Source of the DNA: Semisulcospira habei
Lineage: Eukaryota > Mollusca > Gastropoda > Semisulcospiridae
NCBI GenBank assembly: GCA_036245525.1
Contig: BTPG01000007.1
Coordinates: 167,304,148 to 167,368,147, forward strand
Reading direction: 5' to 3'
Length of the DNA stretch: 64,000 bases
Positions 1 through 64,000 of the stretch are shown in pieces. The notes below the pieces were generated by a model, which saw only the letters and a program-made list of their open reading frames with translations, made no database searches and was not told where the DNA came from. The position numbers and the translations under genes were made by a program. How positions within the stretch are numbered: position 1 is the first letter of the stretch; the number at the start of each line of letters is the position of its first letter.

Positions 1-287
1 GGGGCATGCGTTTCTGTCTACCCTTTGTCCATTCACCTGTATTTGCCTTTTTAAAAACTCTCCCTACTGTCTGCACTGCCTGTAGCTCTTGATATTGGAT
101 GTGTGTTGCTAAATGGTCTTAGCTTTATTTAGGCCCCATGTTGTAGGTTTATTTAACGTATTTGACCGGCTGGCGACATACATTCAATTTTCTGTTTGGT
201 TTTTTTTTTTCACAAGCAGTGCAGGCACGTCCTGAGAAAGCCTTGTTGCTGTCGGGACGTTAAGCAATGTACAATCAATCAATCAAT
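1..287 (+). mobile_element. 3' part of an ATCA-tailed retroposon, copy 1
   Basis: This stretch matches a second copy at about 51341-51607 nearly end to end, including the shared phrase CTTGTTGCTGTCGGGACGTT, and ends in a short (AATC)n tail. A 3' tail of tetranucleotide repeats after a conserved stem-like sequence is usual for CR1/L2-type LINEs and SINEs that borrow their tails. No coding capacity is seen. The 5' end lies outside the window. Confidence 0.65.
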
Positions 288-337
288 CGGTTAGTACTTG
301 GAGGGGTGACCGCCTGGGAGCACCAAGTGCTGTTGGC
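288..337 (+). pseudogene. 5S rRNA 3'-half fragment
   Basis: About 50 nt reading GGTTAGTACTTGGA, then GGTGACCGCCTGGGA, then GTGCTGTTGGCA correspond to roughly nucleotides 70-119 of animal 5S rRNA with few differences. The 5' half with its A-box is absent. In its place is the ATCA retroposon tail, joined directly. It is therefore a truncated copy and not an expressible gene. It could be a 5S gene hit by a retroposon or part of a 5S-derived SINE; the sequence does not decide. Confidence 0.75.
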
Positions 338-475
338 AAGAGAGCGGCCCCTGCCTGCTTCCTCACTTCCGGCTCCGGTTGATTCTTCGGCAGCCCTTAC
401 GGTGCAGACCACCCTTTCCCGCCCTCGCATCACGGAAAGGATTCCCATTGGGACTCGGTGTTGCTGGCTGACTAG

Positions 476-1045
476 AGGACCGCCACTGCTGCCACGCCCG
501 CTGACCCTTCCGGAGGGTCTGCCTTGCCGGCAGAGCGCCCGCCTCAATGAGCCCGGCCTGCAGCAGTCTGCCCTGAGCCGTCCCACGTTGACTGGCCTTC
601 CTCACCCGTCTCTCTCCACAGCCCGCTGATCCTTCCGGAGGATCTGAACGCCGGCATAGCGCCCTGCTCTTGGAGTCTGGCCAAGAGAGGCGTCAGCCTT
701 AGCTTGCGCGACACGGTCGCGCCCCGACTCCCTCCGTTCCACTTTCAGATCACTTGATGGCTGATCAGAGGACTGCCACTGCTGCCACGCCCGCTGACCC
801 TTCCGGAGGGTCTGTTTGCCGGCACAGCGCCCGCCTCACTGAGCCCGGCCTGCAGCAGTCCGCCATGTGCCGTCCCACGTGACTGGCCTTCCTCTCCCGT
901 CTCTCCCCGTTAAGCCCGCTGATCCTTCCGGAGGATCTGTACGCCGGCGTAGCGCCCTACTCACTGAGTCTGGCCAGGAGAGACGTCAGCCCTAGCTTGC
1001 GCGACTCGGTCGCGCCCCCGACTCCTTCCGTTCCACTTCAGTTCA
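476..1045 (+). repeat. 293-bp tandem duplication inside DIRS element 1
   Basis: The block from 476 is repeated from about 769 with an offset of 293 bp. Both copies contain GCTGACCCTTCCGGAGGGTCTG and end near a GCGACxCGGTCGCGCCCC segment. The copies differ at scattered bases and small indels. It lies just 5' of the recognisable reverse transcriptase and replaces the gag region expected there. Confidence 0.8.
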
Positions 1046-1061
1046 GGACACTAGTGCGCAC

Positions 1062-2255
1062 CGCTCGAGCGCCTTCGGTAGGATTGCCGTTCGGACTCAA
1101 CCTCCGCCCCTGGGTCTTCACTCGGCGGATGGACGCCTTAGTCGCCTTAGCCCGACAGTCCTCCTCCAGTCCACGTCGAACTACCTGGACGACCTCCGTG
1201 GCGCAACCAATCAGAGACCGCGCTAGCCACGGACAGAGATGCTCTCCTGCACCTCCTGGCACGCCTGGGCTTTCTAGTAGACGACGGCGAGTCGGATCTC
1301 TCTCCCTCCCGCCGGGTTGTGCATCTGGGTATGGAATTCGCTACCAACCTCAACACGGTACGCCTTCCGGCGGCTCGGATCAAGAAGATGGCGGATCTAG
1401 CCAACCAGTTAGCTCGGGAGGAGGCAGCCCCCGCCAGAGTCTGGCTTCAGTTGCTGGGTTGGATGAACGCTGCAGTGGATCTTATCCCGCTAGGGCGTCT
1501 CTACTCCCGGCCAATTCAACTGCATCTTCTTCTCCATTGGCTCACGTCTTCCGGAGACTTGACGACCGCGGTCACAGTGTCCCAGATGCTCCGCCTGCAC
1601 CTTCGTCGGTGGACTGACCCTACGTGGCTAGCGTCGGGAGTTCCCTTAGCCTCTCCCCCTCCACAGGTCTCTCCTTGCATCGATGCCAGCCTTTCGGGGT
1701 GGGGGGCCCACCTCCTACCGCGGTTCCTCGCGTCGGCGGGCCCCTGGCCCTCACACTTGGCGCACACCCACATCAACTAGCTGGAGATGCAGTCCGTCTG
1801 GCGAGCCCTTCAGGCCGGGGAGTACCTCCTCAGACACCAGGAGCTTCTCGTGCTTTCGGACGACACGACGGTGGTCGCTTACATCCAGAAGCAAGGTGGC
1901 ACACGCTCCCCTGGCCTGTGTATGCTCTTCTACAGGAAGATGCGTTGGTGCGAGGACCGGAGCATTATCCTTCAAGCCCGGCACGTTCCCGGATGCCTGA
2001 ATGTCTTGGCCGACTCGGTCTCGCCGCGACCAACTCCTACACACGGAATGGACCCTGCGACAGGACATCTTTCGGATGATCTGCGCCCGCTGGGAGACTC
2101 CCCAGGTCGACTTGGTCGCCACGAGGTGGAACCACCAGCTTTCCCTCTTCGTCTCCCCGATTCCCGACCACCTTGCCTGGGCTGTCGATGCGCTCTCCAT
2201 TCCCTGGGACGGACTTGTGGCCTATACCTGTCCCCCTACCGTCCTCGTTCCCTAA
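1062..2255 (+). pseudogene. DIRS reverse transcriptase / RNase H remnant
   Basis: Translated pieces match the intact reverse transcriptase of element 2 in order: LPFGLNLRPWVFTRRMDA (about 1084-1137), the YLDDL catalytic box (about 1182-1196, in a different frame), the RNase H start CIDASLSGWGAHLLPRF (about 1677-1727), LSDDTTVVAYIQKQGG, and the post-RNase H segment WNHQLSLFVSPIPDH ending in a stop at 2255. The frame changes several times between these blocks, so no functional protein is made. The N-terminal fingers region is missing. Confidence 0.85.
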
Positions 2256-2299
2256 GTCCTCCTCTAACTTCGGGGCTGTTCGGCGTGCCTCCTGTTGGT

Positions 2300-3519
2300 C
2301 GCGCCGTTGCCTGGAACCGCTCCTGGACCACCGACCTGCTCAGCCTCGCCACAGACCCGCCCCTGCTGCTGCCCACCCCGCGGGCCATGCTCAAGCAACC
2401 GCACCAGGCGCTGTTCCACCCCTGCCCGGAGTGTCTCCTCCTTCACGCCTGGAGGTTGTGCGGCAAGCTCTCGGAGCTAGAGTCGACTCAGGTGCAGCAA
2501 TGGAGGCGATCGCTGCGGCCCGGAGACTGTCGACCCTTCGAGTCTACGAGGGAAGTGGCGAGTCCTCTGTTCCTGGTGCACCGATCATGGCCTTACGCCC
2601 ACGGATCTGACGCATCCTCCGCTGGCGGACTTCTTTCTCTGGCTCTTCCGAGACCCAGGCCTAGCCCTCATCACGGTACGCGGTTACCTGTCCATGGTTG
2701 CGGACACCTATCGTCACCTGGGACGACTCGATCCGGGCGCCTGCAAGGACCTAGCCGACCTTATGGGACACTTCGGCATCCAGCGCCCGACACTCCGCTC
2801 GCTCATTCCTTGCTGGGACCTACCCTGGGTGCTCACGTGGTTGAACTCCACCCGCTTCGAACCATTACCTTTGGCCCAGCTCGCGGACTGGGCATGCAAG
2901 TCTTGTTTCCGGCTGGCACTTGCTACCGCTTCACGTGTGAGCGAGCTACATGCGCTTTCGGCACGCCCTGCCGGTCTGCAGTTCCGAACAGATGGCTCCG
3001 TCCAGCGGCTCACGGACCCGGCCTTTCTGGCGAAGAACAGGTCTCCTTTAACTCCGCCTCAGGTGATCACCATTAGGCCGCTGAGAGACCGACCCCGGTC
3101 CCAGGAGACCAGGCTACAGGTTCCCGGGCGCGCCCTTAAAATCTATCTGCGGCGATCTAGGCCCGTCCTCAGGGGACGGTCGCGCCTCTTCCTACCTCTA
3201 AGACCCAACTGGCGTGACATTACAGTCCAGACGATCTTCCTGGCTCCGCTGGGTCATACGCTCCGCTTATCAGGAGATCTCCCTCAGGGAGCGAAGAGGC
3301 TGCACTTTCACGCACACGAGGTACGAGCTATGGCCACGAGCGTCACGCTTGATCGAAGCTGCGCTGTCAAGGACTTCGTGGCAGCCGTGGGCTGGAAAAC
3401 CAAGTCGGTCTTTGCTCCTTCTACCTCCGGGACCTGGCTAGCCAGCGAGAGAATCTCGCACTGGTGGGGGGACATCGCCGCCGCGCAACACTCCCTCCCG
3501 GTGCCACTGGCACCGTAGA
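2300..3519 (+). pseudogene. DIRS tyrosine recombinase remnant with frameshift before the catalytic Tyr
   Basis: The open stretch 2694-3518 carries the recombinase core. It has ATASRVSELHAL with the first catalytic Arg and HAHEVRAMATS with the His-x-x-Arg pair. The Tyr codon is still present in the DNA at 3422-3424, but by comparison with element 2 one base is missing near 3417, so the frame reads past it. The 5' part (about 2300-2600) is in another frame. The enzyme should be inactive. Confidence 0.85.
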
Positions 3520-3626
3520 TAGGCACTTCGCTAAAATTGTCGGGAGTGTGCGACGGGGAGAACGGCGCTGTTCTGCTGGGGGAGTTTTGGGCGGCACCCG
3601 CCTCCTCATCGCAATTCTCCCATGTA

Positions 3627-3713
3627 GTCATGTCATCGGTAATGTTTTTGAGGAAATAAATTCATTTTTCTCTAAAAGGTATTTTTTCGAAAAATACTTA
3701 CCGATGACATGAC
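3627..3713 (+). repeat. Internal complementary region (ICR) of DIRS element 1
   Basis: The sequence starts GTCATGTCATCGGTAATG and ends ACTTACCGATGACATGAC. It is made of two halves, each the complement of one terminus of the element, placed as they would be in a circular junction. The right half matches the complement of the right end (about 3917-3969). The matching left terminus is lost by truncation. Confidence 0.8.
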
Positions 3714-3969
3714 TCGGATGACCCTCCCGCCTGCCCCGCTTGCCGCTTTCGAGCGAAGTATCAGACTGAATGGTCTCGTGACCGGATCTGGTAAGGCAGG
3801 TATGGGGAGATAACTCTCGGCCCCTCTGGGGGGTTCCCCGAGTGCCTCTCAGGTTGTGTGGGCACACAACGGGCAAGTAGGCTAAAATTGAGCCTAGAAG
3901 TAGATATTCCCATGTAGTCATGTCATCGGTAAGTATTTTTCGAAAAAATACCTTTTAGAGAAAAATGAA
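3714..3969 (+). repeat. Right inverted terminal repeat of DIRS element 1
   Basis: This is homologous, over most of its length, to the complement of the left terminal repeat of element 2 (6317-6572), for example CCCCTCTGG...GGGTTCCCCGAGTGCCTC and GTCATGTCATCGGTAAG. The element ends at about GAGAAAAATGAA (3958-3969). The next 390 bp up to exon 4362 are intronic and show no feature I recognise. Confidence 0.8.
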
Positions 3970-4361
3970 TTTTTGTTGTATTACAATGAAAATTTCGCTT
4001 TTCACAAAAATGGATTTACAGTCTCTTGCCTTCACAGGACAGTGTTGGTGACAATCTTTTCACATCATGATTGCATGAGAAACCACTAATATGCTTGGAA
4101 AATTACAGAAAAAAGTTCAGCTCCCCAAGAGTGCTTATCTGGCTATCTGATCTGCCTTTTTGTATTTTCAAAAGTGAGGCTTCCCCTACATCAGAAACCT
4201 GAAAACTGTTCATCTTTTGATGCAATGGCTGAAAAGCCTGGACAAACATGTGATGTCAGGGCTGATAATCCCTTGTTTTCATTGAAACACATGTCATTTT
4301 GACCTACTTTGACCTTCAACCATGGGGTACTGATAATATGTGTAGTTTCTCTTGCTTGCAG

Positions 4362-4566
4362 GGTAATGAAGGGAAGAAGAAGAAGCAACAGCTGGAGGAC
4401 GACAAGAGAAAAGCACAGGAATTAAAGAAAGCTGAAGAGGAAGCAGCCGCCCAAGCCAATCGCAGCATCAGCTTTTCCATCAAGGGGCGTAACAAGGAGC
4501 CCGAGTCTGTCAACACGCTCAAGCGGGCTTTGTTTGATTATGATAGCAGCGACGGAGAAAATGAAG
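4362..4566 (+). CDS. SFSWAP: SFSWAP exon a: lysine-rich helix and ISFSIK motif
   Basis: The acceptor is TTGCTTGCAG (ends 4361) and the donor is GAAG|GTACAT (ends 4566). The exon enters in phase 0 and leaves in phase 1. It encodes a charged KKKKQQLEDDKRKAQELKKA segment, then RSISFSIKGRN and an acidic FDYDSSDGENE. The vertebrate protein has a similar PISFAIK motif followed by an acidic run. An ATG lies upstream at 4299 in frame but is intronic and not a start. Confidence 0.85.
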
Positions 4567-7500
4567 GTACATTTTGGAGGTCAAAATCTTAACCTGATAA
4601 ATAAGAAAACAACAAAACAACAGGGATAGGCACTAGCAATCAAGGAAACTGTTGCTTCATAGACTAAAGATTGTAGATCTGTGGGGGGGAGGGGGGGGGG
4701 TGTTGTTAGTAAGTTGCTGGATGAAGCCCTGTATGTGTATGAGTGCACTTCCAACCCCAAACGCATGGAAGCACAGATGTTGGTCCCCCTTTAACCCTTT
4801 AGGTGTCGGTAGCAGTTTTAGTTGCAATGATTCCGATGGGAATCATCGCAACTAAAATCGCTACCGACACCCAAAGGGTGAATGAAAATTATGTTGTTGC
4901 ACAGATGAAGCTGGGAAGAAGACAGGCAGCACGTCCCCTAGTTCTTTGCCAGATGACGCCCAAAGTGCCTTTGCTCTGCAAGCCTACACAGCCAGTGCTT
5001 CTGCTGGGATGGATGTCAAGTCTAGTCTGCCTCCTGAAGAGATGGAACGCAAACAAGGCAAGATATCCTCAGACTTGTGGTCAATGCTGTAAACTCTGCA
5101 CATTGCAGGGTGGTAACCAATAAAGAAAGAACAATGCTTTGAAATAAGTCCAACAAAAGTAGACACTACATTTTTTAAAGTGGACAAACAACGTTAAAGC
5201 CAACCATACAGAGTGCATAGGCAACTATAGTGTTTATCTGTTAAGGTCATATTTAAAAAAAAAAGAATTCAGGCCTGTGGTAGAAATTTCCTAATTTGAG
5301 AATTGTTTTCTGAGGGCTACATTACAGCCTAGAAGTGCTGAGATAGAGGCACCACCCTGAACTGCCATGGTCATTTTTGTCGCCATCTGTGTTTTGTCTG
5401 CCCTGAATGAGCTAAATCGCATTTAATCCTTTATCGGTTGGTGGTCGTGATGATTCCTGCAAGAATAATTGCAATAAAAAGTACCACTGATGACAAAAGG
5501 AATAATCTTACATCCTACAGCGGAGGAACGTTTGAAGGACAAACTAGCCGTTGCTGCAAGAGACAAGCTGGCGACCGCCACGAAGGAGAAGCAGCTGCAG
5601 GCAGAGCGAAAACGCAAGGCGGCCATGTTTATCAACTTGCTGCGAATTGTAAAGGAGTCACCGCTGCCTGAGGACAGAGTGTCACTTGACGGAGGTGGGC
5701 CATTTTTTTGTTCCTAGAGACTGGTGGGAGGGGTGGGGGGCGGGGGCCTCGTATGCGATAGCATAAATGATTCTGTATAGTCAGCTGTCACACACAGGTG
5801 GTACCTATTCCTTTGTCACTTCCCAACGTCAGTAAAGTATGGATTAGTAACCCCATTACTGTCAGTGGACGCAGATTGTGTTTTTGAAATCAGTCTCAGT
5901 TCAACGTTCAAAATCCCCAACCATCAAAGGAATATGGATGCAAAGTGGTTTCAGCAAGAGTCATAGATCTTCATGACCCCCTGCAACTATGAGGGCTCAT
6001 CAGGATCTGTGCTTCTTGCAGTTGAATGGGGTTAAGTTTTTCTCAATAGTGAAGGGGTTAATTGTTAAAAAGACATAAAATGTTTTTCCTTTTTTTCCCC
6101 AGAGTCAAAGCTTTCACCTGCATGCAGTGGACCGGCCTCACCCACACATATCGTTTACGAATACAACAACCGCTCGGGGACCCCGCTCCGTCTTGACACC
6201 AATTTAAAGGACAAAAAGGACATAAGGTCGGAATCTCCATCACACGGTCACAAGAAACGGAGAAAAAGGTCACCCACACCACCCAGTGCCTACGCTAACC
6301 CTAGAAGGTACTAAATATGCATTTTTCTTTAAAAGGTATTTTTTCGAAAAATACTTACCGATGACATGACAAATGGGAGTGTCTACTACGTGCTCAAATT
6401 CTAGCCTACGAACCCGTTGTGTGCAAACACAACCCGGGAGGCACTCGGGGAACCCTCCAGAGGGGCCAAGAGTTGTCTCCCGGACCTGCCTATCCGGTTC
6501 CGAGTCACCTGACTCGCCAGTCAGATACTAGGCTCACCAGCGGCAAGCGGGGCAAGTGGGAGGGTCCTCCGTGTCATGTCATCGGTAAGTATTTTTCGAA
6601 AAAATACCTTTTAAAGAAAAATGCATTTATTTCATCAAAAACATTACCGATGACATGACAAATGGGAGAATCACGAATAGGAGGAGGGTGCCGCCCCGGT
6701 ACTACCGGAGACCAAGACCGTCCTCCCATTGCTAATTCCCAGGTAACTAGCTAGGTGCGTACCTACGGCGCCTGCTGCGCCGGGAGGGAGTGCTGTGCCA
6801 CCGTGAGGTCCCCCAACAAGGCGAGGTTGTCTCGCTGTCCCGCCAGATCCCGAAGGTAGAAACGAGCGAAGGTAGATTCTGCTCGCCAGCCCACCGCGGC
6901 CACGATGTCCTTGACAGCGCAGTTCCGATCGAATGCGACGCTCGTGGCCATGGCGCGTACTTCGTGTGCGCGGATCTTCAGTCTCTGCGCTACGCGTGGG
7001 GAGAGATCCATGTATGCCGATCGTATTACCCAGCGCAGCCAGGAGGAGATCGTCTGGGCTGTGATATCAGTCTTGCCCTGGCGTATGGGCAGGAAGAGGC
7101 GGGAGCGCCCTCTACGGGTAACTTTGGTACGGCGCAGGTAGATGCGTAGGGCACGCACAGGATCCTGTCGCCGAGTCTCCGGAGAGCAGGCAGGCCCTCC
7201 CAGGGGCCGCAAGGTGATGATCTGTGGAGCAGTTAGGGGCGACCTTGTTTTGGCAATAAAGTTGGGGTCCGTTAAGAGCTGCACGGAGCGATCTGCCCTG
7301 AACTGGAGGCAGTCTGGGCGGGTAGAGAGAGCGTGTAGCTCGCTAACTCTGGACGCGGTGGCCAAGGCTAGAAGGAAGCAGGTCTTGCGTGTCACATTTG
7401 CCAGAGGGGCTAGAGCGAGTGGCTCGAAGCGGGATGAATTCAGCCACGTCAGGACCCAAGGTAGGTCCCAGCGAGGAACGAGAGAACGCTGAGTCGGACG

Positions 7501-10500
7501 TTGGAGGCTGAAGCTGGACATGAGGTCGGAGAGGTCCTTACAGGCGCCGGGGTCTGGAAGGCCGAGATGGCGGTACGTGTCGGCGACCATGGATAAGTAT
7601 CCCCTGATGGTGATGGGCGCCAAACCTTGGACCTCGAAGAGCCATAGGAGAAAGTCCGCTAGCTGTGGGTTAGTCAGTCCGGTGGGTAGGAGGCGACGGG
7701 CGTCGCACCAGGCACACAAGACGCGCCACTTCCCTTCATAAACACGCCGGGTGGACGGCTTGCGGGCTGCAGCGATTGCCTCCACTGCTGCACAAGAGAA
7801 GCCTCGAGCGGTGAGGGCGCGCTGCACAACCTCCAGGCGTGAAGAGACAGGCGTTCTGGACAAGGGTGGAAGAGAGCCTGCCTGGGCTGCTTGAGCATGG
7901 AACGGGGCGTGGGAAGGCGCAGGGGAGGAGAGGTGGCGAGGTTGAGTAGGTCGGTGGTCCAGGACCGGGCCCAAGCCAGCGGGGCGACCAGAAGCAGGAC
8001 TGCGTTGCTCTCTCAAAGTTTGTGGAGGACCTTGGGAATGAGGACTGTCGGGGGGTACGCGTAAGCGATGAGGCCGTCCCAAGGAATCGAGAGGGCATCG
8101 ACTGCCCAGGCCAGCGGGTCTGGAATCGGGGAGACGAAGAGGGGAAGCTGGTGGTTCCACCTCGTAGCAAAGAGGTCGATTAAGGGAGTCTCCCAACGGG
8201 CGCAGATCATCTTGAAGATATCCGGGCGCAACGTCCATTCTGTGTGGAGCAACTGGCCGCGGTGAGAGAGCGAGTCCGCCAACACATTCAAGTGGCCAGG
8301 AATGTGTCGTGCGAGGAGTGTAATGTCGCGTTCCTCGGCCCAGCGCATCAAACGGAAGAGGAGCATACAGAGGTCGGGAGATCGGGTGCCCCCCTGCCTC
8401 TGGATGTAGGCCACCACCGTCGAGTTGTCGGAGAGGACGAGAAGCCGCTGGTTCCTGAGCTGGCTCTCCCAAACGAAGAGGGCTTGCCAGACTGCCTGCA
8501 GCTCTAACCAATTGCTGTGCTTGTCCGCAAACTCCGGGGGCCAGAGGCCGGAAGCCGAGGTGAATTGAGGAAGCAGGTGGGCTCCCCACCCCGAGAGGCT
8601 CGCGTCGACACACAGGGAGAGGTGCGGGGGTGGGAAGGACAAAGGGACTCCCGAAGCCAACCAAGCCGTGTCGGTCCAGCGTAGAAGATGAGGGCGAACC
8701 AGGGGGGAAACCGGGACCAGGTAGGTAAGGTCGCCAGAAGAGGGTCTCCAGAGAAGCAGGAGGTGCAGCTGAAGGGGGCGGGCGTAGAGGCGACCCAGGG
8801 GGAGAAGGTCCGCCGCTGCGTTGATCAGTCCGAGGAGTTGAAGCCAAACTCGGGCGGGAGCTGCTTCCTGCTGAGCTAGCTGGTTGGCGAAGGTGGCCAA
8901 CTTCCGAATCCGGGGATCCGGGAGGCGAACAACGTTGAGAGCGGTGGCAAAATCCATTCCGAGATGAATGAAGCGGCGCGAGGGCGTGAGATCTGACTTC
9001 CCGACGTTGAGGAGGAACCCCAGTCGCGACAGCAGACGCATCAGTGTATCCCTGTCCTCTTCCAAGACGGACTCGACGTGGTTCCTCAGGAAGAGATCGT
9101 CGAGGTAGTTGGACATAGGGCTGAGAGACGACTGCCGTGCCTTGGCCATAACTGCATCCATCAAGCGGGTGAAGACCCAGGGGCTGAGGTTGAGGTCGAA
9201 GGGTAGGGCTCGAAACTGGTAAACGGTTCCATCGAATGCGAAGCGCAGATACCTCTGGGCGGCCGGATGTATGGGTACGTGGAGGTAAGCATCGGAGAGA
9301 TCCAGGCTGACGGCGTAATCCATGGGTCGCACCGAGGTACGCAGGGCTCGGGCCGTCTCCATGTGGAAGGAAGGAGCCACGATGAAGCGATTTAGGGCTG
9401 AGAGGTCGATCACTGGGCGCCACTTGCCGCCAGGCTTGGGGACGACGAAAAGTCTGCTGTAAAATCCCAGCGAGTCTGTGCGGTGCACAACCTCTGTGGC
9501 ATCCTTCCTCAAGAGAGAGTCGACTTCCCCCCGTAGGGCGCACTCCTTGAGCGGGTCTGCGGGGATCTCGGTCCACAGCGGAGTCGCGCGCAGAGGAGGA
9601 GGGGAACGAAAGGAGATCCGTAGGCCGCAGGAAACAGTGTCTAAAATCCACGGATCGTCTGGAATCAGTAATCGCCACTCGTCGCTGAAGAGGGCGAGCC
9701 TGCCGCCGACTGGAGGACCCGAGACGGCCGGCGGAGGAGGGGAGGAGTCACTGAGCCCGCCTGCGCCCAGGGCGACGGGCGGGACGGGGCCAAGCGGGGG
9801 CGGGGGCGTTAGCTTGGCCGGGGCGACCAAAGGCGGGGCGACGGCGACGCAGGGACTGCAGCTGGGCTGTTGACGTTGGGGCGACGGGTCTGGAGGTCCG
9901 CAGGGGGCGACCCACGGCCTTGCGGGCTGACTGAAAGTGCCGAGGAACAGACTTGGGAGGCCACCTGTCCGCATTGGAATCCTTGACGGCTTGCCAGGTG
10001 TCACCAAAGAGAAGGGGTCCCCCGAGGGGGGCCCGACGCAGCGGGGTCTTCAGGTCGGCAGGCATTCCCCGGCAGGCCTGCAGGACAGCGTCGCGGCGGA
10101 GTAAATCACAATTGGAGGCTGCAGCCATAGCGTTGACAGAAGAGTGATACGCGGCGCGGCTGGCCGCTTCAGCGAGGACGAGGAGGTCGCCAAGAAGGGG
10201 GGTCAGGGACGGGTGCCACGAATCTTCCACGCGCCGGAGGAAGGCTTGCGTAAGGAGCTCCATGAAGCCGGCGCAGGCCAAGGAATTCCTGACAAGCGAA
10301 GCCGTCTTGTCCAAACCCGCGGGGAGCGCGCGTCTGAGGGCAGAGGCCCCACCCGCCTGCACCACGGCGGCTGGATCCACCGGAGGGAGAGGGCAGAGGA
10401 AGGCCTGGGAATGGCCGGCGTACCACTGCTGGCGGAAGTACATGTCGAGGTCCGGAGGCCATCTGTGGTCCGAGAAGAAATTACTGTCTCTTGAGTCAGA

Positions 10501-13500
10501 CAACAGGTGGGCCGAGAACACATCCCGAAGCTCACGAAAGGAGGGGGGCTGAGGGAGAGTCTTGAACTTCTTTACCTGTCTACCCGCGTCGACGAAGGCA
10601 GAAGGCTTCCTCTTCAGGGGGGGGGGGAAGGAGGGCAGTCCTCTGCCGGAAGCGTGGCGGAGATGAGGCGAGCGACCTCGTCGAGAGCCAGAAGAACCTC
10701 TGTGCGGGAGGAGGCCGGTAACCCGTGGGCTGTCGACGCATCCGAAGGAGAGAGCGGCGAAGGGGAGCGGCTGAGACCTCCGAGGAGAACGGAGATGGAA
10801 TCATCAGGGAGAAGACTCAACGAATCGTCGTCCACGACGCCGTGAGCCGTCGAAGAGGGACGGCGACCGTGACTCCGAGAGTGAGCAGCTCGACGAGGAC
10901 GAGGGGAGCCACAAGGCGCCGAAGCACGCAGGGGAGAGCGACGTCCGCGACGGCGAAGCAACGCACTAGAGGAGCGGGAACGGCGGCGGCGACCAGACGA
11001 GCGATTACGAGCTGGAGACCGTGATCCCCGGGAACGAGGAGGAAGGAAAGAGGCTGGGCGAGGGGAAGGGGAACGGAAGGGACGAGGCAGACGGCGGGGA
11101 ACGTGGGACGAACGCCGCGAAGAGGTAGAGCACGAAGGCCCATGGTCCAGATGACGAGAAGAATCACGAACTGTACGACGCTCACGCGAAGGAGCGCGAG
11201 AGTGGTGGTCAGACTTCGATCGCAAGGAGGAACTGGACACAGGTAGTGGTGTGGTGAGTGTGCGCGAATGTCTCCGCGAGCCGGACTCTGTGGCGAGGCG
11301 GGCTCGCAGCGGCCGAGGGGGATCCAAGGCCTTCCTAGGAGACGAGTGGGGACCGGTTGACCATGGACGGCGCGAGGCACGTCTCTCCGAACTGACCTCT
11401 GTCTCGAGATGGGTTCTCTGCCTGTCGTAAGGCTTGGTCCAAGCGCGTTCCCTCCTGGGAACCCGCGCCTCGAACTCCCGACTCCGCACACTACCTTGCT
11501 GTGTCCGCTGTGGAGATCTTTCCAGACTGGGGCCATCGGGGGCAAGAGCGGTCGGGGCGCCTGAGATGACAGCCGGCACTTCCGCAGGTCTTGCAACAGG
11601 CACAGGTGTCGGGCGTTCACGTCGGTAGAAGCTCCAAAGTTGGGACCAGCGGAGCTCCGGCCAGACGGCGCAAACGTCACAAGAACGCTCAGATGTACAG
11701 CCGACACACGGCAGGCAGACCTTGTGCGAATCCGAGGGCCACTGGAAACCTGCACACTGCGTGCAAGTCATCAGGAGGGCACTGCAACACACCAAACAAA
11801 CAACGTGCCGGTACGTGGTCGAGACCAACAGGGCTCGTCCTACCAAGGGGAACCGTACCGAACGATAGGGACAACAGGGCTGTGCCCCCCGGCTATACTG
11901 TTGTAGCGCCCGAAGCTAAGCTTGCGTCTTCATAACCAAGCCTACCCCAGCCAGGCTGGAGAGGAATGTGCGCCAAACGACAATAGGGCCGAAAGGGCCG
12001 CGCCCTCAGGCAATAATGCTGTAGCGCTCTAAGCTAAGAGTGCGCTCTCGAAACAAGCATACCCCAGCCAGGCCAGAGATGCAACATGAGCCACGCGCCG
12101 CAGCTGTTTTAAACAATGCTCCCCGAAGGCTACCAGGGGAAGCCAGTAAATTTCACCCCAAAAGGGGAAAGGCGAGGGCACCAGGGCCCCGCCGAGCTAA
12201 GAGTCCCCGCTCAACAAAACCCACACAACACGAAACAAGGTAGAGTCCAAAGGCACAGGCCGGTACCCCGCCCGGGGACCGGCTCCGGGCACAACTAACT
12301 ATCCTACCTCTCTGCCGAAGCGGTAGCGGGAGAAGAGACGTCCATGTCGCCACCGGCGAAACGGAGGGAACCAGCAGGTCCGCCAAGCGAAGCCAACCAA
12401 GGAGGACGCCAAGCTAAGAAGCGCAAGCGAAGCTGCAGCGAAGCAAGCAAGAAGCGAAGCAGAAGCGAAGCAACAGGCGAAGCAAAAGTCACGGCGAACT
12501 CGAGCACCAAGACCGACCGGTCGAAGGGAGCGCGAGGCTAGAACACATCCGAAGGTCGTGAGCCTACGTAGCTGACTGGCGAGTCAGGTGACTCGGAACC
12601 GGATAGGCAGGTCCGGGAGACAACTCTTGGCCCCTCTGGAGGGTTCCCCGAGTGCCTCCCGGGTTGTGTTTGCACACAACGGGTTCGTAGGCTAGAATTT
12701 GAGCACGTAGTAGACACTCCCATTTGTCATGTCATCGGTAATGTTTTTGATGAAATAAAGGGCTTGCTGGTTTTTGTTTGTTTGTTTATTTAACCCTGAG
12801 GCTGATTTTGTCAAATTTCCTTATTGCCATATGAAGGCTACATTACATATTAGAAGATGGATCAACTGTTTTAGTTCAAGGGTGGTGCCAGAATAGCTTG
12901 GCGCCTCAGGCGCCAAGCTATTCTGGCACCACCCTTGAACTATCAGTCAGATTTATGTCAAGCAATGGGTGTATTAGAATGATAAGGGTTAAAGGTAGGT
13001 AACATTCAGCAAAGTTCCTTTGTGAAATAAAGAGATCGGCATAAGGCCGCCTGTACTCAGAATAAATCATTCAGACCGTGACACGGTTGGACAGAAACAA
13101 CCAATGTCTCGGGAAAATTAAAGACAGGAAAAATGGTCATTCCAAGCATTAATTTATAGGCAATGTTCTGTAATTTAAAAACCTGTGCGTGTGGAAAAAA
13201 ATAAAAATTTTGCTCCCCCAGGTTTAACCTTATGGATTTCGGTAACACTTTTTGTTGAGGAGATTCCTCAGCAAGAAGTGCCACCTACAGCCAGTGGGTT
13301 CAAAACTATAATCCGCCCTGTGTGCCGGTCTGGAGTTTGGACCTTACAGCCTAGAGTTATGTCATCCAAAATCACAGATCATTGCACAGTTTTGCTTTTT
13401 CACCCATTTAACCCTAATGCCACATTTCCTACATCGAGGAGTTGTCACCAATTGTGTACCAGATGCAGGAGATGGGTGGACAATGATAATTTAAGGGTGG

Positions 13501-15715
13501 TGCTAGATTAGCTCTGGCAATACCCTTGAATTATCATGGTTGAATCCATCTCCTGCTGCAGTGTGTTGGGGCTAAATAGGTCATGTGTGAGAACGTAATT
13601 TAGTCTTTGTGCTTATTTTATCATTGTCAACAATACAGAAAATCTATTGTCAGTGTTTTCCACAGATCTCCAACAAGGTTTGATCCTTTCCGGCGACGTT
13701 CAAGATCTCCTCGTCGGGGCATCGTAGGTTCTCGCAGAATGTCGCCCATCCGACCTTGGCGGAGATCCCCTTCCCCACCCAAACGAAGCCGTGATATTTC
13801 ACCTCCCAAAAGACCAAGCCGCTCGCCTTCAAGGAAGAAGAAGAGTTCTAAGAGGTCCAGGTCAAAATCTGAGTCCCCATCGTCCAGCAAGCATAAGAAA
13901 AAGCACAAGCGTTCTTCACGTTCAAAGTAAGATTGGACAGTTTTTGTTGTGGTTGTCTATTATGAAAATCTCACATTAGAAAGCATACTCAACTAATCTG
14001 AACAAGTTCTTCCTGGTTTATGGCTCATGTGCGAAAGCAAAAGTGAGACTTTGTCTTGGGCCAGCGGGTCAGTCTGTCATCTGTCCACCGTTGTCTCTGG
14101 TCAACTTTACGGTTGGCATTTGTGCCAAGACACGGTTGAGTGTACCGCAGTGTTGGCTATAATATGCGCAGGTTTCCCTCTGTCAGCGGATATTCCCTGT
14201 GAGCAAAAGGTCCTCGGGGCCCATGTCAGCCTTAAGGCTGATCTTGTCTCGGACAGTTCGCCGAACCTAATAAAGGGGTGGGTCGGGTATCTCGCATTGA
14301 CTGTCTCGGGTGTCTCGCCGAGACGAGGTTCGGGTTTGTCTCGCCCAGTTAAGCCAGCCCTTTAGCTGGCACATGCATAGTCGTGCATGGGTCAACTAAG
14401 CCTGACATGGGCCCAAGGACCATTTACTTGCCACATTTGTTTTCACAAGTATGTGTAAATTCAGCACTACAATAATGCAGTGACACTTTCTGGCTCCCGG
14501 ATTCCGCGCTATACTGAGGCTGACATGTACTATAATGTGTGTGTATGATATTTATGTTTCTTTCAGCTCATTTACCTTCCCACCACCTCTCCTAATCTTC
14601 TAGTCACAATCTGTTCTAGAACACCTAAGAAGAAGAAGGACAAAGCTCGCAGTCGATCAAAAGACAAGGAATCCAGGCCCTCAAAAGACAAAGAGCACAA
14701 AGACAACACTGGATCCAAGGACAAGATCCGATCCAGGGACAAAGACCTGAGCGGATCCACTGACCGAGACAAACACAAGCACAAAAGCAAAGACATGAAA
14801 AAGAAAAAGGACCGTGATCGATCGAAGGACAAAAAAGACAAAGGCAGGGATAGGGAATCATCGAAAGACAAAGAGAGAAAGAGAGAGAAAGATTCCGGCA
14901 AAGACAGAGAATCCACCAGGTACAAAGAATCCAGCAAATACAAAGAATCCAGAAAACACAAAGAGTCCAGCAAACACAAAGTCGCTGAGGAGAGAGAGCC
15001 CTCACAAAGTACTGATGTTATTGAAAGTCGTTCAGCTATTTCAGTTGAATCTGTATCAGAAGTGTCGGCTTCAATATCCACAACGGTTACAGAATCAACC
15101 TCTAAATCAGTGATGTATGATAATTCAGCTTCTCCCGTGCATGTCTTTAGTTCCAGTTCAGATTCTAGTCCTGATTCAGATGTTGATGATGAAAAGCAGA
15201 AAGACAGCGATAATGAATATGAAGAAATTAGAATAAAAGACGATGATGGAAAAAGAAGAAAAATCAATGAAAGAAGAAGCTATGATGATGATGATCATCA
15301 TGATCATGACGATGCTGAAACAGTAAGAAAAATCGATGACACTGGAAGTAGACCAAGTTATGATGAAGATGATGAACAAAAAATACAAATCAGTGACACT
15401 GAAAACAGAAGAAACAGTTATGATGATGATGATGAAAAAAGTTATGATGATAACGATGATGATGGAAGAAGAAGAAAAATCAATGATGCTGGAAAAAGAA
15501 GAAAATATTATGAAGACGATGGTGAAGAAGGAAAAGGTGATGATGATGGTGACAAGAGAATAGACAGTGATAATGACGATGTAAGAAGTAGAGAGGACTA
15601 TGAACTTTCCTACGCGGGATCTCAAGAATATCGTGTGATAGACTCGATAGAAAAATCTCCAGTGAATGACGGTTATAGTCAGCATGGGAGTGATAGTTCA
15701 GATGGTGATGTGTGA
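4362..15715 (+). CDS. SFSWAP: SFSWAP-like splicing regulator (suppressor of white-apricot homolog), 3' half, six exons
   Basis: Exons 4362-4566, 4905-5057, 5521-5694, 6103-6307, 13666-13926 and 14620-15715 join without a frame break: 2094 nt, 697 codons and a TGA. SFSWAP proteins are nuclear SR-type regulators of alternative splicing with an N-terminal SWAP domain, two SURP modules and an RS-rich tail. The SWAP and SURP exons must lie left of the window. What is here matches the conserved middle of the vertebrate protein: an ISFSIKGRN motif followed by an acidic DSSDGENE stretch, then EEMERKQAEERLKDKL and KEKQLQAERKRKAAMF followed by SPLPE. Next come basic RS segments and a lysine/aspartate-rich tail. 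Introns are full of repeats; one holds a whole DIRS element. The fit of all six splice phases is strong support. The upstream exon count is unknown. Confidence 0.88.
4791..4882. mobile_element. Palindromic MITE, family D, copy 1
   Basis: The element begins TTAACCCTTTAGGTGTCGG and ends CCGACACCCAAAGGGTGAA, with a stem of about 33 bp and a four-base loop. The arms differ at about three bases. It lies in the intron between SFSWAP exons a and b. Other copies are at 24705 and 34667. Confidence 0.8.
4905..5057 (+). CDS. SFSWAP: SFSWAP exon b, ending at a probable GC splice donor
   Basis: The acceptor is GTTGCACAG (ends 4904). The split codon G|AT restores Asp, and the frame reads EAGKKTGSTSPSSLPDDA and ends LPPEEMERKQ. 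The only junction that keeps phase 1 and rejoins the conserved KQ-A sequence of the next exon is CAAG|GCAAGA, a GC-AG intron with a good GC-donor consensus. If unspliced, the frame stops about 45 nt later. No in-frame start is needed; the exon is internal. Confidence 0.8.
5425..5505. mobile_element. Degenerate family D MITE
   Basis: CCTTTATCGGTTGGTGGTCG, GATGATTCCTGCAAGAAT and a weak complementary arm resemble family D, but the stem is largely decayed. It ends just before the acceptor of SFSWAP exon c. Confidence 0.4.
5521..5694 (+). CDS. SFSWAP: SFSWAP exon c: conserved KEKQLQAERKRKAAMF block
   Basis: The acceptor CATCCTACAG ends at 5520 and the donor GGAG|GTGGGC ends the exon at 5694; both ends are phase 1. 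The peptide begins with Ala from the split codon, then EERLKDKLAVAARDKLATAT, KEKQLQAERKRKAAMF and SPLPEDRVSLDG. This long basic helix is the best conserved part of SFSWAP outside the SURP modules and is the main reason for the gene assignment. Confidence 0.9.
5848..6061. mobile_element. Palindromic MITE, family B, copy 1
   Basis: It runs from TAACCCCATTACTGTCAGTG to GTGAAGGGGTTAA. The hairpin core is 5954-6020 (GCAAGAGTCATAGATCTTCATG paired with CATCAGGATCTGTGCTTCTTGC, imperfect). It lies in the intron before SFSWAP exon d and its right end is 41 bp from the acceptor. Confidence 0.75.
6103..6307 (+). CDS. SFSWAP: SFSWAP exon d: linker to the RS domain
   Basis: A long pyrimidine tract and CCCCAG precede 6103, and the donor is AGAAG|GTACTA after 6307. 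It is entered in phase 1 and left in phase 2. There is no in-frame ATG. The peptide includes PTHIVYEYNNRSGTPLRLD, then GHKKRRKRSPTPPSAYANP, which begins the SR-rich tail. Only nine intronic bases separate its donor from the left end of the antisense DIRS element. Confidence 0.85.
6317..6572 (-). repeat. Left inverted terminal repeat of DIRS element 2
   Basis: It starts ATGCATTTTTCTTTAAAAGG at 6317. Bases 6355-6524 are identical to the complement of 12572-12741. The inner part (6525-6572) is not shared with the right end but is shared with element 1. Confidence 0.88.
6573..6659 (-). repeat. Internal complementary region of DIRS element 2
   Basis: Bases 6573-6626 are the complement of the left terminus and 6627-6659 the complement of the right terminus, abutting exactly as in a circle junction (…AAAAATGCATTTATTTCATC…). 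This lets both element boundaries be placed at about 6317 and 12759. Confidence 0.9.
6763..8060 (-). CDS. DIRS tyrosine recombinase (integrase)
   Basis: The recombinase cuts and rejoins DNA through a Tyr-linked intermediate to insert the circular element. The visible catalytic residues are Arg in ATASRVSELHAL (about 7348-7350), His-x-x-Arg in RAHEVRAMATS (about 6945-6975) and the nucleophile Tyr in FARFYLRDLA (codon 6856-6858). The N-terminal SAM-like region includes PSTRRVYEGKWRVLCAWC. The same frame is open without a stop from 9678 to 6763, but upstream of about 8060 it only shadows the RT frame. Overlap of the RT and recombinase frames is normal in this group. No broken catalytic residue is seen. 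The exact start is unclear. Confidence 0.88.
8013..10007 (-). CDS. DIRS reverse transcriptase / RNase H polyprotein
   Basis: An open frame of about 664 codons copies the element RNA into DNA. In order it has FYSRLFVVPKPGGKWRPVID, LDLSDAYLHVPI, LPFDLNLSPWVFTRLMDAV and the catalytic YLDDLF (about 9094-9108), all reverse transcriptase motifs. It also has the RNase H pieces LCVDASLSGWGAHL, LSDNSTVVAYIQRQGG and GHLNVLADSLSHRG. After these comes a conserved DIRS segment, DLFATRWNHQLPLFVSPIPD, and a tail ending VLHKL. It overlaps the gag frame at its 5' end (9748-10007) and the recombinase frame at its 3' end. There are no internal stops, so the protein may be functional. Confidence 0.9.
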   Translation of the reverse strand: MVTPGKPSRIPMRTGGLPSLFLGTFSQPARPWVAPCGPPDPSPQRQQPSCSPCVAVAPPLVAPAKLTPPPPLGPVPPVALGAGGLSDSSPPPPAVSGPPVGGRLALFSDEWRLLIPDDPWILDTVSCGLRISFRSPPPLRATPLWTEIPADPLKECALRGEVDSLLRKDATEVVHRTDSLGFYSRLFVVPKPGGKWRPVIDLSALNRFIVAPSFHMETARALRTSVRPMDYAVSLDLSDAYLHVPIHPAAQRYLRFAFDGTVYQFRALPFDLNLSPWVFTRLMDAVMAKARQSSLSPMSNYLDDLFLRNHVESVLEEDRDTLMRLLSRLGFLLNVGKSDLTPSRRFIHLGMDFATALNVVRLPDPRIRKLATFANQLAQQEAAPARVWLQLLGLINAAADLLPLGRLYARPLQLHLLLLWRPSSGDLTYLVPVSPLVRPHLLRWTDTAWLASGVPLSFPPPHLSLCVDASLSGWGAHLLPQFTSASGLWPPEFADKHSNWLELQAVWQALFVWESQLRNQRLLVLSDNSTVVAYIQRQGGTRSPDLCMLLFRLMRWAEERDITLLARHIPGHLNVLADSLSHRGQLLHTEWTLRPDIFKMICARWETPLIDLFATRWNHQLPLFVSPIPDPLAWAVDALSIPWDGLIAYAYPPTVLIPKVLHKL
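9748..10615 (-). CDS. DIRS gag-like protein, C-terminal part
   Basis: The frame continues gag after a shift at the poly-G/C run (about 10617-10629). It holds a helical segment (FRELRDVFSAHLLSDSRD, WPPDLDMYFRQQWYAG, ASLVRNSLACAGFMELL, LLGDLLVLAEAASRAAYHS) and a basic Pro/Arg-rich end (PARRPGRRRAQ) that may bind RNA. It ends inside the RT frame. A hidden frameshift or sequencing error in the homopolymer would separate it from the N-terminal part. Confidence 0.65.
10614..11846 (-). CDS. DIRS gag-like protein, N-terminal part (Cys-rich, Arg/Ser-rich)
   Basis: About 410 codons in one frame. The N-terminus has a Cys/His cluster (CSALLMTCTQCAGF, VCLPCVGCTSERSCDVC) that looks like a zinc-binding module. 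The rest is strongly Arg/Ser/Pro-rich, ending in an acidic Ser/Leu region that runs into the C-homopolymer. I do not recognise a named domain. Its position at the 5' end of a DIRS element makes it ORF1/gag. The downstream frame (9748-10615) is probably its continuation. Confidence 0.65.
   Translation of the reverse strand: MVGRALLVSTTYRHVVCLVCCSALLMTCTQCAGFQWPSDSHKVCLPCVGCTSERSCDVCAVWPELRWSQLWSFYRRERPTPVPVARPAEVPAVISGAPTALAPDGPSLERSPQRTQQGSVRSREFEARVPRRERAWTKPYDRQRTHLETEVSSERRASRRPWSTGPHSSPRKALDPPRPLRARLATESGSRRHSRTLTTPLPVSSSSLRSKSDHHSRAPSRERRTVRDSSRHLDHGPSCSTSSRRSSHVPRRLPRPFRSPSPRPASFLPPRSRGSRSPARNRSSGRRRRSRSSSALLRRRGRRSPLRASAPCGSPRPRRAAHSRSHGRRPSSTAHGVVDDDSLSLLPDDSISVLLGGLSRSPSPLSPSDASTAHGLPASSRTEVLLALDEVARLISATLPAEDCPPSPPP
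11861..12095 (-). repeat. Two-copy ~115-bp repeat in the DIRS leader
   Basis: The segment around CTGTTGTAGCGCCCGAAGCTAAG to CCTACCCCAGCCAGGCTGGAGA (from 11861) is followed by a diverged copy (from about 11976: GCTGTAGCGCTCTAAGCTAAG to CATACCCCAGCCAGGCCAGAGA). It lies 5' of gag on the minus strand, where DIRS transcription would begin. The remaining leader to 12571 shows a GAAGC-rich simple stretch (12420-12485) and nothing else recognisable. Confidence 0.6.
12572..12759 (-). repeat. Right inverted terminal repeat of DIRS element 2
   Basis: The complement of the left ITR, identical for 170 nt (12572-12741). The outermost bases GTTTTTGATGAAATAAA (12743-12759) are specific to this end and reappear, complemented, in the ICR. 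Confidence 0.9.
12790..12992. mobile_element. TTAA-bounded palindromic MITE, family A (GGTGGTGCC subtype)
   Basis: Both ends are TTAA (TTAACCCTGAGG...GATAAGGGTTAA). The core stem TTCAAGGGTGGTGCCAGAAT...GGCACCACCCTTGAA (about 12877-12942) is a near-perfect inverted repeat with a loop of a few bases. Confidence 0.85.
13321..13387. repeat. Degenerate family C hairpin
   Basis: TGTGCCGGTCTGGAGTTTGG and CCAAAATCACAGATCATTGC resemble the two arms of family C, with a decayed stem. Confidence 0.4.
13408..13580. mobile_element. Family A MITE with collapsed stem centre
   Basis: It begins TTAACCCTAATGCC and ends TGTTGGGGCTAAATAGG. The left arm reads AAGGGTGGTGCTAGATTAGCT and is followed directly by CTGGCAATACCCTTGAATTA, so the middle of the palindrome (the GGCGCC tip and inner right arm) is lost. 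Its right end lies about 85 bp before the acceptor of SFSWAP exon e. Confidence 0.75.
13666..13926 (+). CDS. SFSWAP: SFSWAP exon e: RS domain
   Basis: The acceptor is TTTTCCACAG (ends 13665). The split codon AG|A gives Arg. The exon encodes repeated RS, SP and KK motifs (RRRSRSPRRG, RRSPSPPKRSRD, SRSPSRKKKSSKRSRSK). The donor CAAA|GTAAGA ends it at 13926. If the intron is retained, the frame stops at once with TCA AAG TAA, giving a shorter natural-looking C-terminus, so two isoforms are possible. Confidence 0.88.
14209..14421. repeat. Element with ~22-bp inverted ends in SFSWAP intron
   Basis: GGTCCTCGGGGCCCATGTCAG at 14209 and CTGACATGGGCCCAAGGACC ending at 14421 are inverted copies around about 170 bp containing TCTCGCCGAGACGAG-like short palindromes. 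It may be a MITE; no target duplication is evident. Confidence 0.45.
14620..15715 (+). CDS. SFSWAP: SFSWAP exon f: Lys/Asp-rich C-terminal tail and stop
   Basis: The acceptor is TCTGTTCTAG (ends 14619), and the split codon AA|A gives Lys. The first ~130 residues are KDKE, KDRE and YKESSK-type repeats. A Ser/Thr-rich stretch follows (SSSSDSSPDSDVDD), then an acidic half rich in SYDDDDE and DDGRRRKINDAG repeats, ending GSDSSDGDV and TGA at 15713-15715. This charged tail is not shared with the vertebrate protein as I know it. It is low-complexity but the frame is kept open for 365 codons and the splice phase fits. Confidence 0.85.
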
Positions 15716-16449
15716 AAGAGCTTATATCCTGACAGCGTCATTCGATTCACTTAAGTGTTGCCAATCATTTGAATGATGCCACATTTCTTTTGCTAATCAG
15801 GAACTCTGAAGTGTGTCTAATAATTTAAATGTTGGATTTTCTTTTGCTTGTGAGTATAAAAGATAAGTGGGCATTATCTGACTGTGTGCTGTTTTGTGAT
15901 TGTGGACTTTCCAAAATCACAGACCAGCTCAGATGATCCTGCCACGACTTCACTCTCTGAGGAACGGCAAAAAAAAAGGTGTAAAGAATTTCAAAAGAAG
16001 TGTTTCACTGAAAGCACAACTCATTACATCTCTTACATTTTTTTCTGGTGCCTATTTGGGGTGTGAATAGACCGTGACAGCTCAACGGTAGTCCTAGATT
16101 CACTTGACAGATTGGACTCTACTTACTGACCGAGTTATCAAATGATTTCTGAATGATCAAATGAAGTATGGTTGTTGGAGTAGATGGTACTGGTACTGCT
16201 TGCGCTGTTGTTGTTATTGGCCTATTGATTTAATTATTATGATGTTTGAGTGTACATGTATGTGTGTGTGCGCGCGCTTGTCTGTTTTGGTGCTGTTTAA
16301 TCACATGTAAATGAATTGGTATTAAAGTTTGGACTCCATTCAATGACCATGCCAGATGTGAAGTCAGTAAAACTTGGATGAAACACATTAGTTTGTGGTG
16401 TGCATACACGCAACTTTATAGGTGTGAACCAGCATGTAAGCCTGAAGTC
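15716..16449 (+). other. SFSWAP: SFSWAP 3' untranslated / flanking region
   Basis: There is no further coding sequence after the stop. Candidate poly(A) signals are ATTAAA at about 16321-16326 and AATAAA at about 16805-16810, the second lying beyond the next MITE. The true end cannot be fixed from sequence. A short GT/GCGC stretch is at 16260-16276. Confidence 0.4.
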
Positions 16450-16663
16450 TTAACCCATTTAGCCCCACATCCCTACAGCAGGAGATGGCTTGACCACGAT
16501 AATTCAAGGGTAGTGCCAGATTAGCTTGGCGCCTGAAGGCGCCAAGCTAATCTGGCACTACCCTTGAATTATCATGGTCAAGCCATCTCCTGCAACTGGT
16601 ACATAGTCGATAGGCAACACCTCCAAAATTTGAGAAATGGGACCTTGGGGCTAAAAGGGTTAA
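16450..16663. mobile_element. TTAA-bounded MITE, family A (GTAGTGCC/GATTAG subtype)
   Basis: It runs from TTAACCCATTTAGCCCC to GGGGCTAAAAGGGTTAA. The core stem includes AAGGGTAGTGCCAGATTAGC and GCTAATCTGGCACTACCCTT around a GGCGCC tip. The outer 13-17 bp are also inverted, so the whole 214 bp folds. Confidence 0.88.
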
Positions 16664-16712
16664 CGAATAATGTAGCACAACACTGCTGTTAAGTTTGAGG
16701 AATCTCAGGCTA

Positions 16713-17430
16713 CCTACATGTGTGCTGGTCTGTGATTTTGGACCTTCTGGCTCGAGCCGCAAGGTCCAACCTCACACTGGCCAGCACGGGTGGTTGAGAA
16801 CAAAAATAAATGTCATTGCTTCACAAACTTTGTACATGTAAAATTGTAAATTCAAGGTGTATATATTGTACATGAGTGCACAAGTGAAGTGTACTAAGCA
16901 TGAAATTTGAGAATAAACAATGATTATAATTTTTTTTTTTTTTTTTGGGGGGGGTCATGTTTGTTACTATTATTATTAAGTGAAGTATATTAAACATGAA
17001 ATCTACATGTGTGCTGGTCCGTGATTTTGGACCTTCTGGCTCAAGCCACAAGGTCCAACCTCACTGACTAGCACAGGTGTTTGTGAACAAGAATAAATGT
17101 CATTGCTGCACAAACTTTGTACATGTAAAAAATGTTTAGGGCTTAACGTCTTTTGTCCACCACGAGGGTGATTTCAAAGACGGGGACAACGAAAAAGGGT
17201 CTGAGCAAATTTTGACCCAAGCTGGATTCGATCGCGGGACCTTTTGGTCTGGAGGCAAACGCTGTTACCACCGAGCCACCCAGCTCCCCGATTTGTACAT
17301 GTAAATTGTAAATTCAAGGTGTATATATTATATGTGAGTGCACAAGTGAAGTGTATTAAGCATGAAATTTGAGAATAAACAATGATTATAGTTTGGGGGG
17401 GTCATGTTTGTTACTATTATTATTACAGAA
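16713..17430. repeat. Imperfect ~290-bp tandem duplication with family C half-hairpins
   Basis: The first copy starts CTACATGTGTGCTGGTCTGTG near 16713 and the second near 17003. Both continue through AATAAATGTCATTGC, TTGTACATGTAAA, a segment ending GAGAATAAACAATGATTATA and TCATGTTTGTTACTATTATT. The second copy is interrupted by a SINE (17130-17291) that the first lacks. Each copy begins with a diverged family C hairpin. Confidence 0.75.
17130..17291 (-). mobile_element. tRNA-derived SINE, copy 1
   Basis: On the minus strand the head reads GGTGGCTCGGTGGTAACAG (A-box) and then GATCGAATCC (B-box), followed by a unique body ending in AAGCCCTAAAC. It is flanked by a 14-bp target duplication, TTTGTACATGTAAA, at 17116-17129 and 17292-17305. 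Confidence 0.85.
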
Positions 17431-18864
17431 AACTATGACTATATACGAATTGCCAAGTGGACTTTAACACTTAAAGATGTTTGTTGTTATGGCAGAAGTT
17501 TGTTATCAGTGAAGAAAATTTTATAGAAAAAAATGTGTGTGACTGTGGGGTGCATAGTGCTCGCACAGTAAGATTAGTACGGTACGGTTTTTGTTGACGG
17601 TTTGTTTGTGCCGATAGTCCGTGGGGCCTGCTGCCCATGTGGAATCTGTAAGACATGGTTAGCACGGGATTTTTAGTGAGTTCTAGGCGGAAGCTGTGAC
17701 TGTCAGAGGTCTAGATCGGTAGTGCGGGCTGTCTTGTCGTATGGAACGGTTGTGTTTGAGTTACCTAGCCCGCATTCCAAGACTCTGAAGCCTAGATTTC
17801 AGGTATGTTTCTATAAACGTAGTATCGATAGTTGTTTAGTTAAAGACAGTATGCGTGGTAAGATTAATGTGGTTGTATAGCGGTTTCGGTTTGGTTTAGT
17901 ATAGTATGTTTAGAATTTCGTGAAGTAACCGGTGTTTTTGTATACAGTTGTTTACCGAGTTAGATGACTAAAGGAATATGAAGTGTGTATGTCTAAGCCG
18001 CTATGAAGATAGTACCTGGTTGGGTAAGCATAGTCTTTTCCAGGGTATAGAGTAAGGTATAGCAAGAGTGTCAGTTAGGCTATAGTCTGTTTCAAGATAG
18101 TGACAGAGATATGGGGGTGATACGAAAATAGTTTATGAAGCACGTGTGTGTGTGTGTGTGTGTGAATGAACGTGTGAGTTATTTGTATCAGCCAGGTTAC
18201 GTGACGTTTCTCATTGATCCAATATGTTGTGTGTTTAGCAAGTGTTACGTTGGGACTTTTGTTGTCTATTCAGAGTTCTTGTAACAAGAGTGGAAAGACG
18301 GACGCCGAGACGTCGAGTCGCAGGTGGGACCTACGTGAGGTCATCCCTCCAGCTCTTCTGAGAGTGAGTCTGACTGGGGACCAAGACACCCAAGTCAAAA
18401 CGAGAACTGAGTACCGTACGAGAACGAGGACGTCCGTGCCAAAGAGACAGGACGGCAATAAGCGTACGACGAAGGACTTTCACGCCTAGACGTGAGAAGG
18501 ACCAACGTAACCAGGCAACATCAAACAGGTTGGAGGCAATGTGAGACTAAGACCTAGCCTGGCAAAGATATTGTGATACGTGTGTGGTGTGATGATGGAA
18601 CAGTGTATATATAGTTGATAGTCATTTAAGTCGTTCTTTTTTTCATTTATAGTGTATAAAGGTTACTTTAGAAAGGGAGCCCGTGTGTTGTGTTTTACCG
18701 CATGAATGCGCCCGTCTGAGTCAGTGGCGGTGTATGTGTCTGTTGCGTGAGAGTCTGTGCGTACGACTGTGGGCAAGTCCGACTAGGACAAAATAAATTC
18801 AATTGCTACCCACGTGTGCGCGTTGAGAAGAAGCAACATTTTGTTGTCAGGCTGTCGTGATTCA
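17431..18864. other. No gene recognised; possible solo LTR
   Basis: About 1.4 kb with few matches to other repeats in the window. It holds a GT tract (18148-18163), a TATATATAG at about 18606 and AATAAA near 18792, followed by a TTGTTGTCA close to the start of the CR1-like fragment. Promoter and poly(A) signals in that order would suit an LTR, but I cannot find matching ends or a target duplication. Confidence 0.2.
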
Positions 18865-19962
18865 TTCGAATTCATTTGTATCACAAGTATGCTGATGACA
18901 CTCAGATCTCTAAGTCTGACCATCCTGGTAAACTGCAGACCATTGTCTCCAATGTGGAGAAGTGTATAGTTGAAGTCAAAGACTGGATTACTTGCAACAG
19001 ACTCAAGTTAAATGATGATAAAACAGAGAGCATGCTTGTTGGTACTCGAGCTAAAACATCCGCCTCCACTGCTGTGATCATATTTCCATAGGTGGCCAAG
19101 ACATTTCTTTCAAATCCTATGTAAAAAATCTGGGTGTATTCCTGGATTCAAGTTTATCGATGGAAAAACAGGTTAGCCATCTTTGCCGCACTGCCTACCT
19201 GGAGCTCCGCAGAATAGGCATGATCAGATGCTTTTTGACAGAAAAGGCTACTGCCCAGCTCGTATGCTCTCGCATTCTATCCCGTCTAGATTACTGTAAT
19301 TCCCTCCTTGCTGGTATCTCATCTGATCAACGCACTCGCATTCAGCGTATCCAGAATAATGCAGCCCGGTTAGTCCTTCGCAAAAAACGTACTGATCATG
19401 TCACACCACTGCTAAAGCATCTCCACTGGCTACCTGTCAAACAGAGAATAGAGTACAAGCTGGCCACTTTGGCATACACTATGACAATACGCTTCCTGCA
19501 TATCTGTCTTCTTCCCTTGCCTCACACAATCCTAGAAGTCTACGCTCAAGCTCACAAAAACTGCTTGTTCAGCCCAGAGTCAGCCTAAAAACTGCTGGTG
19601 CCCGTTCTTTCAGTTATCAGGCCCCTCACGTCTGGAACTCACTTCCACTGCATGTCCGTCTTTCCTCTACCCTGTTGACCTTCAAAACAAATTTGAAGAC
19701 CCATCTTTTCCAGGTAGCATATCAAGATTAGCTTAGTCTGGATGTGCTGCCTGGAAATGTTGGTTGTTTCCCCATGTTGATAGGCTGTGTGTGTGTGTGT
19801 GTTTCGTGTTAGGAAAGCGCCTACATGGTGCGAGCAGATGTTTATTTAAAGAGTGAGTGCGTTCTAATTTTTCTCCTTTTTAATATTTTTTTTGTGCTGT
19901 AAAGCGCTCCGAGCTTGCTGTTCGTGGGGAAGGGCGCTATATAAAAACTATGTATTATTATT
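18865..19962 (+). pseudogene. 3' part of a CR1/L2-type LINE (broken RT ORF and tail)
   Basis: It starts inside the RT catalytic box (YADDTQIS) and continues VKDWITCNRLKLNDDKTESM. After a break come VCSRILSRLDYCNSLLAGI, ARLVLRKKRTDHVTPLLKHL and HWLPVKQRIEYKLATLAY, then in another frame APHVWNSLP. This is the usual C-terminal order for CR1/L2-clade polymerases. The tail GCTCCGAGC...AAGGGCGCTATATAAAA followed by ATTATT is also typical. It is 5'-truncated and has at least two frame breaks. Confidence 0.85.
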
Positions 19963-20266
19963 TTTTTTTTTTACTGAAATTTGCCGCTGAAATAAATAGT
20001 GCCTACTAAATCGGAGCTGACAAGGGGCTTTCACACATAACTTGAGGCTCTATGCGGTCCCTGGTACTACACACAGATTTGTGATCGATATATCGCATAG
20101 GTGCAAATACCGTTCATGTTCTATCGTCAGTTTATCATAGACTGGCTGATAACGGTGATTTATGGCATTTATTTTGGGAGAGGGGGTGGAGGGGAGGGGG
20201 ATCTATCGAGGTCGAACACCTGCCGTACCATAACGGAGCCGAACTGATGGGTCATTTTGTGTGCTT

Positions 20267-20503
20267 TTAACCTCTCCACTGTCAGTGGAGGCAGATAGTG
20301 GTGTGTTTTATATATATATATATATATATAAGATTGTTAACTGATTCAAAGATACCCAGCCGTCAAAGGAACGTGGGTTTCAAAGTGGTATCTGAGCTAG
20401 AGGCATAGATCCTCATGAGCCCCCGCAACTGCGGGGGCTCATGAGGATCTATACGTCTTGCAGATGGATGGCGTTCAATTTGTCTCGGCCGTGAAGGGGT
20501 TCA
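20267..20503. mobile_element. Family B MITE with internal (TA)n
   Basis: It runs from TTAACCTCTCCACTGTCAGTG to GTGAAGGGGTTCAA. The core stem is CATAGATCCTCATGAGCCCC paired with GGGGCTCATGAGGATCTAT (about 20399-20460). A (TA)n run sits in the left flank. Confidence 0.82.
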
Positions 20504-20909
20504 AACAACATTATGCGAAAACCGGCCGTCTGGCTTTTCCAGTTCATATCGATAATTTATCATGACCACCACCGGGGGATCCTCTGGTGCAAAGTAAGGA
20601 ATTAAAAAGAAGAAGAAGAAAAAAAAAAACTCCCTCCATTCCCCTGCCAACCCACAACCGCACCCCCACGCTGAAGTGTATTTTCATTCACTTGAGCTAA
20701 TAATACCGACAGTCCGCTAACCCGTTGGCTGTTGGTACCGCTTGTCGTCGCTGTGGTTCCTACAGCAAACATCGCGACAAAAAGCGCTACCCGAGAACCA
20801 AAGGTTTAAACTGCCATGTCTCGTCAGATCTTGTTTCAACAGCAGAACCTACTCATTTTGCAGCAACCACATTTTTTTTCTTTTTTTTTTTTTCCAAGGA
20901 AAAGTGATC

Positions 20910-21110
20910 TTAACCTTTTTAGCCCCGGATCCCTACGAGCAGGAAATGGCTTGACCATGATAAATCAAGGGTAGTGCCAGATTAGCTTGGCGCCTGAAGG
21001 CGCCAAGCTAACCTGGCACTACCCTTGAATTATCATGGTCAAGCCATCTCCTGCAACTAGTACTAGGCGACAAATTTTGAGAAATGGGACCTTAGGGCTA
21101 AGAGGGTTAA
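20910..21110. mobile_element. TTAA-bounded MITE, family A
   Basis: It runs from TTAACCTTTTTAGCCCCGG to TAGGGCTAAGAGGGTTAA. The core arms are AAGGGTAGTGCCAGATTAGC and GCTAACCTGGCACTACCCTT around GGCGCC. Confidence 0.86.
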
Positions 21111-21464
21111 AGACGTGCTCCCACAAGAGAAGTCTTAAACGGCGAAAAGTGCCCCACCTGTCATAAAAGACCATCATTTAGGTGGCTCCAGCTAAAGTTA
21201 AAGAAATGAATTACTTAATATGTTGGTTTAACGGTTGTAATGATGTGTGTACGAGTGATGGATATTGTTGGACTTTGTTTAGTGAGTATGAGGTAAAGAC
21301 AAAATATGTCGTCCCCAACTCAAAGTGCTACGCTCAAGACCGCTGCCGGCAATGGGCACTCTGACACGCCCAAGATCTGATTGGTTGTGAGCTATGTGCT
21401 ATTACTTTTGTTATTTGCCATTGCTTGATCACCCCTAAACAGTCCCTCTCCGCCTCCCAGCATT

Positions 21465-21502
<38 letters not shown>

Positions 21503-21600
21503 GGGCGGCACACACACACACACACACACACAAACGTGTGCTGATTTGTGATTTTGGACCTTACGGCTTTCAGCCAAAATCACATACCGGCACACAGCAC
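21465..21600. repeat. (CA)n microsatellite and family C hairpin
   Basis: Two (CA)n blocks (21465-21499, 21509-21531) are followed by GTGTGCTGATTTGTGATTTTGG...CCAAAATCACATACCGGCACAC, a family C stem with a shortened centre. Confidence 0.7.
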
Positions 21601-21848
21601 CCCACAGAAAATCAATTCCTTCTCTCCATTAGTTGGAATACGGTTTTACTTGTCGTAACAGGAAGTCAGTGACAGGATCAGTCAACGCCGGTGTGTGATT
21701 GATCGTCATAAAAAAATCATACCCGCGCCGGTACATGGTTTTGACTGAATAGACGTAGTACCGTAACATACACATTGACTGTGTGAAAACTGTACTCCCG
21801 GCTGTTATCTAATTCAGCCTTGACAATTTACAACAGTATATAGACTGA

Positions 21849-22041
21849 CTATGATAGTTAAAGGTGGGGTGGGGGGGGGGGGGGGAGGACGGAGGGTCCA
21901 GCCCTGTCACTCTCTTGGGAGACGACTGCGTGACTTACTGGGCGGTGCTAGACTGATTACTTCACTTTTCAACAGTTCTTCAAGTTGTATATCCCGCGAC
22001 GTTTGGCGGCTTTGCATTTGTGGATGTGTGTGTTCGAGCGT
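21849..22041. other. Poly-G stretch and unremarkable flank
   Basis: A G-run lies at about 21862-21887. The rest, up to the SINE target duplication, shows no feature. Confidence 0.4.
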
Positions 22042-22206
22042 TAAAACGTTAAACGGAGTTTAGGGCTTAACGTCTTTTGTCCACCACGAAGGTGATTTCA
22101 AAGACGGGGCATCGAAAAGAGGCCTGTACAAATTTTGACCCCAGGGCTGGGTTTGAAACCACGACCTTTCGGACGAGAGTCGAACGCTCTACCACCGAGC
22201 CACCCC
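22042..22206 (-). mobile_element. tRNA-derived SINE, copy 2
   Basis: The minus strand reads GGTGGCTCGGTGGTAGAG (A-box) and GGTTTCAAACC (B-box), then the same body as copy 1 (GACAAAAGACGTTAAGCCC). A 14-bp target duplication, GTGTGTTCGAGCGT, lies at 22028-22041 and 22207-22220. Confidence 0.88.
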
Positions 22207-22207
22207 G

Positions 22208-22395
22208 TGTGTTCGAGCGTGCGTGTGTGTGCATGTACGTGTTCGTATTTATGTGTGAGTGTGTGTGCGTGTGTGTGGACGCACTCACGTATGGGAATGT
22301 GTGTGTGTGTGAGTGTGTACGCGCATGCATGTCAATGTGTGAATATAAGGGGGTCGGGAAGGGGGAGGGGGGTGGTGGGGGTCCGGGAGTGTGAA
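22208..22395. repeat. GT-rich low-complexity stretch
   Basis: An irregular (GT)n/(GTGC)n run grades into a G-rich GGGAGGGGGGTGG segment. Its apparent open frames encode only Val/Cys or Thr/His runs. Confidence 0.7.
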
Positions 22396-22878
22396 TAGGC
22401 ACATAGTACATCTTTAGGAGGAAAATGCCTCCAAAACGCACGCACTGACTAGTCTATAGCACGCTATGCTTTTGTGGTCATGTGACGCTGTTTGCTGTTG
22501 TTTGTTTGTCTACCTCTGTAATTATCCATACCGCACTTGTTGCCGAGCACAGCGCCACCAAGTAAGCCTATGATAATCAATGCGCCTAATATCACATAAA
22601 TCTCATGTATTACTGAGTCATATAGAGCAAACATGTCCTCGCCTAGAACGCATCTTGTTCAGTTGTCGTTCCATCACAGCTTATAATAATGCAGTCAACG
22701 GACTTCACGCCAACAGTCTTCATCAGGCACAGGTCCTGATAAGCCGATATCAGCTGGGGCCGCTCATAAGGATCCGGCTATGCTTTGTGCTTGCCACATT
22801 TATGTCTGTGAATTCTTCCCTCGCACGAGGAAAGTCATCGAAAGTTGATTCCGATATCAGTGTCGACTGGATATTTTT

Positions 22879-22949
22879 CAAGAAGCATAGAACCTCATGA
22901 GCCCCTGCAGCCGCGGGGGCCCATGAGGTTCACGTTGATATGCTTCTTG
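22879..22949. repeat. Family B hairpin, variant arms
   Basis: CAAGAAGCATAGAACCTCATG pairs with CATGAGGTT...TATGCTTCTTG. The changes from the usual core (GAAGCATA for GAGGCATA, AACCT for ATCCT) are matched on both arms. A six-base insertion sits in the right arm. Confidence 0.72.
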
Positions 22950-23921
22950 CGAGCCGCACAGAACATTCATACAGCATACTGCCCCATTTTAGGTCCATGC
23001 TGTTTTCTGACGGAGACCTGCGAGGGATTGCACTGTGTATGTACGCTTCATCGATCTTACAATTACTGTCCCCCGGCCCAAATTTCACAGTATCACCGAC
23101 AGAGATCTACCTTGATCGCCCCAGAAAGTGTCAGGTCGCAAGGGCTATCGCAGGGAGGCGGAGGGGCGGGTAGGTGGAGGGATGATTGTCAAGTTTGTGA
23201 TGAGCCAAGTGGGCATAAATGTCGTCTAGGCGACGTCAGCCGAAACTGGCCCACATAATGCCGAATTGTTCTTGATTTTATTACAGTCTGAAAAAAAGCT
23301 GAATTAGGCCTACCTGTGCCCATATTGGCTGTAGTATTGTATACCACTGACATTATTAACTTTAATACGATTTCATTGATTTGAGTTGAGTTGATTTCAT
23401 TTGACATAACAAAATCCGATTTAATTATGAATACTGACATTGACGAGAAGATTTTATTTTTCCTCCGCGTAAGATTAAAACAAACTCATCACCCCCTCGC
23501 AATATTTAGCCTCTACCTGACTGCGCCATCGTGGTAGACTCATAGCATATGTCGCGATAGTCTTCTTCTCCGCTAACGGTACCGGGCCACTGATTCTGTG
23601 AGCTATCTACACTAGTACTATCGCGATCCTAACGGGGTTACCCCCCTGTAGTCGGGTTCAGCTTTCACTCCACGCTCGGTAGATTGCAATTAGTGCTGAG
23701 CGAGGGAAAGAGGGAATGCCGCTTGAGAACAGAGAAGTGTGGACATTTTGAAATGGAGTGACACGGCCTTGTTGACAGTAAGTGTAAAATTTGCGATTTT
23801 TGTATGCGACTTGTTGACAACAACAACAAAAGAAAGAGAAAAAAGAACGTAAGTTATTCTCAAATCAGAATTAGGTTTCAGGCACAACAAGAAATGAAAG
23901 GTGATCCTACATGATCCATCT

Positions 23922-23986
23922 GCAAGAGACATAGATCCTCATGAGCCCCTGCATACGCAGGGGCTCATGAGGATCTATGTCTCTTG
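23922..23986. repeat. Family B hairpin, near-perfect
   Basis: GCAAGAGACATAGATCCTCA pairs with TGAGGATCTATGTCTCTTG, tip CCCCTGCATACGCAGGGG. The tip differs from the common CCCCCGCAACTGCGGGGG by changes on both sides that keep pairing. Confidence 0.82.
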
Positions 23987-24560
23987 TTGGTAAGATTCGC
24001 ATTTTTGGTGCCTGCTGTCGGCATAAATTTCATTTTGAAACACTATTTTGTTCCGGGACGGCTCACGTTTTTAGACAGACAGGCTATGAACATTTGTTAT
24101 TATTGCAGGTCTTGTTTTGAGCTGTGCGACATGACGTGAATGTTTGATGATTTCTGAAGTTTGCAAGAGAAGGTAAGTGGCTGTTTTGTAAGTCAAGTTT
24201 GAAATAATGACAGCTTATAAGGAAGTAAAACTGTTCGTAACTAATCGTAAAAGTTGTAGACTTGTTCATGTTCAGGTTAAGTCCAATGTGTTTATTTTGA
24301 ATAAGAAATGCCATACACGAATCAGTCAGACACTCATCTTTACAACTAATCACTAAGAAACTGGTTGTTGAGTTGTTCGGTTGCATGGTTCGTTGGCTGG
24401 CTAGCTGATTGTGTGACTGACTGACTGATAAGTGATTTAATTATTAATTGGCTGCATAGCTTTGTTTGTTTTACTGATTTGTTGATTGCTTGTCTGATTA
24501 TCTGATCGAATCATTCCGGTGATTTCTTGATAGGCTAGCTGTTTGGTTAGCCGGCTGCCT

Positions 24561-24645
24561 CGTTGATTGTCACTGTGACTGGTTGCTGTCTGTCTGACTG
24601 GTCGTTGATTGTCACTGTGACTGGTTGCTGTCTGTCTGACTGGTT
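24561..24645. repeat. 42-bp direct repeat, two copies
   Basis: CGTTGATTGTCACTGTGACT...CTGTCTGTCTGACTGGT is repeated exactly with a period of 42 bp, within a longer stretch of TGATT/TGACT-rich sequence (24400-24690). Confidence 0.85.
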
Positions 24646-24704
24646 GATTGTTGTTGAGTGCTAGAGCGCTTGCGTCTTTTGATTGATTTGAGTGATGTAG
24701 TACT

Positions 24705-24796
24705 TTAACCCTTTAGATGTCGGTATCGATTTTGGTCGCGGTGATTCCTGTAGGAATCACCGCGACCAAAAGCGCTACCGACAACCAAAGGGTTAA
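24705..24796. mobile_element. TTAA-bounded palindromic MITE, family D, copy 2
   Basis: It runs from TTAACCCTTTAGATGTCGG to ACAACCAAAGGGTTAA. The stem contains TTTGGTCGCGGTGATTCC and GGAATCACCGCGACCAAA, a perfect 18-bp match that differs from copies 1 and 3 on both arms. Confidence 0.88.
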
Positions 24797-25331
24797 AAGG
24801 AAATATTGTTCACACGAGAATTGAGTATACATGTGAAACCGGAGAAGAACATAGACATTTTGAGTGACGGATTTGTTCCCTAAGTGGAGTGTTTTCCTCA
24901 CAGGTTGTCTGTACTCAGCACAGTACTCACAGAGACAGCACTTAACTTTCATGTTGGATCTTGTTGTTGAAACACTGAGAGTCAACATGAAAGTTTTGTG
25001 AAATCTGGACAAAACTACCACAAAGCGACAAATTTCATTCATAGAATGAAATGTATGGCTAAGCGCTATGTTTTGCCTATTCACGGCTTTTACCGTGAAA
25101 GGTTTTGAGCTGAAGTTTTTTCTCTGTAGATTTTGCAAGCCGGAACTGAGGTATCTGACACTCTAGACTCGTCTGTTGAGTAGTGACTACAAGGCGAACG
25201 AACCAAGACAGCTCAAACAGAGGGTTAGTGAATAAGTTATTGTATATCAGCTGTAAATACGCACATTCCCTATGTGGATTATTATCAGCTGAGCCCGTAA
25301 GGCCGCTGTAACGGTTATATCAAATTAGGAT

Positions 25332-25387
25332 AAAGATCTCATGAACTCCTGCATACGCAGGGGCTGATGAGGGTCTATGCCTCTTGC
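25332..25387. repeat. Decayed family B hairpin
   Basis: AAGATCTCATGAACTCCTGCA with ACGCAGGGGCTGATGAGG and CTATGCCTCTTGC; the left arm is partly deleted. Confidence 0.55.
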
Positions 25388-25735
25388 TGGAGAGTCACAT
25401 TCTAATTTAAACTACCCTTCCTCTGGCGCAGCAGACCACAGAGTTTCATAGCAGTTTCAGTGTTTGGTCGTTACAACACCAACCTCCCGTCTGTGGAATG
25501 CCCCAGCTGCACCAAGCAGGTACCACGGCGAACTCTCTTTATCAACAGCCGGCATAGATGCTCATGAGCACCTTCCAACAACATGTCAACAGGTGTCTTT
25601 CTAAATATGGATCAGAATAGATTCTCGCGGGCCCTTGCAACAAGAAACAGCAGAACCTGTTTTGAAAAACCTTTTTTTGTTTTTTGTTTTGTTTTGTGTG
25701 CAAGAAAAAGTGGTCTTAAAAAACAGGTGCTGTCA

Positions 25736-25740
<5 letters not shown>

Positions 25741-25794
<54 letters not shown>
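25741..25794. repeat. (GA)n microsatellite
   Basis: About 27 uninterrupted GA units. Confidence 0.95.
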
Positions 25795-25796
<2 letters not shown>

Positions 25797-26321
25797 CACT
25801 GGGGTTTAGCTTTGACTGCAGCTAAAAATTGACCTTGGGGGAACTTAGATTTAAATTTCCATGCACCAAGGCTGGAACAGTGGAATATGTGATACGCCCC
25901 CCTTCGGGGAGGGGGGGGGAGGATGGGGGGGAGGGGGAGGGGGGCTTTCATATGCATTGCTTCCAGTCCGGCACTTGCTTAGCGCACCCCGTCTTTCCTA
26001 TCTTTTGTTGTCGTTGTTGTTGTTGTGTGCTTTGACCAAAGTAGATCTATGATCGTTGGGATCGATCATGCACACTTCTCTCCCCTGACAGTGCTTTTAA
26101 CTACTTTACTTTGTAATCTTCCTTTGACTGCAGCGTTTGTTTGAAATGTAATCAGTGACTGAGGGAAAATTGGTTACAGTATTAACTACGTATGGAGAGC
26201 TTCGCTCAAGGACACAGTTTATTGAGTCATGGTCGAGATTTCCGGTAAGAGGTAAATAACCTCACAATGCGGCCACGCAATCTCACCGAGCTATGGGTTA
26301 CAGCGCCAATATCTAGTACAT
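25795..26321. other. No gene recognised
   Basis: A G-rich stretch at about 25905-25946 and an otherwise unremarkable sequence up to the target duplication of the LINE. Confidence 0.4.
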
Positions 26322-27011
26322 AGTCAGACTAGTATGGGCAGTGGGCAGATGTTCACATCTGCACGGGACATAGACGACCCCGCCCTCCACGAGTCGCCTG
26401 CTGCCTTGCAGGCCTGGCCGCTTGGCTGCGGAAAGGCTAAGGGAGGAAACCCCTGACATCAAAGCCCCCGTGTCTCCGGGGAAGGCTTTTGAGCCAGAGA
26501 CTAGGACAAGGACAGTCTGATATAAAACCTACGACCCGAGGACCTCAATGCCATTGTCCCAGCTTGCTAGGCCATGGCAGATGAACCAAGGGTTTAAAGG
26601 GTGGGGCCAGTACTGCGCACACTGCACTCCACCAAAAAGCTCCACCGCGCAGGCTTTAGGAAACGTCCACGGACCATGACACTAACCATTCCAAGTCCTG
26701 TAGCGACGGGCGAGGGGCGAAACGGCAGGTGAAAGATGTCACTGGAAGCCGCAGTCTCAAACCTGCATACAGGCGGTTCAGGATATTGCCGGTCGCCTGA
26801 TGTTGACCTGGGGATGACAACATCACTCGGCACACCCTGAACGACCAAGCAGCCTTCTCTAGGGACAGCACTGCTTGCTCCACACGGAGAGGGGCCTAGA
26901 AAAGGTGGCCTAACCAAAGCTCGTCCCCTCGCAACCCCAGTTGGCTAGCCGCGGTCAACGGGCATCTTCTCCTGCGGTCAAAAAACAAGAAAGAATAACG
27001 GATCCACTCTC

Positions 27012-28115
27012 ATGACGACCACGACCGGACTCAACGTAGCATGCTGGAACGTCCGAACCATGCTCGACAAAGCAGACAGCGGACGCCCTGAACGTCGCTC
27101 CGCCCTCATTGCCCATGAATTGCGGAGGTTAAACATCGACATCGCCGCGCTCAGCGAAGTACGCCTTCCGGACGAAGGCAGCCTCCAAGAACTTGGTGCT
27201 GGGTACACCCTCTACTGGTCAGGCAGGCCTGCATCAGAAAGACGGCTCTCAGGCGTGGGTTTCATGGTCAAGACATCCATTGCGACTAAGCTGGAAAACC
27301 TACCAACGGGCCACTCAGACCGCATCATGTCCATGCGCCTCCCACTGAGACACCAGCAACACGTCATCCTTCTCAGTGTGTACTCCCCAACCCTCCTGGC
27401 AGAGCCTGCTGAAAAGGACAAGTTTTACACTGACCTGCGCAGCCTCCTACAGAGTACCCCTGCAGACGACAAAGTCATCATCCTTGGCGACTTTAACGCC
27501 AGAGTGGGCCAGGACTCTGAAGCCTGGAAAGGAGTCCTCGGCAAGCATGGCGTGGGGAACTGCAATGACAATGGCCGCCTACTGTTGGAGTTCTGTGCGG
27601 AGCAGCAACTGGTCATCACCAACACTACTTTTCAGCAAAAGGACAGTCGAAAGACCACCTGGATGCATCCTCGCTCCAAACACTGGCACCTTATCGACTA
27701 TGTCCTAGTGCGTCAGAGGGACCGCAGTGACGTCCTCCTCACCAGAGTGATGCCCAGCGCAGAGTGCCACACTGACCACCGCCTTGTCCGCTGCAAACTC
27801 AGGCTCCACTTCAAGCCAAAACCCAAGAAATGGGGGCCCCCCAAGAAAAAGCTTGATGTTGCCAGCCTTCAGCGTGACGATGTGAAAGCTGCCTTTCAGA
27901 CAGATTTACAGCGCAGGCTCAAAGACACAGCGGACCCAGTAGACTCCTCCCCTGAAACACTTTGGGAACAACTGAAAACTGCTATTGCAAAATCCTCTGC
28001 AGAAGTCTTGGGTTTCGCCAGAAAGAAGAACAAAGACTGGTTTGACGAAAACGATGTAGAGATCCAGGAACACCTAGCAAAAAAAAAAAAAGAGCCGCCC
28101 ATCAGGCCCACCTAG
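27012..28115 (+). pseudogene. LINE endonuclease domain (EEP/APE type)
   Basis: The domain nicks target DNA to prime reverse transcription. Motifs in order: ACWNVRTM (residues ~11-18, catalytic Asn), ALSEVRLP (Glu), LLSVYSPT, ILGDFNARVG (Asp/Asn), TTWMHPRSKHWHLIDYV, and CHTDHRLV near residue ~255 (Asp/His). The start at 27012 gives MTTTTGLNVACWN, directly before the domain. The frame is lost in a run of 13 A's (28079-28091); the natural continuation (frame of 28133: KSAFRLVCSSLQRKLRDFQ) lies one base out. Confidence 0.88.
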
Positions 28116-28460
28116 CCCAGCCTTCCTGCCCTGTGAAGAAGTCTGCCTTCCGCCTCGTCTGCAGCAGTCTCCAGCGCAAGCTCAGAGATTTCCAGAATGA
28201 GTGGTGGACCAGACTTGCACAGAGGACCCAGCTTTGCGCTGACAATGGTGACTACAGGGGCTTCTACGAAGCACTGAAAGCAGTGTATGGCCCCAGGCAC
28301 CTGGTACAAAGTCCTCTGCGAAGCGCGAATGGCCAGGCACTCCTCACAGATAATACCTCCATCTTGAACCGCTGGTCGGAATACTTTCAGAGCCTCTTCA
28401 GCGCTGAGCGCACTGTTCAAGAAGCAGTCGTCCTACAAATCCCACACCTCCTAGTAAAGG

Positions 28461-30233
28461 TTGAATTGGACGAACAAAGAGACCCTCACAGCCATCCACC
28501 AGCTCAAGAGTGGCAAAGCAGCAGGCATTGATGGAATACCGCCAGAGATCTGGAAACATGGAGGCACAGCACTGCACAACAAGCTCCATGACCTCTTTCT
28601 CTGCTGCTGGGAGGAAGGAACACTACCAAAAGATCTCCGTGATGCAGTCGTTATCACCCTGTACAAGAACAAAGGCGAGAAGTCTGACTGTTCCAACTAT
28701 CGGGGAATTACCCTGCTGTCCATTGCTGGGAAAATCCTTGCAAGGCTGCTCCTGAACCGGCTGGTACCTGCCATCGCTGAAGACCAACTCCCAGAGGGCC
28801 AGTGTGGCTTCAGAGCAAACAGGAGCACCACCGATATGGTCTTTGTGCTGAGACAGCTACAGGAGAAGTGCCGCGAGCAGAACAAAGGGCTGTACGTAAC
28901 ATTTGTCGACCTAACAAAAGCGTTCGACACTGTGAGCAGGCAAGGCATGTGGCAGATCCTGGAGCGACTTGGCTGTCCCCCAAAGTTCCTCAACATGATT
29001 GTCCAGCTACACGAGGACCAGTAAGGCCAGGTCAGACTCAACAATGACCTCTCAGAACCATTCCCTATTCTCAACGGCGTAAAGCAGGGCTGCGTGCTGG
29101 CACCGACCCTCTTCACCATCTTTTTTAGCATGATGTTGAAGCAGGCCACAGTGGACCTCGATGATGACGATGCAGTGTACATCAGGTATCGTCTCGATGG
29201 CAGCCTGTTCAACCTCAGACGACTGCAGGCCCACACGAAAACCCTAGACCAACTGATTCGTGAGCTGCTTTTTGCTGATGATGCTGCCCTCGTTGCACAC
29301 ACAGAGAGAGCCCTGCAGCGCATCACGTCTTGCTTCGCAGATGCTGCCCAGCTCTTTGGACTCGAGGTCAGTCTGAAAAAGACAGAGGTCCTCCATCAGC
29401 CGGCACCCAAGACAGTGTATCGCCCTCCTCACATCACCATTGGCGAGTCTGAACTAAAGTCAGTGCAACAGTTTACCTACCTTGGCTGCATTATCACGTC
29501 GGACGCCAAGCTGGACAAGGAGCTTGACAGCAGGCTGGCAAAAGCAAACAGCGCTTTCGGGCGACTTTTCAAGCGGGTGTGGCACAATCAACAGCTGAAA
29601 ACAGGCACCAAGATCAGCGTGTACAGAGCTGTGGTCCTCACCACCCTGCTGTATGGTTCCGAGTCCTGGGCCCTCTACCGCAGCCAACTACGACTCCTCG
29701 AACGCTTCCACCAGCGCTGCCTGCGTACCATCCTGGGCATTCACTGGGGTGACTATGTCACCAACGTCGAGGTCCTTGAACAGGCTGAAACTGTGAGCAT
29801 CGAGGCTTTGCTGCTGCGGACACAGCTCCGCTGGGCGGGGCATGTCTCCAGGATGGAGGATCATCGCCTACCAAAGATCACACTGTTCGGCGAGCTTGCT
29901 ACTGGACACCGTGACAGAGGGGCACCAAAGAAGAGATACATAGACTGTCTCAAGAAGTCACTTAGTGCCTGCCAAATCGACCACCACCAGTGGTCTTCGC
30001 TTGCTGCGGACCGTGACACCTGGCGCTCGACCATTTACAAGGCAGCTGTCTCCTTTGAGGACTCTCACAGAGCTAGCCTTAAGGACAAGCGGCTCAGGAG
30101 AAAAAACAGAGATGCCGCAGCTCAGAACCCTGGCCATACCTTCCCCTGCAGCCACTGCGGTCGAACCTGCCTGTCTCGGATTGGCCTCCGCAGCCACGAA
30201 CAAGCCTGCAGACGTCGTGGTCAGCTCCTATAA
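28461..30233 (+). pseudogene. LINE reverse transcriptase and C-terminal zinc finger, one internal stop
   Basis: Motifs: LKSGKAAGIDGIPPEIWK, NYRGITLLSIAGKI, QCGFRANRSTTDM, VDLTKAFDTVSR, GVKQGCVLAPTLF and the catalytic FADDAA (about 29270-29285). The same frame runs from 28461 to 30233, interrupted only by TAA at 29022-29024 in HEDQ-stop-GQVRLNND. The C-terminus carries CSHCGRTCLSRIGLRSHEQAC, a CCHC finger typical of such LINEs. A frameshift near 28460 separates it from the upstream linker (28133-28460). Confidence 0.9.
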
Positions 30234-30371
30234 AATCTTCGTTCGCGAATTCAAGCCAAGAGAGAGAGTCAGACTAGTTCACTGGATTGTGGCCACTGTA
30301 TGCGGCCTCAAACAATACATAGACTCTTTAGACGGAGAAAGTCCAATCAAAAGCATGTTTACAGCAAGCAA

Positions 30372-30555
30372 TTAACCCTATCACGAACACGATCCAACTG
30401 CAAGAGACATAGATCCTCATGAGTCCCGCGACTGCTCATGAGGATCTATGCCTCTTGCTGAGATCAATTTGTACCCGCCATGTTTCTTGGACGGTTTTGC
30501 CGGGCTTTTGGTCGTTGTATGAACCAGGATTTCAGAAACAAAAACAAGTTCCTAC
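30372..30555. mobile_element. Family B MITE, second subtype
   Basis: It starts TTAACCCTATCACGAACACG. The core 30400-30459 has GCAAGAGACATAGATCCTCA and TGAGGATCTATGCCTCTTGC with the tip shortened to GAGTCCCGCGACTGCTC. The downstream part (CATGTTTCTTGGACG, GATTTCAGAAACA) marks the subtype also seen at 41720 and 60054. Confidence 0.75.
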
Positions 30556-30639
30556 GGTGGCAGGACAGAGGTTAACCAACAAGGAAGATACACGCTTCAG
30601 AGACAAACACAAAACGGTTTACTGAAGGACTGAGACAAA

Positions 30640-31610
30640 CAAGCAAGCCATTTTTCTGTTACATTTTCACAGCGCGTGCCACACAGTACATGAGTACCAT
30701 TACTGATGGGATGGTCGCGAAGACAGTTCATAACCACTGACAGCACAGGGATTAATGATGCTATGACCTTGTCCTAATTTCTCGGTACGCAAATGACCTA
30801 CAAACTATACAGCTATGCACTTTAATAACACATCGACGCCACACTGAACTTTGATCACTGAATCCAGACACAGTCCAGACAACCGGCATCACTTTCAGCA
30901 ATGCAGACTCGAAGCGGCTCTAGAGTCTTTCCTTTGGAGTGTCAACGGCAAACTGCTTTTCAGCGGCCGCATCTCAGGGTCACGTTATATATTTAAATTT
31001 GGCAGTTGAGGCAGTGCAAGGACCGGTGTTTTTTAAAATAATTTTTGCCTTGTTTGAAAATTTGTAGTAGGGCTGAATGTTGGAATTTGCTGGAAATTTC
31101 TGGTTAGCTGATTGGAGACATGTTTGGTGCTTTGATTCATACCATCCTGAGCTTATACAGTGGACAATATTGTGGGCCTATGTTGAGTTGCCATTGACGT
31201 AGTGATTTGAGGGGCACGCTGATTTCAGCTGTGCTTGGGTGTGGGGTTGGTAAGGAATCAGGTTCATAGCCAAGAAATGAGACTGTCAATGTGCTGTTAT
31301 TTTGGTTATTTTGTGCATGGCAAATGTGCAGCTGGTGGGCGCTAGTGTTTTTTAGGGGATTTAAATATTAGGGGATGCCTGGGACTGACTATGGCTAAGA
31401 GACTGGACAGTACGGAAACGGCACTGTGTTCCGTGGCCTGTCAGTAAGACTTTCTTCCCATATAACCGTCTTTTCACAACTGTCAGCCATCTTACTTCCT
31501 GTCCAACAGGAAACTCTCCTACGTAGTACAAAAAAGCAAAAGTGAAGAAAAGTCTTTCATTGATTCACGACTGGTATTTAAACTTCATAATGAAACACTG
31601 AACAGTTAAA
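30640..31610. other. No gene or repeat recognised
   Basis: About 970 bp of AT-moderate sequence with no open frame of interest and no match to the repeat families named here. Confidence 0.4.
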
Positions 31611-31704
31611 ATGCTTTTTTTTTTTTCTTTTTCTTTCTTTTTTTTTTCTTTTTTTTTTTTTTTTTTTTTTTTTTTGGGTGGGGGGGGGGGGGGGGGGGGG
31701 GGGG
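31611..31704. repeat. Poly-T followed by poly-G
   Basis: A T-rich run (31611-31675) followed by an almost pure G-run (31681-31704). Confidence 0.9.
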
Positions 31705-31783
31705 TGGCAGCATCGTTGTCGTAAGACTGACATGTACCAAGAACTGTGAACTTTTGACCCTTGGGGAAGGTCGTTATAAGGGT

Positions 31784-31850
31784 GTTTCAGCGCAGCCACG
31801 AGTTCAGCACTGTAGTCACTACAGTGCTGAACTCGTGGCTGCGCTGAAAC
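31784..31850. repeat. Perfect 32-bp hairpin (family L)
   Basis: GTTTCAGCGCAGCCACGAGT...CACTGTAG and its exact complement surround a 3-base loop TCA. There is no second copy in the window, so it is either a single young fold-back element or a structured locus such as a small-RNA precursor. Confidence 0.85.
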
Positions 31851-31890
31851 AACGCCGGAAATTGTAAAGAGGAGCTGCAGCTGATAAGAA

Positions 31891-31969
31891 TGTGCGCTGA
31901 TCTGTGACTTTGGACCTTACGGCTTTCAGCCTTAAGTTGAGGTCCAACTGAAATGACAGACCAGCATAC
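31891..31969. repeat. Family C hairpin
   Basis: TGTGCGCTGATCTGTGACTTTGG is paired imperfectly with CTGAAATGACAGACCAGCATA; the tip ACGGCTTTCAGCC is conserved. Confidence 0.65.
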
Positions 31970-32088
31970 GTGGGCGGGAAGGGGGTCGTTGAAACTGTTT
32001 CAGCATTCCTCATTTGTAAGCGGCGTCGGCCGCATGATGATGATGAACTTAAAAAGGGGCAGGGACTTCCAACTCTCGTTGATTTCGT

Positions 32089-32740
32089 CCGGGGGGGGGG
32101 GGGGGGGGGGTTGTCTCACTGTCTGTCTGCCGTTCCGTCGCGCAGCTGGCTGATGGTACTGCCGGGGCCGGGTGGTTAGTGGTGGAGGAGGCGGGTGGTG
32201 TGGCCGGAGAACCGTTGCTTATCGCCAGGCTGGTGAGTGTCTGTATGCCAGCCACTCCAAAAGATCTTGCAGGAGTGGTGGCGGTGGTGGCGGTGTCGGC
32301 CGGGAGAACCGTGGCCGGTTGTGGTGGGGTCCGGGGAGGTGAGGTGGTGGTGGTGGCGGCCAGTTGATTCTGGGTCGAGGAGTCGGGCGTTGGAATGGGC
32401 GGTGTGGGTGGCGGCGTTGGGCTGGTAGTCGCATGTGCGGCGGTGGCGTGGGGAGGAGTGGAGGGCGTTGGTGCCGGACTCGCTTGGGTGGCCGGTTGCG
32501 TCGTCGGTGTGGTTGGGTGTTGGTTGACTGGTTGACTGTTAACGGCGGTGGTGGCTGTTGTGTAGCTGGGTCGGTTGTGGTACTCTTTTCTTCTGTTGGT
32601 GGTACAGGCGGCGCGGTGGTGTTGCAGCCCCTGTGTTTGGTGGTAGTGGTGGTGGTTCCTATTTTCTTCGATGCCGTCGAAGGGGCAGCTGCTGTCCCTG
32701 TTGATTTTAGCTCAGGTGCTGCCTGGCATTCGCCATCTTT
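32089..32740 (-). other. G-rich strand; Pro/Thr-rich reading on the minus strand, uncertain coding
   Basis: The plus strand is rich in GGT, GTGG and GGCGG with an 18-20 G run at its left end. On the minus strand long stop-free stretches read as Thr/Pro-rich sequence (ETASQATATTTYKDGECQAA; TTTSPTPPPTPPIPTPDSS-like; TPPASSTTNHPAPAVPSAS), needing one frame change near 32490. This could be a mucin-like exon or simple repeat-derived DNA. There is no clear splice site or start. Confidence 0.25.
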
Positions 32741-32942
32741 GTAGGTGGTGGTGGCGGTGGCTTGGCTGGCCGTTTCTGTTGTTTTTGGCGGGTGGAGGTC
32801 CTTTAGAGCCCCGTCGGCCGCAGATGCATGCGAGGTTTATATCATACATCGAGAATTTAGCACTTGAAGTGAGCCTTTGATAACGTGCGGTTTGTGCGTG
32901 TTGCGCGGGTCTGCTTTCATACACTTCTTTTATGCGCACTCA

Positions 32943-33165
32943 TTAACCCGGCCTTTCAGCCCCGGGCCCCTGCAGCAGGAGATAGATTGATCATGATAAT
33001 TCAAGGGTAGTGCCAGATGAGCGTGGCGCCCGAAGGCGCCAAGCTCATCTGGCACTTCCCTTGAATTATTACTGATCAATCCATCTCTTACGACTGGTAC
33101 ATAATCGTTAGGCAACACCCCCGGTCAAAATTTGAGAAATGGGACTTAGGCGCTAAAAGGTTTAA
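32943..33165. mobile_element. TTAA-bounded MITE, family A (GATGAG subtype)
   Basis: It runs from TTAACCCGGCCTTTCAGCCCC to GGCGCTAAAAGGTTTAA, with arms AAGGGTAGTGCCAGATGAGC and GCTCATCTGGCACTTCCCTT. Confidence 0.85.
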
Positions 33166-33442
33166 GAGACGTATTCATACCTTGCAATGCTTGTATTGAA
33201 ATCATGTCTGCTGTGGGTTTGTTGTTGTTGTTGTTGTTGTTTCCCCTTCTTCAGTCTTCTTTCCAATCACCATGTCATGTCTGGGCTATTCCAGACATCG
33301 AGAGAAATCCAGACCAAAAGGTGTCTACAATGGCGCAAAATGCAAAATAAAAGTCCCACACCCTTAGAAAACTCAATTACAACACAACTGTATTGCACTT
33401 GTCTTTCCTAAGCGCATAGTTTTTCTTTCTTCGTTGGGAACC

Positions 33443-33475
33443 CAGAGAGAGAGAGAGACAGACAGACAGACATCA
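33443..33475. repeat. (GA)n/(CAGA)n microsatellite
   Basis: Short dinucleotide then tetranucleotide run. Confidence 0.8.
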
Positions 33476-33697
33476 CACCGGCTCACAGACTATAAATGCA
33501 AGTGTATCGTAAATATTTCCGAAGCAGTCAATGCTTAATTAATCTACATAGGTGCATAACTTGACGCGTTCAATACCAATTGTTATCCCGGCACCTTTTA
33601 GCTTGCTGGGGCAGTGGCGTGCTGTAAACGCGAGACAGATACCCACTGTCTAATAGTGACAACACCAGCAGACGCTGATCAATCAGCGGCATTGGAA

Positions 33698-33760
33698 GAT
33701 GCATTGATTCTTATGAGCCCGTGCAGCTGGCCGCAGGGGCTCATGAGAATCGATGCATCT
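33698..33760. repeat. Family B hairpin with strongly altered, paired arms
   Basis: AGATGCATTGATTCTTATGAG pairs with CTCATGAGAATCGATGCATCT. Relative to the common core (AGAGGCATAGATCCTCATGAG), both arms carry the GATGCAT and GATTCT changes. Confidence 0.8.
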
Positions 33761-33811
33761 GCCAGGCCGGAGAAATCATGGCTTGGATGCTATACTGAAC
33801 AGGCCCGGATC

Positions 33812-34200
33812 TAGAGGGGGGGGGGGCAGTGGGGTCAATATATATGCCCCCTCCCCCAGACCCCAAATTTGTTAAAATGCTCTGTTTGATTTTTTTGGCG
33901 CTCGCCTACCCCCCCCCCCCCCCTCCCCCCCCCCACCCTGTTTGATTTTTTTCGCTCTCGCCTACCCCCCCTCCCCCCCCCCCCACCCTGTTTGATTTTT
34001 TGGGCGATCGCCTTCCCCCCCCCCCCCCCCCCTCCCCACCCCACTGTTTGATTTTTCGGCCCCTGTGGAAAACAAGATCTAGCGTGGTGGAGCTTATGTT
34101 TCAGGTTCAAGGTCCCAAACAAGAAGTAATTGGCCCCCCCACCTCCCCCCTACCCCCTCCCTCCCCCTCCCCCCCCCCCCCCCCCCCCCGAGCCTGCTGA
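33812..34200. repeat. Family O: poly-G/poly-C element with a tandem core
   Basis: It begins GGATCTAGAGGGGGGG and contains four ~60-bp units of CCACCCTGTTTGATTTTTT-GGCG-TCGCCT separated by C-runs, then GGCCCCTGTGGAAAACAAGATC and GGTCCCAAACAAGAAG, and ends in more C-runs. Related copies are at 39285 and 52998. Confidence 0.7.
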
Positions 34201-34289
34201 ATTTTTTTTACTGCAGTCAAAAAATGCTAACAGTCACATGACGCCCACTATTTGAGTAGCCTCAACGTGAGGCGGATCTTGATAGATCG

Positions 34290-34355
34290 GCAAGAGGCAT
34301 GGATTCTCATAAGCCCGTGCGGATGCAGGGGCTCATGAGAATCTATGCCTCTTGC
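34290..34355. repeat. Family B hairpin (GATTCT subtype)
   Basis: GCAAGAGGCATGGATTCTCAT pairs with ATGAGAATCTATGCCTCTTGC; the C-to-T change in GATTCT is matched on the other arm. Confidence 0.8.
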
Positions 34356-34666
34356 AGATGCAACGGGCGAGTTTAGCGACTGTTCGTTGAAGGTTTTGTG
34401 TTTGCATTTTCTGCCGCGCGAAACACCAGACGGAGTTTCTCCCGTGATTACTACTTTATGTCTGACGCAGTGAGCACGATGTAATCGGCCGGGTTGACTT
34501 CATGGCCGCTGTTGGACCGCTGCACCAGTGTGCCCCAGCCACATGCGGCTTATGTCGGCCCGGGCCGAGGACCAATTACCTACCGGCGAATGAACGGAAA
34601 ATCTCATAGTGACTAGTATAGTGCTACGTTTCGAAGTCTAAAGATTTAGCATTTAGCCTCACAGCC

Positions 34667-34766
34667 TTAATAACCTTTTGGCTGTCGCCGTATCGTTTTT
34701 TTTGTCGCGATGATTCCTGACGGAATCATCGCGACAAAAAACCGCTACCGACAGCCCAAGGGTTAA
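34667..34766. mobile_element. Palindromic MITE, family D, copy 3
   Basis: The right end is CCCAAGGGTTAA. The stem has TTTGTCGCGATGATTCC and GGAATCATCGCGACAAA, differing from the other two copies on both arms. The left TTAA is changed to TTAATAACC. Confidence 0.82.
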
Positions 34767-35149
34767 AAGTTGAATTTTCGATCGTGTCATTGCATTTTCT
34801 GAGCTTTTTAGCGTGTTTAGTATTGCGTTCGGTTTGTTCAATCTTTTATTTGCAGTGTTAAGTCTAGCACACGCTGTTTTAAATTCGGTTTATCGCCCAG
34901 TTCACCGAAGCCAAGTATTTGGCAGAATTTCTGCATCAAAGATTGCTTCTTACGTGTTCAGAGATTCCCCTGTGAGCTTGGAGGTCACTGTGAGGCGAAC
35001 GGAGAGTAAATCAAAGTTGGTTTACCATACTGTCACCTGGAACATAGTAAAAGTCACGAGTCCTGTTCTGTGCATTGCCTGAGACCCGAGGCTCCCATGA
35101 ATGATATACAGGGTTCTCGGCATGTATTGTGAGCAGACATTTGGTCCAC

Positions 35150-35275
35150 GCCTCACACCCTCCTCCCTGTCTCGATCGTAAGGTCGTGGGTTCGAATCCC
35201 GGTGGGGTCAAACTTTGTACTGACCCTATTCGGTGCCCGTCTTTGATATCCCTTTTGTAGTGGCATAACGTGTAG
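35150..35275 (+). mobile_element. tRNA-derived SINE fragment, plus orientation
   Basis: GGGTTCGAATCCCGG is a canonical B-box. It is followed by GGTCAAACTTTGTACTGACC and GGTGCCCGTCTTTGATATC, the reverse of the body seen in the other two SINEs. The A-box half is unclear and no target duplication is evident. Confidence 0.65.
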
Positions 35276-35298
35276 ACCGGTTTTTTTTTTTATTCCAC

Positions 35299-35482
35299 TC
35301 AAACCAAGGGGAATCACTCAGCGCTGGACAGACAAACAGTTAGATCCCCTGCCCCCGCCTATCAGGCAGACAGGCGGGGGCAGGGGATCTAACTGTTTGT
35401 CTGTCCAGCGCTGTGATTCCCGCGGGGCCCTTGGTTTGAGTACAATTCTGCCAGCGCTAGACTCACCTATCTGGTTTGTGAG
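35299..35482. mobile_element. Family F palindrome
   Basis: CTCAAACCAAGGGGAATCAC to CCCTTGGTTTGAG (35299-35440) is a long inverted repeat centred near 35370, with GACAAACAGTTAGATCCCCTG on both arms. It is followed by TACAATTCTGCCAGCGCTAG...CCTATCTGGTTTGTGAG, shared with the other F copies. Confidence 0.82.
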
Positions 35483-35626
35483 TTTTTTTTATTCCGGCCA
35501 CCCGCCCTCTTCCCTCACCATCAAAAATACTCCCCCCCCCCCCCTTTCCCCGCCCACGCACACACACTGGTTATCTCCTCGATATATGCTATGCCTCCCA
35601 CTCTTAACGCTAGTGATATAGAGGTA

Positions 35627-35753
35627 TACAGACTAGCAAAAGAAATGCGACATTTCTGGAATCGGAAACACTAAAACGGTGTCCTCCACATCACACACTA
35701 AAGTGTTTCCGATGATTCCACTCGAAATGTCGCATTTCTTTTGCTCGTCAGTA
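35627..35753. mobile_element. MITE with Tc1/mariner-like ends
   Basis: The ends GACTAGCAAAAGAAATGCGACA and TGTCGCATTTCTTTTGCTCGTC are inverted and continue as a GGAATC/GGAAACACT stem. TA dinucleotides flank both ends, the target choice of Tc1/mariner elements. Confidence 0.75.
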
Positions 35754-36023
35754 TACACCAAAGAGGGCAAAAGGGGGATTTACACTGGCAGCCGTCTCCA
35801 TCTGCCACGTGTAGCCTTGCACGAGGTTAAGAGTGTGATGTAGGTCGAGCATGACAGCTGAAGGGTACTCCTCTACGTGCTCCGTGCACTTCAAACTATA
35901 GGCCTACTTCCTTGTCCGCGTGGGGAGAATGGAGCCGTGCGTGTGTAGAGGTGTCATGTGCTGCTTTCTGTTGTTGACTGAAAGCGTCTAATGAAATCTG
36001 TATCGGACCTCGCTATTCCTCAG

Positions 36024-36822
36024 TAAGGGTCCGTTTATACAGAACGCGAACGCGTCCAACGCGAACACGAACGCGAACGCGACTTTTGAGCAGTTTTGCC
36101 ATTCAAATAGAGCACGAATCCGAACGCGGAAAACCGTCGACGGCTTTCGAGGCGGCTCGTCTTTTTCTTGCTGTGAGAGATAAAATTTGGTCATTTGGAA
36201 TCATGGCGCAGGTATCTTTCAGATCTTTCAGTGTGAGACGAAGACTTTATAATATCCTAATTCCGGCAATATATATTTCTGTCAGAGCTAAAATGGTGTC
36301 ATTATGAAGACTGCTGACATGAAAGTTAAAACGTGTTTCATTATGATAAAGTCCTGCAGACATTTTTTTTTTTTACAGTTCCATAACATTGTTGACACAG
36401 GTAAAATAAAATTAATTTCAATCACATACCTGTCAGTCCGACTCTCTGTCCAATTGCTTTCCATATGTCTCTTTTTTTTTTTCGTGATGTCTTTGTAATC
36501 TTTGTCTGCTTTGTCATACAGTACATGATTCTTCTCAATTTCAAGAATCATGGCTCCTGTCTTGTCCATTGTCAGGTCAGGCGTACAAGTTTCTATTTGT
36601 GGAAATGATGCAAGGGAAGTACCTGCTGATTGGTTGATAGCAAAAAAGCCGCGCGACCTTCTGAGAAAATTCGCTCTGGGGGCAATCAAGGCGGTCGTTC
36701 GCGCCAACAAAAAATTGTTCGCGTTCGCACTCACTATTTGAACGGTTCCTCTACAAATGACTAAAATATTCCAGGACGAAAAACCGCGTTCGCTTTCGCG
36801 CTCTGTATAAACGGACCTTAAG
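36024..36822. mobile_element. ~800-bp MITE with GGTCCGTTTATACAGA ends
   Basis: TAAGGGTCCGTTTATACAGA and the inverted TCTGTATAAACGGACCTTAA delimit the element. The subterminal regions are rich in GCGAACGC repeats on both sides. No transposase is seen. Confidence 0.72.
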
Positions 36823-36835
36823 ACGGTCCTCGGGC

Positions 36836-36900
36836 CCACGACAGCCGCAGTGGGCCCGCGCACGGCTGTGCCGTGCGCGGGCCCACTGCGGCCGTCGTGG
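36836..36900. repeat. GC-rich hairpin, family K, copy 1
   Basis: CCACGACAGCCGCAGTGGGC pairs with GCCCACTGCGGCCGTCGTGG around GCACGGCTGTGCCGTGC. A diverged copy is at 39845. Confidence 0.82.
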
Positions 36901-36956
36901 ACGCGAAGACGTTTTGCTCCAGGGGTCAGTATTGTGATACAAAAGCGGCATTGTAC

Positions 36957-37035
36957 GCCCTCCCCCCCTCCCCCTCCCTCCCTCCCCACCCCTCCCCCCA
37001 CTCTCCCTCCACTTACCCCGCCCTCCCCTTTCTAA
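36957..37035. repeat. C-rich low-complexity stretch
   Basis: CCCTCCCCC-type pyrimidine-rich run with no coding value. Confidence 0.6.
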
Positions 37036-37379
37036 CCCAGGTTGGATCTCTGTTTCCCTAGCGCTAGGTGTTGGAGTTGACCATGACGACAACTTAAAAG
37101 AAGTATGTCAGTAGATTTATACCAGTTTATTCAGGAAAAAAAAAAAGAAAGAAATAAACTCCATGGGCGGATTTTGTTTAGTTTTAAGTCCCTTCTATTT
37201 ATAGACGGGTCCCGGTGTTGCGAATTTATAGCATGTCCATGATGTCAAAGGCGGGCGGCAGGCTAGACCTCTAACAATTCAGTGAAGTAACAAGATACAA
37301 ATTACGTCATGTCTAGTCACGCTAACTTCGCTGCTGAACGTACATTTGGCGCGAAGGAGGCGCCGTATGTGCGTATTTA

Positions 37380-37483
37380 TGTATATATGTATGTATGTAT
37401 GTATGTAATGATGCATGCATGCATGCATGTATGTATGTATGTGTGTGTGTGTGTGCGTGCGTACATGCGTGCGTGCGTGCGTG

Positions 37484-37560
<77 letters not shown>
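37380..37560. repeat. Compound (ATGT)n(GT)n microsatellite
   Basis: TATGTATG and GCATGCAT units pass into about 35 GT units. Confidence 0.93.
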
Positions 37561-37563
<3 letters not shown>

Positions 37564-37759
37564 CAAGAGAATCTCCGATATTTTTGTACACACACGCTTG
37601 AAACTTGGCGAAATACGTGGGTGGCTAAGAGAGCCTCCGAGCATATTGTAATTGAATGTCTCATTTAATGTCTCATTTAAATGTCTCTTTTAAGACATCA
37701 ACAACCGTTTATAGGAAGTCAGTTGACCCAGATTAGAGTCCTTAATTTTTGTTATATTT

Positions 37760-38690
<931 letters not shown>

Positions 38691-38931
38691 AACCTGATTT
38701 CACACAAATTATAGCAAGACTGAAATTGTACCGTGAAATTCTAGTTTTGTCACCATTTTTCCAAGTCTTGAAGCCAAAGCGAAATTCATATCACGTTAAA
38801 TATAAAATTACGTACAACCAAAAATATACGTCATGACAAATGACGTTTGACAAAACAATGACACGTAAGCACTGAGCGCGCCCCATATAGAGTTCACTAT
38901 GACGCATTGGCACATCTGCGAGGCTTTTTCA

Positions 38932-39144
38932 TTAACTCATTCTACCCCAGACACACCACAGCAAGATAAGAATCGACCATGATAGTTTAAGGGTGATGCC
39001 AGAATAGCTTGGCGCCTATGGGCGCCAAGCATTTCTGGCATCACCCTTGAACTATCATGGTCGATCTGTGTCCTGCACTGAAATGCAGTCTTCAGAGGAC
39101 AACGGGAACATTTAAAAATTCGGTGTTGGGGTAGAATGAGTTAA
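38932..39144. mobile_element. TTAA-bounded MITE, family A (GGTGATGCC subtype)
   Basis: It runs from TTAACTCATTCTACCCCAG to TTGGGGTAGAATGAGTTAA. The core arms are AAGGGTGATGCCAGAATAGC and TTTCTGGCATCACCCTT. It is nearly identical to the element at 48258. Confidence 0.88.
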
Positions 39145-39284
39145 GGAAATATTTCAACATCAGAATCAAGTCAAAGACAAAAGGTAGAGACCCTTGACAG
39201 TGAAGACAGCTGTCATATAGAAGGGACTTTGTGGGTTCATCCCATCTTGGTTTTTTGTTGTTGTTAATTGTTTGTTGTTGTTGT

Positions 39285-39440
39285 TTTTTTTGGGGGGAGG
39301 GGAGGGGGATACAGGGGTTCCAGCTCCCTCCAGCTCAAAAATTCTTTAAAATGCTATATCAAGGTTCCTTTTTGTGTGACCCCCTCCCCCCCCCCCCCCC
39401 AATCGCATTTTGATATTTGGCCATTGGGAAGAAGTTTTCA
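39285..39440. repeat. Family O fragment
   Basis: GGGGGGAGGGG, TACAGGGGTTCC and a C-run followed by TTTTGATATTTGGCCATTGG resemble the copies at 33812 and 52998. Confidence 0.5.
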
Positions 39441-39844
39441 CACCCCTTTTTGAACTGTGTTGTTCTTTTCCTAAGAGTGTTCAGTATTTCTTTGTTGGGT
39501 ATTGCGTTTTAACGTTTAGCAAGTCACGTTTTTTTATTATCTTGTAACATTCTTTTTCTTTAATTTAATTTCATTGTTGTACCTGGATTTATCGTTTTCA
39601 GGCCTGTGCAAAACATTATAAACCGTTTCCACCTGTGCATTTGTACGTGGGGCTTGAGCTTTATCACAATCTGTCCACCCACAGTTGGCTCTGGATTGGA
39701 TTGAAAGAGACAGCGACAGTGGTGTGAAATTAAATTTAATCGGCCTCCAATACAATGCCATGTACTTGGCAGAGCTCAGTGTTTATGCATTCGTAAACGC
39801 CTTTTTGGCTGTCCGCTGTCAAAGTGAGCAAAACTTGCGCGGGT

Positions 39845-39909
39845 CCGACGGCGGTCATAGTGGGTCCTCGCCCGGCCGTGCGCAGCGGGCCCACTACTGC
39901 CTCCGTCGG
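39845..39909. repeat. GC-rich hairpin, family K, copy 2
   Basis: CCGACGGCGGTCATAGTGGG pairs imperfectly with CCCACTACTGCCTCCGTCGG. Neighbouring 39441-39840 shows no feature. Confidence 0.7.
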
Positions 39910-40080
39910 CCCCTGGAGCTATCGCCTGCTGGCGTGTCTTTGTCAGTAAAGAACTGAATACGGACAATGCGCTCGTGTACTCTAACTTGCTTTCGCGAGA
40001 TGGTAATATTTCCAGAGTGCTTTGATATTCAAGTCTTTCTTTTATTTTAAGAGTACACCAACTGACGAACAACTGAACCA

Positions 40081-40145
40081 AAATCCTGCTTGTTTGTCCA
40101 GCGCTGAGTGATTATTTCCCTTGCTTTGTGTACTGTATACACATC
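40081..40145. repeat. Family F terminal fragment
   Basis: TGTTTGTCCAGCGCTGAGTG and TTTCCCTTGCTTTGTGTAC are one end of family F. Confidence 0.6.
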
Positions 40146-40167
40146 TACAAGCGCTTGTTTCAGTTTT

Positions 40168-40293
<126 letters not shown>

Positions 40294-40364
40294 GTACTGA
40301 GGCTAAAAGCTTCAAATTTGTACACTGCCATAATTATATGCAAGCTACATTATTCACTAACATA

Positions 40365-40680
40365 CCAACGGAAATTACTCAGCGCTGGACAGATAATCAG
40401 TTAGATCCGGTGCCCCAGCCTATCAAGCACCCAATCGCCAGCCCACAGAAAAAGACTCAGGTATAGAACAAGACGATCATTATACACCCCTGAAAAGGAT
40501 GCATCAGGCCAAGCCTATAACCCATGTCTTTTTCTCTGGAACTTAGGAAGTAGGCAGGAGAAAGACATACACATACAAGAAGGTGCACTACTAACTGTTT
40601 TGTCTGTCCAGCGCTGCCTAATTCCCCTTGGTATGTGTACAGTTTTACCAGCGTTAGCCTCACCTATCTGGTTTGTGAGT
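40365..40680. mobile_element. Family F element, diverged long form
   Basis: CATACCAACGGAAATTACTC and CAGCGCTGGACAGATAATCA at the left match TGTCTGTCCAGCGCTGCCTA and CCCCTTGGTATGTGTAC at the right. Inner arms with GCCAGCCCACAGA and AACAAGACGATCAT match the long F copy at 47401, but the right inner arm is decayed. Confidence 0.72.
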
Positions 40681-40713
40681 AAGCTACATTATAGTACTTT
40701 CAGATAAGGCTTT

Positions 40714-40839
40714 AGTTCAAGGGTGGTGCCAGAATAGCTTGGCGCCTAGAGGCGCCAAGCTATTCTGGCACTACCCTTGAACTATTTTAGTCAACCATAT
40801 TTCACACACTGGTGTATTCCGAATGATATTAAGGGTTAA
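40714..40839. mobile_element. Family A MITE (GGTGGTGCC subtype)
   Basis: Core 40714-40783 is AGTTCAAGGGTGGTGCCAGA to CTGGCACTACCCTTGAACT. The right end is ATATTAAGGGTTAA. The left end is not sharply defined. Confidence 0.8.
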
Positions 40840-40930
40840 TTGACATTGACAAGGGTACAAAGACTGGTTATACCCCTACTGACTGTGACATTGACAATGG
40901 TACAAGGACTGGTTGCACCACTACTGAGAG
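40840..40930. repeat. ~45-bp direct repeat, two diverged copies
   Basis: GACATTGACAAGGGTACAAAGACTGGTT is repeated as GACATTGACAATGGTACAAGGACTGGTT. Confidence 0.8.
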
Positions 40931-41084
40931 GCATGTACTGACGGTGTGCTGGGATGGTCCCATTGCAAATGAAATTGACGTGAAGGACGGGGACGGTGAT
41001 AGCCTGTATCGCGATGGTGGTGACGATGACGGCAACGAAACTGATGACGACGATGATTACGATTCAGTGTGGAAGAATGGAATG

Positions 41085-41155
41085 GGTGGATGGATGGATG
41101 GATGGATGGATGGAACTGTGCCGGCATGGATGGTAGATGGATGGACGGACGGACG
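41085..41155. repeat. (GGAT)n microsatellite upstream of the Tctex1 gene start
   Basis: GGAT units then GGAC units, within about 60 bp of the first ATG. Confidence 0.9.
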
Positions 41156-41213
41156 GATTGGCTGATTGATTGATTGGTTGACTGATTCTTGTGTGTGGCA
41201 GTGTTGAGGAGTC

Positions 41214-41318
41214 ATGGCGAGTGACAAGCTGACGATACAGGCCTTGAAGCAACATGACTGGATCCACCCCAAGCTTCAGGCCTCAGTGTCGGGGACAGGG
41301 GCCAAGGAAGCAATAAAG
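41214..41318 (+). CDS. Tctex1-domain gene, first coding exon
   Basis: An ATG at 41214 opens 35 codons (MASDKLTIQALKQHDWIHPK...GTGAKEAIK) ending at AAAG|GTCAGT, a fair splice donor, in phase 0. It is placed with the downstream Tctex1 exon because phase and strand agree and no other gene signal lies between. A separate gene is possible. The ATG context AGTCATGG is good. Confidence 0.6.
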
Positions 41319-44300
41319 GTCAGTAAAAAGGTCTTCAGGTATTTCTTACTCAAACTACTGACGCGATTAAAAAAAATATATATCATAAGGGACATTGTTG
41401 GCATTTAGTTCTTTTTTATTAAAAAAAATCCCTAACAATGTGTGTTGGTCTGTGATTTTGAATCTTACGAACTACAGCCGTTAAGGTCAAAATCATTGAT
41501 ACCAACACTCGCTGACACAATTTATGTTTTCAGTTGCTGGTCATTCGACAATACAGGAGAGTGGTACATAGTTTGATGTACCCCACCCCTGCTGCTACCG
41601 TGGTGACCAGTACGAGAAAGAGCTGCACGAGTTAAAACAACGTTAACTCATCCGAGACGTGCCGCCTACGGATACGCGGCGAACCGCCGCGTATCCGTAG
41701 GCGGCGCGTCTCGAATGGGTTAACCCCTTCCTGCCGGGACTGAAAAGGTGAACCCAATCCAACTGCAAGAGACACAGATCTTCTTCAGCCCCCGCAGTGC
41801 GGGGCCTCATGAGGATCTATGCCTCTGGCTGAGACCACTTTGAATCCATGTTCCCTGGACCGGCTGGGGATCTTTGACCTTGAATTAGCCAAGATTTCAG
41901 AAACACGGTCGTGAAGGTGTTAACAGTCTTGAGTCGCATTGGTTATCCGGCCCCCTCGATTCACCGCACGGTTCCCGGATCAGCGATACTCGAGTGAGAC
42001 GACCAGGCCATCGCAGTGAGACGACCAGGCCGCGGCCTGATCCCGAGTTTAGTACAACTCTTGCCAGACGCATCAAAAGAACCTTTTACGGGTCAAGATG
42101 CGACAGTGATACTCCTGTAAATCACTGTTCAAGATCGCCACTTAAGTGTTGACACAAACTATAAACAAGAGAAGCTTCGGCCCAAGAGTTCTGCTGGTAG
42201 GGCGCAAACCCGGCTTAACACTATTCTACCCCAGGACCGAAACCTACACATTTTGAAGTTGCCCTCTGAAGGAGTGATTACAATTCTAGAGACAGATCGA
42301 GCATGATAGTTCAAGGGTGGTGCCAGAATAGCTTCGCGCCTATGGGCGCCAAGCTATTCTGGCACCACCCTTGAACTATCATGCTCGATCCATGTATTTG
42401 CTGTGGTGTGTTGTGGCTGAATGAGTTAACTAAAGTGTTTCTTACCTCTTATTAACACTACTTTGGTTCCCTGATTTACGATATCATCCCCTAATCATTT
42501 TTCTTTTTTATTCATTCGTTCATGCGTTCTTCCGTTGGCGGGTTCGTTGGTTGGTTGGTTGGCAACCGGGTTCGCTCGCTCATTCATTCATTCATTCATT
42601 CAGTCGTTTTGTTTCTTGTCACGAACTTTCTGAGGGATGTGTGATGTACATGTAAGCGTACCATGCCAGTTTATTTGTGTAAGATTAAATGTTGCTCTTG
42701 TCGGTGTGTGTGTGTGCGTGTGTGAGTGCGCGTGCATGCGCTCGCGTGTGTGTATGTGTTCGTGCGTGCGTGCGTTTGCGTGTGTGCGTTCGTGCGTGTA
42801 TGTGTGTGTGTGTGATACTCGCGCACGCACGCACGTACGCACACACACACACACACACACACACACTGACATAAACAAACGGACACAGTTGTGATACGGT
42901 TGTGGAGTAATGTGTGATACTAGCCTGTGTTTTGGTCCTTACCGCCTTAGGCCGTAAGATCCAAAATCACAGACAAGCTAACGTCTGCTCTCAACTTGAC
43001 TGTTTCGCCCACCTCGGCGCTTACAGATATCTCTTCCATTTGATTGGCTCGAAATCCAATATCGAAGGGAGATAAGTACCATTAGTCAGTATCAGTTATG
43101 GCTCCTTAGAAAGTAAATCTAGCCTTTCGATACATTTACTCGTTCCGGAGAATGTCACGTTACTCACTCACGTTGTCACAATGTCACGTTACTCACTCTG
43201 AGTAATCACAGATCTAGATAGTAGATAGATGTACTTAATTACAAGTTCTGTAGTACATGTAACTCTGCAACTGAATCAGACATTCCCTACGGGCCTATTA
43301 GTTTTCGGCCAGTGTGGCTATCTCTCTGTATCCAGGAACCCATGGCTGAATGGCTGTGTCATGTTTACATCTCCTCCCACCCCCGCCCTCCTCCGATGAT
43401 CTCTCCCTTCCCCAGCACATCAACATGCAGCGGTCAGTCACCTTTCTTCAGATAAGAAACACTCGGCGAGCAGGCGTCACAGATATCACAGAGCTAATAA
43501 GCTGAAAAAGCGTTGCCCGTGTGTTCTATGTAGATCTATGAGTCAATCGGTGCTTTGATTTTGCATTCGCTGCTTGACTGTATACTCGTCCACAACTAAC
43601 ACTAACTTAATTTCAAGAGGCATAGATCCTCATGAGCCCCCCCCCCCCGACTGCGGGGGTTCATGAGGATCTCTTGCTAACTATATTTACGTGTGTTTCT
43701 GCAAACTGGAGGTGGTCATAGAACACTTAATGTATGATAATATAGTCAGCTCACTTTCATTCGATTCTTGTAGTCAAAGCTAGCGGAGAGTTGTGGCTCA
43801 GATGCGTATTTGTCTAGCACTTACAAGCAGTGGTAATTATAGTGTCTAGGTGCAAAAGTCAAAGGATTAGACAAACAAAGGGTGAATTAAGTACTGGACA
43901 TAGTGAGACACTTATTCAAGTACACTAAACTGACTTTGCAAGGAAGAAAGTGACAGCTAGTCAGTACTAGCAAAAACTCATGCGAGTTCAGTAAACTGAC
44001 TTTGCAAGGAAAGTTTGTGAAGTATCGCCAACGGACCTGTACCATTTAAGGTCTGCCATACCAGGGAGAAAGTAAGAAAGAACGTAAAGGAAATCAAAGA
44101 TTAAGGGACTTACTAGCAGCAGGATGCCTTTAAGAAAGACAAAGTCTAAGGTCGCTATGATCATCCCACAATATGAATGGGTAAGTCACTTCTGTACTTT
44201 TGTAGTCTTTAGTCACTTCGGTTATTTTGTAGCTTAACTCATGACATCCTAAGGCTGAATTTTACGCCCCCCCCCCAAAAAAAAAAAAAAAAAATTGTTT

Positions 44301-47300
44301 ATTGTTAAATGAAGGTTTTATTACAGATTAGGAGTTAGATCCACCATTTCAGTTCAAGGGTGGTGCCAGAATAGCTTGGCGCCTCAGGCGCCAAGCTATT
44401 CTGGCACCACCCTTGAACTCTCACAGTCACATTTATTTCAAAGCAATCGTGTATCAGGATGAAAATGGTTAACCCGGTGTGTGCCAGCTGACGCAGACTG
44501 CCTTTCTGCAGTCGTCGTGGATTCAACACCAAAATGTCTCAGCTGTCACAGGAACAGGGATTCCAAGTGGGGTCAGCAACGAGGTATAGATCCTCATGAG
44601 CCCCCGCAACTGCAGGGGCTCATGAGGATCTACACCTCGTTGCAATTGGATTGTGTTCAAATCTTTTCGGCACTGAACGGGTTGAAGTCACTTCGGTTAT
44701 TTTGTAGCTTGAAGTCACTTCGGTTATTTTTAGCTGTAAGTCACCGCGGCTATTTTGTAGCTTTTAGTCAATTCGGTTATTGTGTAGCCTTATTTCACTT
44801 CGGGGTTTTTTTTGTTTGTTTTTTTTCTTATTTTTTTTTTTAAATTTTTAGCTTTAGGTCACTTCCGAGATGTAACGTGGTGTCACCAAAGATCCTAGGT
44901 CACTTCGGTTATTTTGTAGCTTTAAGTTACTTCATTTGTGTGAGCAGAATAGAGACAAAAAGGCGACTGTCAAGCGTGTAAAACTTGAAGCAAAGAAATT
45001 CCCAACGGAGAAAAAAACACGCTTTCTAGCGGGTTTTTTTTTTCTATTAAAAAAAAATTGTGTGAACTATTATTTGAATTATTATTTGTCATATACCAAT
45101 TTAATATCTTTTTGTCGTCGGGGGCCAGCGATCTGTGCAATAACTCAGGTAAAAGGTGTCTAACTCTGTATGTAGCTGTTTGTCCAGTGTTGAGTGATTT
45201 CCCTTGGTGCGTATACTAATTATTATGCTTGGACCGTAAGTCCGTTTGTGTAAAAAGCAAGAATTCATTGTAATACGGGGCAGAACAGTGTAGCGTCTGT
45301 TGGGTGGGGTGGAGCGCGTATGGGCTTTCCGAGGAAGAGATACTGTCTTGAGGGAGCCCAACTAAACTAAAGACTGAGAACGGAGCAATTTTCGTCGAGG
45401 AGACATGACTGATTCCAGGACTGAGCTCGACAATAAGCGGCGGCACTACCGACGGCCAAACGATTCACTCATTCCAGACGTAAGACATACGGATACGCGG
45501 CTAAAGCCGCGTATCCGTATGTCTTACGTCTATAATGGGTTAACGTGTCAAGAAAAGCACACAAGAGTTACCATTGTCACACTAAAACCCGTCTTGTAAA
45601 TTGGTGCTCTGAACAACGGAATCAAACAAAATTATTCCAGAAAAGATCTCCCATTTCGATCATAGATTAGACTCCAGTGCTTTCGCTCGGTGAGACAATA
45701 CCACTCTTTGTGCCGGGACCGCCAAACGTATTCTCGTGCCAACTTCAGGCACGTAGAAGGACGGGGAGGAGTAGGGTGTTAAAGGGGAGTGGGGGGTTTG
45801 GGTGGGGGGGGTTGGGGGGGGGGGCGGGGTAGACATAGTTAATTTGCCGTTGAATTGAAAGAAAGCGCATGTACGTGCGTGCGTGTGTGAGTGTGCTCTT
45901 GTTGTATTGCACCAATTTCCAGTTGAACCGGCGGCCAACTTGAACCCGACACTATTTTTATGCGAAATGTGACTTTTCAGGAATAGAGCTGACACTTCAG
46001 CAATAACTATAAAATTAACTTTTTTCATTCTGATACACTACTGATTGAAATAAATTGGACTGTGATAGTTCAAGGGTGGTGCCAGAATAGCTTGGCGCCA
46101 GAGGCGCCAAGCTATTCTGGCACCATCCTTGAATTAAAATGGTTGATCTATCTCTAAATCTTTAATGTAGCTTTCATAGGACAATAAGCTTTTCTTGAGA
46201 AAAAAAAATCAGCCTCAGGATGAAGTGGGTTAAACACGCCTATAGGCTGGGTCTTACCTCAGTAGGCTGCCTCCGTTTGCAAGAGACATAAAGTCTCACG
46301 AGCAACAGCAACAACAGGGGCTCATAAGAATATATGCCTCTTTGCTGGCACAGATTGGGTCTGCTTACATCTGCGAAGCATATTCTTCTAGGTTTAAGCC
46401 GCGCCGAATATACTACAACGGTGTTTAGGTGATACCGAGAATCTCATTCCAGTAGTTTTAAACCCTTATCCTACGAGAGAAAGCGAGTAGGATAAGGTTT
46501 TAAGACCTCACCTAAACACCGATGTAAGATTCTATTTCTCACTCAACTTTTTCTTGGCATAAATCCGACTGTGAGTTGCAGGTTTTCTGCACACGCCTAA
46601 CCACAACACAGCCGCCATTGTGTCTTTAGCAAAGAACATGACGTCATTTGTAATGTGACGTGTACATTTTGGATGTCGGACAACTGTTTCTGCATGAAGA
46701 CGTAATGGCGCAATACGTGACGCCAGAGTGCCAGTCGTCACTGTAAAATGCTGTCGATTGCGCTTGAGCTGAAAGTAGGTCAAGTTTCAATATCGCGTGT
46801 GCCCGTACCTTTTTGTTGACCGGACTTTCTACAAGGCAATTTTGTGCACGCTTGGCCGTTCACACAGCAGAATTGTATCACACACGCGTGATACAGCCAA
46901 GAAGTATCTCACGTGTGTGATACAGCTTTTCTGCTCAAAGGCAGCAGAGAATGAGGTGCGTAAGAAAAACAAGTTCCGCCGCGTCAACTAAAGATAATGT
47001 GAACATTCGCAATCAGGTTTTGTCCCCTTGGGAAAGGGGAGGGTTGGGGTCATTTAGAGGTACGATATCAATATTTTGTTGACCAAACTTTATACAGGAC
47101 AATGTTGTGCACACCGCCGTTAACGACGCACGGCTGTATCACACACTTGTTTGTGATACAGCTTTTCCGCTCCGCAAAGGCAGCAAAGAATGTGTGTAAG
47201 AATGGTATAGATTTTTACATCGGTGTTTAGGTGATACTGAGAATCTCACTCGAGTGGTTTTAAAACCTTATCCTACGAGCGAAAGCGAGTAGGATAATGT

Positions 47301-50300
47301 TTTAAGACCACGAGAGTCAGATTCTCAGTATCACCTGTACACCGATGTAAGAATATATTTCTTACTCACCTTTTTCTTGGCATGAATCCGATTTGAGTTG
47401 CTCACAAACCAGATATAGGTGAGGCTAGCGCTGGCAGAATTGTACACAAACCAAGGGGAATCACTCAGCGCTGGACAGACAAACAGTTAGATCCCCTGCC
47501 CGGCCCGCCTATCAGGCACCCCGCATTCGCCAGCCCACAGAGAAATACGCAGGTATAGAACAAGACGATCATCTACATCTCTCATTGTGCATACATACAT
47601 CAGTGAGGGATGTAGATGATCGTCTTGTTCTATACCTGCGTATTTCTCTGTGGGCTGGCGAATGGGTGCATGATAGGCGGGGGCAGGGGCTCTAACTGTT
47701 TGTCTGTCCAGTGCTGAGTGATTCCCCTTGGTTTGTGTACGATTTGATTTGGCTTTCGGCACAGCCGCCATTGTGTTGGTAAAATTCTAGACGTAATTTG
47801 CATTGTAATGTGACGTCAATAGTTTGGATGCCAGACAGTTCCTAGATGATGATGTAATAGCGCAAGCCATGAGGCCAGTTGTCACTAGTCGTCACTATGA
47901 AATGAGGTCATATCATGTGAGCTGAAAGTAGGTCACGTTTCAATATCGCGGGTGCCCGTACCTTTTTGTTGACCAGACTGATGACTTTCTACAAGACAAT
48001 TTTGTGCACGCTTGGCCGTTCACACAGGAGAATTGTATCACACACGTGTGATACATCCAAGAAGTTTTTTCAGGTGTGTGATACAGCTTTTCTGCTCAAA
48101 GGCAGCAGAGAATGAGGTGCGTAAGAAAAGCAAGTTCCGCCGCGTCAACTAAAGATAATGTGAACATTCACAATCAGGTTTTGTCCCCTCGGGAAAGGGG
48201 TGGGAGGGTTTGGGTCATTTAGAGGTACGATAAAATGCATTTTAAGTTCGGCGCACCTTAACTCATTCTACCCCAGACACACCACAGCAAGATAAGGATC
48301 GACCATGATAGTTCAAGGGTGATGCCAGAATAGCTTGGCGCCTATGGGCGCCAAGCTATTCTGGCATCACCCTTGAACTATCATGGTCGATCTGTGTCCT
48401 GCACTGCAATGCAGTCTTCAGAGAACAACGGCAGAATTTGGGGATTTCGGTGTTGGGGTAGAATGGGTTAAGTGTAATCCCACCGCGCAAAGGCCATTGG
48501 GCCGACGTCGGTCCGGACAGCCTTTAGCGCATTAGGATCCGTCACTGCAGACTGTAATGATTTTTCACCCAAACATACCCCCCCCCCCCCCATACCAATT
48601 GCCGTCTAACACTGGACTCATGAAAAACAAAACAGAACTTCTCTTTGCCAAACAAACGCATTCCTTGTGCCCAGCGCTCAGGGGGGGGGGGGGGGGGGGG
48701 GGGGGGGGAGAGGAGGCACAGAACAAAATCGCAAGATTAAGTGGTCATTTTAAGCAAATGTTTCTGTGTGGAAAAAGTGACACCACGACGGACATCGTAG
48801 TCGAATCCATTACAAAGAACCCTTGACCATTTCGCGTTATTCTCTGGTTTCAGTCACATACTGAGTTGCAAGGACTAGCATTGCAGACTGTAAGTATGCT
48901 TTTTGTGGTAGCACAAACTATCATTTTCATACATTGTTTATGTTTGTTTATATATAATGGATGGGTCCAAAGGAACGGCATTACAGTTTGGCACCGGCGC
49001 GGCCGTCGCAGGAGCTGCCAGAACAAAGCTGAATGTAACGACGGACTGCCTTAGGGGCTCCGACTCCGGATTTTCCCACGAGGTTTACCCCTGAAGCCTT
49101 TTCCAGGTCAGGATATGACAGCAAGGCAGCGGCGGTTTTGATTCAGAATTTTCCTTCTCCTAGATGGGCTGCCATCCAAGGCTTACGAGCCCCATCTGCC
49201 CGAGACTGGTGGGCGGGAACGCCTAACTCCCCGAACAAGTCCTAAGGACTTGCCCATTGACCAAGCTACGATTAATTGTAGATGTCTGCAAGAAGGACAT
49301 GAGAGCACTGGACATAGACACTGGGTCCTGGAAACGCCTTGCGGATGACCGTGCAAAGTGGAGAAGTATCCTCTACCCGGCAACACCTCAAGTCAGTGGA
49401 AGAGAAGATGTCGAAAGCAGCAGCAGACAAGCGGGCACGCAGAAAGGAGTGCAACAACTCCATCATACCAGCAACCACCGTGTACATTTGTGATCTTTGC
49501 AGCAGGGACTGCCACTCCCGCATCTCCTCTACAGTCAGTCACAAAAGATGCTGCTTGATATCCAGCTGAGCAGGCAATCAGTTCAGAACAACTTGGATTC
49601 ATTATCTATGGTCGATTCAGACCGACAGAGGCCCATTTATACATATAGGGGAGGGGGGGGGGGAGGGAGGGTAATTTTTTTTTGAGCGACTTGTTTCTGT
49701 ATCTTGCTAAACCGTAACTCTCTCACACGCTACGTGATGATCTGTGATTATTTACATCTCGGCGTGAGCTGCAAGGCCCAGAATTGCAGACACGCACACA
49801 AACGGCCCTCAGATAATTGTACATGTCTTAGTATCGACAACGATTGTTCCAAGGGAGTGCTTGATTTACTCGACACTTTATGGCGACAAGCTAATCATAG
49901 TCAAGCACTACAGTTGAAGTTGCAAGGTCGGACTATGTCTGTCTGCTGGTCTGTGATTTTGGACCTTACGGCGGAAAGCCGTAAGGTCCAAAATCACAGA
50001 CCAACACACGTTGCGAGTGACCAAGGAGATGAATGCAGTGCGCTCAGTTCATGAGCTAGAAAGTCGTAATCTGAACACCAAAGAGGTCATAGGAACACGG
50101 ATATAAAGTGGTGCCTGCAACAGACGCAGATCTCACGAGCCCCCGCAACCCCGGGTGCGTCATGAGGGTCTATGTCTGTTGCAGCTGGATTGGGTTTCAC
50201 CTTTTCCAACTATTAGTCTTTTACATGTCAACGGTCTGCTCGACATACTGACGAAGCACGCCAAGGTCTTATCGCTGGCAAATGTGGAGGGACATAGAGG

Positions 50301-51757
50301 CAATGCGACTCTCGGTCACACTGCAGTTGACTGGCTGTTACAGTAGAACCTGTTTTGAGCGGCCACCACTATGAGAGATCACCTGTCATTAAAGACCATC
50401 ATTTAGGTGGCTGTAGCTGTGACTGTGGCTGTCGCCCCCTAGATGATGGCCTTTAATGACAAGTGACTTGTCTAAATCGTCTCTTGAGATGACTGACACC
50501 TGTCCTGCAAGATCAAACAGGTTCTATTGTACACTGAACGCTAAGGCCGACTCACTGGCCAGTAACCTTAGGTCATATAGGAACACAGCGGCAATGCTAG
50601 CTCCCTTCTTGGATTTGATGTACATGCAATACCCAGCATTTCTTTCGCTGCATACTTGTCACACTGGTTGTCTCCCGCGATTCGCCGGCTATCGTTAGCA
50701 GCGAATCACGGGAGTATGCTTGCACACTTACACAAACTGTTACGGATCATAAACGGCGACGCAGGGGAAAATATTGTAGCGAAGAAATGGGATATGGGGC
50801 GAAGGATAAAAGCAGTAAGAAACGAACTGCCACTAGGTCCCGTCATCAGGTGGATTGCATATTTTGATAACGTGCTAAACTACCAGCATTGGCCAGCCGG
50901 GGGTAGGACACACTATACATCGTATGGGGGGCAGATCATGTCTTGTAGTGTTTAATTTGTGCATACATAGGTTTCTTAGCAGACGCCCGCCTTGCTCTGT
51001 GATAACAAAAGTGGCAGGCATAATTAGATCGCAGTGGCGCTCCCGCAGTCCTCGGTTTACCCCCATACACCACCCCGCTCAACGTATTTGCATGTTTTCA
51101 AAAAATCGTTAACCTTTTATCCTCGGGACCCCGCAGCAGGAGATGGATTGATAATGATAATTCAAGGGTAGTGCCAGATGAGCTTGGCGCCTACCCTTGA
51201 ATTATCATGATCAATCCATCACCTACAACTGGCCCCCACCCGGGTCTGCCCTAGGGGACTTGGGTGGTGTTAACTACTTCAGTTTTAGTTCCCAGGGTCA
51301 CCCTGGTCAGCCCCACAGGGTGGGTTTCCCCCTCTATTCTGGGGCATGTGTTTCTGCCTACCTTTGGTCCATTCACCTGTATTTTCCTTTTTTAAACTCT
51401 CCCTACTGTTTGCGCTGTTTGTAGCTCTTGATATTGGATGTGTGTTGCTAAATGGTCTTAGCTTTATTTAGCGTATTAGACCGGCTGGCGACATACATTC
51501 AATATTCTGTTTAGTTTTTTTTTTTTTTTCCACAAGCAGTGCAGGCACGTCCTGAGAAAGTCTTGTTGCTGTCGGGACGTTGAGCAATGAACAATCAACC
51601 AACCATTCTACAAATGGTACATAGTCGTTAGGCGACAACCTCCAAAATTTGAGAAATGGGACCTTGGGGCTAAACGGGTTAAGGGAATCAGAATTTGCTT
51701 GGCCGCACAATTGCGCTTAAGGGAAGGCTTACTCCTCTCTCTCCCACCCCCTTTTAA

Positions 51758-51800
<43 letters not shown>

Positions 51801-53808
51801 GAATTAATTAATTAATTTATTATTTTTGTGTTCTTCATCATCTTCCTTTCTTGTTACTTTTTTTTTGTTTTCTATTTTTCTTTTCCTTTATTTATTTTTT
51901 CATTTTAAATGCATACAATACACATACTTCCCAGGCGCCAGGCTAATCTAGCACTACCCTTGAATGAACTATCATGGCCAATTCGTCCCCCGCTGCAGTG
52001 TTTCAAGGGTGATTGTGCCAAGTAGGCCCTGGCACTCAGATTTTGTAGCCCTATTGACCGCCCCCCCCCCCACCTCCCCCCCCCCCCCCGACCTCTTTTG
52101 CACAAATTAGCTTGTTCGCTCATCGCTGACCGGTATCATTATTCACACCATAGGTGTTCAGCGGTGAGTCGACTGAGAGTGGTCATGCAAAACCCATAGT
52201 TTGTCATTCCTGAAACATTAGTTAACCCATTCAACCCCAAGACCACATTTCCCAAATTGTGGAGGTGCTGGTTAAGGACTATGTACCTGTTGCAGGAGAT
52301 GGACGGACCATGATAACTCAAGGGTAGTGCCAGATGAGCTTGGCGCCTTCAGGCGCCAAGCTCATCTGGCACTACCCTTGAATTATCATGGTCCATCCGT
52401 CTCCTGCTGCAGAGTCCCGGGGCTAGATGGGTTAATCATCTAGGTATTGTTGTTAGGTACGCGCACCGTGCGAGCGACAAAGGTCAGTTCACGGCGAACC
52501 AGTTTTAATTCTGAACAGCTAGAAACAAGGCAACGTACACAAACAAGACAATAAGTGTCAACACAATTCAGTGTCGAGGAAAGACTTAGCCATTTCATAA
52601 TCCAACCGCAAGAGACACAGCGGATCCTCATGAGCCCCCTGCATTTGTGGGGGTTCATGAGGATCTATGTCTCTTGCTGAAACCACTTTATATCCATGCT
52701 GGTTTTGAATTAACAAAGTTTAGAAACCAATTTGCTACCACTAACTCATAAAGACGCACGTCTTAAAAGTAAGTAAAATCTAACCTTTTCTTCACTACTC
52801 ACAAACCAGATAGGTGAGGCTAGCGCTGGCAGAATTGTACAACAAACCAAGGGGAGTTACTCAGCACTGAGTAACTCCCCTTGGTTTGTTGTATAACCTT
52901 TTCTTCTTCAAGCACATTAATTTTGTACACATACGCTATGTATGTACATCATCTTTACTTGAAAGAGTAAAGGTGAAAAGTCTAGACTAGCATTAATCAG
53001 GGTTGGATCTTGGGGGGGGGGGGGGGTTTACAGGGGTTCCGGAACCCCCCCCCCCCCACCCCACCCCTTGTTTGATATTTTGGCGAATGGTGAGAGTCTT
53101 AACACACGTACACCCCCACCCCCCTTTCGGCCCCTGGAAGCAAGGTCTAGCGTCGGGAGGCCTTTTGTATCAGGTTGAAGGTCCCAAACAAAAAGTTGGA
53201 CCGCCCCCCCCCCCTCGAGGTAATTGATCCGCCACTGTTAATATAATGCAAACTTTAAAAAATGAATGATGTGACAGTGGGGCTTTGAGGGCGCGAGGTG
53301 CACCCACTCTTAGGCGATTGGCTGGGGCACGTTACTTACATTATACTGCCTAGCAAACTTACTTAGCAAACTGTGTTGCTTGGACACCTTGGGTCAGTTG
53401 CATGAGGGATCTTAGTCCTGCACCAGTCACTAAGCAAGGTGCGCCACTATAGCGGCACACCTTGCCTAGTGGCTGGTGCAGGACTAAGCTCGGTCATGCA
53501 ACTGGCCCCCCGATTTCGCACGGTCTTACCGTCTTTTACACCTGCAAAGCCAGTGGGCGCAGTTCATTCAACGCCAACGAGTTCCAGCCGTCTACGGAGC
53601 AAGAGGCATAGATCCTCATGAGCCCCCGCTGTCGCGGGGGCTCATGAGGATCTATGTCTCTTGCAGTTGGCTGATGTTTGTTTAGTCCCGGCAGTAAATG
53701 GGTTAACAATCATTTTATAGCCTGCGAAAGTCAGGGTAGTGTTGTGTTTTTTTCCCTTGCCCGTAATGTGACTTGTAACTAAGTCTGCGACAAACAACGT
53801 GTGTGTGT

Positions 53809-53839
<31 letters not shown>

Positions 53840-56800
53840 GGTGATTGGACACGTTTCCGTGACGTTGCGAACAATGTAGGATTGTTTTAGCATTCTGTCT
53901 CAGTATTTGCTCACATCCAGAACTATATGGCATCGAAGCCCTAAATTGTGAATTGCTGTAATCACAGTTGCTGCAAAGTTGTCGTCCTCTAACACGAAAA
54001 AAAAAAAAAAAAAAAAAAACCCAAAACAACAACAACAAAAATACTGCAAGATGCCTGACAGTACTGCCTGGATAGAGTCAGGGAACTCATCGGATACTGT
54101 GCATAAAGTAGGTCACTCCTTCTTTGCTGCCGTTGAGCGGAAAAGCTGTATCACACACGCGTGTTACAGCTTGTGTGATACAGTCGTGTTGCATGAACGG
54201 CCAAGTGTGCACAACATTGTCCTGTAGAAACTCTGGTCAACAAAAAAATATGGGCACACGCGATAGTGAAACTTGACCTACTTTCAGCCGCTCACGCGCA
54301 ATGACATCATTTCACAGTGACGACTGGCGGCACTCTGGCGTCATGTCCTGCGCTGTTAGGAACATTTGTCTGGCCTCCAAAATATTGACGCCACAGTATC
54401 GTCTAAACACCGATGTAAGATTCTATATTTCTGACTGTCTTCCCTCCTCTCGTCATTTCCATCCACCCACACGTCACTATACATAGGTTTCGTTCCTCTT
54501 CCCTGGTGCCACTCTTACGTACACACGTTCACTATTCAAACTTCATCATTTAAATTAGCGCTTTTGTGTATTATTGTAAGAACATTTTTAACTCATTCTG
54601 CCCGCGACACACCACAGCACGATATGGCTCGACCATGATAGTTCAAGGGTGGTGGCAGAATAGCTTGGCGCCTATAGCTATTCTGCCATCCACCCTTGAA
54701 CTATCGTGGTCGATTCGTCCCCTGAATTGTAATGCGGTCCTCGGCGGATAACAACAAAATGTGTGTATTTCGTACCCCGGGCACAATGAGATAACGGAGA
54801 TATAGCGATCTATCAACCCTTTACTGTCTGGATTACGTCGCTGTTGTAGTACCGGTGTACATGGGAATCAAAATAAGTTATAACAAAAGGCCCCGCCACA
54901 CGTGCCGGTTGTGCCCCGATTTTGAAGCCGATTCCGATCCGATTGCGATCGGTTGACGTCATTTATCCGATCCGGTCCCAATCGGCTGGGAATCGGGTGT
55001 CTAGAACCTGCTCTATTTTTCGGATCCGAATCGGCCCCGGTTGTAAGCTTTAACCAATGAGAGCGCGTCTCGCAAAGCACGTCGTTTCCGTTTGCAAATG
55101 GCGGAACACGCCTGCTGTGATCAGTACCACCGCCGTTGCTGATGTTTCGGACGCCTCTTCCCGAATATGATGCAAAACTGCTGATAGTGCAAGCACATCA
55201 TCATCACTGTCAAAACTAGCATCCATTTCGCAGAACAGGTACGACCTTGATCTTCGGTTCAAACCGGTCGGCTAAACAAGTCGGGAAATGTGTGGCAGTG
55301 CACACGTTTTTTTTAGTCCGGCCCGATCACCTACCGATTCGAAACTGATCGGGAATCGGCCTCAAAAACGGGCATGTGTAGCGGGGCCTTAAAGGCCCCG
55401 CCACACATGCCCGATTTTAAGGCCGATTCTTGAGCAGTTTCGAATCGGAGTGTGATCGGACCGGACTGCAAAAACGAGTGTGCACTGCCACACATTCCCC
55501 GACTTTATTTAGCCGACCGGTTTGAATCGAAGATCAAGGTCGTACCTGTTCAGCGAAATGGCTGCTAGTTTTGACAGTGCCGGATGATGATGTGCTTGTA
55601 TTATCGGCGGTTTTGCATCATATTCGGGAAGACTGAGGCGGGCGAAACATCGGCAACGAAGTTGGTTGACTGATCCGCTTCCACTGATTTGCAAACTGAA
55701 ACGACGTGCTTTGCGAGACGCGCTCTGATTGGTTGAAGCTTACAACCGGGGCCGATTCGGATCGGAAAAATAGAGCAGTTTCTAAACACCCGATTCCCAG
55801 CCGATTGCGATCGGATCGGATATTTGACGTCATCCGATCGCAATCGGATCGGAATCGGCTTCAAAATCGGGGCACAACCGGCAAGTGTGTCGGCGCCTTA
55901 AGTGTACACCGAGCAGAACGCTCGTTAACACAACACCACTTTTTCCAATTATTTGTATCCTGATTTTCGTGGATTATTGTACTACGCCTTTCTCTGCATT
56001 TGCAACCGAGCCACTGAGTTGACGGCTGGGCCCCGAGGAGACATGGTCTAATTTTTTTCTCTTCATATAACTAGGGTCAAGGAGAGGTATGGCCCAAGCC
56101 TGCAAAAGAGATATCGCCGGTATTATGACTCTGGCCATGCACTGTCTGGAGGAGGTGTGGCCCAGCCATTCGTGTCCTGCCTTTTGCCCACCCCCTTCGG
56201 ACCTTCACTGCAAGGGGACGCAGACTGCGTCTGAAATCTGTGTTAACTCAACGCTGAACAGCCCCAGCCGTCCAAGGAACATAGATGCAAAGTGGTGTCA
56301 GCAAGAGGCACAGATCCTCATGAGCCCCCGCAACTACGGGGGCTCATGAGGATCTATGCCTCTTGCATTTAGATGTTGTTTGTTGTGTTCCCAAATCGAA
56401 GAGGTCAATCGCTAACTTGTGTAGCGTCGTTGTGTCTGTTTCAGGCCCCGAGCGACGAGCGCCGAAAGCGGGCCACCAGCACGACAGAGTCCATCAAATC
56501 GGCCCCTAAGGCTGGGGGCGGGGCCACCAAAATGTCCATCTTCCGATTGGTCGCCGCAACGCGCGCCTGGCAGCGATTGGCTAAGAAGAAAAAAGCCGAG
56601 ACGCCAGTGGTCAAATACGAAAACACGTACCGTCTCGAGCCTGACGAGAAATCGAAATTCTCGGCCACTAAAGTGGAGAGGATTTTACGAGATGTGCTGG
56701 AAACTCGTCTCCGCAACGTCACGTACAGTGCCGATACGTGTCGACGCGTCACGACGGATCTGGCGACCGTCATCAAGTCACGCACTAAGACGCTCAACTT

Positions 56801-56972
56801 TCCGCGCTACAAACTCGTGTGCAATGTCGTCATCATGGAGAACAAAGGTCAAGGATCAGAGGTCGCCAGCAGGTGTCTGTGGAACGCTGGCACTGACTCG
56901 TTCGCCTCCTACACGTACAGGAGCGCTACTCTGGTGGCTGTGGCGAATGTGCACGGAGTGTATTTTGAGTGA
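41214..56972 (+). CDS. Tctex1-domain dynein light chain family protein, two coding exons
   Basis: Exons 41214-41318 and 56445-56972 are both phase 0 at the junction and give a 210-residue protein. Tctex1-type light chains form dimers that link cargo or intermediate chain to cytoplasmic and ciliary dynein. The domain is in the last exon: a variable basic N-terminal part (MSIFRLVAATRAWQRLAKKK), then VKYENTYRLEP, a first helix KVERILRDVLETRL, a second helix CRRVTTDLATVIKSR, and beta strands YKLVCNVVIMENKGQG, SRCLWNAGTDSFASYTYRS and TLVAVANVHGVYFE. This order, ending a few residues after VHGVYFE, fits the DYNLT4/DYNLT5 (TCTEX1D) group, whose domain is also C-terminal. I cannot exclude a further small exon in the 15.1-kb intron. 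Confidence 0.82.
41441..41512. repeat. Family C hairpin, diverged
   Basis: GTGTTGGTCTGTGATTTTG and CAAAATCATTGATACCAACAC form the stem; the tip is decayed. It is 120 bp downstream of the exon donor at 41318. Confidence 0.7.
41643..41723. mobile_element. TTAA-bounded hairpin MITE, family E, copy 1
   Basis: TTAACTCATCCGAGACG to CGTCTCGAATGGGTTAA. The stem CGCCTACGGATACGCGG pairs with CCGCGTATCCGTAGGCG. It shares its right TTAA with the next element. Confidence 0.88.
41720..41923. mobile_element. TTAA-bounded MITE, family B (second subtype)
   Basis: It starts at the TTAA that also ends family E copy 1 (TTAACCCCTTCCTGCCGGG) and ends GTGAAGGTGTTAA. The core is AAGAGACACAGATCTTCTTCAG...CTCATGAGGATCTATGCCTCT. 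The sequence from 41930 to 42220 shows only a short GTGAGACGACCAGGCC direct repeat. Confidence 0.85.
42225..42429. mobile_element. TTAA-bounded MITE, family A (GGTGGTGCC subtype)
   Basis: TTAACACTATTCTACCCCAG to GTGGCTGAATGAGTTAA. The outer stem is GATCGAGCATGATAGTTCAA and TTGAACTATCATGCTCGATC, perfectly matched, including a GAGCATG variant present on both arms. Confidence 0.88.
42583..42872. repeat. (CATT)n and GT/CA microsatellites
   Basis: A (CATT)n run at 42583-42600, a GT/GTGC-rich block at 42700-42810 and a (CA)n block at 42829-42866. The GT and CA blocks can pair with each other. Confidence 0.85.
42920..42982. repeat. Family C hairpin, diverged
   Basis: CTAGCCTGTGTTTTGGTCCTTAC pairs with GTAAGATCCAAAATCACAGACAAGCTA. 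The next ~600 bp (43000-43600) hold no feature I recognise. Confidence 0.7.
43614..43676. repeat. Family B hairpin with C-run tip
   Basis: CAAGAGGCATAGATCCTCATG pairs with CATGAGGATCTCTTG. The tip has a run of 13 C's, and part of the right arm (TATGC) is missing. The region 43690-44200 is otherwise unremarkable. Confidence 0.75.
44305..44472. mobile_element. TTAA-bounded MITE, family A (GGTGGTGCC subtype)
   Basis: TTAAATGAAGGTTTT to AGGATGAAAATGGTTAA. The core arms GTTCAAGGGTGGTGCCAGAA and TTCTGGCACCACCCTTGAAC match perfectly. It shares the TTAA at 44469-44472 with the next element. Confidence 0.87.
44469..44686. mobile_element. TTAA-starting MITE, family B
   Basis: TTAACCCGGTGTGTGCCAGC to CACTGAACGGGTTGAA. 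The core is GCAACGAGGTATAGATCCTCA with TGAGGATCTACACCTCGTTGC. The CAACGAGGT variant is present on both arms. Confidence 0.86.
45463..45543. mobile_element. Hairpin MITE, family E, copy 2
   Basis: AGACGTAAGACATACGGATA and TATCCGTATGTCTTACGTCT pair perfectly; the right end is AATGGGTTAA. Compared with copy 1, several inner positions differ on both arms. A family F end fragment (TGTTTGTCCAGTGTTGAGTG) lies upstream near 45178. Confidence 0.86.
46066..46233. mobile_element. Family A MITE (GGTGGTGCC subtype)
   Basis: Core TAGTTCAAGGGTGGTGCCAG to CTGGCACCATCCTTGAATTA (46066-46136); right end GATGAAGTGGGTTAA. The left terminus is unclear. A G-run lies upstream at about 45790-45825. Confidence 0.8.
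46278..46345. repeat. Family B hairpin, diverged
   Basis: TTTGCAAGAGACATAAAGTCTC and GAATATATGCCTCTTTGC; the tip is replaced by an AACAGCAACAACAGG run. Confidence 0.6.
46418..47060 (+). mobile_element. Family G element, copy 1
   Basis: It starts with a palindrome (GGTGTTTAGGTGATACCGAG...CACCTAAACACCGATGTAAG, 46425-46525, tip CCTACGAG/GAGTAGG). A body follows with TTTTTCTTGGCAT, CAGCCGCCATTGTGT, TGACGTCATTTG, GTGCCCGTACCTTTTTGTTGAC and a GTATCACACACGCGTGATAC inner palindrome, ending at GTCATTTAGAGGTACGATA. Confidence 0.75.
47061..47216 (+). repeat. Partial family G repeat between copies
   Basis: ATATTTTGTTGACCAAACTT, TGTATCACACACTTG and CAGCTTTTCCGCTC repeat the last third of family G, ending at the next G palindrome. 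Confidence 0.65.
47217..48240 (+). mobile_element. Family G element, copy 2 (interrupted by family F)
   Basis: The leading palindrome is 47217-47352 (ACATCGGTGTTTAGGTGATA ... CACCTGTACACCGATGT). The body matches copy 1 (CAGCCGCCATTGTGTTGG, GTGCCCGTACCTTTTTGTTGAC, GTCATTTAGAGGTACGATA) but is split after GATTTGAGTTG by a family F palindrome (about 47401-47750). Confidence 0.78.
47401..47750. mobile_element. Family F long palindrome nested in family G
   Basis: The inverted repeat spans 47447-47740, centred near 47590, with arms of about 145 bp. Both arms hold CCAAGGGGAATCACTCAGCG, GACAAACAGTTAGA, TTCGCCAGCCCACAGAGAAA and AGAACAAGACGATCATCTAC. CTCACAAACCAGATATAGG precedes it, as in other F copies. 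Arm identity is high, with small differences near GCCCGGCCCGCC. Confidence 0.88.
48258..48471. mobile_element. TTAA-bounded MITE, family A (GGTGATGCC subtype)
   Basis: TTAACTCATTCTACCCCAG to TTGGGGTAGAATGGGTTAA; arms AAGGGTGATGCCAGAATAGC and GCTATTCTGGCATCACCCTT are perfect. Confidence 0.9.
48578..48709. repeat. Poly-C and poly-G runs
   Basis: A C-run at about 48578-48591 and a run of 28-29 G's at 48681-48709. Confidence 0.9.
49030..49600 (+). pseudogene. 3' remnant of an APE-type LINE
   Basis: Broken frames give CKKDMRALDIDTGSWKRLAD, DDRAKWRSIL, KSVEEKMSKAAADKRARRK and CDLCSRDCHSRI. This is the same C-terminal arrangement as the LINE at 26334 (W-x-x-LA-x-DR-x-x-WR, then a C-x2-C finger with SRI). 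The order is shifted between frames at about 49390. Confidence 0.72.
49948..50002. repeat. Family C hairpin, perfect 25-bp stem
   Basis: GGTCTGTGATTTTGGACCTT and AAGGTCCAAAATCACAGACC (plus ACGGC/GCCGT) surround the loop GGAAA. Confidence 0.9.
50115..50184. repeat. Family B hairpin (CAACAGAC subtype)
   Basis: CTGCAACAGACGCAGATCTC pairs with GGGTCTATGTCTGTTGCAG; CAACAGAC/GTCTGTTG replaces CAAGAGGC/GCCTCTTG on both arms. Confidence 0.75.
50341..50529. mobile_element. MITE with CAGTAGAACCTGTTT ends and TA target
   Basis: CAGTAGAACCTGTTTTGAGC and AAACAGGTTCTATTG are inverted ends flanked by TA. Inside is a fold-back GTCATTAAAGACCATCAT / ATGATGGCCTTTAATGAC (50395-50460). Part of the inner arm also occurs at 21150-21185. 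Such ends are common in Tc/pogo-type MITEs. Confidence 0.75.
51109..51682. mobile_element. Family A MITE carrying a nested retroposon
   Basis: TTAACCTTTTATCCTCGGG to TTGGGGCTAAACGGGTTAA. The palindrome centre is collapsed: AGATGAGCTTGGCGCC is followed at once by TACCCTTGAATTATCATGAT. The right flank is split by a 375-bp retroposon at 51233-51607. Confidence 0.85.
51233..51607 (+). mobile_element. ATCA-tailed retroposon, copy 2, with 10-bp target duplication
   Basis: From 51341 it matches the sequence at 1-287. It is flanked by CTACAACTGG (51223-51232) and CTACAAATGG (51608-51617). The intact MITE sequence on either side, compared with other family A copies, shows exactly where it entered. 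The tail is AATGAACAATCAACCAACC. Confidence 0.85.
51759..51800. repeat. (ATT)n microsatellite
   Basis: About 14 units, followed by T-rich sequence to 51905. Confidence 0.93.
51932..52010. repeat. Half of a family A hairpin
   Basis: Only the right arm remains (AGGCGCCAGGCTAATCTAGC, ACTACCCTTGAATG, AACTATCATGGCC). C-runs follow at 52061-52089. Confidence 0.65.
52222..52435. mobile_element. TTAA-bounded MITE, family A (GATGAG subtype, reverse orientation)
   Basis: TTAACCCATTCAACCCCAAG to CCGGGGCTAGATGGGTTAA. Arms AAGGGTAGTGCCAGATGAGC and GCTCATCTGGCACTACCCTT are perfect. The AATTTGGGAA-type flank lies on the left here. Confidence 0.9.
52607..52678. repeat. Family B hairpin
   Basis: CCGCAAGAGACACAGCGGATC...CATGAGGATCTATGTCTCTTGC; a few bases (AGCGG) are inserted in the left arm. 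Confidence 0.75.
52798..52892. mobile_element. Family F, short form
   Basis: CTCACAAACCAGATAGGTGA...GGCAGAATTGTAC leads into a perfect stem, ACAACAAACCAAGGGGAGTT with AACTCCCCTTGGTTTGTTGT, centred at about 52865. The long inner arms of other F copies are missing. Confidence 0.85.
52998..53240. repeat. Family O poly-G/poly-C element
   Basis: GGTTGGATCTTGGGGGG, TACAGGGGTTCCGGAACCCC, TTGTTTGATATTTTGGCG, TTCGGCCCCTGGAAGCAAGG and GGTCCCAAACAAAAAG follow the order seen at 33812. Confidence 0.72.
53391..53509. mobile_element. MITE, family J (GGCCAGTTGCATGA ends)
   Basis: GGGTCAGTTGCATGA and TCATGCAACTGGCCC are the ends; inner arms CTTAGTCCTGCACCAGTCAC and GTGGCTGGTGCAGGACTAAG continue the stem to a centre near 53450. 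Confidence 0.82.
53530..53706. mobile_element. Family B MITE
   Basis: Core 53599-53664 is a perfect GCAAGAGGCATAGATCCTCA...TGAGGATCTATGTCTCTTGC apart from one base, tip CCCCGCTGTCGCGGGG. The right end is GCAGTAAATGGGTTAA. Confidence 0.85.
53797..53842. repeat. (GT)n followed by poly-G
   Basis: GT units at 53799-53822, then about 20 G's. Confidence 0.93.
54096..54430 (-). mobile_element. Family G element, copy 3 (inverted)
   Basis: Its complement matches copies 1 and 2 from the leading CTTACATCGGTGTTTAG through GTGACGTC-like and TTTCAATATCGCG-like blocks to the GTATCACAC inner palindrome (54150-54182). The leading palindrome is reduced to one arm. Confidence 0.72.
54588..54794. mobile_element. 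Family A MITE with collapsed centre
   Basis: TTAACTCATTCTGCCCGCG at the left; the right end is decayed (GCACAATGAGATAAC). Arms AAGGGTGGTGGCAGAATAGC and GCTATTCTGCCATCCACCCTT. The tip is shortened to GGCGCCTATA. Confidence 0.8.
54889..55897. mobile_element. Family H: two ~500-bp MITEs head-to-head forming a ~1-kb palindrome
   Basis: Unit 1 (54889-55388) starts GGCCCCGCCACACGTGCC and ends GGCATGTGTAGCGGGGCC. Unit 2 (55394-55897) is its inverted copy. The units meet at TTAAA (55389-55393). Both contain CCGATTCCGATCC / GGATCGGAATCGG tracts, GAAATGGC, and a CGAGACGCGCTCT block. Arms are alike throughout but have many differences, so the two insertions are not recent. Confidence 0.85.
55905..56300. 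other. Intron sequence, no gene recognised
   Basis: It includes the left flank of a family B element from about 56214. An open stretch at 56089-56349 spans this repeat and is not taken as coding. Confidence 0.4.
56301..56366. repeat. Family B hairpin 78 bp upstream of the Tctex1 exon
   Basis: GCAAGAGGCACAGATCCTCA pairs with TGAGGATCTATGCCTCTTGC, tip CCCCCGCAACTACGGGGG. Its stem ends 78 bp before the exon at 56445. Confidence 0.83.
56445..56972 (+). CDS. Tctex1-domain gene, last exon with the entire domain
   Basis: The acceptor TGTCTGTTTCAG ends at 56444 and the stop is TGA at 56970-56972. All Tctex1 secondary-structure blocks are present in one open frame with no breaks. AATAAA at about 57078 is a plausible poly(A) signal, 105 bp after the stop. 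Confidence 0.9.
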   Translation, partial: APSDERRKRATSTTESIKSAPKAGGGATKMSIFRLVAATRAWQRLAKKKKAETPVVKYENTYRLEPDEKSKFSATKVERILRDVLETRLRNVTYSADTCRRVTTDLATVIKSRTKTLNFPRYKLVCNVVIMENKGQGSEVASRCLWNAGTDSFASYTYRSATLVAVANVHGVYFE

Positions 56973-57220
56973 TTGTGACTTTAAGTTATAATTTATTATA
57001 AATTATGATCATACTTTTCATAATGTATGCACGTTCTGTTGAATGGTTCACTCGCGGCAGGGAATTTTAGAGAAGGAAATAAACAGACCCTGCTCTCTGC
57101 GACACTGACAGGAAACTCGGCACCCGTCCGCTGGACAAAGCAGCTGGTGGCGTGGTGAATACGTCATCTTCAGTCTCACCTCTCATTCCCTTTCCGAAAC
57201 ACTACAACACAATACGGATT

Positions 57221-57308
57221 GACTACGATCGTTCGAGGGTGGTGCCAGAATAGCTTGGCGCCTACAGGCGCCAAGCTATTCTGGCACCACCCTCGAACGA
57301 TCATAGTC
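57221..57308. mobile_element. Family A hairpin with matched changes on both arms
   Basis: GACTACGATCGTTCGAGGGT pairs with ACCCTCGAACGATCATAGTC. In other copies the sequence is TGATAGTTCAAGGG / CCCTTGAACTATCA; here CGATCGTTCGAGGG / CCCTCGAACGATC keeps pairing. The following 57310-58180 shows no gene or repeat I recognise. Confidence 0.85.
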
Positions 57309-58180
57309 GATCTGTCTCCAGAACCGTAATTGTAGTCTTATAACTATCAGATCTGGGAGTTTGGACATTGGGCACAGTGTATCAGTCTCTATCTAAACAA
57401 CTATGCGAGTTTTGGATGACAAGGCATACTCGGCATTGGCCACTGTGTGGGTATGTCGCACTATAGGACCCAACGCGAGTCACATTTTTGCAACAACACA
57501 CGAGGGAATATTGACCAAGTCCCGCCATTGACTCAACGTCGAGTTACCAAAACTTCATAACGTTTGCCGAACCTGGACGAAAATGGATCTGGAACCCGTT
57601 TCACCAGGCAGTCTGGTTTCATCGTGTGTTTGTTGTGTCCGGCTTGGATTAACCAATCAGATCTTGATTAACAAAGTGAAATTTAGCTAGCGAATCTTGT
57701 CGTCTTCAAATGTCTGACTTTGTTCCACCAGTGAGGCCATGGCTTACAAATAGCAAAGACTGCCAGTCAATCATGTCGCAACTTGCGTACCTTTCGATCG
57801 CCAATCAACTTTTGACACACAAAGGCGTCATTTATCAACAGTCACGTCGCAGCTAGTATTCCGTCCATGTATTTTGTTCAAGTTCGAATCACCAATCAGT
57901 AGGTTTTGATGTAGAAACTGTACAAAGCTACTGGTAAAATACATTTAAATCATGTTTGGTGAGCATATTAAAATTTTGTGTAAATATGTGTATTCAAAAT
58001 TTGCATAAAGGAATTGCCACGTATATGTAAAACCTCCTTTTATGTTTTGTTTGTGTATGTGAGTAAACTTGATTTGCGAATATGTTCGTGTACTGGGTGC
58101 ACAGTGACCCATGGTTTTTATATAGGCGATTCACTGAATATTCCTGGCCCTACGTCGTGGGTGCACACGCATCCATATAT

Positions 58181-58390
58181 TATTATGTAGGCCTTTCCCT
58201 GATTTCACTCATGTTTGGGAGTGTGTGTGAAGAACGGGTGTCGGTCTCTCCATATTATGTAGGCCTTTCCCTGATTTCACTCATGTTTGGGAGTGTGTGT
58301 GAAGAACGGGTGTCGGTCTCTCCATATTATGTAGGCCTTTCCCTGATTTCACTTATGTATGGGAGTGTGTGTGAAGAATGGGTGTCGGTT
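58181..58390. repeat. 72-bp tandem repeat, nearly three copies
   Basis: TATTATGTAGGCCTTTCCCT recurs at 58181, 58253 and 58325. The period of 72 keeps one frame open, giving a repeated 24-residue peptide, but no coding context exists. Confidence 0.9.
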
Positions 58391-58516
58391 CTCCTTCTTA
58401 TCACATCTATAAGTGCACAACTGGACGTGTCCTCTCTGTCTCTAAAATAAACTTGCAGCTGGAGTCACAATATCGTTACGTCTCCCCCTCCCCCACCACC
58501 CAACTCGATTCTCCTC

Positions 58517-58692
<176 letters not shown>

Positions 58693-59120
58693 ATGAGAGA
58701 GAGAGAAAAATGAGGAGCCGAGAGAGCATGTAGAGCTCAAACTATTTATTTCCGTTAGCAACTGTCATGTGCGCTCCAGCCCACGGTGTATAACTTTTAG
58801 TGTGTATGTGATAATCACTTGAGCCAGACACGTGAAGGGTTAGTACAGGTGATGAATGCGTGTTACGTGAGTGCTGTTGGCAGTTGCGCGGCGCTTTGCT
58901 TTTCTTGTGGCATTATGCGCAATTATATTTCATCCAAGGGATGAGCTGTGCTCCACGATAAGGGTACTTGCTCAGGGGAATTAAAGTCCAGTTTAATAGC
59001 GCGCGCGCCAACGTGGCTAAAGCTGCCGGCACCTGTGTGGAACTAAATATTCATGACAGTGGAACATTGGTGTTTTTGTTGTCGTCGTTTGTCAGTTGTT
59101 TGAGCGCCTGTCATTCATAT

Positions 59121-59178
59121 GCCCCGGTCTGTGATTTTGGGCTTTGTGTCTCCAAAAGATCCGAAATCACACGGCCCA
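59121..59178. repeat. Decayed family C hairpin
   Basis: GCCCCGGTCTGTGATTTTGG and CCGAAATCACACGGCCC; a second single arm (GCTGGTCTGTGATTCTG) is at about 59440. Confidence 0.55.
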
Positions 59179-59502
59179 CATCAAACATAAACATGCCTGT
59201 GTAGTGCAACTTTATGTCGTTTTATGCAATCTCCTATTCTGCACCAACTTGAAATGTGTAGTACTATTAGTATGTGCAGAAAACACACACGCACGCACGC
59301 ACGCACACAACACAGACTCAAACCGCTCAAATTTCTCAATGAGATGCAAATGTCTGTTTAGTGCAGTTTTCGTCTCTCGTATAGATGTTACCCTGTCGCA
59401 TCTAATTAATTTTTGTCACTGCCTTGAAAATTGTACGCTGGTCTGTGATTCTGTACCTTTCTGCTGAACGCCGACGACCCAGCTTCACAAGCCCAGAGGC
59501 AT

Positions 59503-59718
59503 GTAAACCCATTTAGCCCCGAGTCCCTACAGCAGGAGATTGATTGACCATGATAATTCAAGGGTAGTGCCAGATTAGCTTGGCGCCTGAAAGGCGCCAA
59601 GCTAATCTGGCACTACCCTTGAATTATCATGGTCAATCCACCTCCGGCAACTGGTACATTGTCGTTAAACAACACTTCCAAAATTTGGGAAACGCACCCA
59701 TGGGGCTAAAAGGGTTAA
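59503..59718. mobile_element. Family A MITE (GATTAG subtype)
   Basis: AAACCCATTTAGCCCCGAG to TGGGGCTAAAAGGGTTAA. Arms AAGGGTAGTGCCAGATTAGC and GCTAATCTGGCACTACCCTT are perfect. Confidence 0.87.
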
Positions 59719-59880
59719 TTGGAAGCAATTGCCATACACTCAGGTACTATCGCTGAGCTATCTTCCCAGCTAAGAGCCGTAAATCAAGCACTGTCGTCAC
59801 ATTCACACAACAACAAAAAAAAAACCTCCCTTGAACCGTCGTCGCCAAATAATTAATCCCATGGCTGCTGAGAAAAAGAG

Positions 59881-60050
59881 TTAACATAACCGTACTGCAA
59901 GAGGCATAGATCCACATGAGCCCCCGCAAATGCGGTGTCTCATGAGGATCTATGCGTCTTGCTGACCGTGATGATGTTGTATTTACGTTTCATGGACGCC
60001 TGGTGCTTATGGCGTTGAATTATCAGTGATTTCACAATCAAAAAGACAAG
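59881..60050. mobile_element. Family B MITE (second subtype)
   Basis: It starts TTAACATAACCGTACTGC. Core 59897-59962: GCAAGAGGCATAGATCCACA with TGAGGATCTATGCGTCTTGC. The right flank has the subtype's CATGGACGCCTGG and GATTTCA. Confidence 0.78.
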
Positions 60051-60053
60051 TCA

Positions 60054-60242
60054 TTTACCCCATCTGCAAGAGACATAGATCCTCATGCTCCCACGCAATT
60101 GCGGGGGCTCATAAGGCTCTATGCCTCTTGCGAAAACACTTTATATCCATGTTCCATGGACGTCAAGCGCTCTTTGGCGTTGAATTAACAAACGCCGATT
60201 TCAGAAACACAATCTGCGTCCATTGGCAGTGAAAGGGTTTAA
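60054..60242. mobile_element. Family B MITE (second subtype), upstream of a promoter
   Basis: Core 60066-60131 is GCAAGAGACATAGATCCTCA with a partly matched right arm; the right end GGCAGTGAAAGGGTTTAA finishes about 260 bp before the TATA box at 60503. Confidence 0.8.
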
Positions 60243-60412
60243 GCACTACTCTTCAGCTGAGTCGGCGCTGAAAGTTCAAGAGTCATGAAAGACCGTGGAG
60301 GGGTGTCTGGACACCAAGCCTTGAACGTTTCTATTTTCCAGTAATTTGCGGCCTTTTGTTACCACACATTAATTTGCCGACCATATGTCACCACTGACGC
60401 GGAATGCTCCGT

Positions 60413-60540
60413 CCAATGGGTGATCGAAGACTATAGTGATCGTTGTCTATCAACTTTTCCAAAATATCAACTGCGCATAATCTTAATCGTTCGCGGGCCG
60501 TGTATATAAGGAGCGAAAATTGGTTTCGCTGACAACGAGA
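60413..60540 (+). promoter_or_regulatory. Core promoter with CCAAT and TATA boxes
   Basis: CCAAT at 60413-60417 and TATATAAG at 60503-60510, about 90 bp apart, are followed some 28 bp later by a plausible start near 60535 and by a clean splice donor at 60588. The downstream exon carries a signal peptide. Together these point to a regulated, probably tissue-specific, RNA polymerase II promoter. Confidence 0.65.
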
Positions 60541-60587
60541 ACAAACAAACTTTCAGTTTTGCTTGATATAGGACTGAAACACGAAAG
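60535..60587 (+). other. Non-coding first exon of the secreted-protein gene
   Basis: There is no ATG between the predicted start and the donor ACGAAAG|GTAAGC (exon end 60587). The start is inferred from TATA spacing only. The intron runs to the acceptor GTTGTGTTGCAG at 61152. Confidence 0.55.
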
Positions 60588-61056
60588 GTAAGCAAGCGAT
60601 TGAGGAAAAGACGAATTTCAATGCATTTTGGTCCAAACCAAACTGTCCTTTACAAGTCCACCTATAGAGGGCGCTATGGTTTGGACCAAATAGAATAATT
60701 ACATTTCTGGTCTTCGATCAACTTTTGCTTGATTGCCCTTTTTTATGTGTCTTTTTACTCATTTCTCTCGATTTTGTTGCTATTGTTATTTTCGTAAAGA
60801 AATTGGTTTAGAAGTGTTTAGCTTGAAACGTTTATGTTTTTTTTTAAAAATCGTGATTAGTTTAGTTTTCTTCAGTTATTTGTAAATTCAACTAATTTAG
60901 TTCTAAGTTGTGCACTTTAAGTTGGTGTTAGTTAACTAGTATTTTATCGTCCATTAAATTTTATTAGTTTCGTTGTACTTTTCCGTTTAGTGTATTCTGC
61001 TATGTCAATTTGTAATTGTTATTTATATTATTTGTAAATCTGTTATTTATTAATCA

Positions 61057-61061
61057 TCATG

Positions 61062-61102
<41 letters not shown>

Positions 61103-61121
61103 AGTTGATTGATTGATTGAT
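61057..61121. repeat. (GATT)n microsatellite in intron 1
   Basis: TGATTGAT units interrupted once by AAAGT, ending about 30 bp before the splice acceptor. Confidence 0.92.
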
Positions 61122-61152
61122 ACGAACACGTGTTTTTCGTGTTGTGTTGCAG

Positions 61153-61305
61153 GCAAGACAAGATGGCGGTCGGAAAAGCTGTTCTGTTTGGTGCGTGTGC
61201 ACTAATGGTTGTCATGGTGGCCACTCCGGTGGAGGGACAGGACCGGTTCCCACGCAGAATGGCCCGCTTGCTGAAGAATCTTGTTGCGCAGCTGGCGGCC
61301 ATTGA
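61153..61305 (+). CDS. Secreted-protein gene, exon 2 with start codon and signal peptide
   Basis: The acceptor GTTGCAG ends at 61152 and the ATG is at 61163 (context AAGATGGCG, good). The donor ATTGA|GTGAGT is a near-perfect consensus. Without splicing the frame stops at once (GAG TGA), which supports the donor. Confidence 0.72.
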   Translation, partial: ARQDGGRKSCSVWCVCTNGCHGGHSGGGTGPVPTQNGPLAEESCCAAGGH

Positions 61306-63874
61306 GTGAGTGGACCAGTCTGGGTTACCGCGCTAACGCCCTCATTTTAACCCACTGAGCCCCGACAAGCTACAACAGGCTGTGGTTCGCCCTTTGATAG
61401 TTCAAGGTTGGTGTCAAAACAGCGTGGCGCCTCCCGGCGCCAAGTTATTCTGACACCACCCTTGAACTATCACGGTCGAGCTGTCTCGCCAGGACTGTAT
61501 CGTAGACCTCAAATGATGTCTCAGAAATTTGATAATCTCGTCCTCATGGCCTACGCACTGATGTATTTCCCAAATTTTGGAGGCGTCATCTAACAACTAT
61601 GCACCAGGTGCAGGAGATGGATCGACCATGATAATTCAAGGGTAGTGTCAGATTAGCTTGGCGCCGATAGCCAAGCTGATCTGGCACTACCCTTGAATTA
61701 TCATGGTCGACTCATCTCCTGCTGTAGGGCGTCGGGGCTGAATGGGTGAAATGAGTGGAAGTCCGACGCATACATCAGTGGAAGTCTGACGCACACATCA
61801 GTGGAAGTCCGACGCACACATCAGTGGAAGTCTGACGCACACATCATCGGAAGTCCGACGCATACATCAGTGGAAGTCCGACGCATACATCAGTGGAAGT
61901 CCGACGCATGCATCAGTGGAAGTCCGACGCATACGTCAGTGGAAGTCCGACGCACACATCAGTGGAAGTCCGACGCACACATCAGTGGAAGTCCGACGCA
62001 CACATCAGTGGAAGTCCGACGCACACATCAGTGGAAGTCTGACGCACACATAATTGGAAGTCCGACGCATACATCAGTGGAAGTCCGACGCACACATCAG
62101 TGGAAGTCCGAAGCATGTATCAGTGGAAGTCCGACGCACACATCAGTGGAAGTCCGACGCACACATCAGTGGAAGTCCGACGCATACATCAGTGGAAGTC
62201 CGACGCATACATCAGTGGAAGTCCGACGCATGCATCAGTGGAAGTCCGACGCATACATCAGTGGAAGTCCGACGCATACATCAGTGGAATTCCGACGCAC
62301 ACATCAGTGGAAGTCCGACGCACACATCAGTGGAAGTCCGACGCACACATCAGTGGAAGTCTGACGCACACATCATCGGAAGTCCGACGCATACATCAGT
62401 GGAAGTCCGACGCATACATCAGTGGAAGTCCGACGCATGCATAAGTGGAAGTCCGACGCATACATCAGTGGAAGTCCGACGCACACATCAGTGGAAGTCC
62501 GACGCACACATCAGTGGAAGTCCGACGCACACATCAGTGGAAGTCCGACGCACACATCAGTGGAAGTCCGACGCACACATCAGTGGAAGTCTGACGCACA
62601 CATCATTGGAAGTCCGACGCATACATCAGTGGAAGTCCGACGCACACATCAGTGGAAGTCCGAAGCATGTATCAGTGGAAGTCCGACGCACACATCAGTG
62701 GAAGTCCGACGCACACATCAGTGGAAGTCCGACGCATACATCAATGGAAGTCCGACGCACACATCAGTGGAAGTCTGACGCACATATCGTGTACAGGCGA
62801 CGCAACGCTATGCATGCAGGATGAACGGCGAGACTATCCACTGCCGGAACTGCAGGTGTGACTCCCTCACTGTCAACACACTTCAAACGATGCTCCAGTG
62901 CAAGAGGCAAAGATTCTCACGAGCTCTCCAGCAGCCGGATGCAGATCGACTGAGTCCTATTCACCCCATCACTGCCAGTGCACGCAGGTTGCAATTAGTT
63001 TTGAAATCGTAAATCCAACGTCAAAGATCCGCGGTCGTCAAAGGAACGCGGATGGACAGTGGTTTTCAACAAGAGGCTTAGATCCCCATGAGCCCCCGCA
63101 GTTGCGGGGGCTCATGAGGATCTATACCTCTTGCAGTCTTGTGCTGCTCAGTTTTTCTCGGCAGTCAGCTGGATAACCCCGATGATGACAGTTGCGCCTG
63201 GAGGAGGTATAGCCCAAGGATACGTTTGCTGGGACGGCCAGGGGCAGGTACGGCCCAAGTATAGGAGAAGTAGATGTGGCCAAAAAACAACAACATACCA
63301 AGTCTAAAGGCCTATAGCCGTACAGCAAACACCTGACCCCCCTCCACACCCTCCCCGCCCCCAGGTTTCCTACGCCAGTGGCCCGCGTACAGCCAAGCAA
63401 AACTTGAATAAGGAAGCAAATTTAATCAATGTAGACCCAACGCACTACATGTACAGCTGGAGACAGATCGACCATGATACTTCAAGGCTAGTGCCAGACT
63501 AACTGGGCGCCTGATGACGCCCAGTCAATCTGGCACTAACCTTGAATTACCACGGTCGATCTGTCTCCTACAACTGGTACATAGTCGTTAGGTGACACCT
63601 CCAAAGTACGGGAAAAGCTGCCGGCTTGGGGTTAAAAGGGTTAATTAATCTACACCACCAGCACCACCCAGGACTAAGACAAGCTTTTGGTCAATGGGTT
63701 CTGCAGTTGGGCGCTGAATACAGCACTGAGACAGGGTAAGCTAGCTACATATCAAATGTTATGTCTACTTACAGGAAAACGGGGTGCAAATTTGCAGCGC
63801 CGTTTGAAAAGAGTGATGACGTGGGCATCTTCGCCCACCTGCAGGAGCTGCAACAACGCATCCATGAGCTGATG
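61163..63874 (+). CDS. Small secreted protein of unknown family, exons 2 and 3 (3' end beyond window)
   Basis: Coding exons 61163-61305 and 63775-63874 join in frame (phase 2, split codon GA|G) into 81 codons; the donor at 63874 is ATG|GTAAGC, so more exons follow outside. The N-terminus MAVGKAVLFGACALMVVMVA is a clear signal peptide, probably cleaved after TPVEG. The mature part starts QDRFPRRMARLLKNLVAQLA, then EKTGCKFAAPFEKSDDVGIF and a Leu-rich helix HLQELQQRIHELM that could form a coiled coil. One Cys is visible. I do not recognise the family. Confidence 0.65.
61347..61500. mobile_element. Family A MITE, diverged, in intron 2
   Basis: TTAACCCACTGAGCCCCGAC at the left. Core 61396-61471: GATAGTTCAAGGTTGGTGTC with GACACCACCCTTGAACTATC around a CGCCTCCCGGCG tip. 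The right terminus is unclear. Confidence 0.72.
61550..61751. mobile_element. Family A MITE, reverse orientation, shortened tip
   Basis: Arms GATAATTCAAGGGTAGTGTC and GGCACTACCCTTGAATTATC with the tip GGCGCCGATAGCCAAG; the right end CGGGGCTGAATGGGTGAA abuts the minisatellite. Confidence 0.8.
61752..62789. repeat. 23-bp minisatellite, about 45 units, with a 24-unit higher-order repeat
   Basis: The unit is AGTGGAAGTCCGACGCACACATC. Variants (CATACATC, CATGCATC, TCTGACG, ATCATCGG, AGCATGTATC) recur in the same order: the rare AAGCATGTATC unit is at 62111 and 62663, exactly 552 bp (24 units) apart; the ATCATCGG unit recurs after 529 bp (23 units). As 23 is not a multiple of 3 and no stops form, several frames stay open, giving spurious 23-residue repeat peptides. 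Confidence 0.95.
62898..62945. repeat. Family B arm fragment
   Basis: GTGCAAGAGGCAAAGATTCTCACGAG is one arm without a partner. Confidence 0.5.
62960..63177. mobile_element. Family B MITE
   Basis: TTCACCCCATCACTGCCAGTG to GGCAGTCAGCTGGATAA. Core 63070-63134: CAAGAGGCTTAGATCCCCATG with CATGAGGATCTATACCTCTTG, tip CCCCCGCAGTTGCGGGGG. The stretch 63180-63450 has no recognised feature. Confidence 0.8.
63450..63644. mobile_element. Family A MITE, altered core
   Basis: Core 63466-63562: GATCGACCATGATACTTCAAGG and CCTTGAATTACCACGGTCGATC, with CTAGTGCCAGACTAACTGGGCG / CGCCCAGTCAATCTGGCACTA inside. The right end is TTGGGGTTAAAAGGGTTAA. It ends 130 bp before exon 3. Confidence 0.8.
63775..63874 (+). 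CDS. Secreted-protein gene, exon 3
   Basis: The acceptor GTCTACTTACAG ends at 63774 and the donor GATG|GTAAGC follows 63874. The 100-bp exon continues the frame of exon 2 with no stop. Confidence 0.65.
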
Positions 63875-63894
63875 GTAAGCCTTCAATAGGTGAA

Positions 63895-64000
63895 AACGAG
63901 ACCACGTAACTCCTATACTGAAAGTCATTGATTGGCTTCCAATCCAATCCCGCATAAAGTTTGACTCATTCGTGGCCAGCGGTGCATCTGGATGCGCGGC
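63895..64000 (+). pseudogene. Possible CR1/L2-type LINE fragment at the window edge
   Basis: Read in shifted frames the DNA suggests DHVTPILKVIDWLPIQSRI, similar to the HVTPLLKHLHWLPVKQRIEY block of the LINE at 18865. It is too short to be sure. Confidence 0.4.

Follow-up and report, generated by a model that had tools for sequence, protein, structure and literature searches.

The window, by which we mean the whole 64-kb stretch of DNA analysed here out of an animal genome of 1.98 Gb in 507 contigs (contig C7, 167304148-167368147), carries retroelement reading frames, a Tctex-1 domain and short palindromic repeats. Two inverted copies of a retroelement lie at 883-3518 (+ strand) and 6763-11915 (- strand), with a reverse transcriptase match (PF00078) in 8016-10049. 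We take this inverted pair to be DIRS-like; similar palindromic segments accompany it at 3626-3714 and 6572-6660. Among the best 120 of 417 relatives of the reverse transcriptase at 8016-10049, the best named ones are two proteins from the gastropod Batillaria attramentaria (63% and 54% identity), and the others are mostly unnamed metagenome proteins; that the host is a gastropod is accordingly a guess. A LINE-like element at 26949-30233 is spread over several frames and gives endonuclease (PF03372) and reverse transcriptase (PF00078) matches. The open frame at 56373-56972 encodes the Tctex-1 domain (1.9e-29) and begins just past a B copy at 56302-56365, and a tandem array of 45 copies of 23 bp, open in frame, occupies 61754-62788 and adjoins the A copies at 61398 and 61632.

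A near-palindrome scan of the window retained 62 places. Profile searches assigned 22 places to family A and 24 to family B; clear places of families D and E number three and two, respectively, and decayed D copies are also present. All four families are short palindromic repeats, and A, D and E have TTAA, piggyBac-like ends. An A element measures about 200 bp, bears TTAA and CCC-type ends, and has its palindrome set between a short (S) and a long (G) side; we refer to the inner 34 bp of each palindrome arm as the core. The copies discussed below are the following.

12872..12942, A core of lineage A3, comprising two 34-bp arms and the loop
13465..13556, A copy with a central deletion, outside the counts
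16500..16571, A core, lineage A1; palindrome 16478-16593
20961..21032, A core, A1
32997..33068, A core, A1g (GATGAG)
38983..39054, A core, A2b (GTGATG); later changes one-armed
40713..40784, A core, A3; 35A in the S arm only, common to other A3 copies
42307..42378, A core, A2; centre TATG/CATA, orientation differs from A2b
44350..44420, A core, A3
46066..46136, A core, A3
48309..48380, A core, A2b
51138..51224, A copy with a central deletion, outside the counts
52314..52385, A core, A1g
54629..54713, A copy in which 39G is paired and the centre has an indel
57229..57300, A core with paired 24C and 29G, absent from the other 50 counted copies
59554..59626, A core, A1
61398..61469, A core with paired 39T, as in L017:2509 and L024:119
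61632..61703, A core, A1, with a central deletion
63478..63548, A core with 47A and 50G paired in both arms
44577..44642, B palindrome whose arms both carry 8T and a 1-nt insertion (CAACGAGG)
22879..22949, B palindrome with paired 14A, as in two L027 copies
33695..33761, B palindrome in which 6T and 15T are paired
50118..50181, B palindrome with paired CAACAGAC
53600..53663, B palindrome close to the family consensus; arm-specific GAGGC/GAGAC difference
4791..4882, D palindrome
24704..24797, D palindrome, TTAA at both ends
34671..34765, D palindrome
20718..20808, D copy, decayed
41642..41724, E palindrome whose arms both read GCCGCCTACGG; TTAA at each end
45464..45543, E palindrome, AAGACATACGG in both arms

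TTAA was found at the S end of 14 of 17 window A copies, at the G end of 11 and at both ends of 10 (0.11 and 0.14 expected by chance for the two ends), and at the S end of 42 of 51 copies in a larger sample. By eye, it also stands at both ends of D 24704 and E 41642 and at one end of B; within 41642-41829, the TTAA end of the E copy abuts the TTAACCCC end of the B copy at 41766. We classify A, D and E as palindromic MITEs of a non-autonomous, piggyBac-like (TTAA) kind, to which B may also belong. The piggyBac transposase domain PF13843 has at least 116 matches in the genome (116 of 1058 candidates scored), many of them without a stop inside the matched stretch, and 8 of the 12 transposase loci read (L029-L040) carry perfect 14-nt TIRs (CCCATATAAGCCTG) beside TTAA. 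The A ends open with CCCAT and then diverge from the CCCATATAAGCCTG TIRs of these eight loci. Twenty stretches of two contigs (C1 and C2; 195 kb without N) held 50 two-armed A copies, a density of about 0.26 per kb; were it uniform across the genome, A would number roughly half a million copies. A genome query with the A2b copy 48258-48440 returned at least 40 places of 95-100% identity (40 of 90 candidates scored), and the A core pattern was not found in the searched collections of viral contigs and genome contigs. Longer palindromes outside the four families lie at 47438-47744 (about 307 bp) and 54887-55899 (an inverted repeat of about 1 kb).

The first-pass annotation had proposed that the two stem arms of each A, B, D and E copy match each other better than they match other copies. 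The stem states on which this was based are present: in D at 4791, 24704 and 34671, in E at 41642 and 45464, in A as GTAGTG, GTGGTG and GTGATG with GATTAG, GATGAG or GAATAG, and in B as GAGGC, GAAGC, GATGC and CAACAGAC. The proposal itself holds in A and also in B, D and E, but the covariation is confined to the inner hairpin (about 34-42 bp per arm); the outer arms of A2 and A3 group by side. For A we used 17 of the 22 window places, leaving out 13472 and 51143 (central deletions) and 16065, 49833 and 51932 (one-armed or too decayed). Their inner own-arm distance was 0.070 against 0.136 in permuted pairings (P = 5e-5), a difference that holds within two subfamilies, and window B gave 0.169 against 0.217 (P = 2e-5; 19 of 24 places). 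In 15 of the 17 A copies (54624 and 61617 were left out owing to central indels), 10 of 34 stem pairs had changed on both sides, with 25 such cells against 7.1 in shuffles and none of 500 shuffles as high. Control pairings slid by 1-3 columns gave only 0-3 both-sided pairs in the same copies. Simple chance as the cause of A arm pairing is ruled out by the shuffles and the slid pairings.

A larger A sample, which takes in the genome stretches, gave the same picture. Starting from 80 paired places, 79 had full arms, 63 of these had a 0-8 nt loop, and 58 remained once five with indels were taken out; seven more were dropped as they had been chosen by similarity to the query. In the resulting 51 copies the own-arm distance was 0.070, compared with 0.139 for S-S and 0.141 for G-G, and permutation within A1, A2 and A3 gave 0.102 (P = 5e-5). 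With orientation ignored, larger samples of the other families yielded 0.165 against 0.218 for B (P = 5e-5; 51 pairs, one dropped), 0.249 against 0.315 for D (P = 5e-5; 16 pairs, three dropped) and 0.094 against 0.160 for E (P = 0.003; seven pairs). Some B copies in this sample are near neighbours, and their cells do not count as independent events.

In two respects the proposal is not borne out in its original form. The own partner was strictly the best inner-arm match in only 2 of the 17 window A copies and tied for best in 7, because lineage mates share states. Nor is pairing the prevailing outcome of change: singletons across the three A subfamilies comprise 69 one-sided and 7 paired changes, and window B has 90 one-sided and 14 paired cells. 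Thus the arms covary, yet one-sided decay is the commoner event.

Pairing stops towards the outer arms. Over the outer 22 bp of A, distances were 38% between own arms, 46% for S-S and 40% for G-G; in A3 they were 72%, 49% and 42%, respectively, so that the arms there go by side and do not follow the partner. In the outer-arm tree (22 columns, poorly resolved), four A3 G arms group together (97), as do five A2 S arms (92), and A1 arms mix. The side label needs nine changes on this tree, against an average of 11.6 in 500 shuffles, 34 of which are as low; a single clade of all S arms is rejected (P = 2e-4). On the inner-arm tree (34 columns, likewise poorly resolved) the sides mix fully: the label needs 14 changes, the shuffles average 10.5 and all 500 of them are as low. 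Here, too, one clade of all S arms is rejected (P = 2e-5). Clustering by side, which the annotation had named as the pattern that would speak against arm correction, is therefore found in the outer arms of A2 and A3 but not in the inner arms. By-side differences also occur in family F, where the arms of the copies at 16721 and 17010 differ from each other in the same way (by eye), and B position 7 holds an arm-specific state.

Most of the arm matching is inherited. The core states of A largely track subfamilies defined by the flanks, and the commonest paired states mark lineages (35A in 24 of 51 copies, 44T in 21 and 25A in 19), with rarer shared ones at 36A (5 copies), 39T and 45G (3 each). 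Several paired states that looked private to the window recur elsewhere, also paired: A 39T (61393) in L017:2509 and L024:119, B 14A (22879) in two L027 copies, and B 8T (44581), which occurs without the insertion in two L027 copies. In four window A lineages, covering 12 of 17 copies, all five core columns that differ between lineages are paired, whereas later core changes comprise 13 one-sided, one that is different in both arms and none that is paired (Fisher P = 1.2e-4). Of the between-lineage columns in the outer arms of these lineages, four are paired and 13 contain one-sided states. This contrast suggested that resident copies never gain pairs, a view that the 51-copy sample and the pattern scans described below corrected. 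At position 35, four of 11 A3 copies have A in just the S arm, one has it in just the G arm and two have it in both (one more S-only copy was dropped for an indel). One-sided intermediates thus exist and spread, and the one-sided state beside the both-arm state points to an intermediate that was later matched.

Paired changes are also found within lineages. Fine A lineages, covering 43 of the 51 copies, contain 8 paired changes in 6 copies, where 0.75 are expected with independent arms, beside 94 one-sided ones; two of the eight lie at a CpG position. Paired singletons in the genome stretches include 42A with 50C in L016:7605, 29C in L014:9365 and 31T in L021:8721. For two paired changes, exact pattern scans of the whole genome show whether they mark a lineage. 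The B arm with the 1-nt insertion (CAACGAGG) has 10 exact matches in the genome, of which two are both arms of 44577-44642 and eight lie at eight other places. In none of these eight does the partner arm carry the insertion; it is unaltered or different (by eye). The CAACGAGGT form occurs in the window B copy only, in both arms. The arm of the A copy at 63463, with 47A and 50G, has 11 exact matches, two being its own arms. Among the nine elsewhere, six of which are readable, none has both changes in the partner; the L042 and L046 partners share one of the two, and those of L043, L045 and L049 have decayed, are unclear or have been deleted. For both states answered, then, the change lies in both arms of one copy and does not appear to be inherited (exact patterns; states chosen as paired). 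As both were picked for being paired in the window, the proportions are not rates, and since exact patterns miss relatives with one further mutation, either state could still belong to a small decayed lineage. Copy-private pairs that are one-sided elsewhere are not given by inheritance alone. The annotation had held that arm-to-arm correction is needed, or else repeated birth of palindromes or selection on a fold. Correction is supported as an occasional event by the two copy-private states, but not as a rule, and the strong form of the claim, that the arms are generally kept equal, is not supported.

The core of A has diverged little. Relative to the lineage consensus, A1 diverges by 4.0% (core), 10% (outer arms) and 18-21% (flanks), and A3 by 4.4%, 18-22% and 24-29%, respectively; the unbiased A2b set (six copies) gives 2-3%, 1-9% and 10-15%. 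Overall, within-lineage core divergence is 1-5%, and the S-end TIR diverges by 19-25% over 13 positions, an upper figure because gaps were not aligned there. A search with the G-side flank only returned 76 places, 57 with at most 4 of 34 core mismatches and 9 with more than 10, by which ascertainment of conserved cores is rejected as the cause of the low core divergence. Since copying between arms would leave the rate of change as it is, the A core must be kept by another process, either selection for mobility or homogenisation. More speculatively, and we hold it to be doubtful, the central palindrome rather than the termini might be the conserved working part of these TTAA elements, with sequence and pairing preserved over many rounds of amplification. 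Each round or repair would involve a foldback duplex, one arm serving as template for the other, and the element would thereby constantly proof-read itself.

Rearrangement of the palindrome centre is frequent: a loop of 0-8 nt in register is missing from 16 of 79 A copies. The A palindromes of L015:8721, L017:7399 and others have central deletions, and the one in L015:8721 looks symmetric, with a new perfect centre, GAATTC. At 42307-42378 (A, TATG/CATA) and 63070-63133 (B, AACT/AGTT) the loop is the reverse complement of the lineage loop; loop inversion in both families is possible, with few variable letters to judge by.

We propose, with slightly better than even confidence, that these observations reflect inheritance from paired founders, decay mostly of one arm and, occasionally, the copying of one arm onto the other. 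Active lineages with paired inner cores would have seeded the genome, and resident copies would then decay mainly one arm at a time. A paired difference would begin as a mutation in one arm. At the hairpin of some copies, a subsequent strand event (template switching within the strand, or gene conversion from arm to arm) would then copy this mutation to the other arm or erase it. We infer template switching as the agent, and the lineage-level pairs would have arisen by the same arm-to-arm copying. The excess of one-sided over paired singletons implies that such copying is rare.

That the paired states are simply old subfamilies, founded by palindromes with their own paired states and decaying independently with no correction in resident copies, is an alternative that the annotation had raised and that describes much of the data. 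Most shared paired states are indeed old lineages (35A, 44T and 25A), several window-private states turn up elsewhere, and the window lineages combine five paired differences between them with no paired change later. A minority of paired changes is nevertheless copy-private (the two states answered genome-wide, in 44577-44642 and 63463), and the within-lineage pairs exceed the independent expectation (8 against 0.75); moreover, the way in which the founders became paired is left unaccounted for. As a complete account we consider this unlikely. Selection on a paired DNA core, with a foldback or symmetric core needed for mobility, only paired or near-paired copies amplifying and compensatory changes being kept, would fit the low divergence of the core relative to flanks (7-29%) and S-end TIR, as well as the paired state of all five between-lineage core columns in the window. 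It sits poorly with the A3 group in which a one-sided position-35 state has spread and with the arm-specific state at B position 7, and copy-private pairs need no amplification; we judge it quite improbable.

Selection on a folded RNA, a miRNA-like or siRNA-like stem, had also been offered by the annotation and finds no support. Compensatory changes do occur in A stem pairs, and Made1 provides a precedent of palindromic MITEs turned miRNAs (PMC1784062). Covarying pairs like those of structured RNA are thus present in A, but DNA-level causes give the same statistic, and wobble-type mismatches show no excess in the 51 A copies, with counts of 28 for the S-to-G strand and 44 for the opposite one, beside 50 transversions. 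G-U-type imperfect pairs in oriented B copies likewise show no strand preference (18 against 15). RNA selection was set aside for want of a wobble bias, although transcription from both strands would hide such a bias. No Rfam match at gathering score was found in the window, except for a tRNA at 22139-22209, and we regard RNA selection as very improbable. Equally remote, in our estimate, is ectopic gene conversion, in which the palindrome centre breaks and repair from another copy homogenises both core arms together. The rise of divergence with distance from the centre and the 16 copies without an in-register loop would suit it, but core states largely follow the flank-defined subfamilies, and another copy acting as donor would not make a pair that is absent from all other copies.

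Rare arm-to-arm copying on a background of descent, the reading we prefer, has counterparts in known systems. In quasi-palindrome correction or template switching, one arm of an imperfect inverted repeat is copied from the other, giving paired changes in one step, and such mutation has been described in rRNA and miRNA genes and in yeast reporters (PMC8794818, PMC3820800). The present case differs from these in concerning a high-copy mobile element in which lineage and copy-private states can be separated, and in being read from standing copies. A resembles piggyBac non-autonomous elements in its TTAA ends and CCC-type termini; unlike piggyBac and piggyBat, which have short palindromic motifs near their ends, it has a 70-bp internal palindrome (PMC11707139). 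With Made1/hsa-mir-548 it shares a short near-perfect palindrome (about 70-80 bp), a small loop and high copy number, but Made1 is mariner-related and its palindrome is formed by its TIRs, whereas the A palindrome is internal, less diverged than the TIRs and not known to yield a miRNA (PMC1784062). Galileo and other foldback elements also have long inverted arms, and exchange and instability shape their copies; Galileo, however, belongs to the P superfamily and has kilobase arms (PMC4168063). The available part of that paper does not mention arm-to-arm conversion for Galileo, and a literature search gave no title or abstract on arm correction in MITEs among the matches listed. Palindromic TTAA MITEs and template-switch-like correction are both known; the present case would place such correction in a high-copy family of natural elements.

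When compensatory changes occur in pairs, they are usually taken to prove that an RNA fold is functional. The same statistics arise here in a DNA repeat of many copies that shows no sign of selection on RNA, partly through descent and partly through copy-private matching in at least two copies, and such MITEs call for caution in covariation tests. With perhaps half a million A copies in the genome, these elements could yield a natural rate measurement of hairpin template switching.
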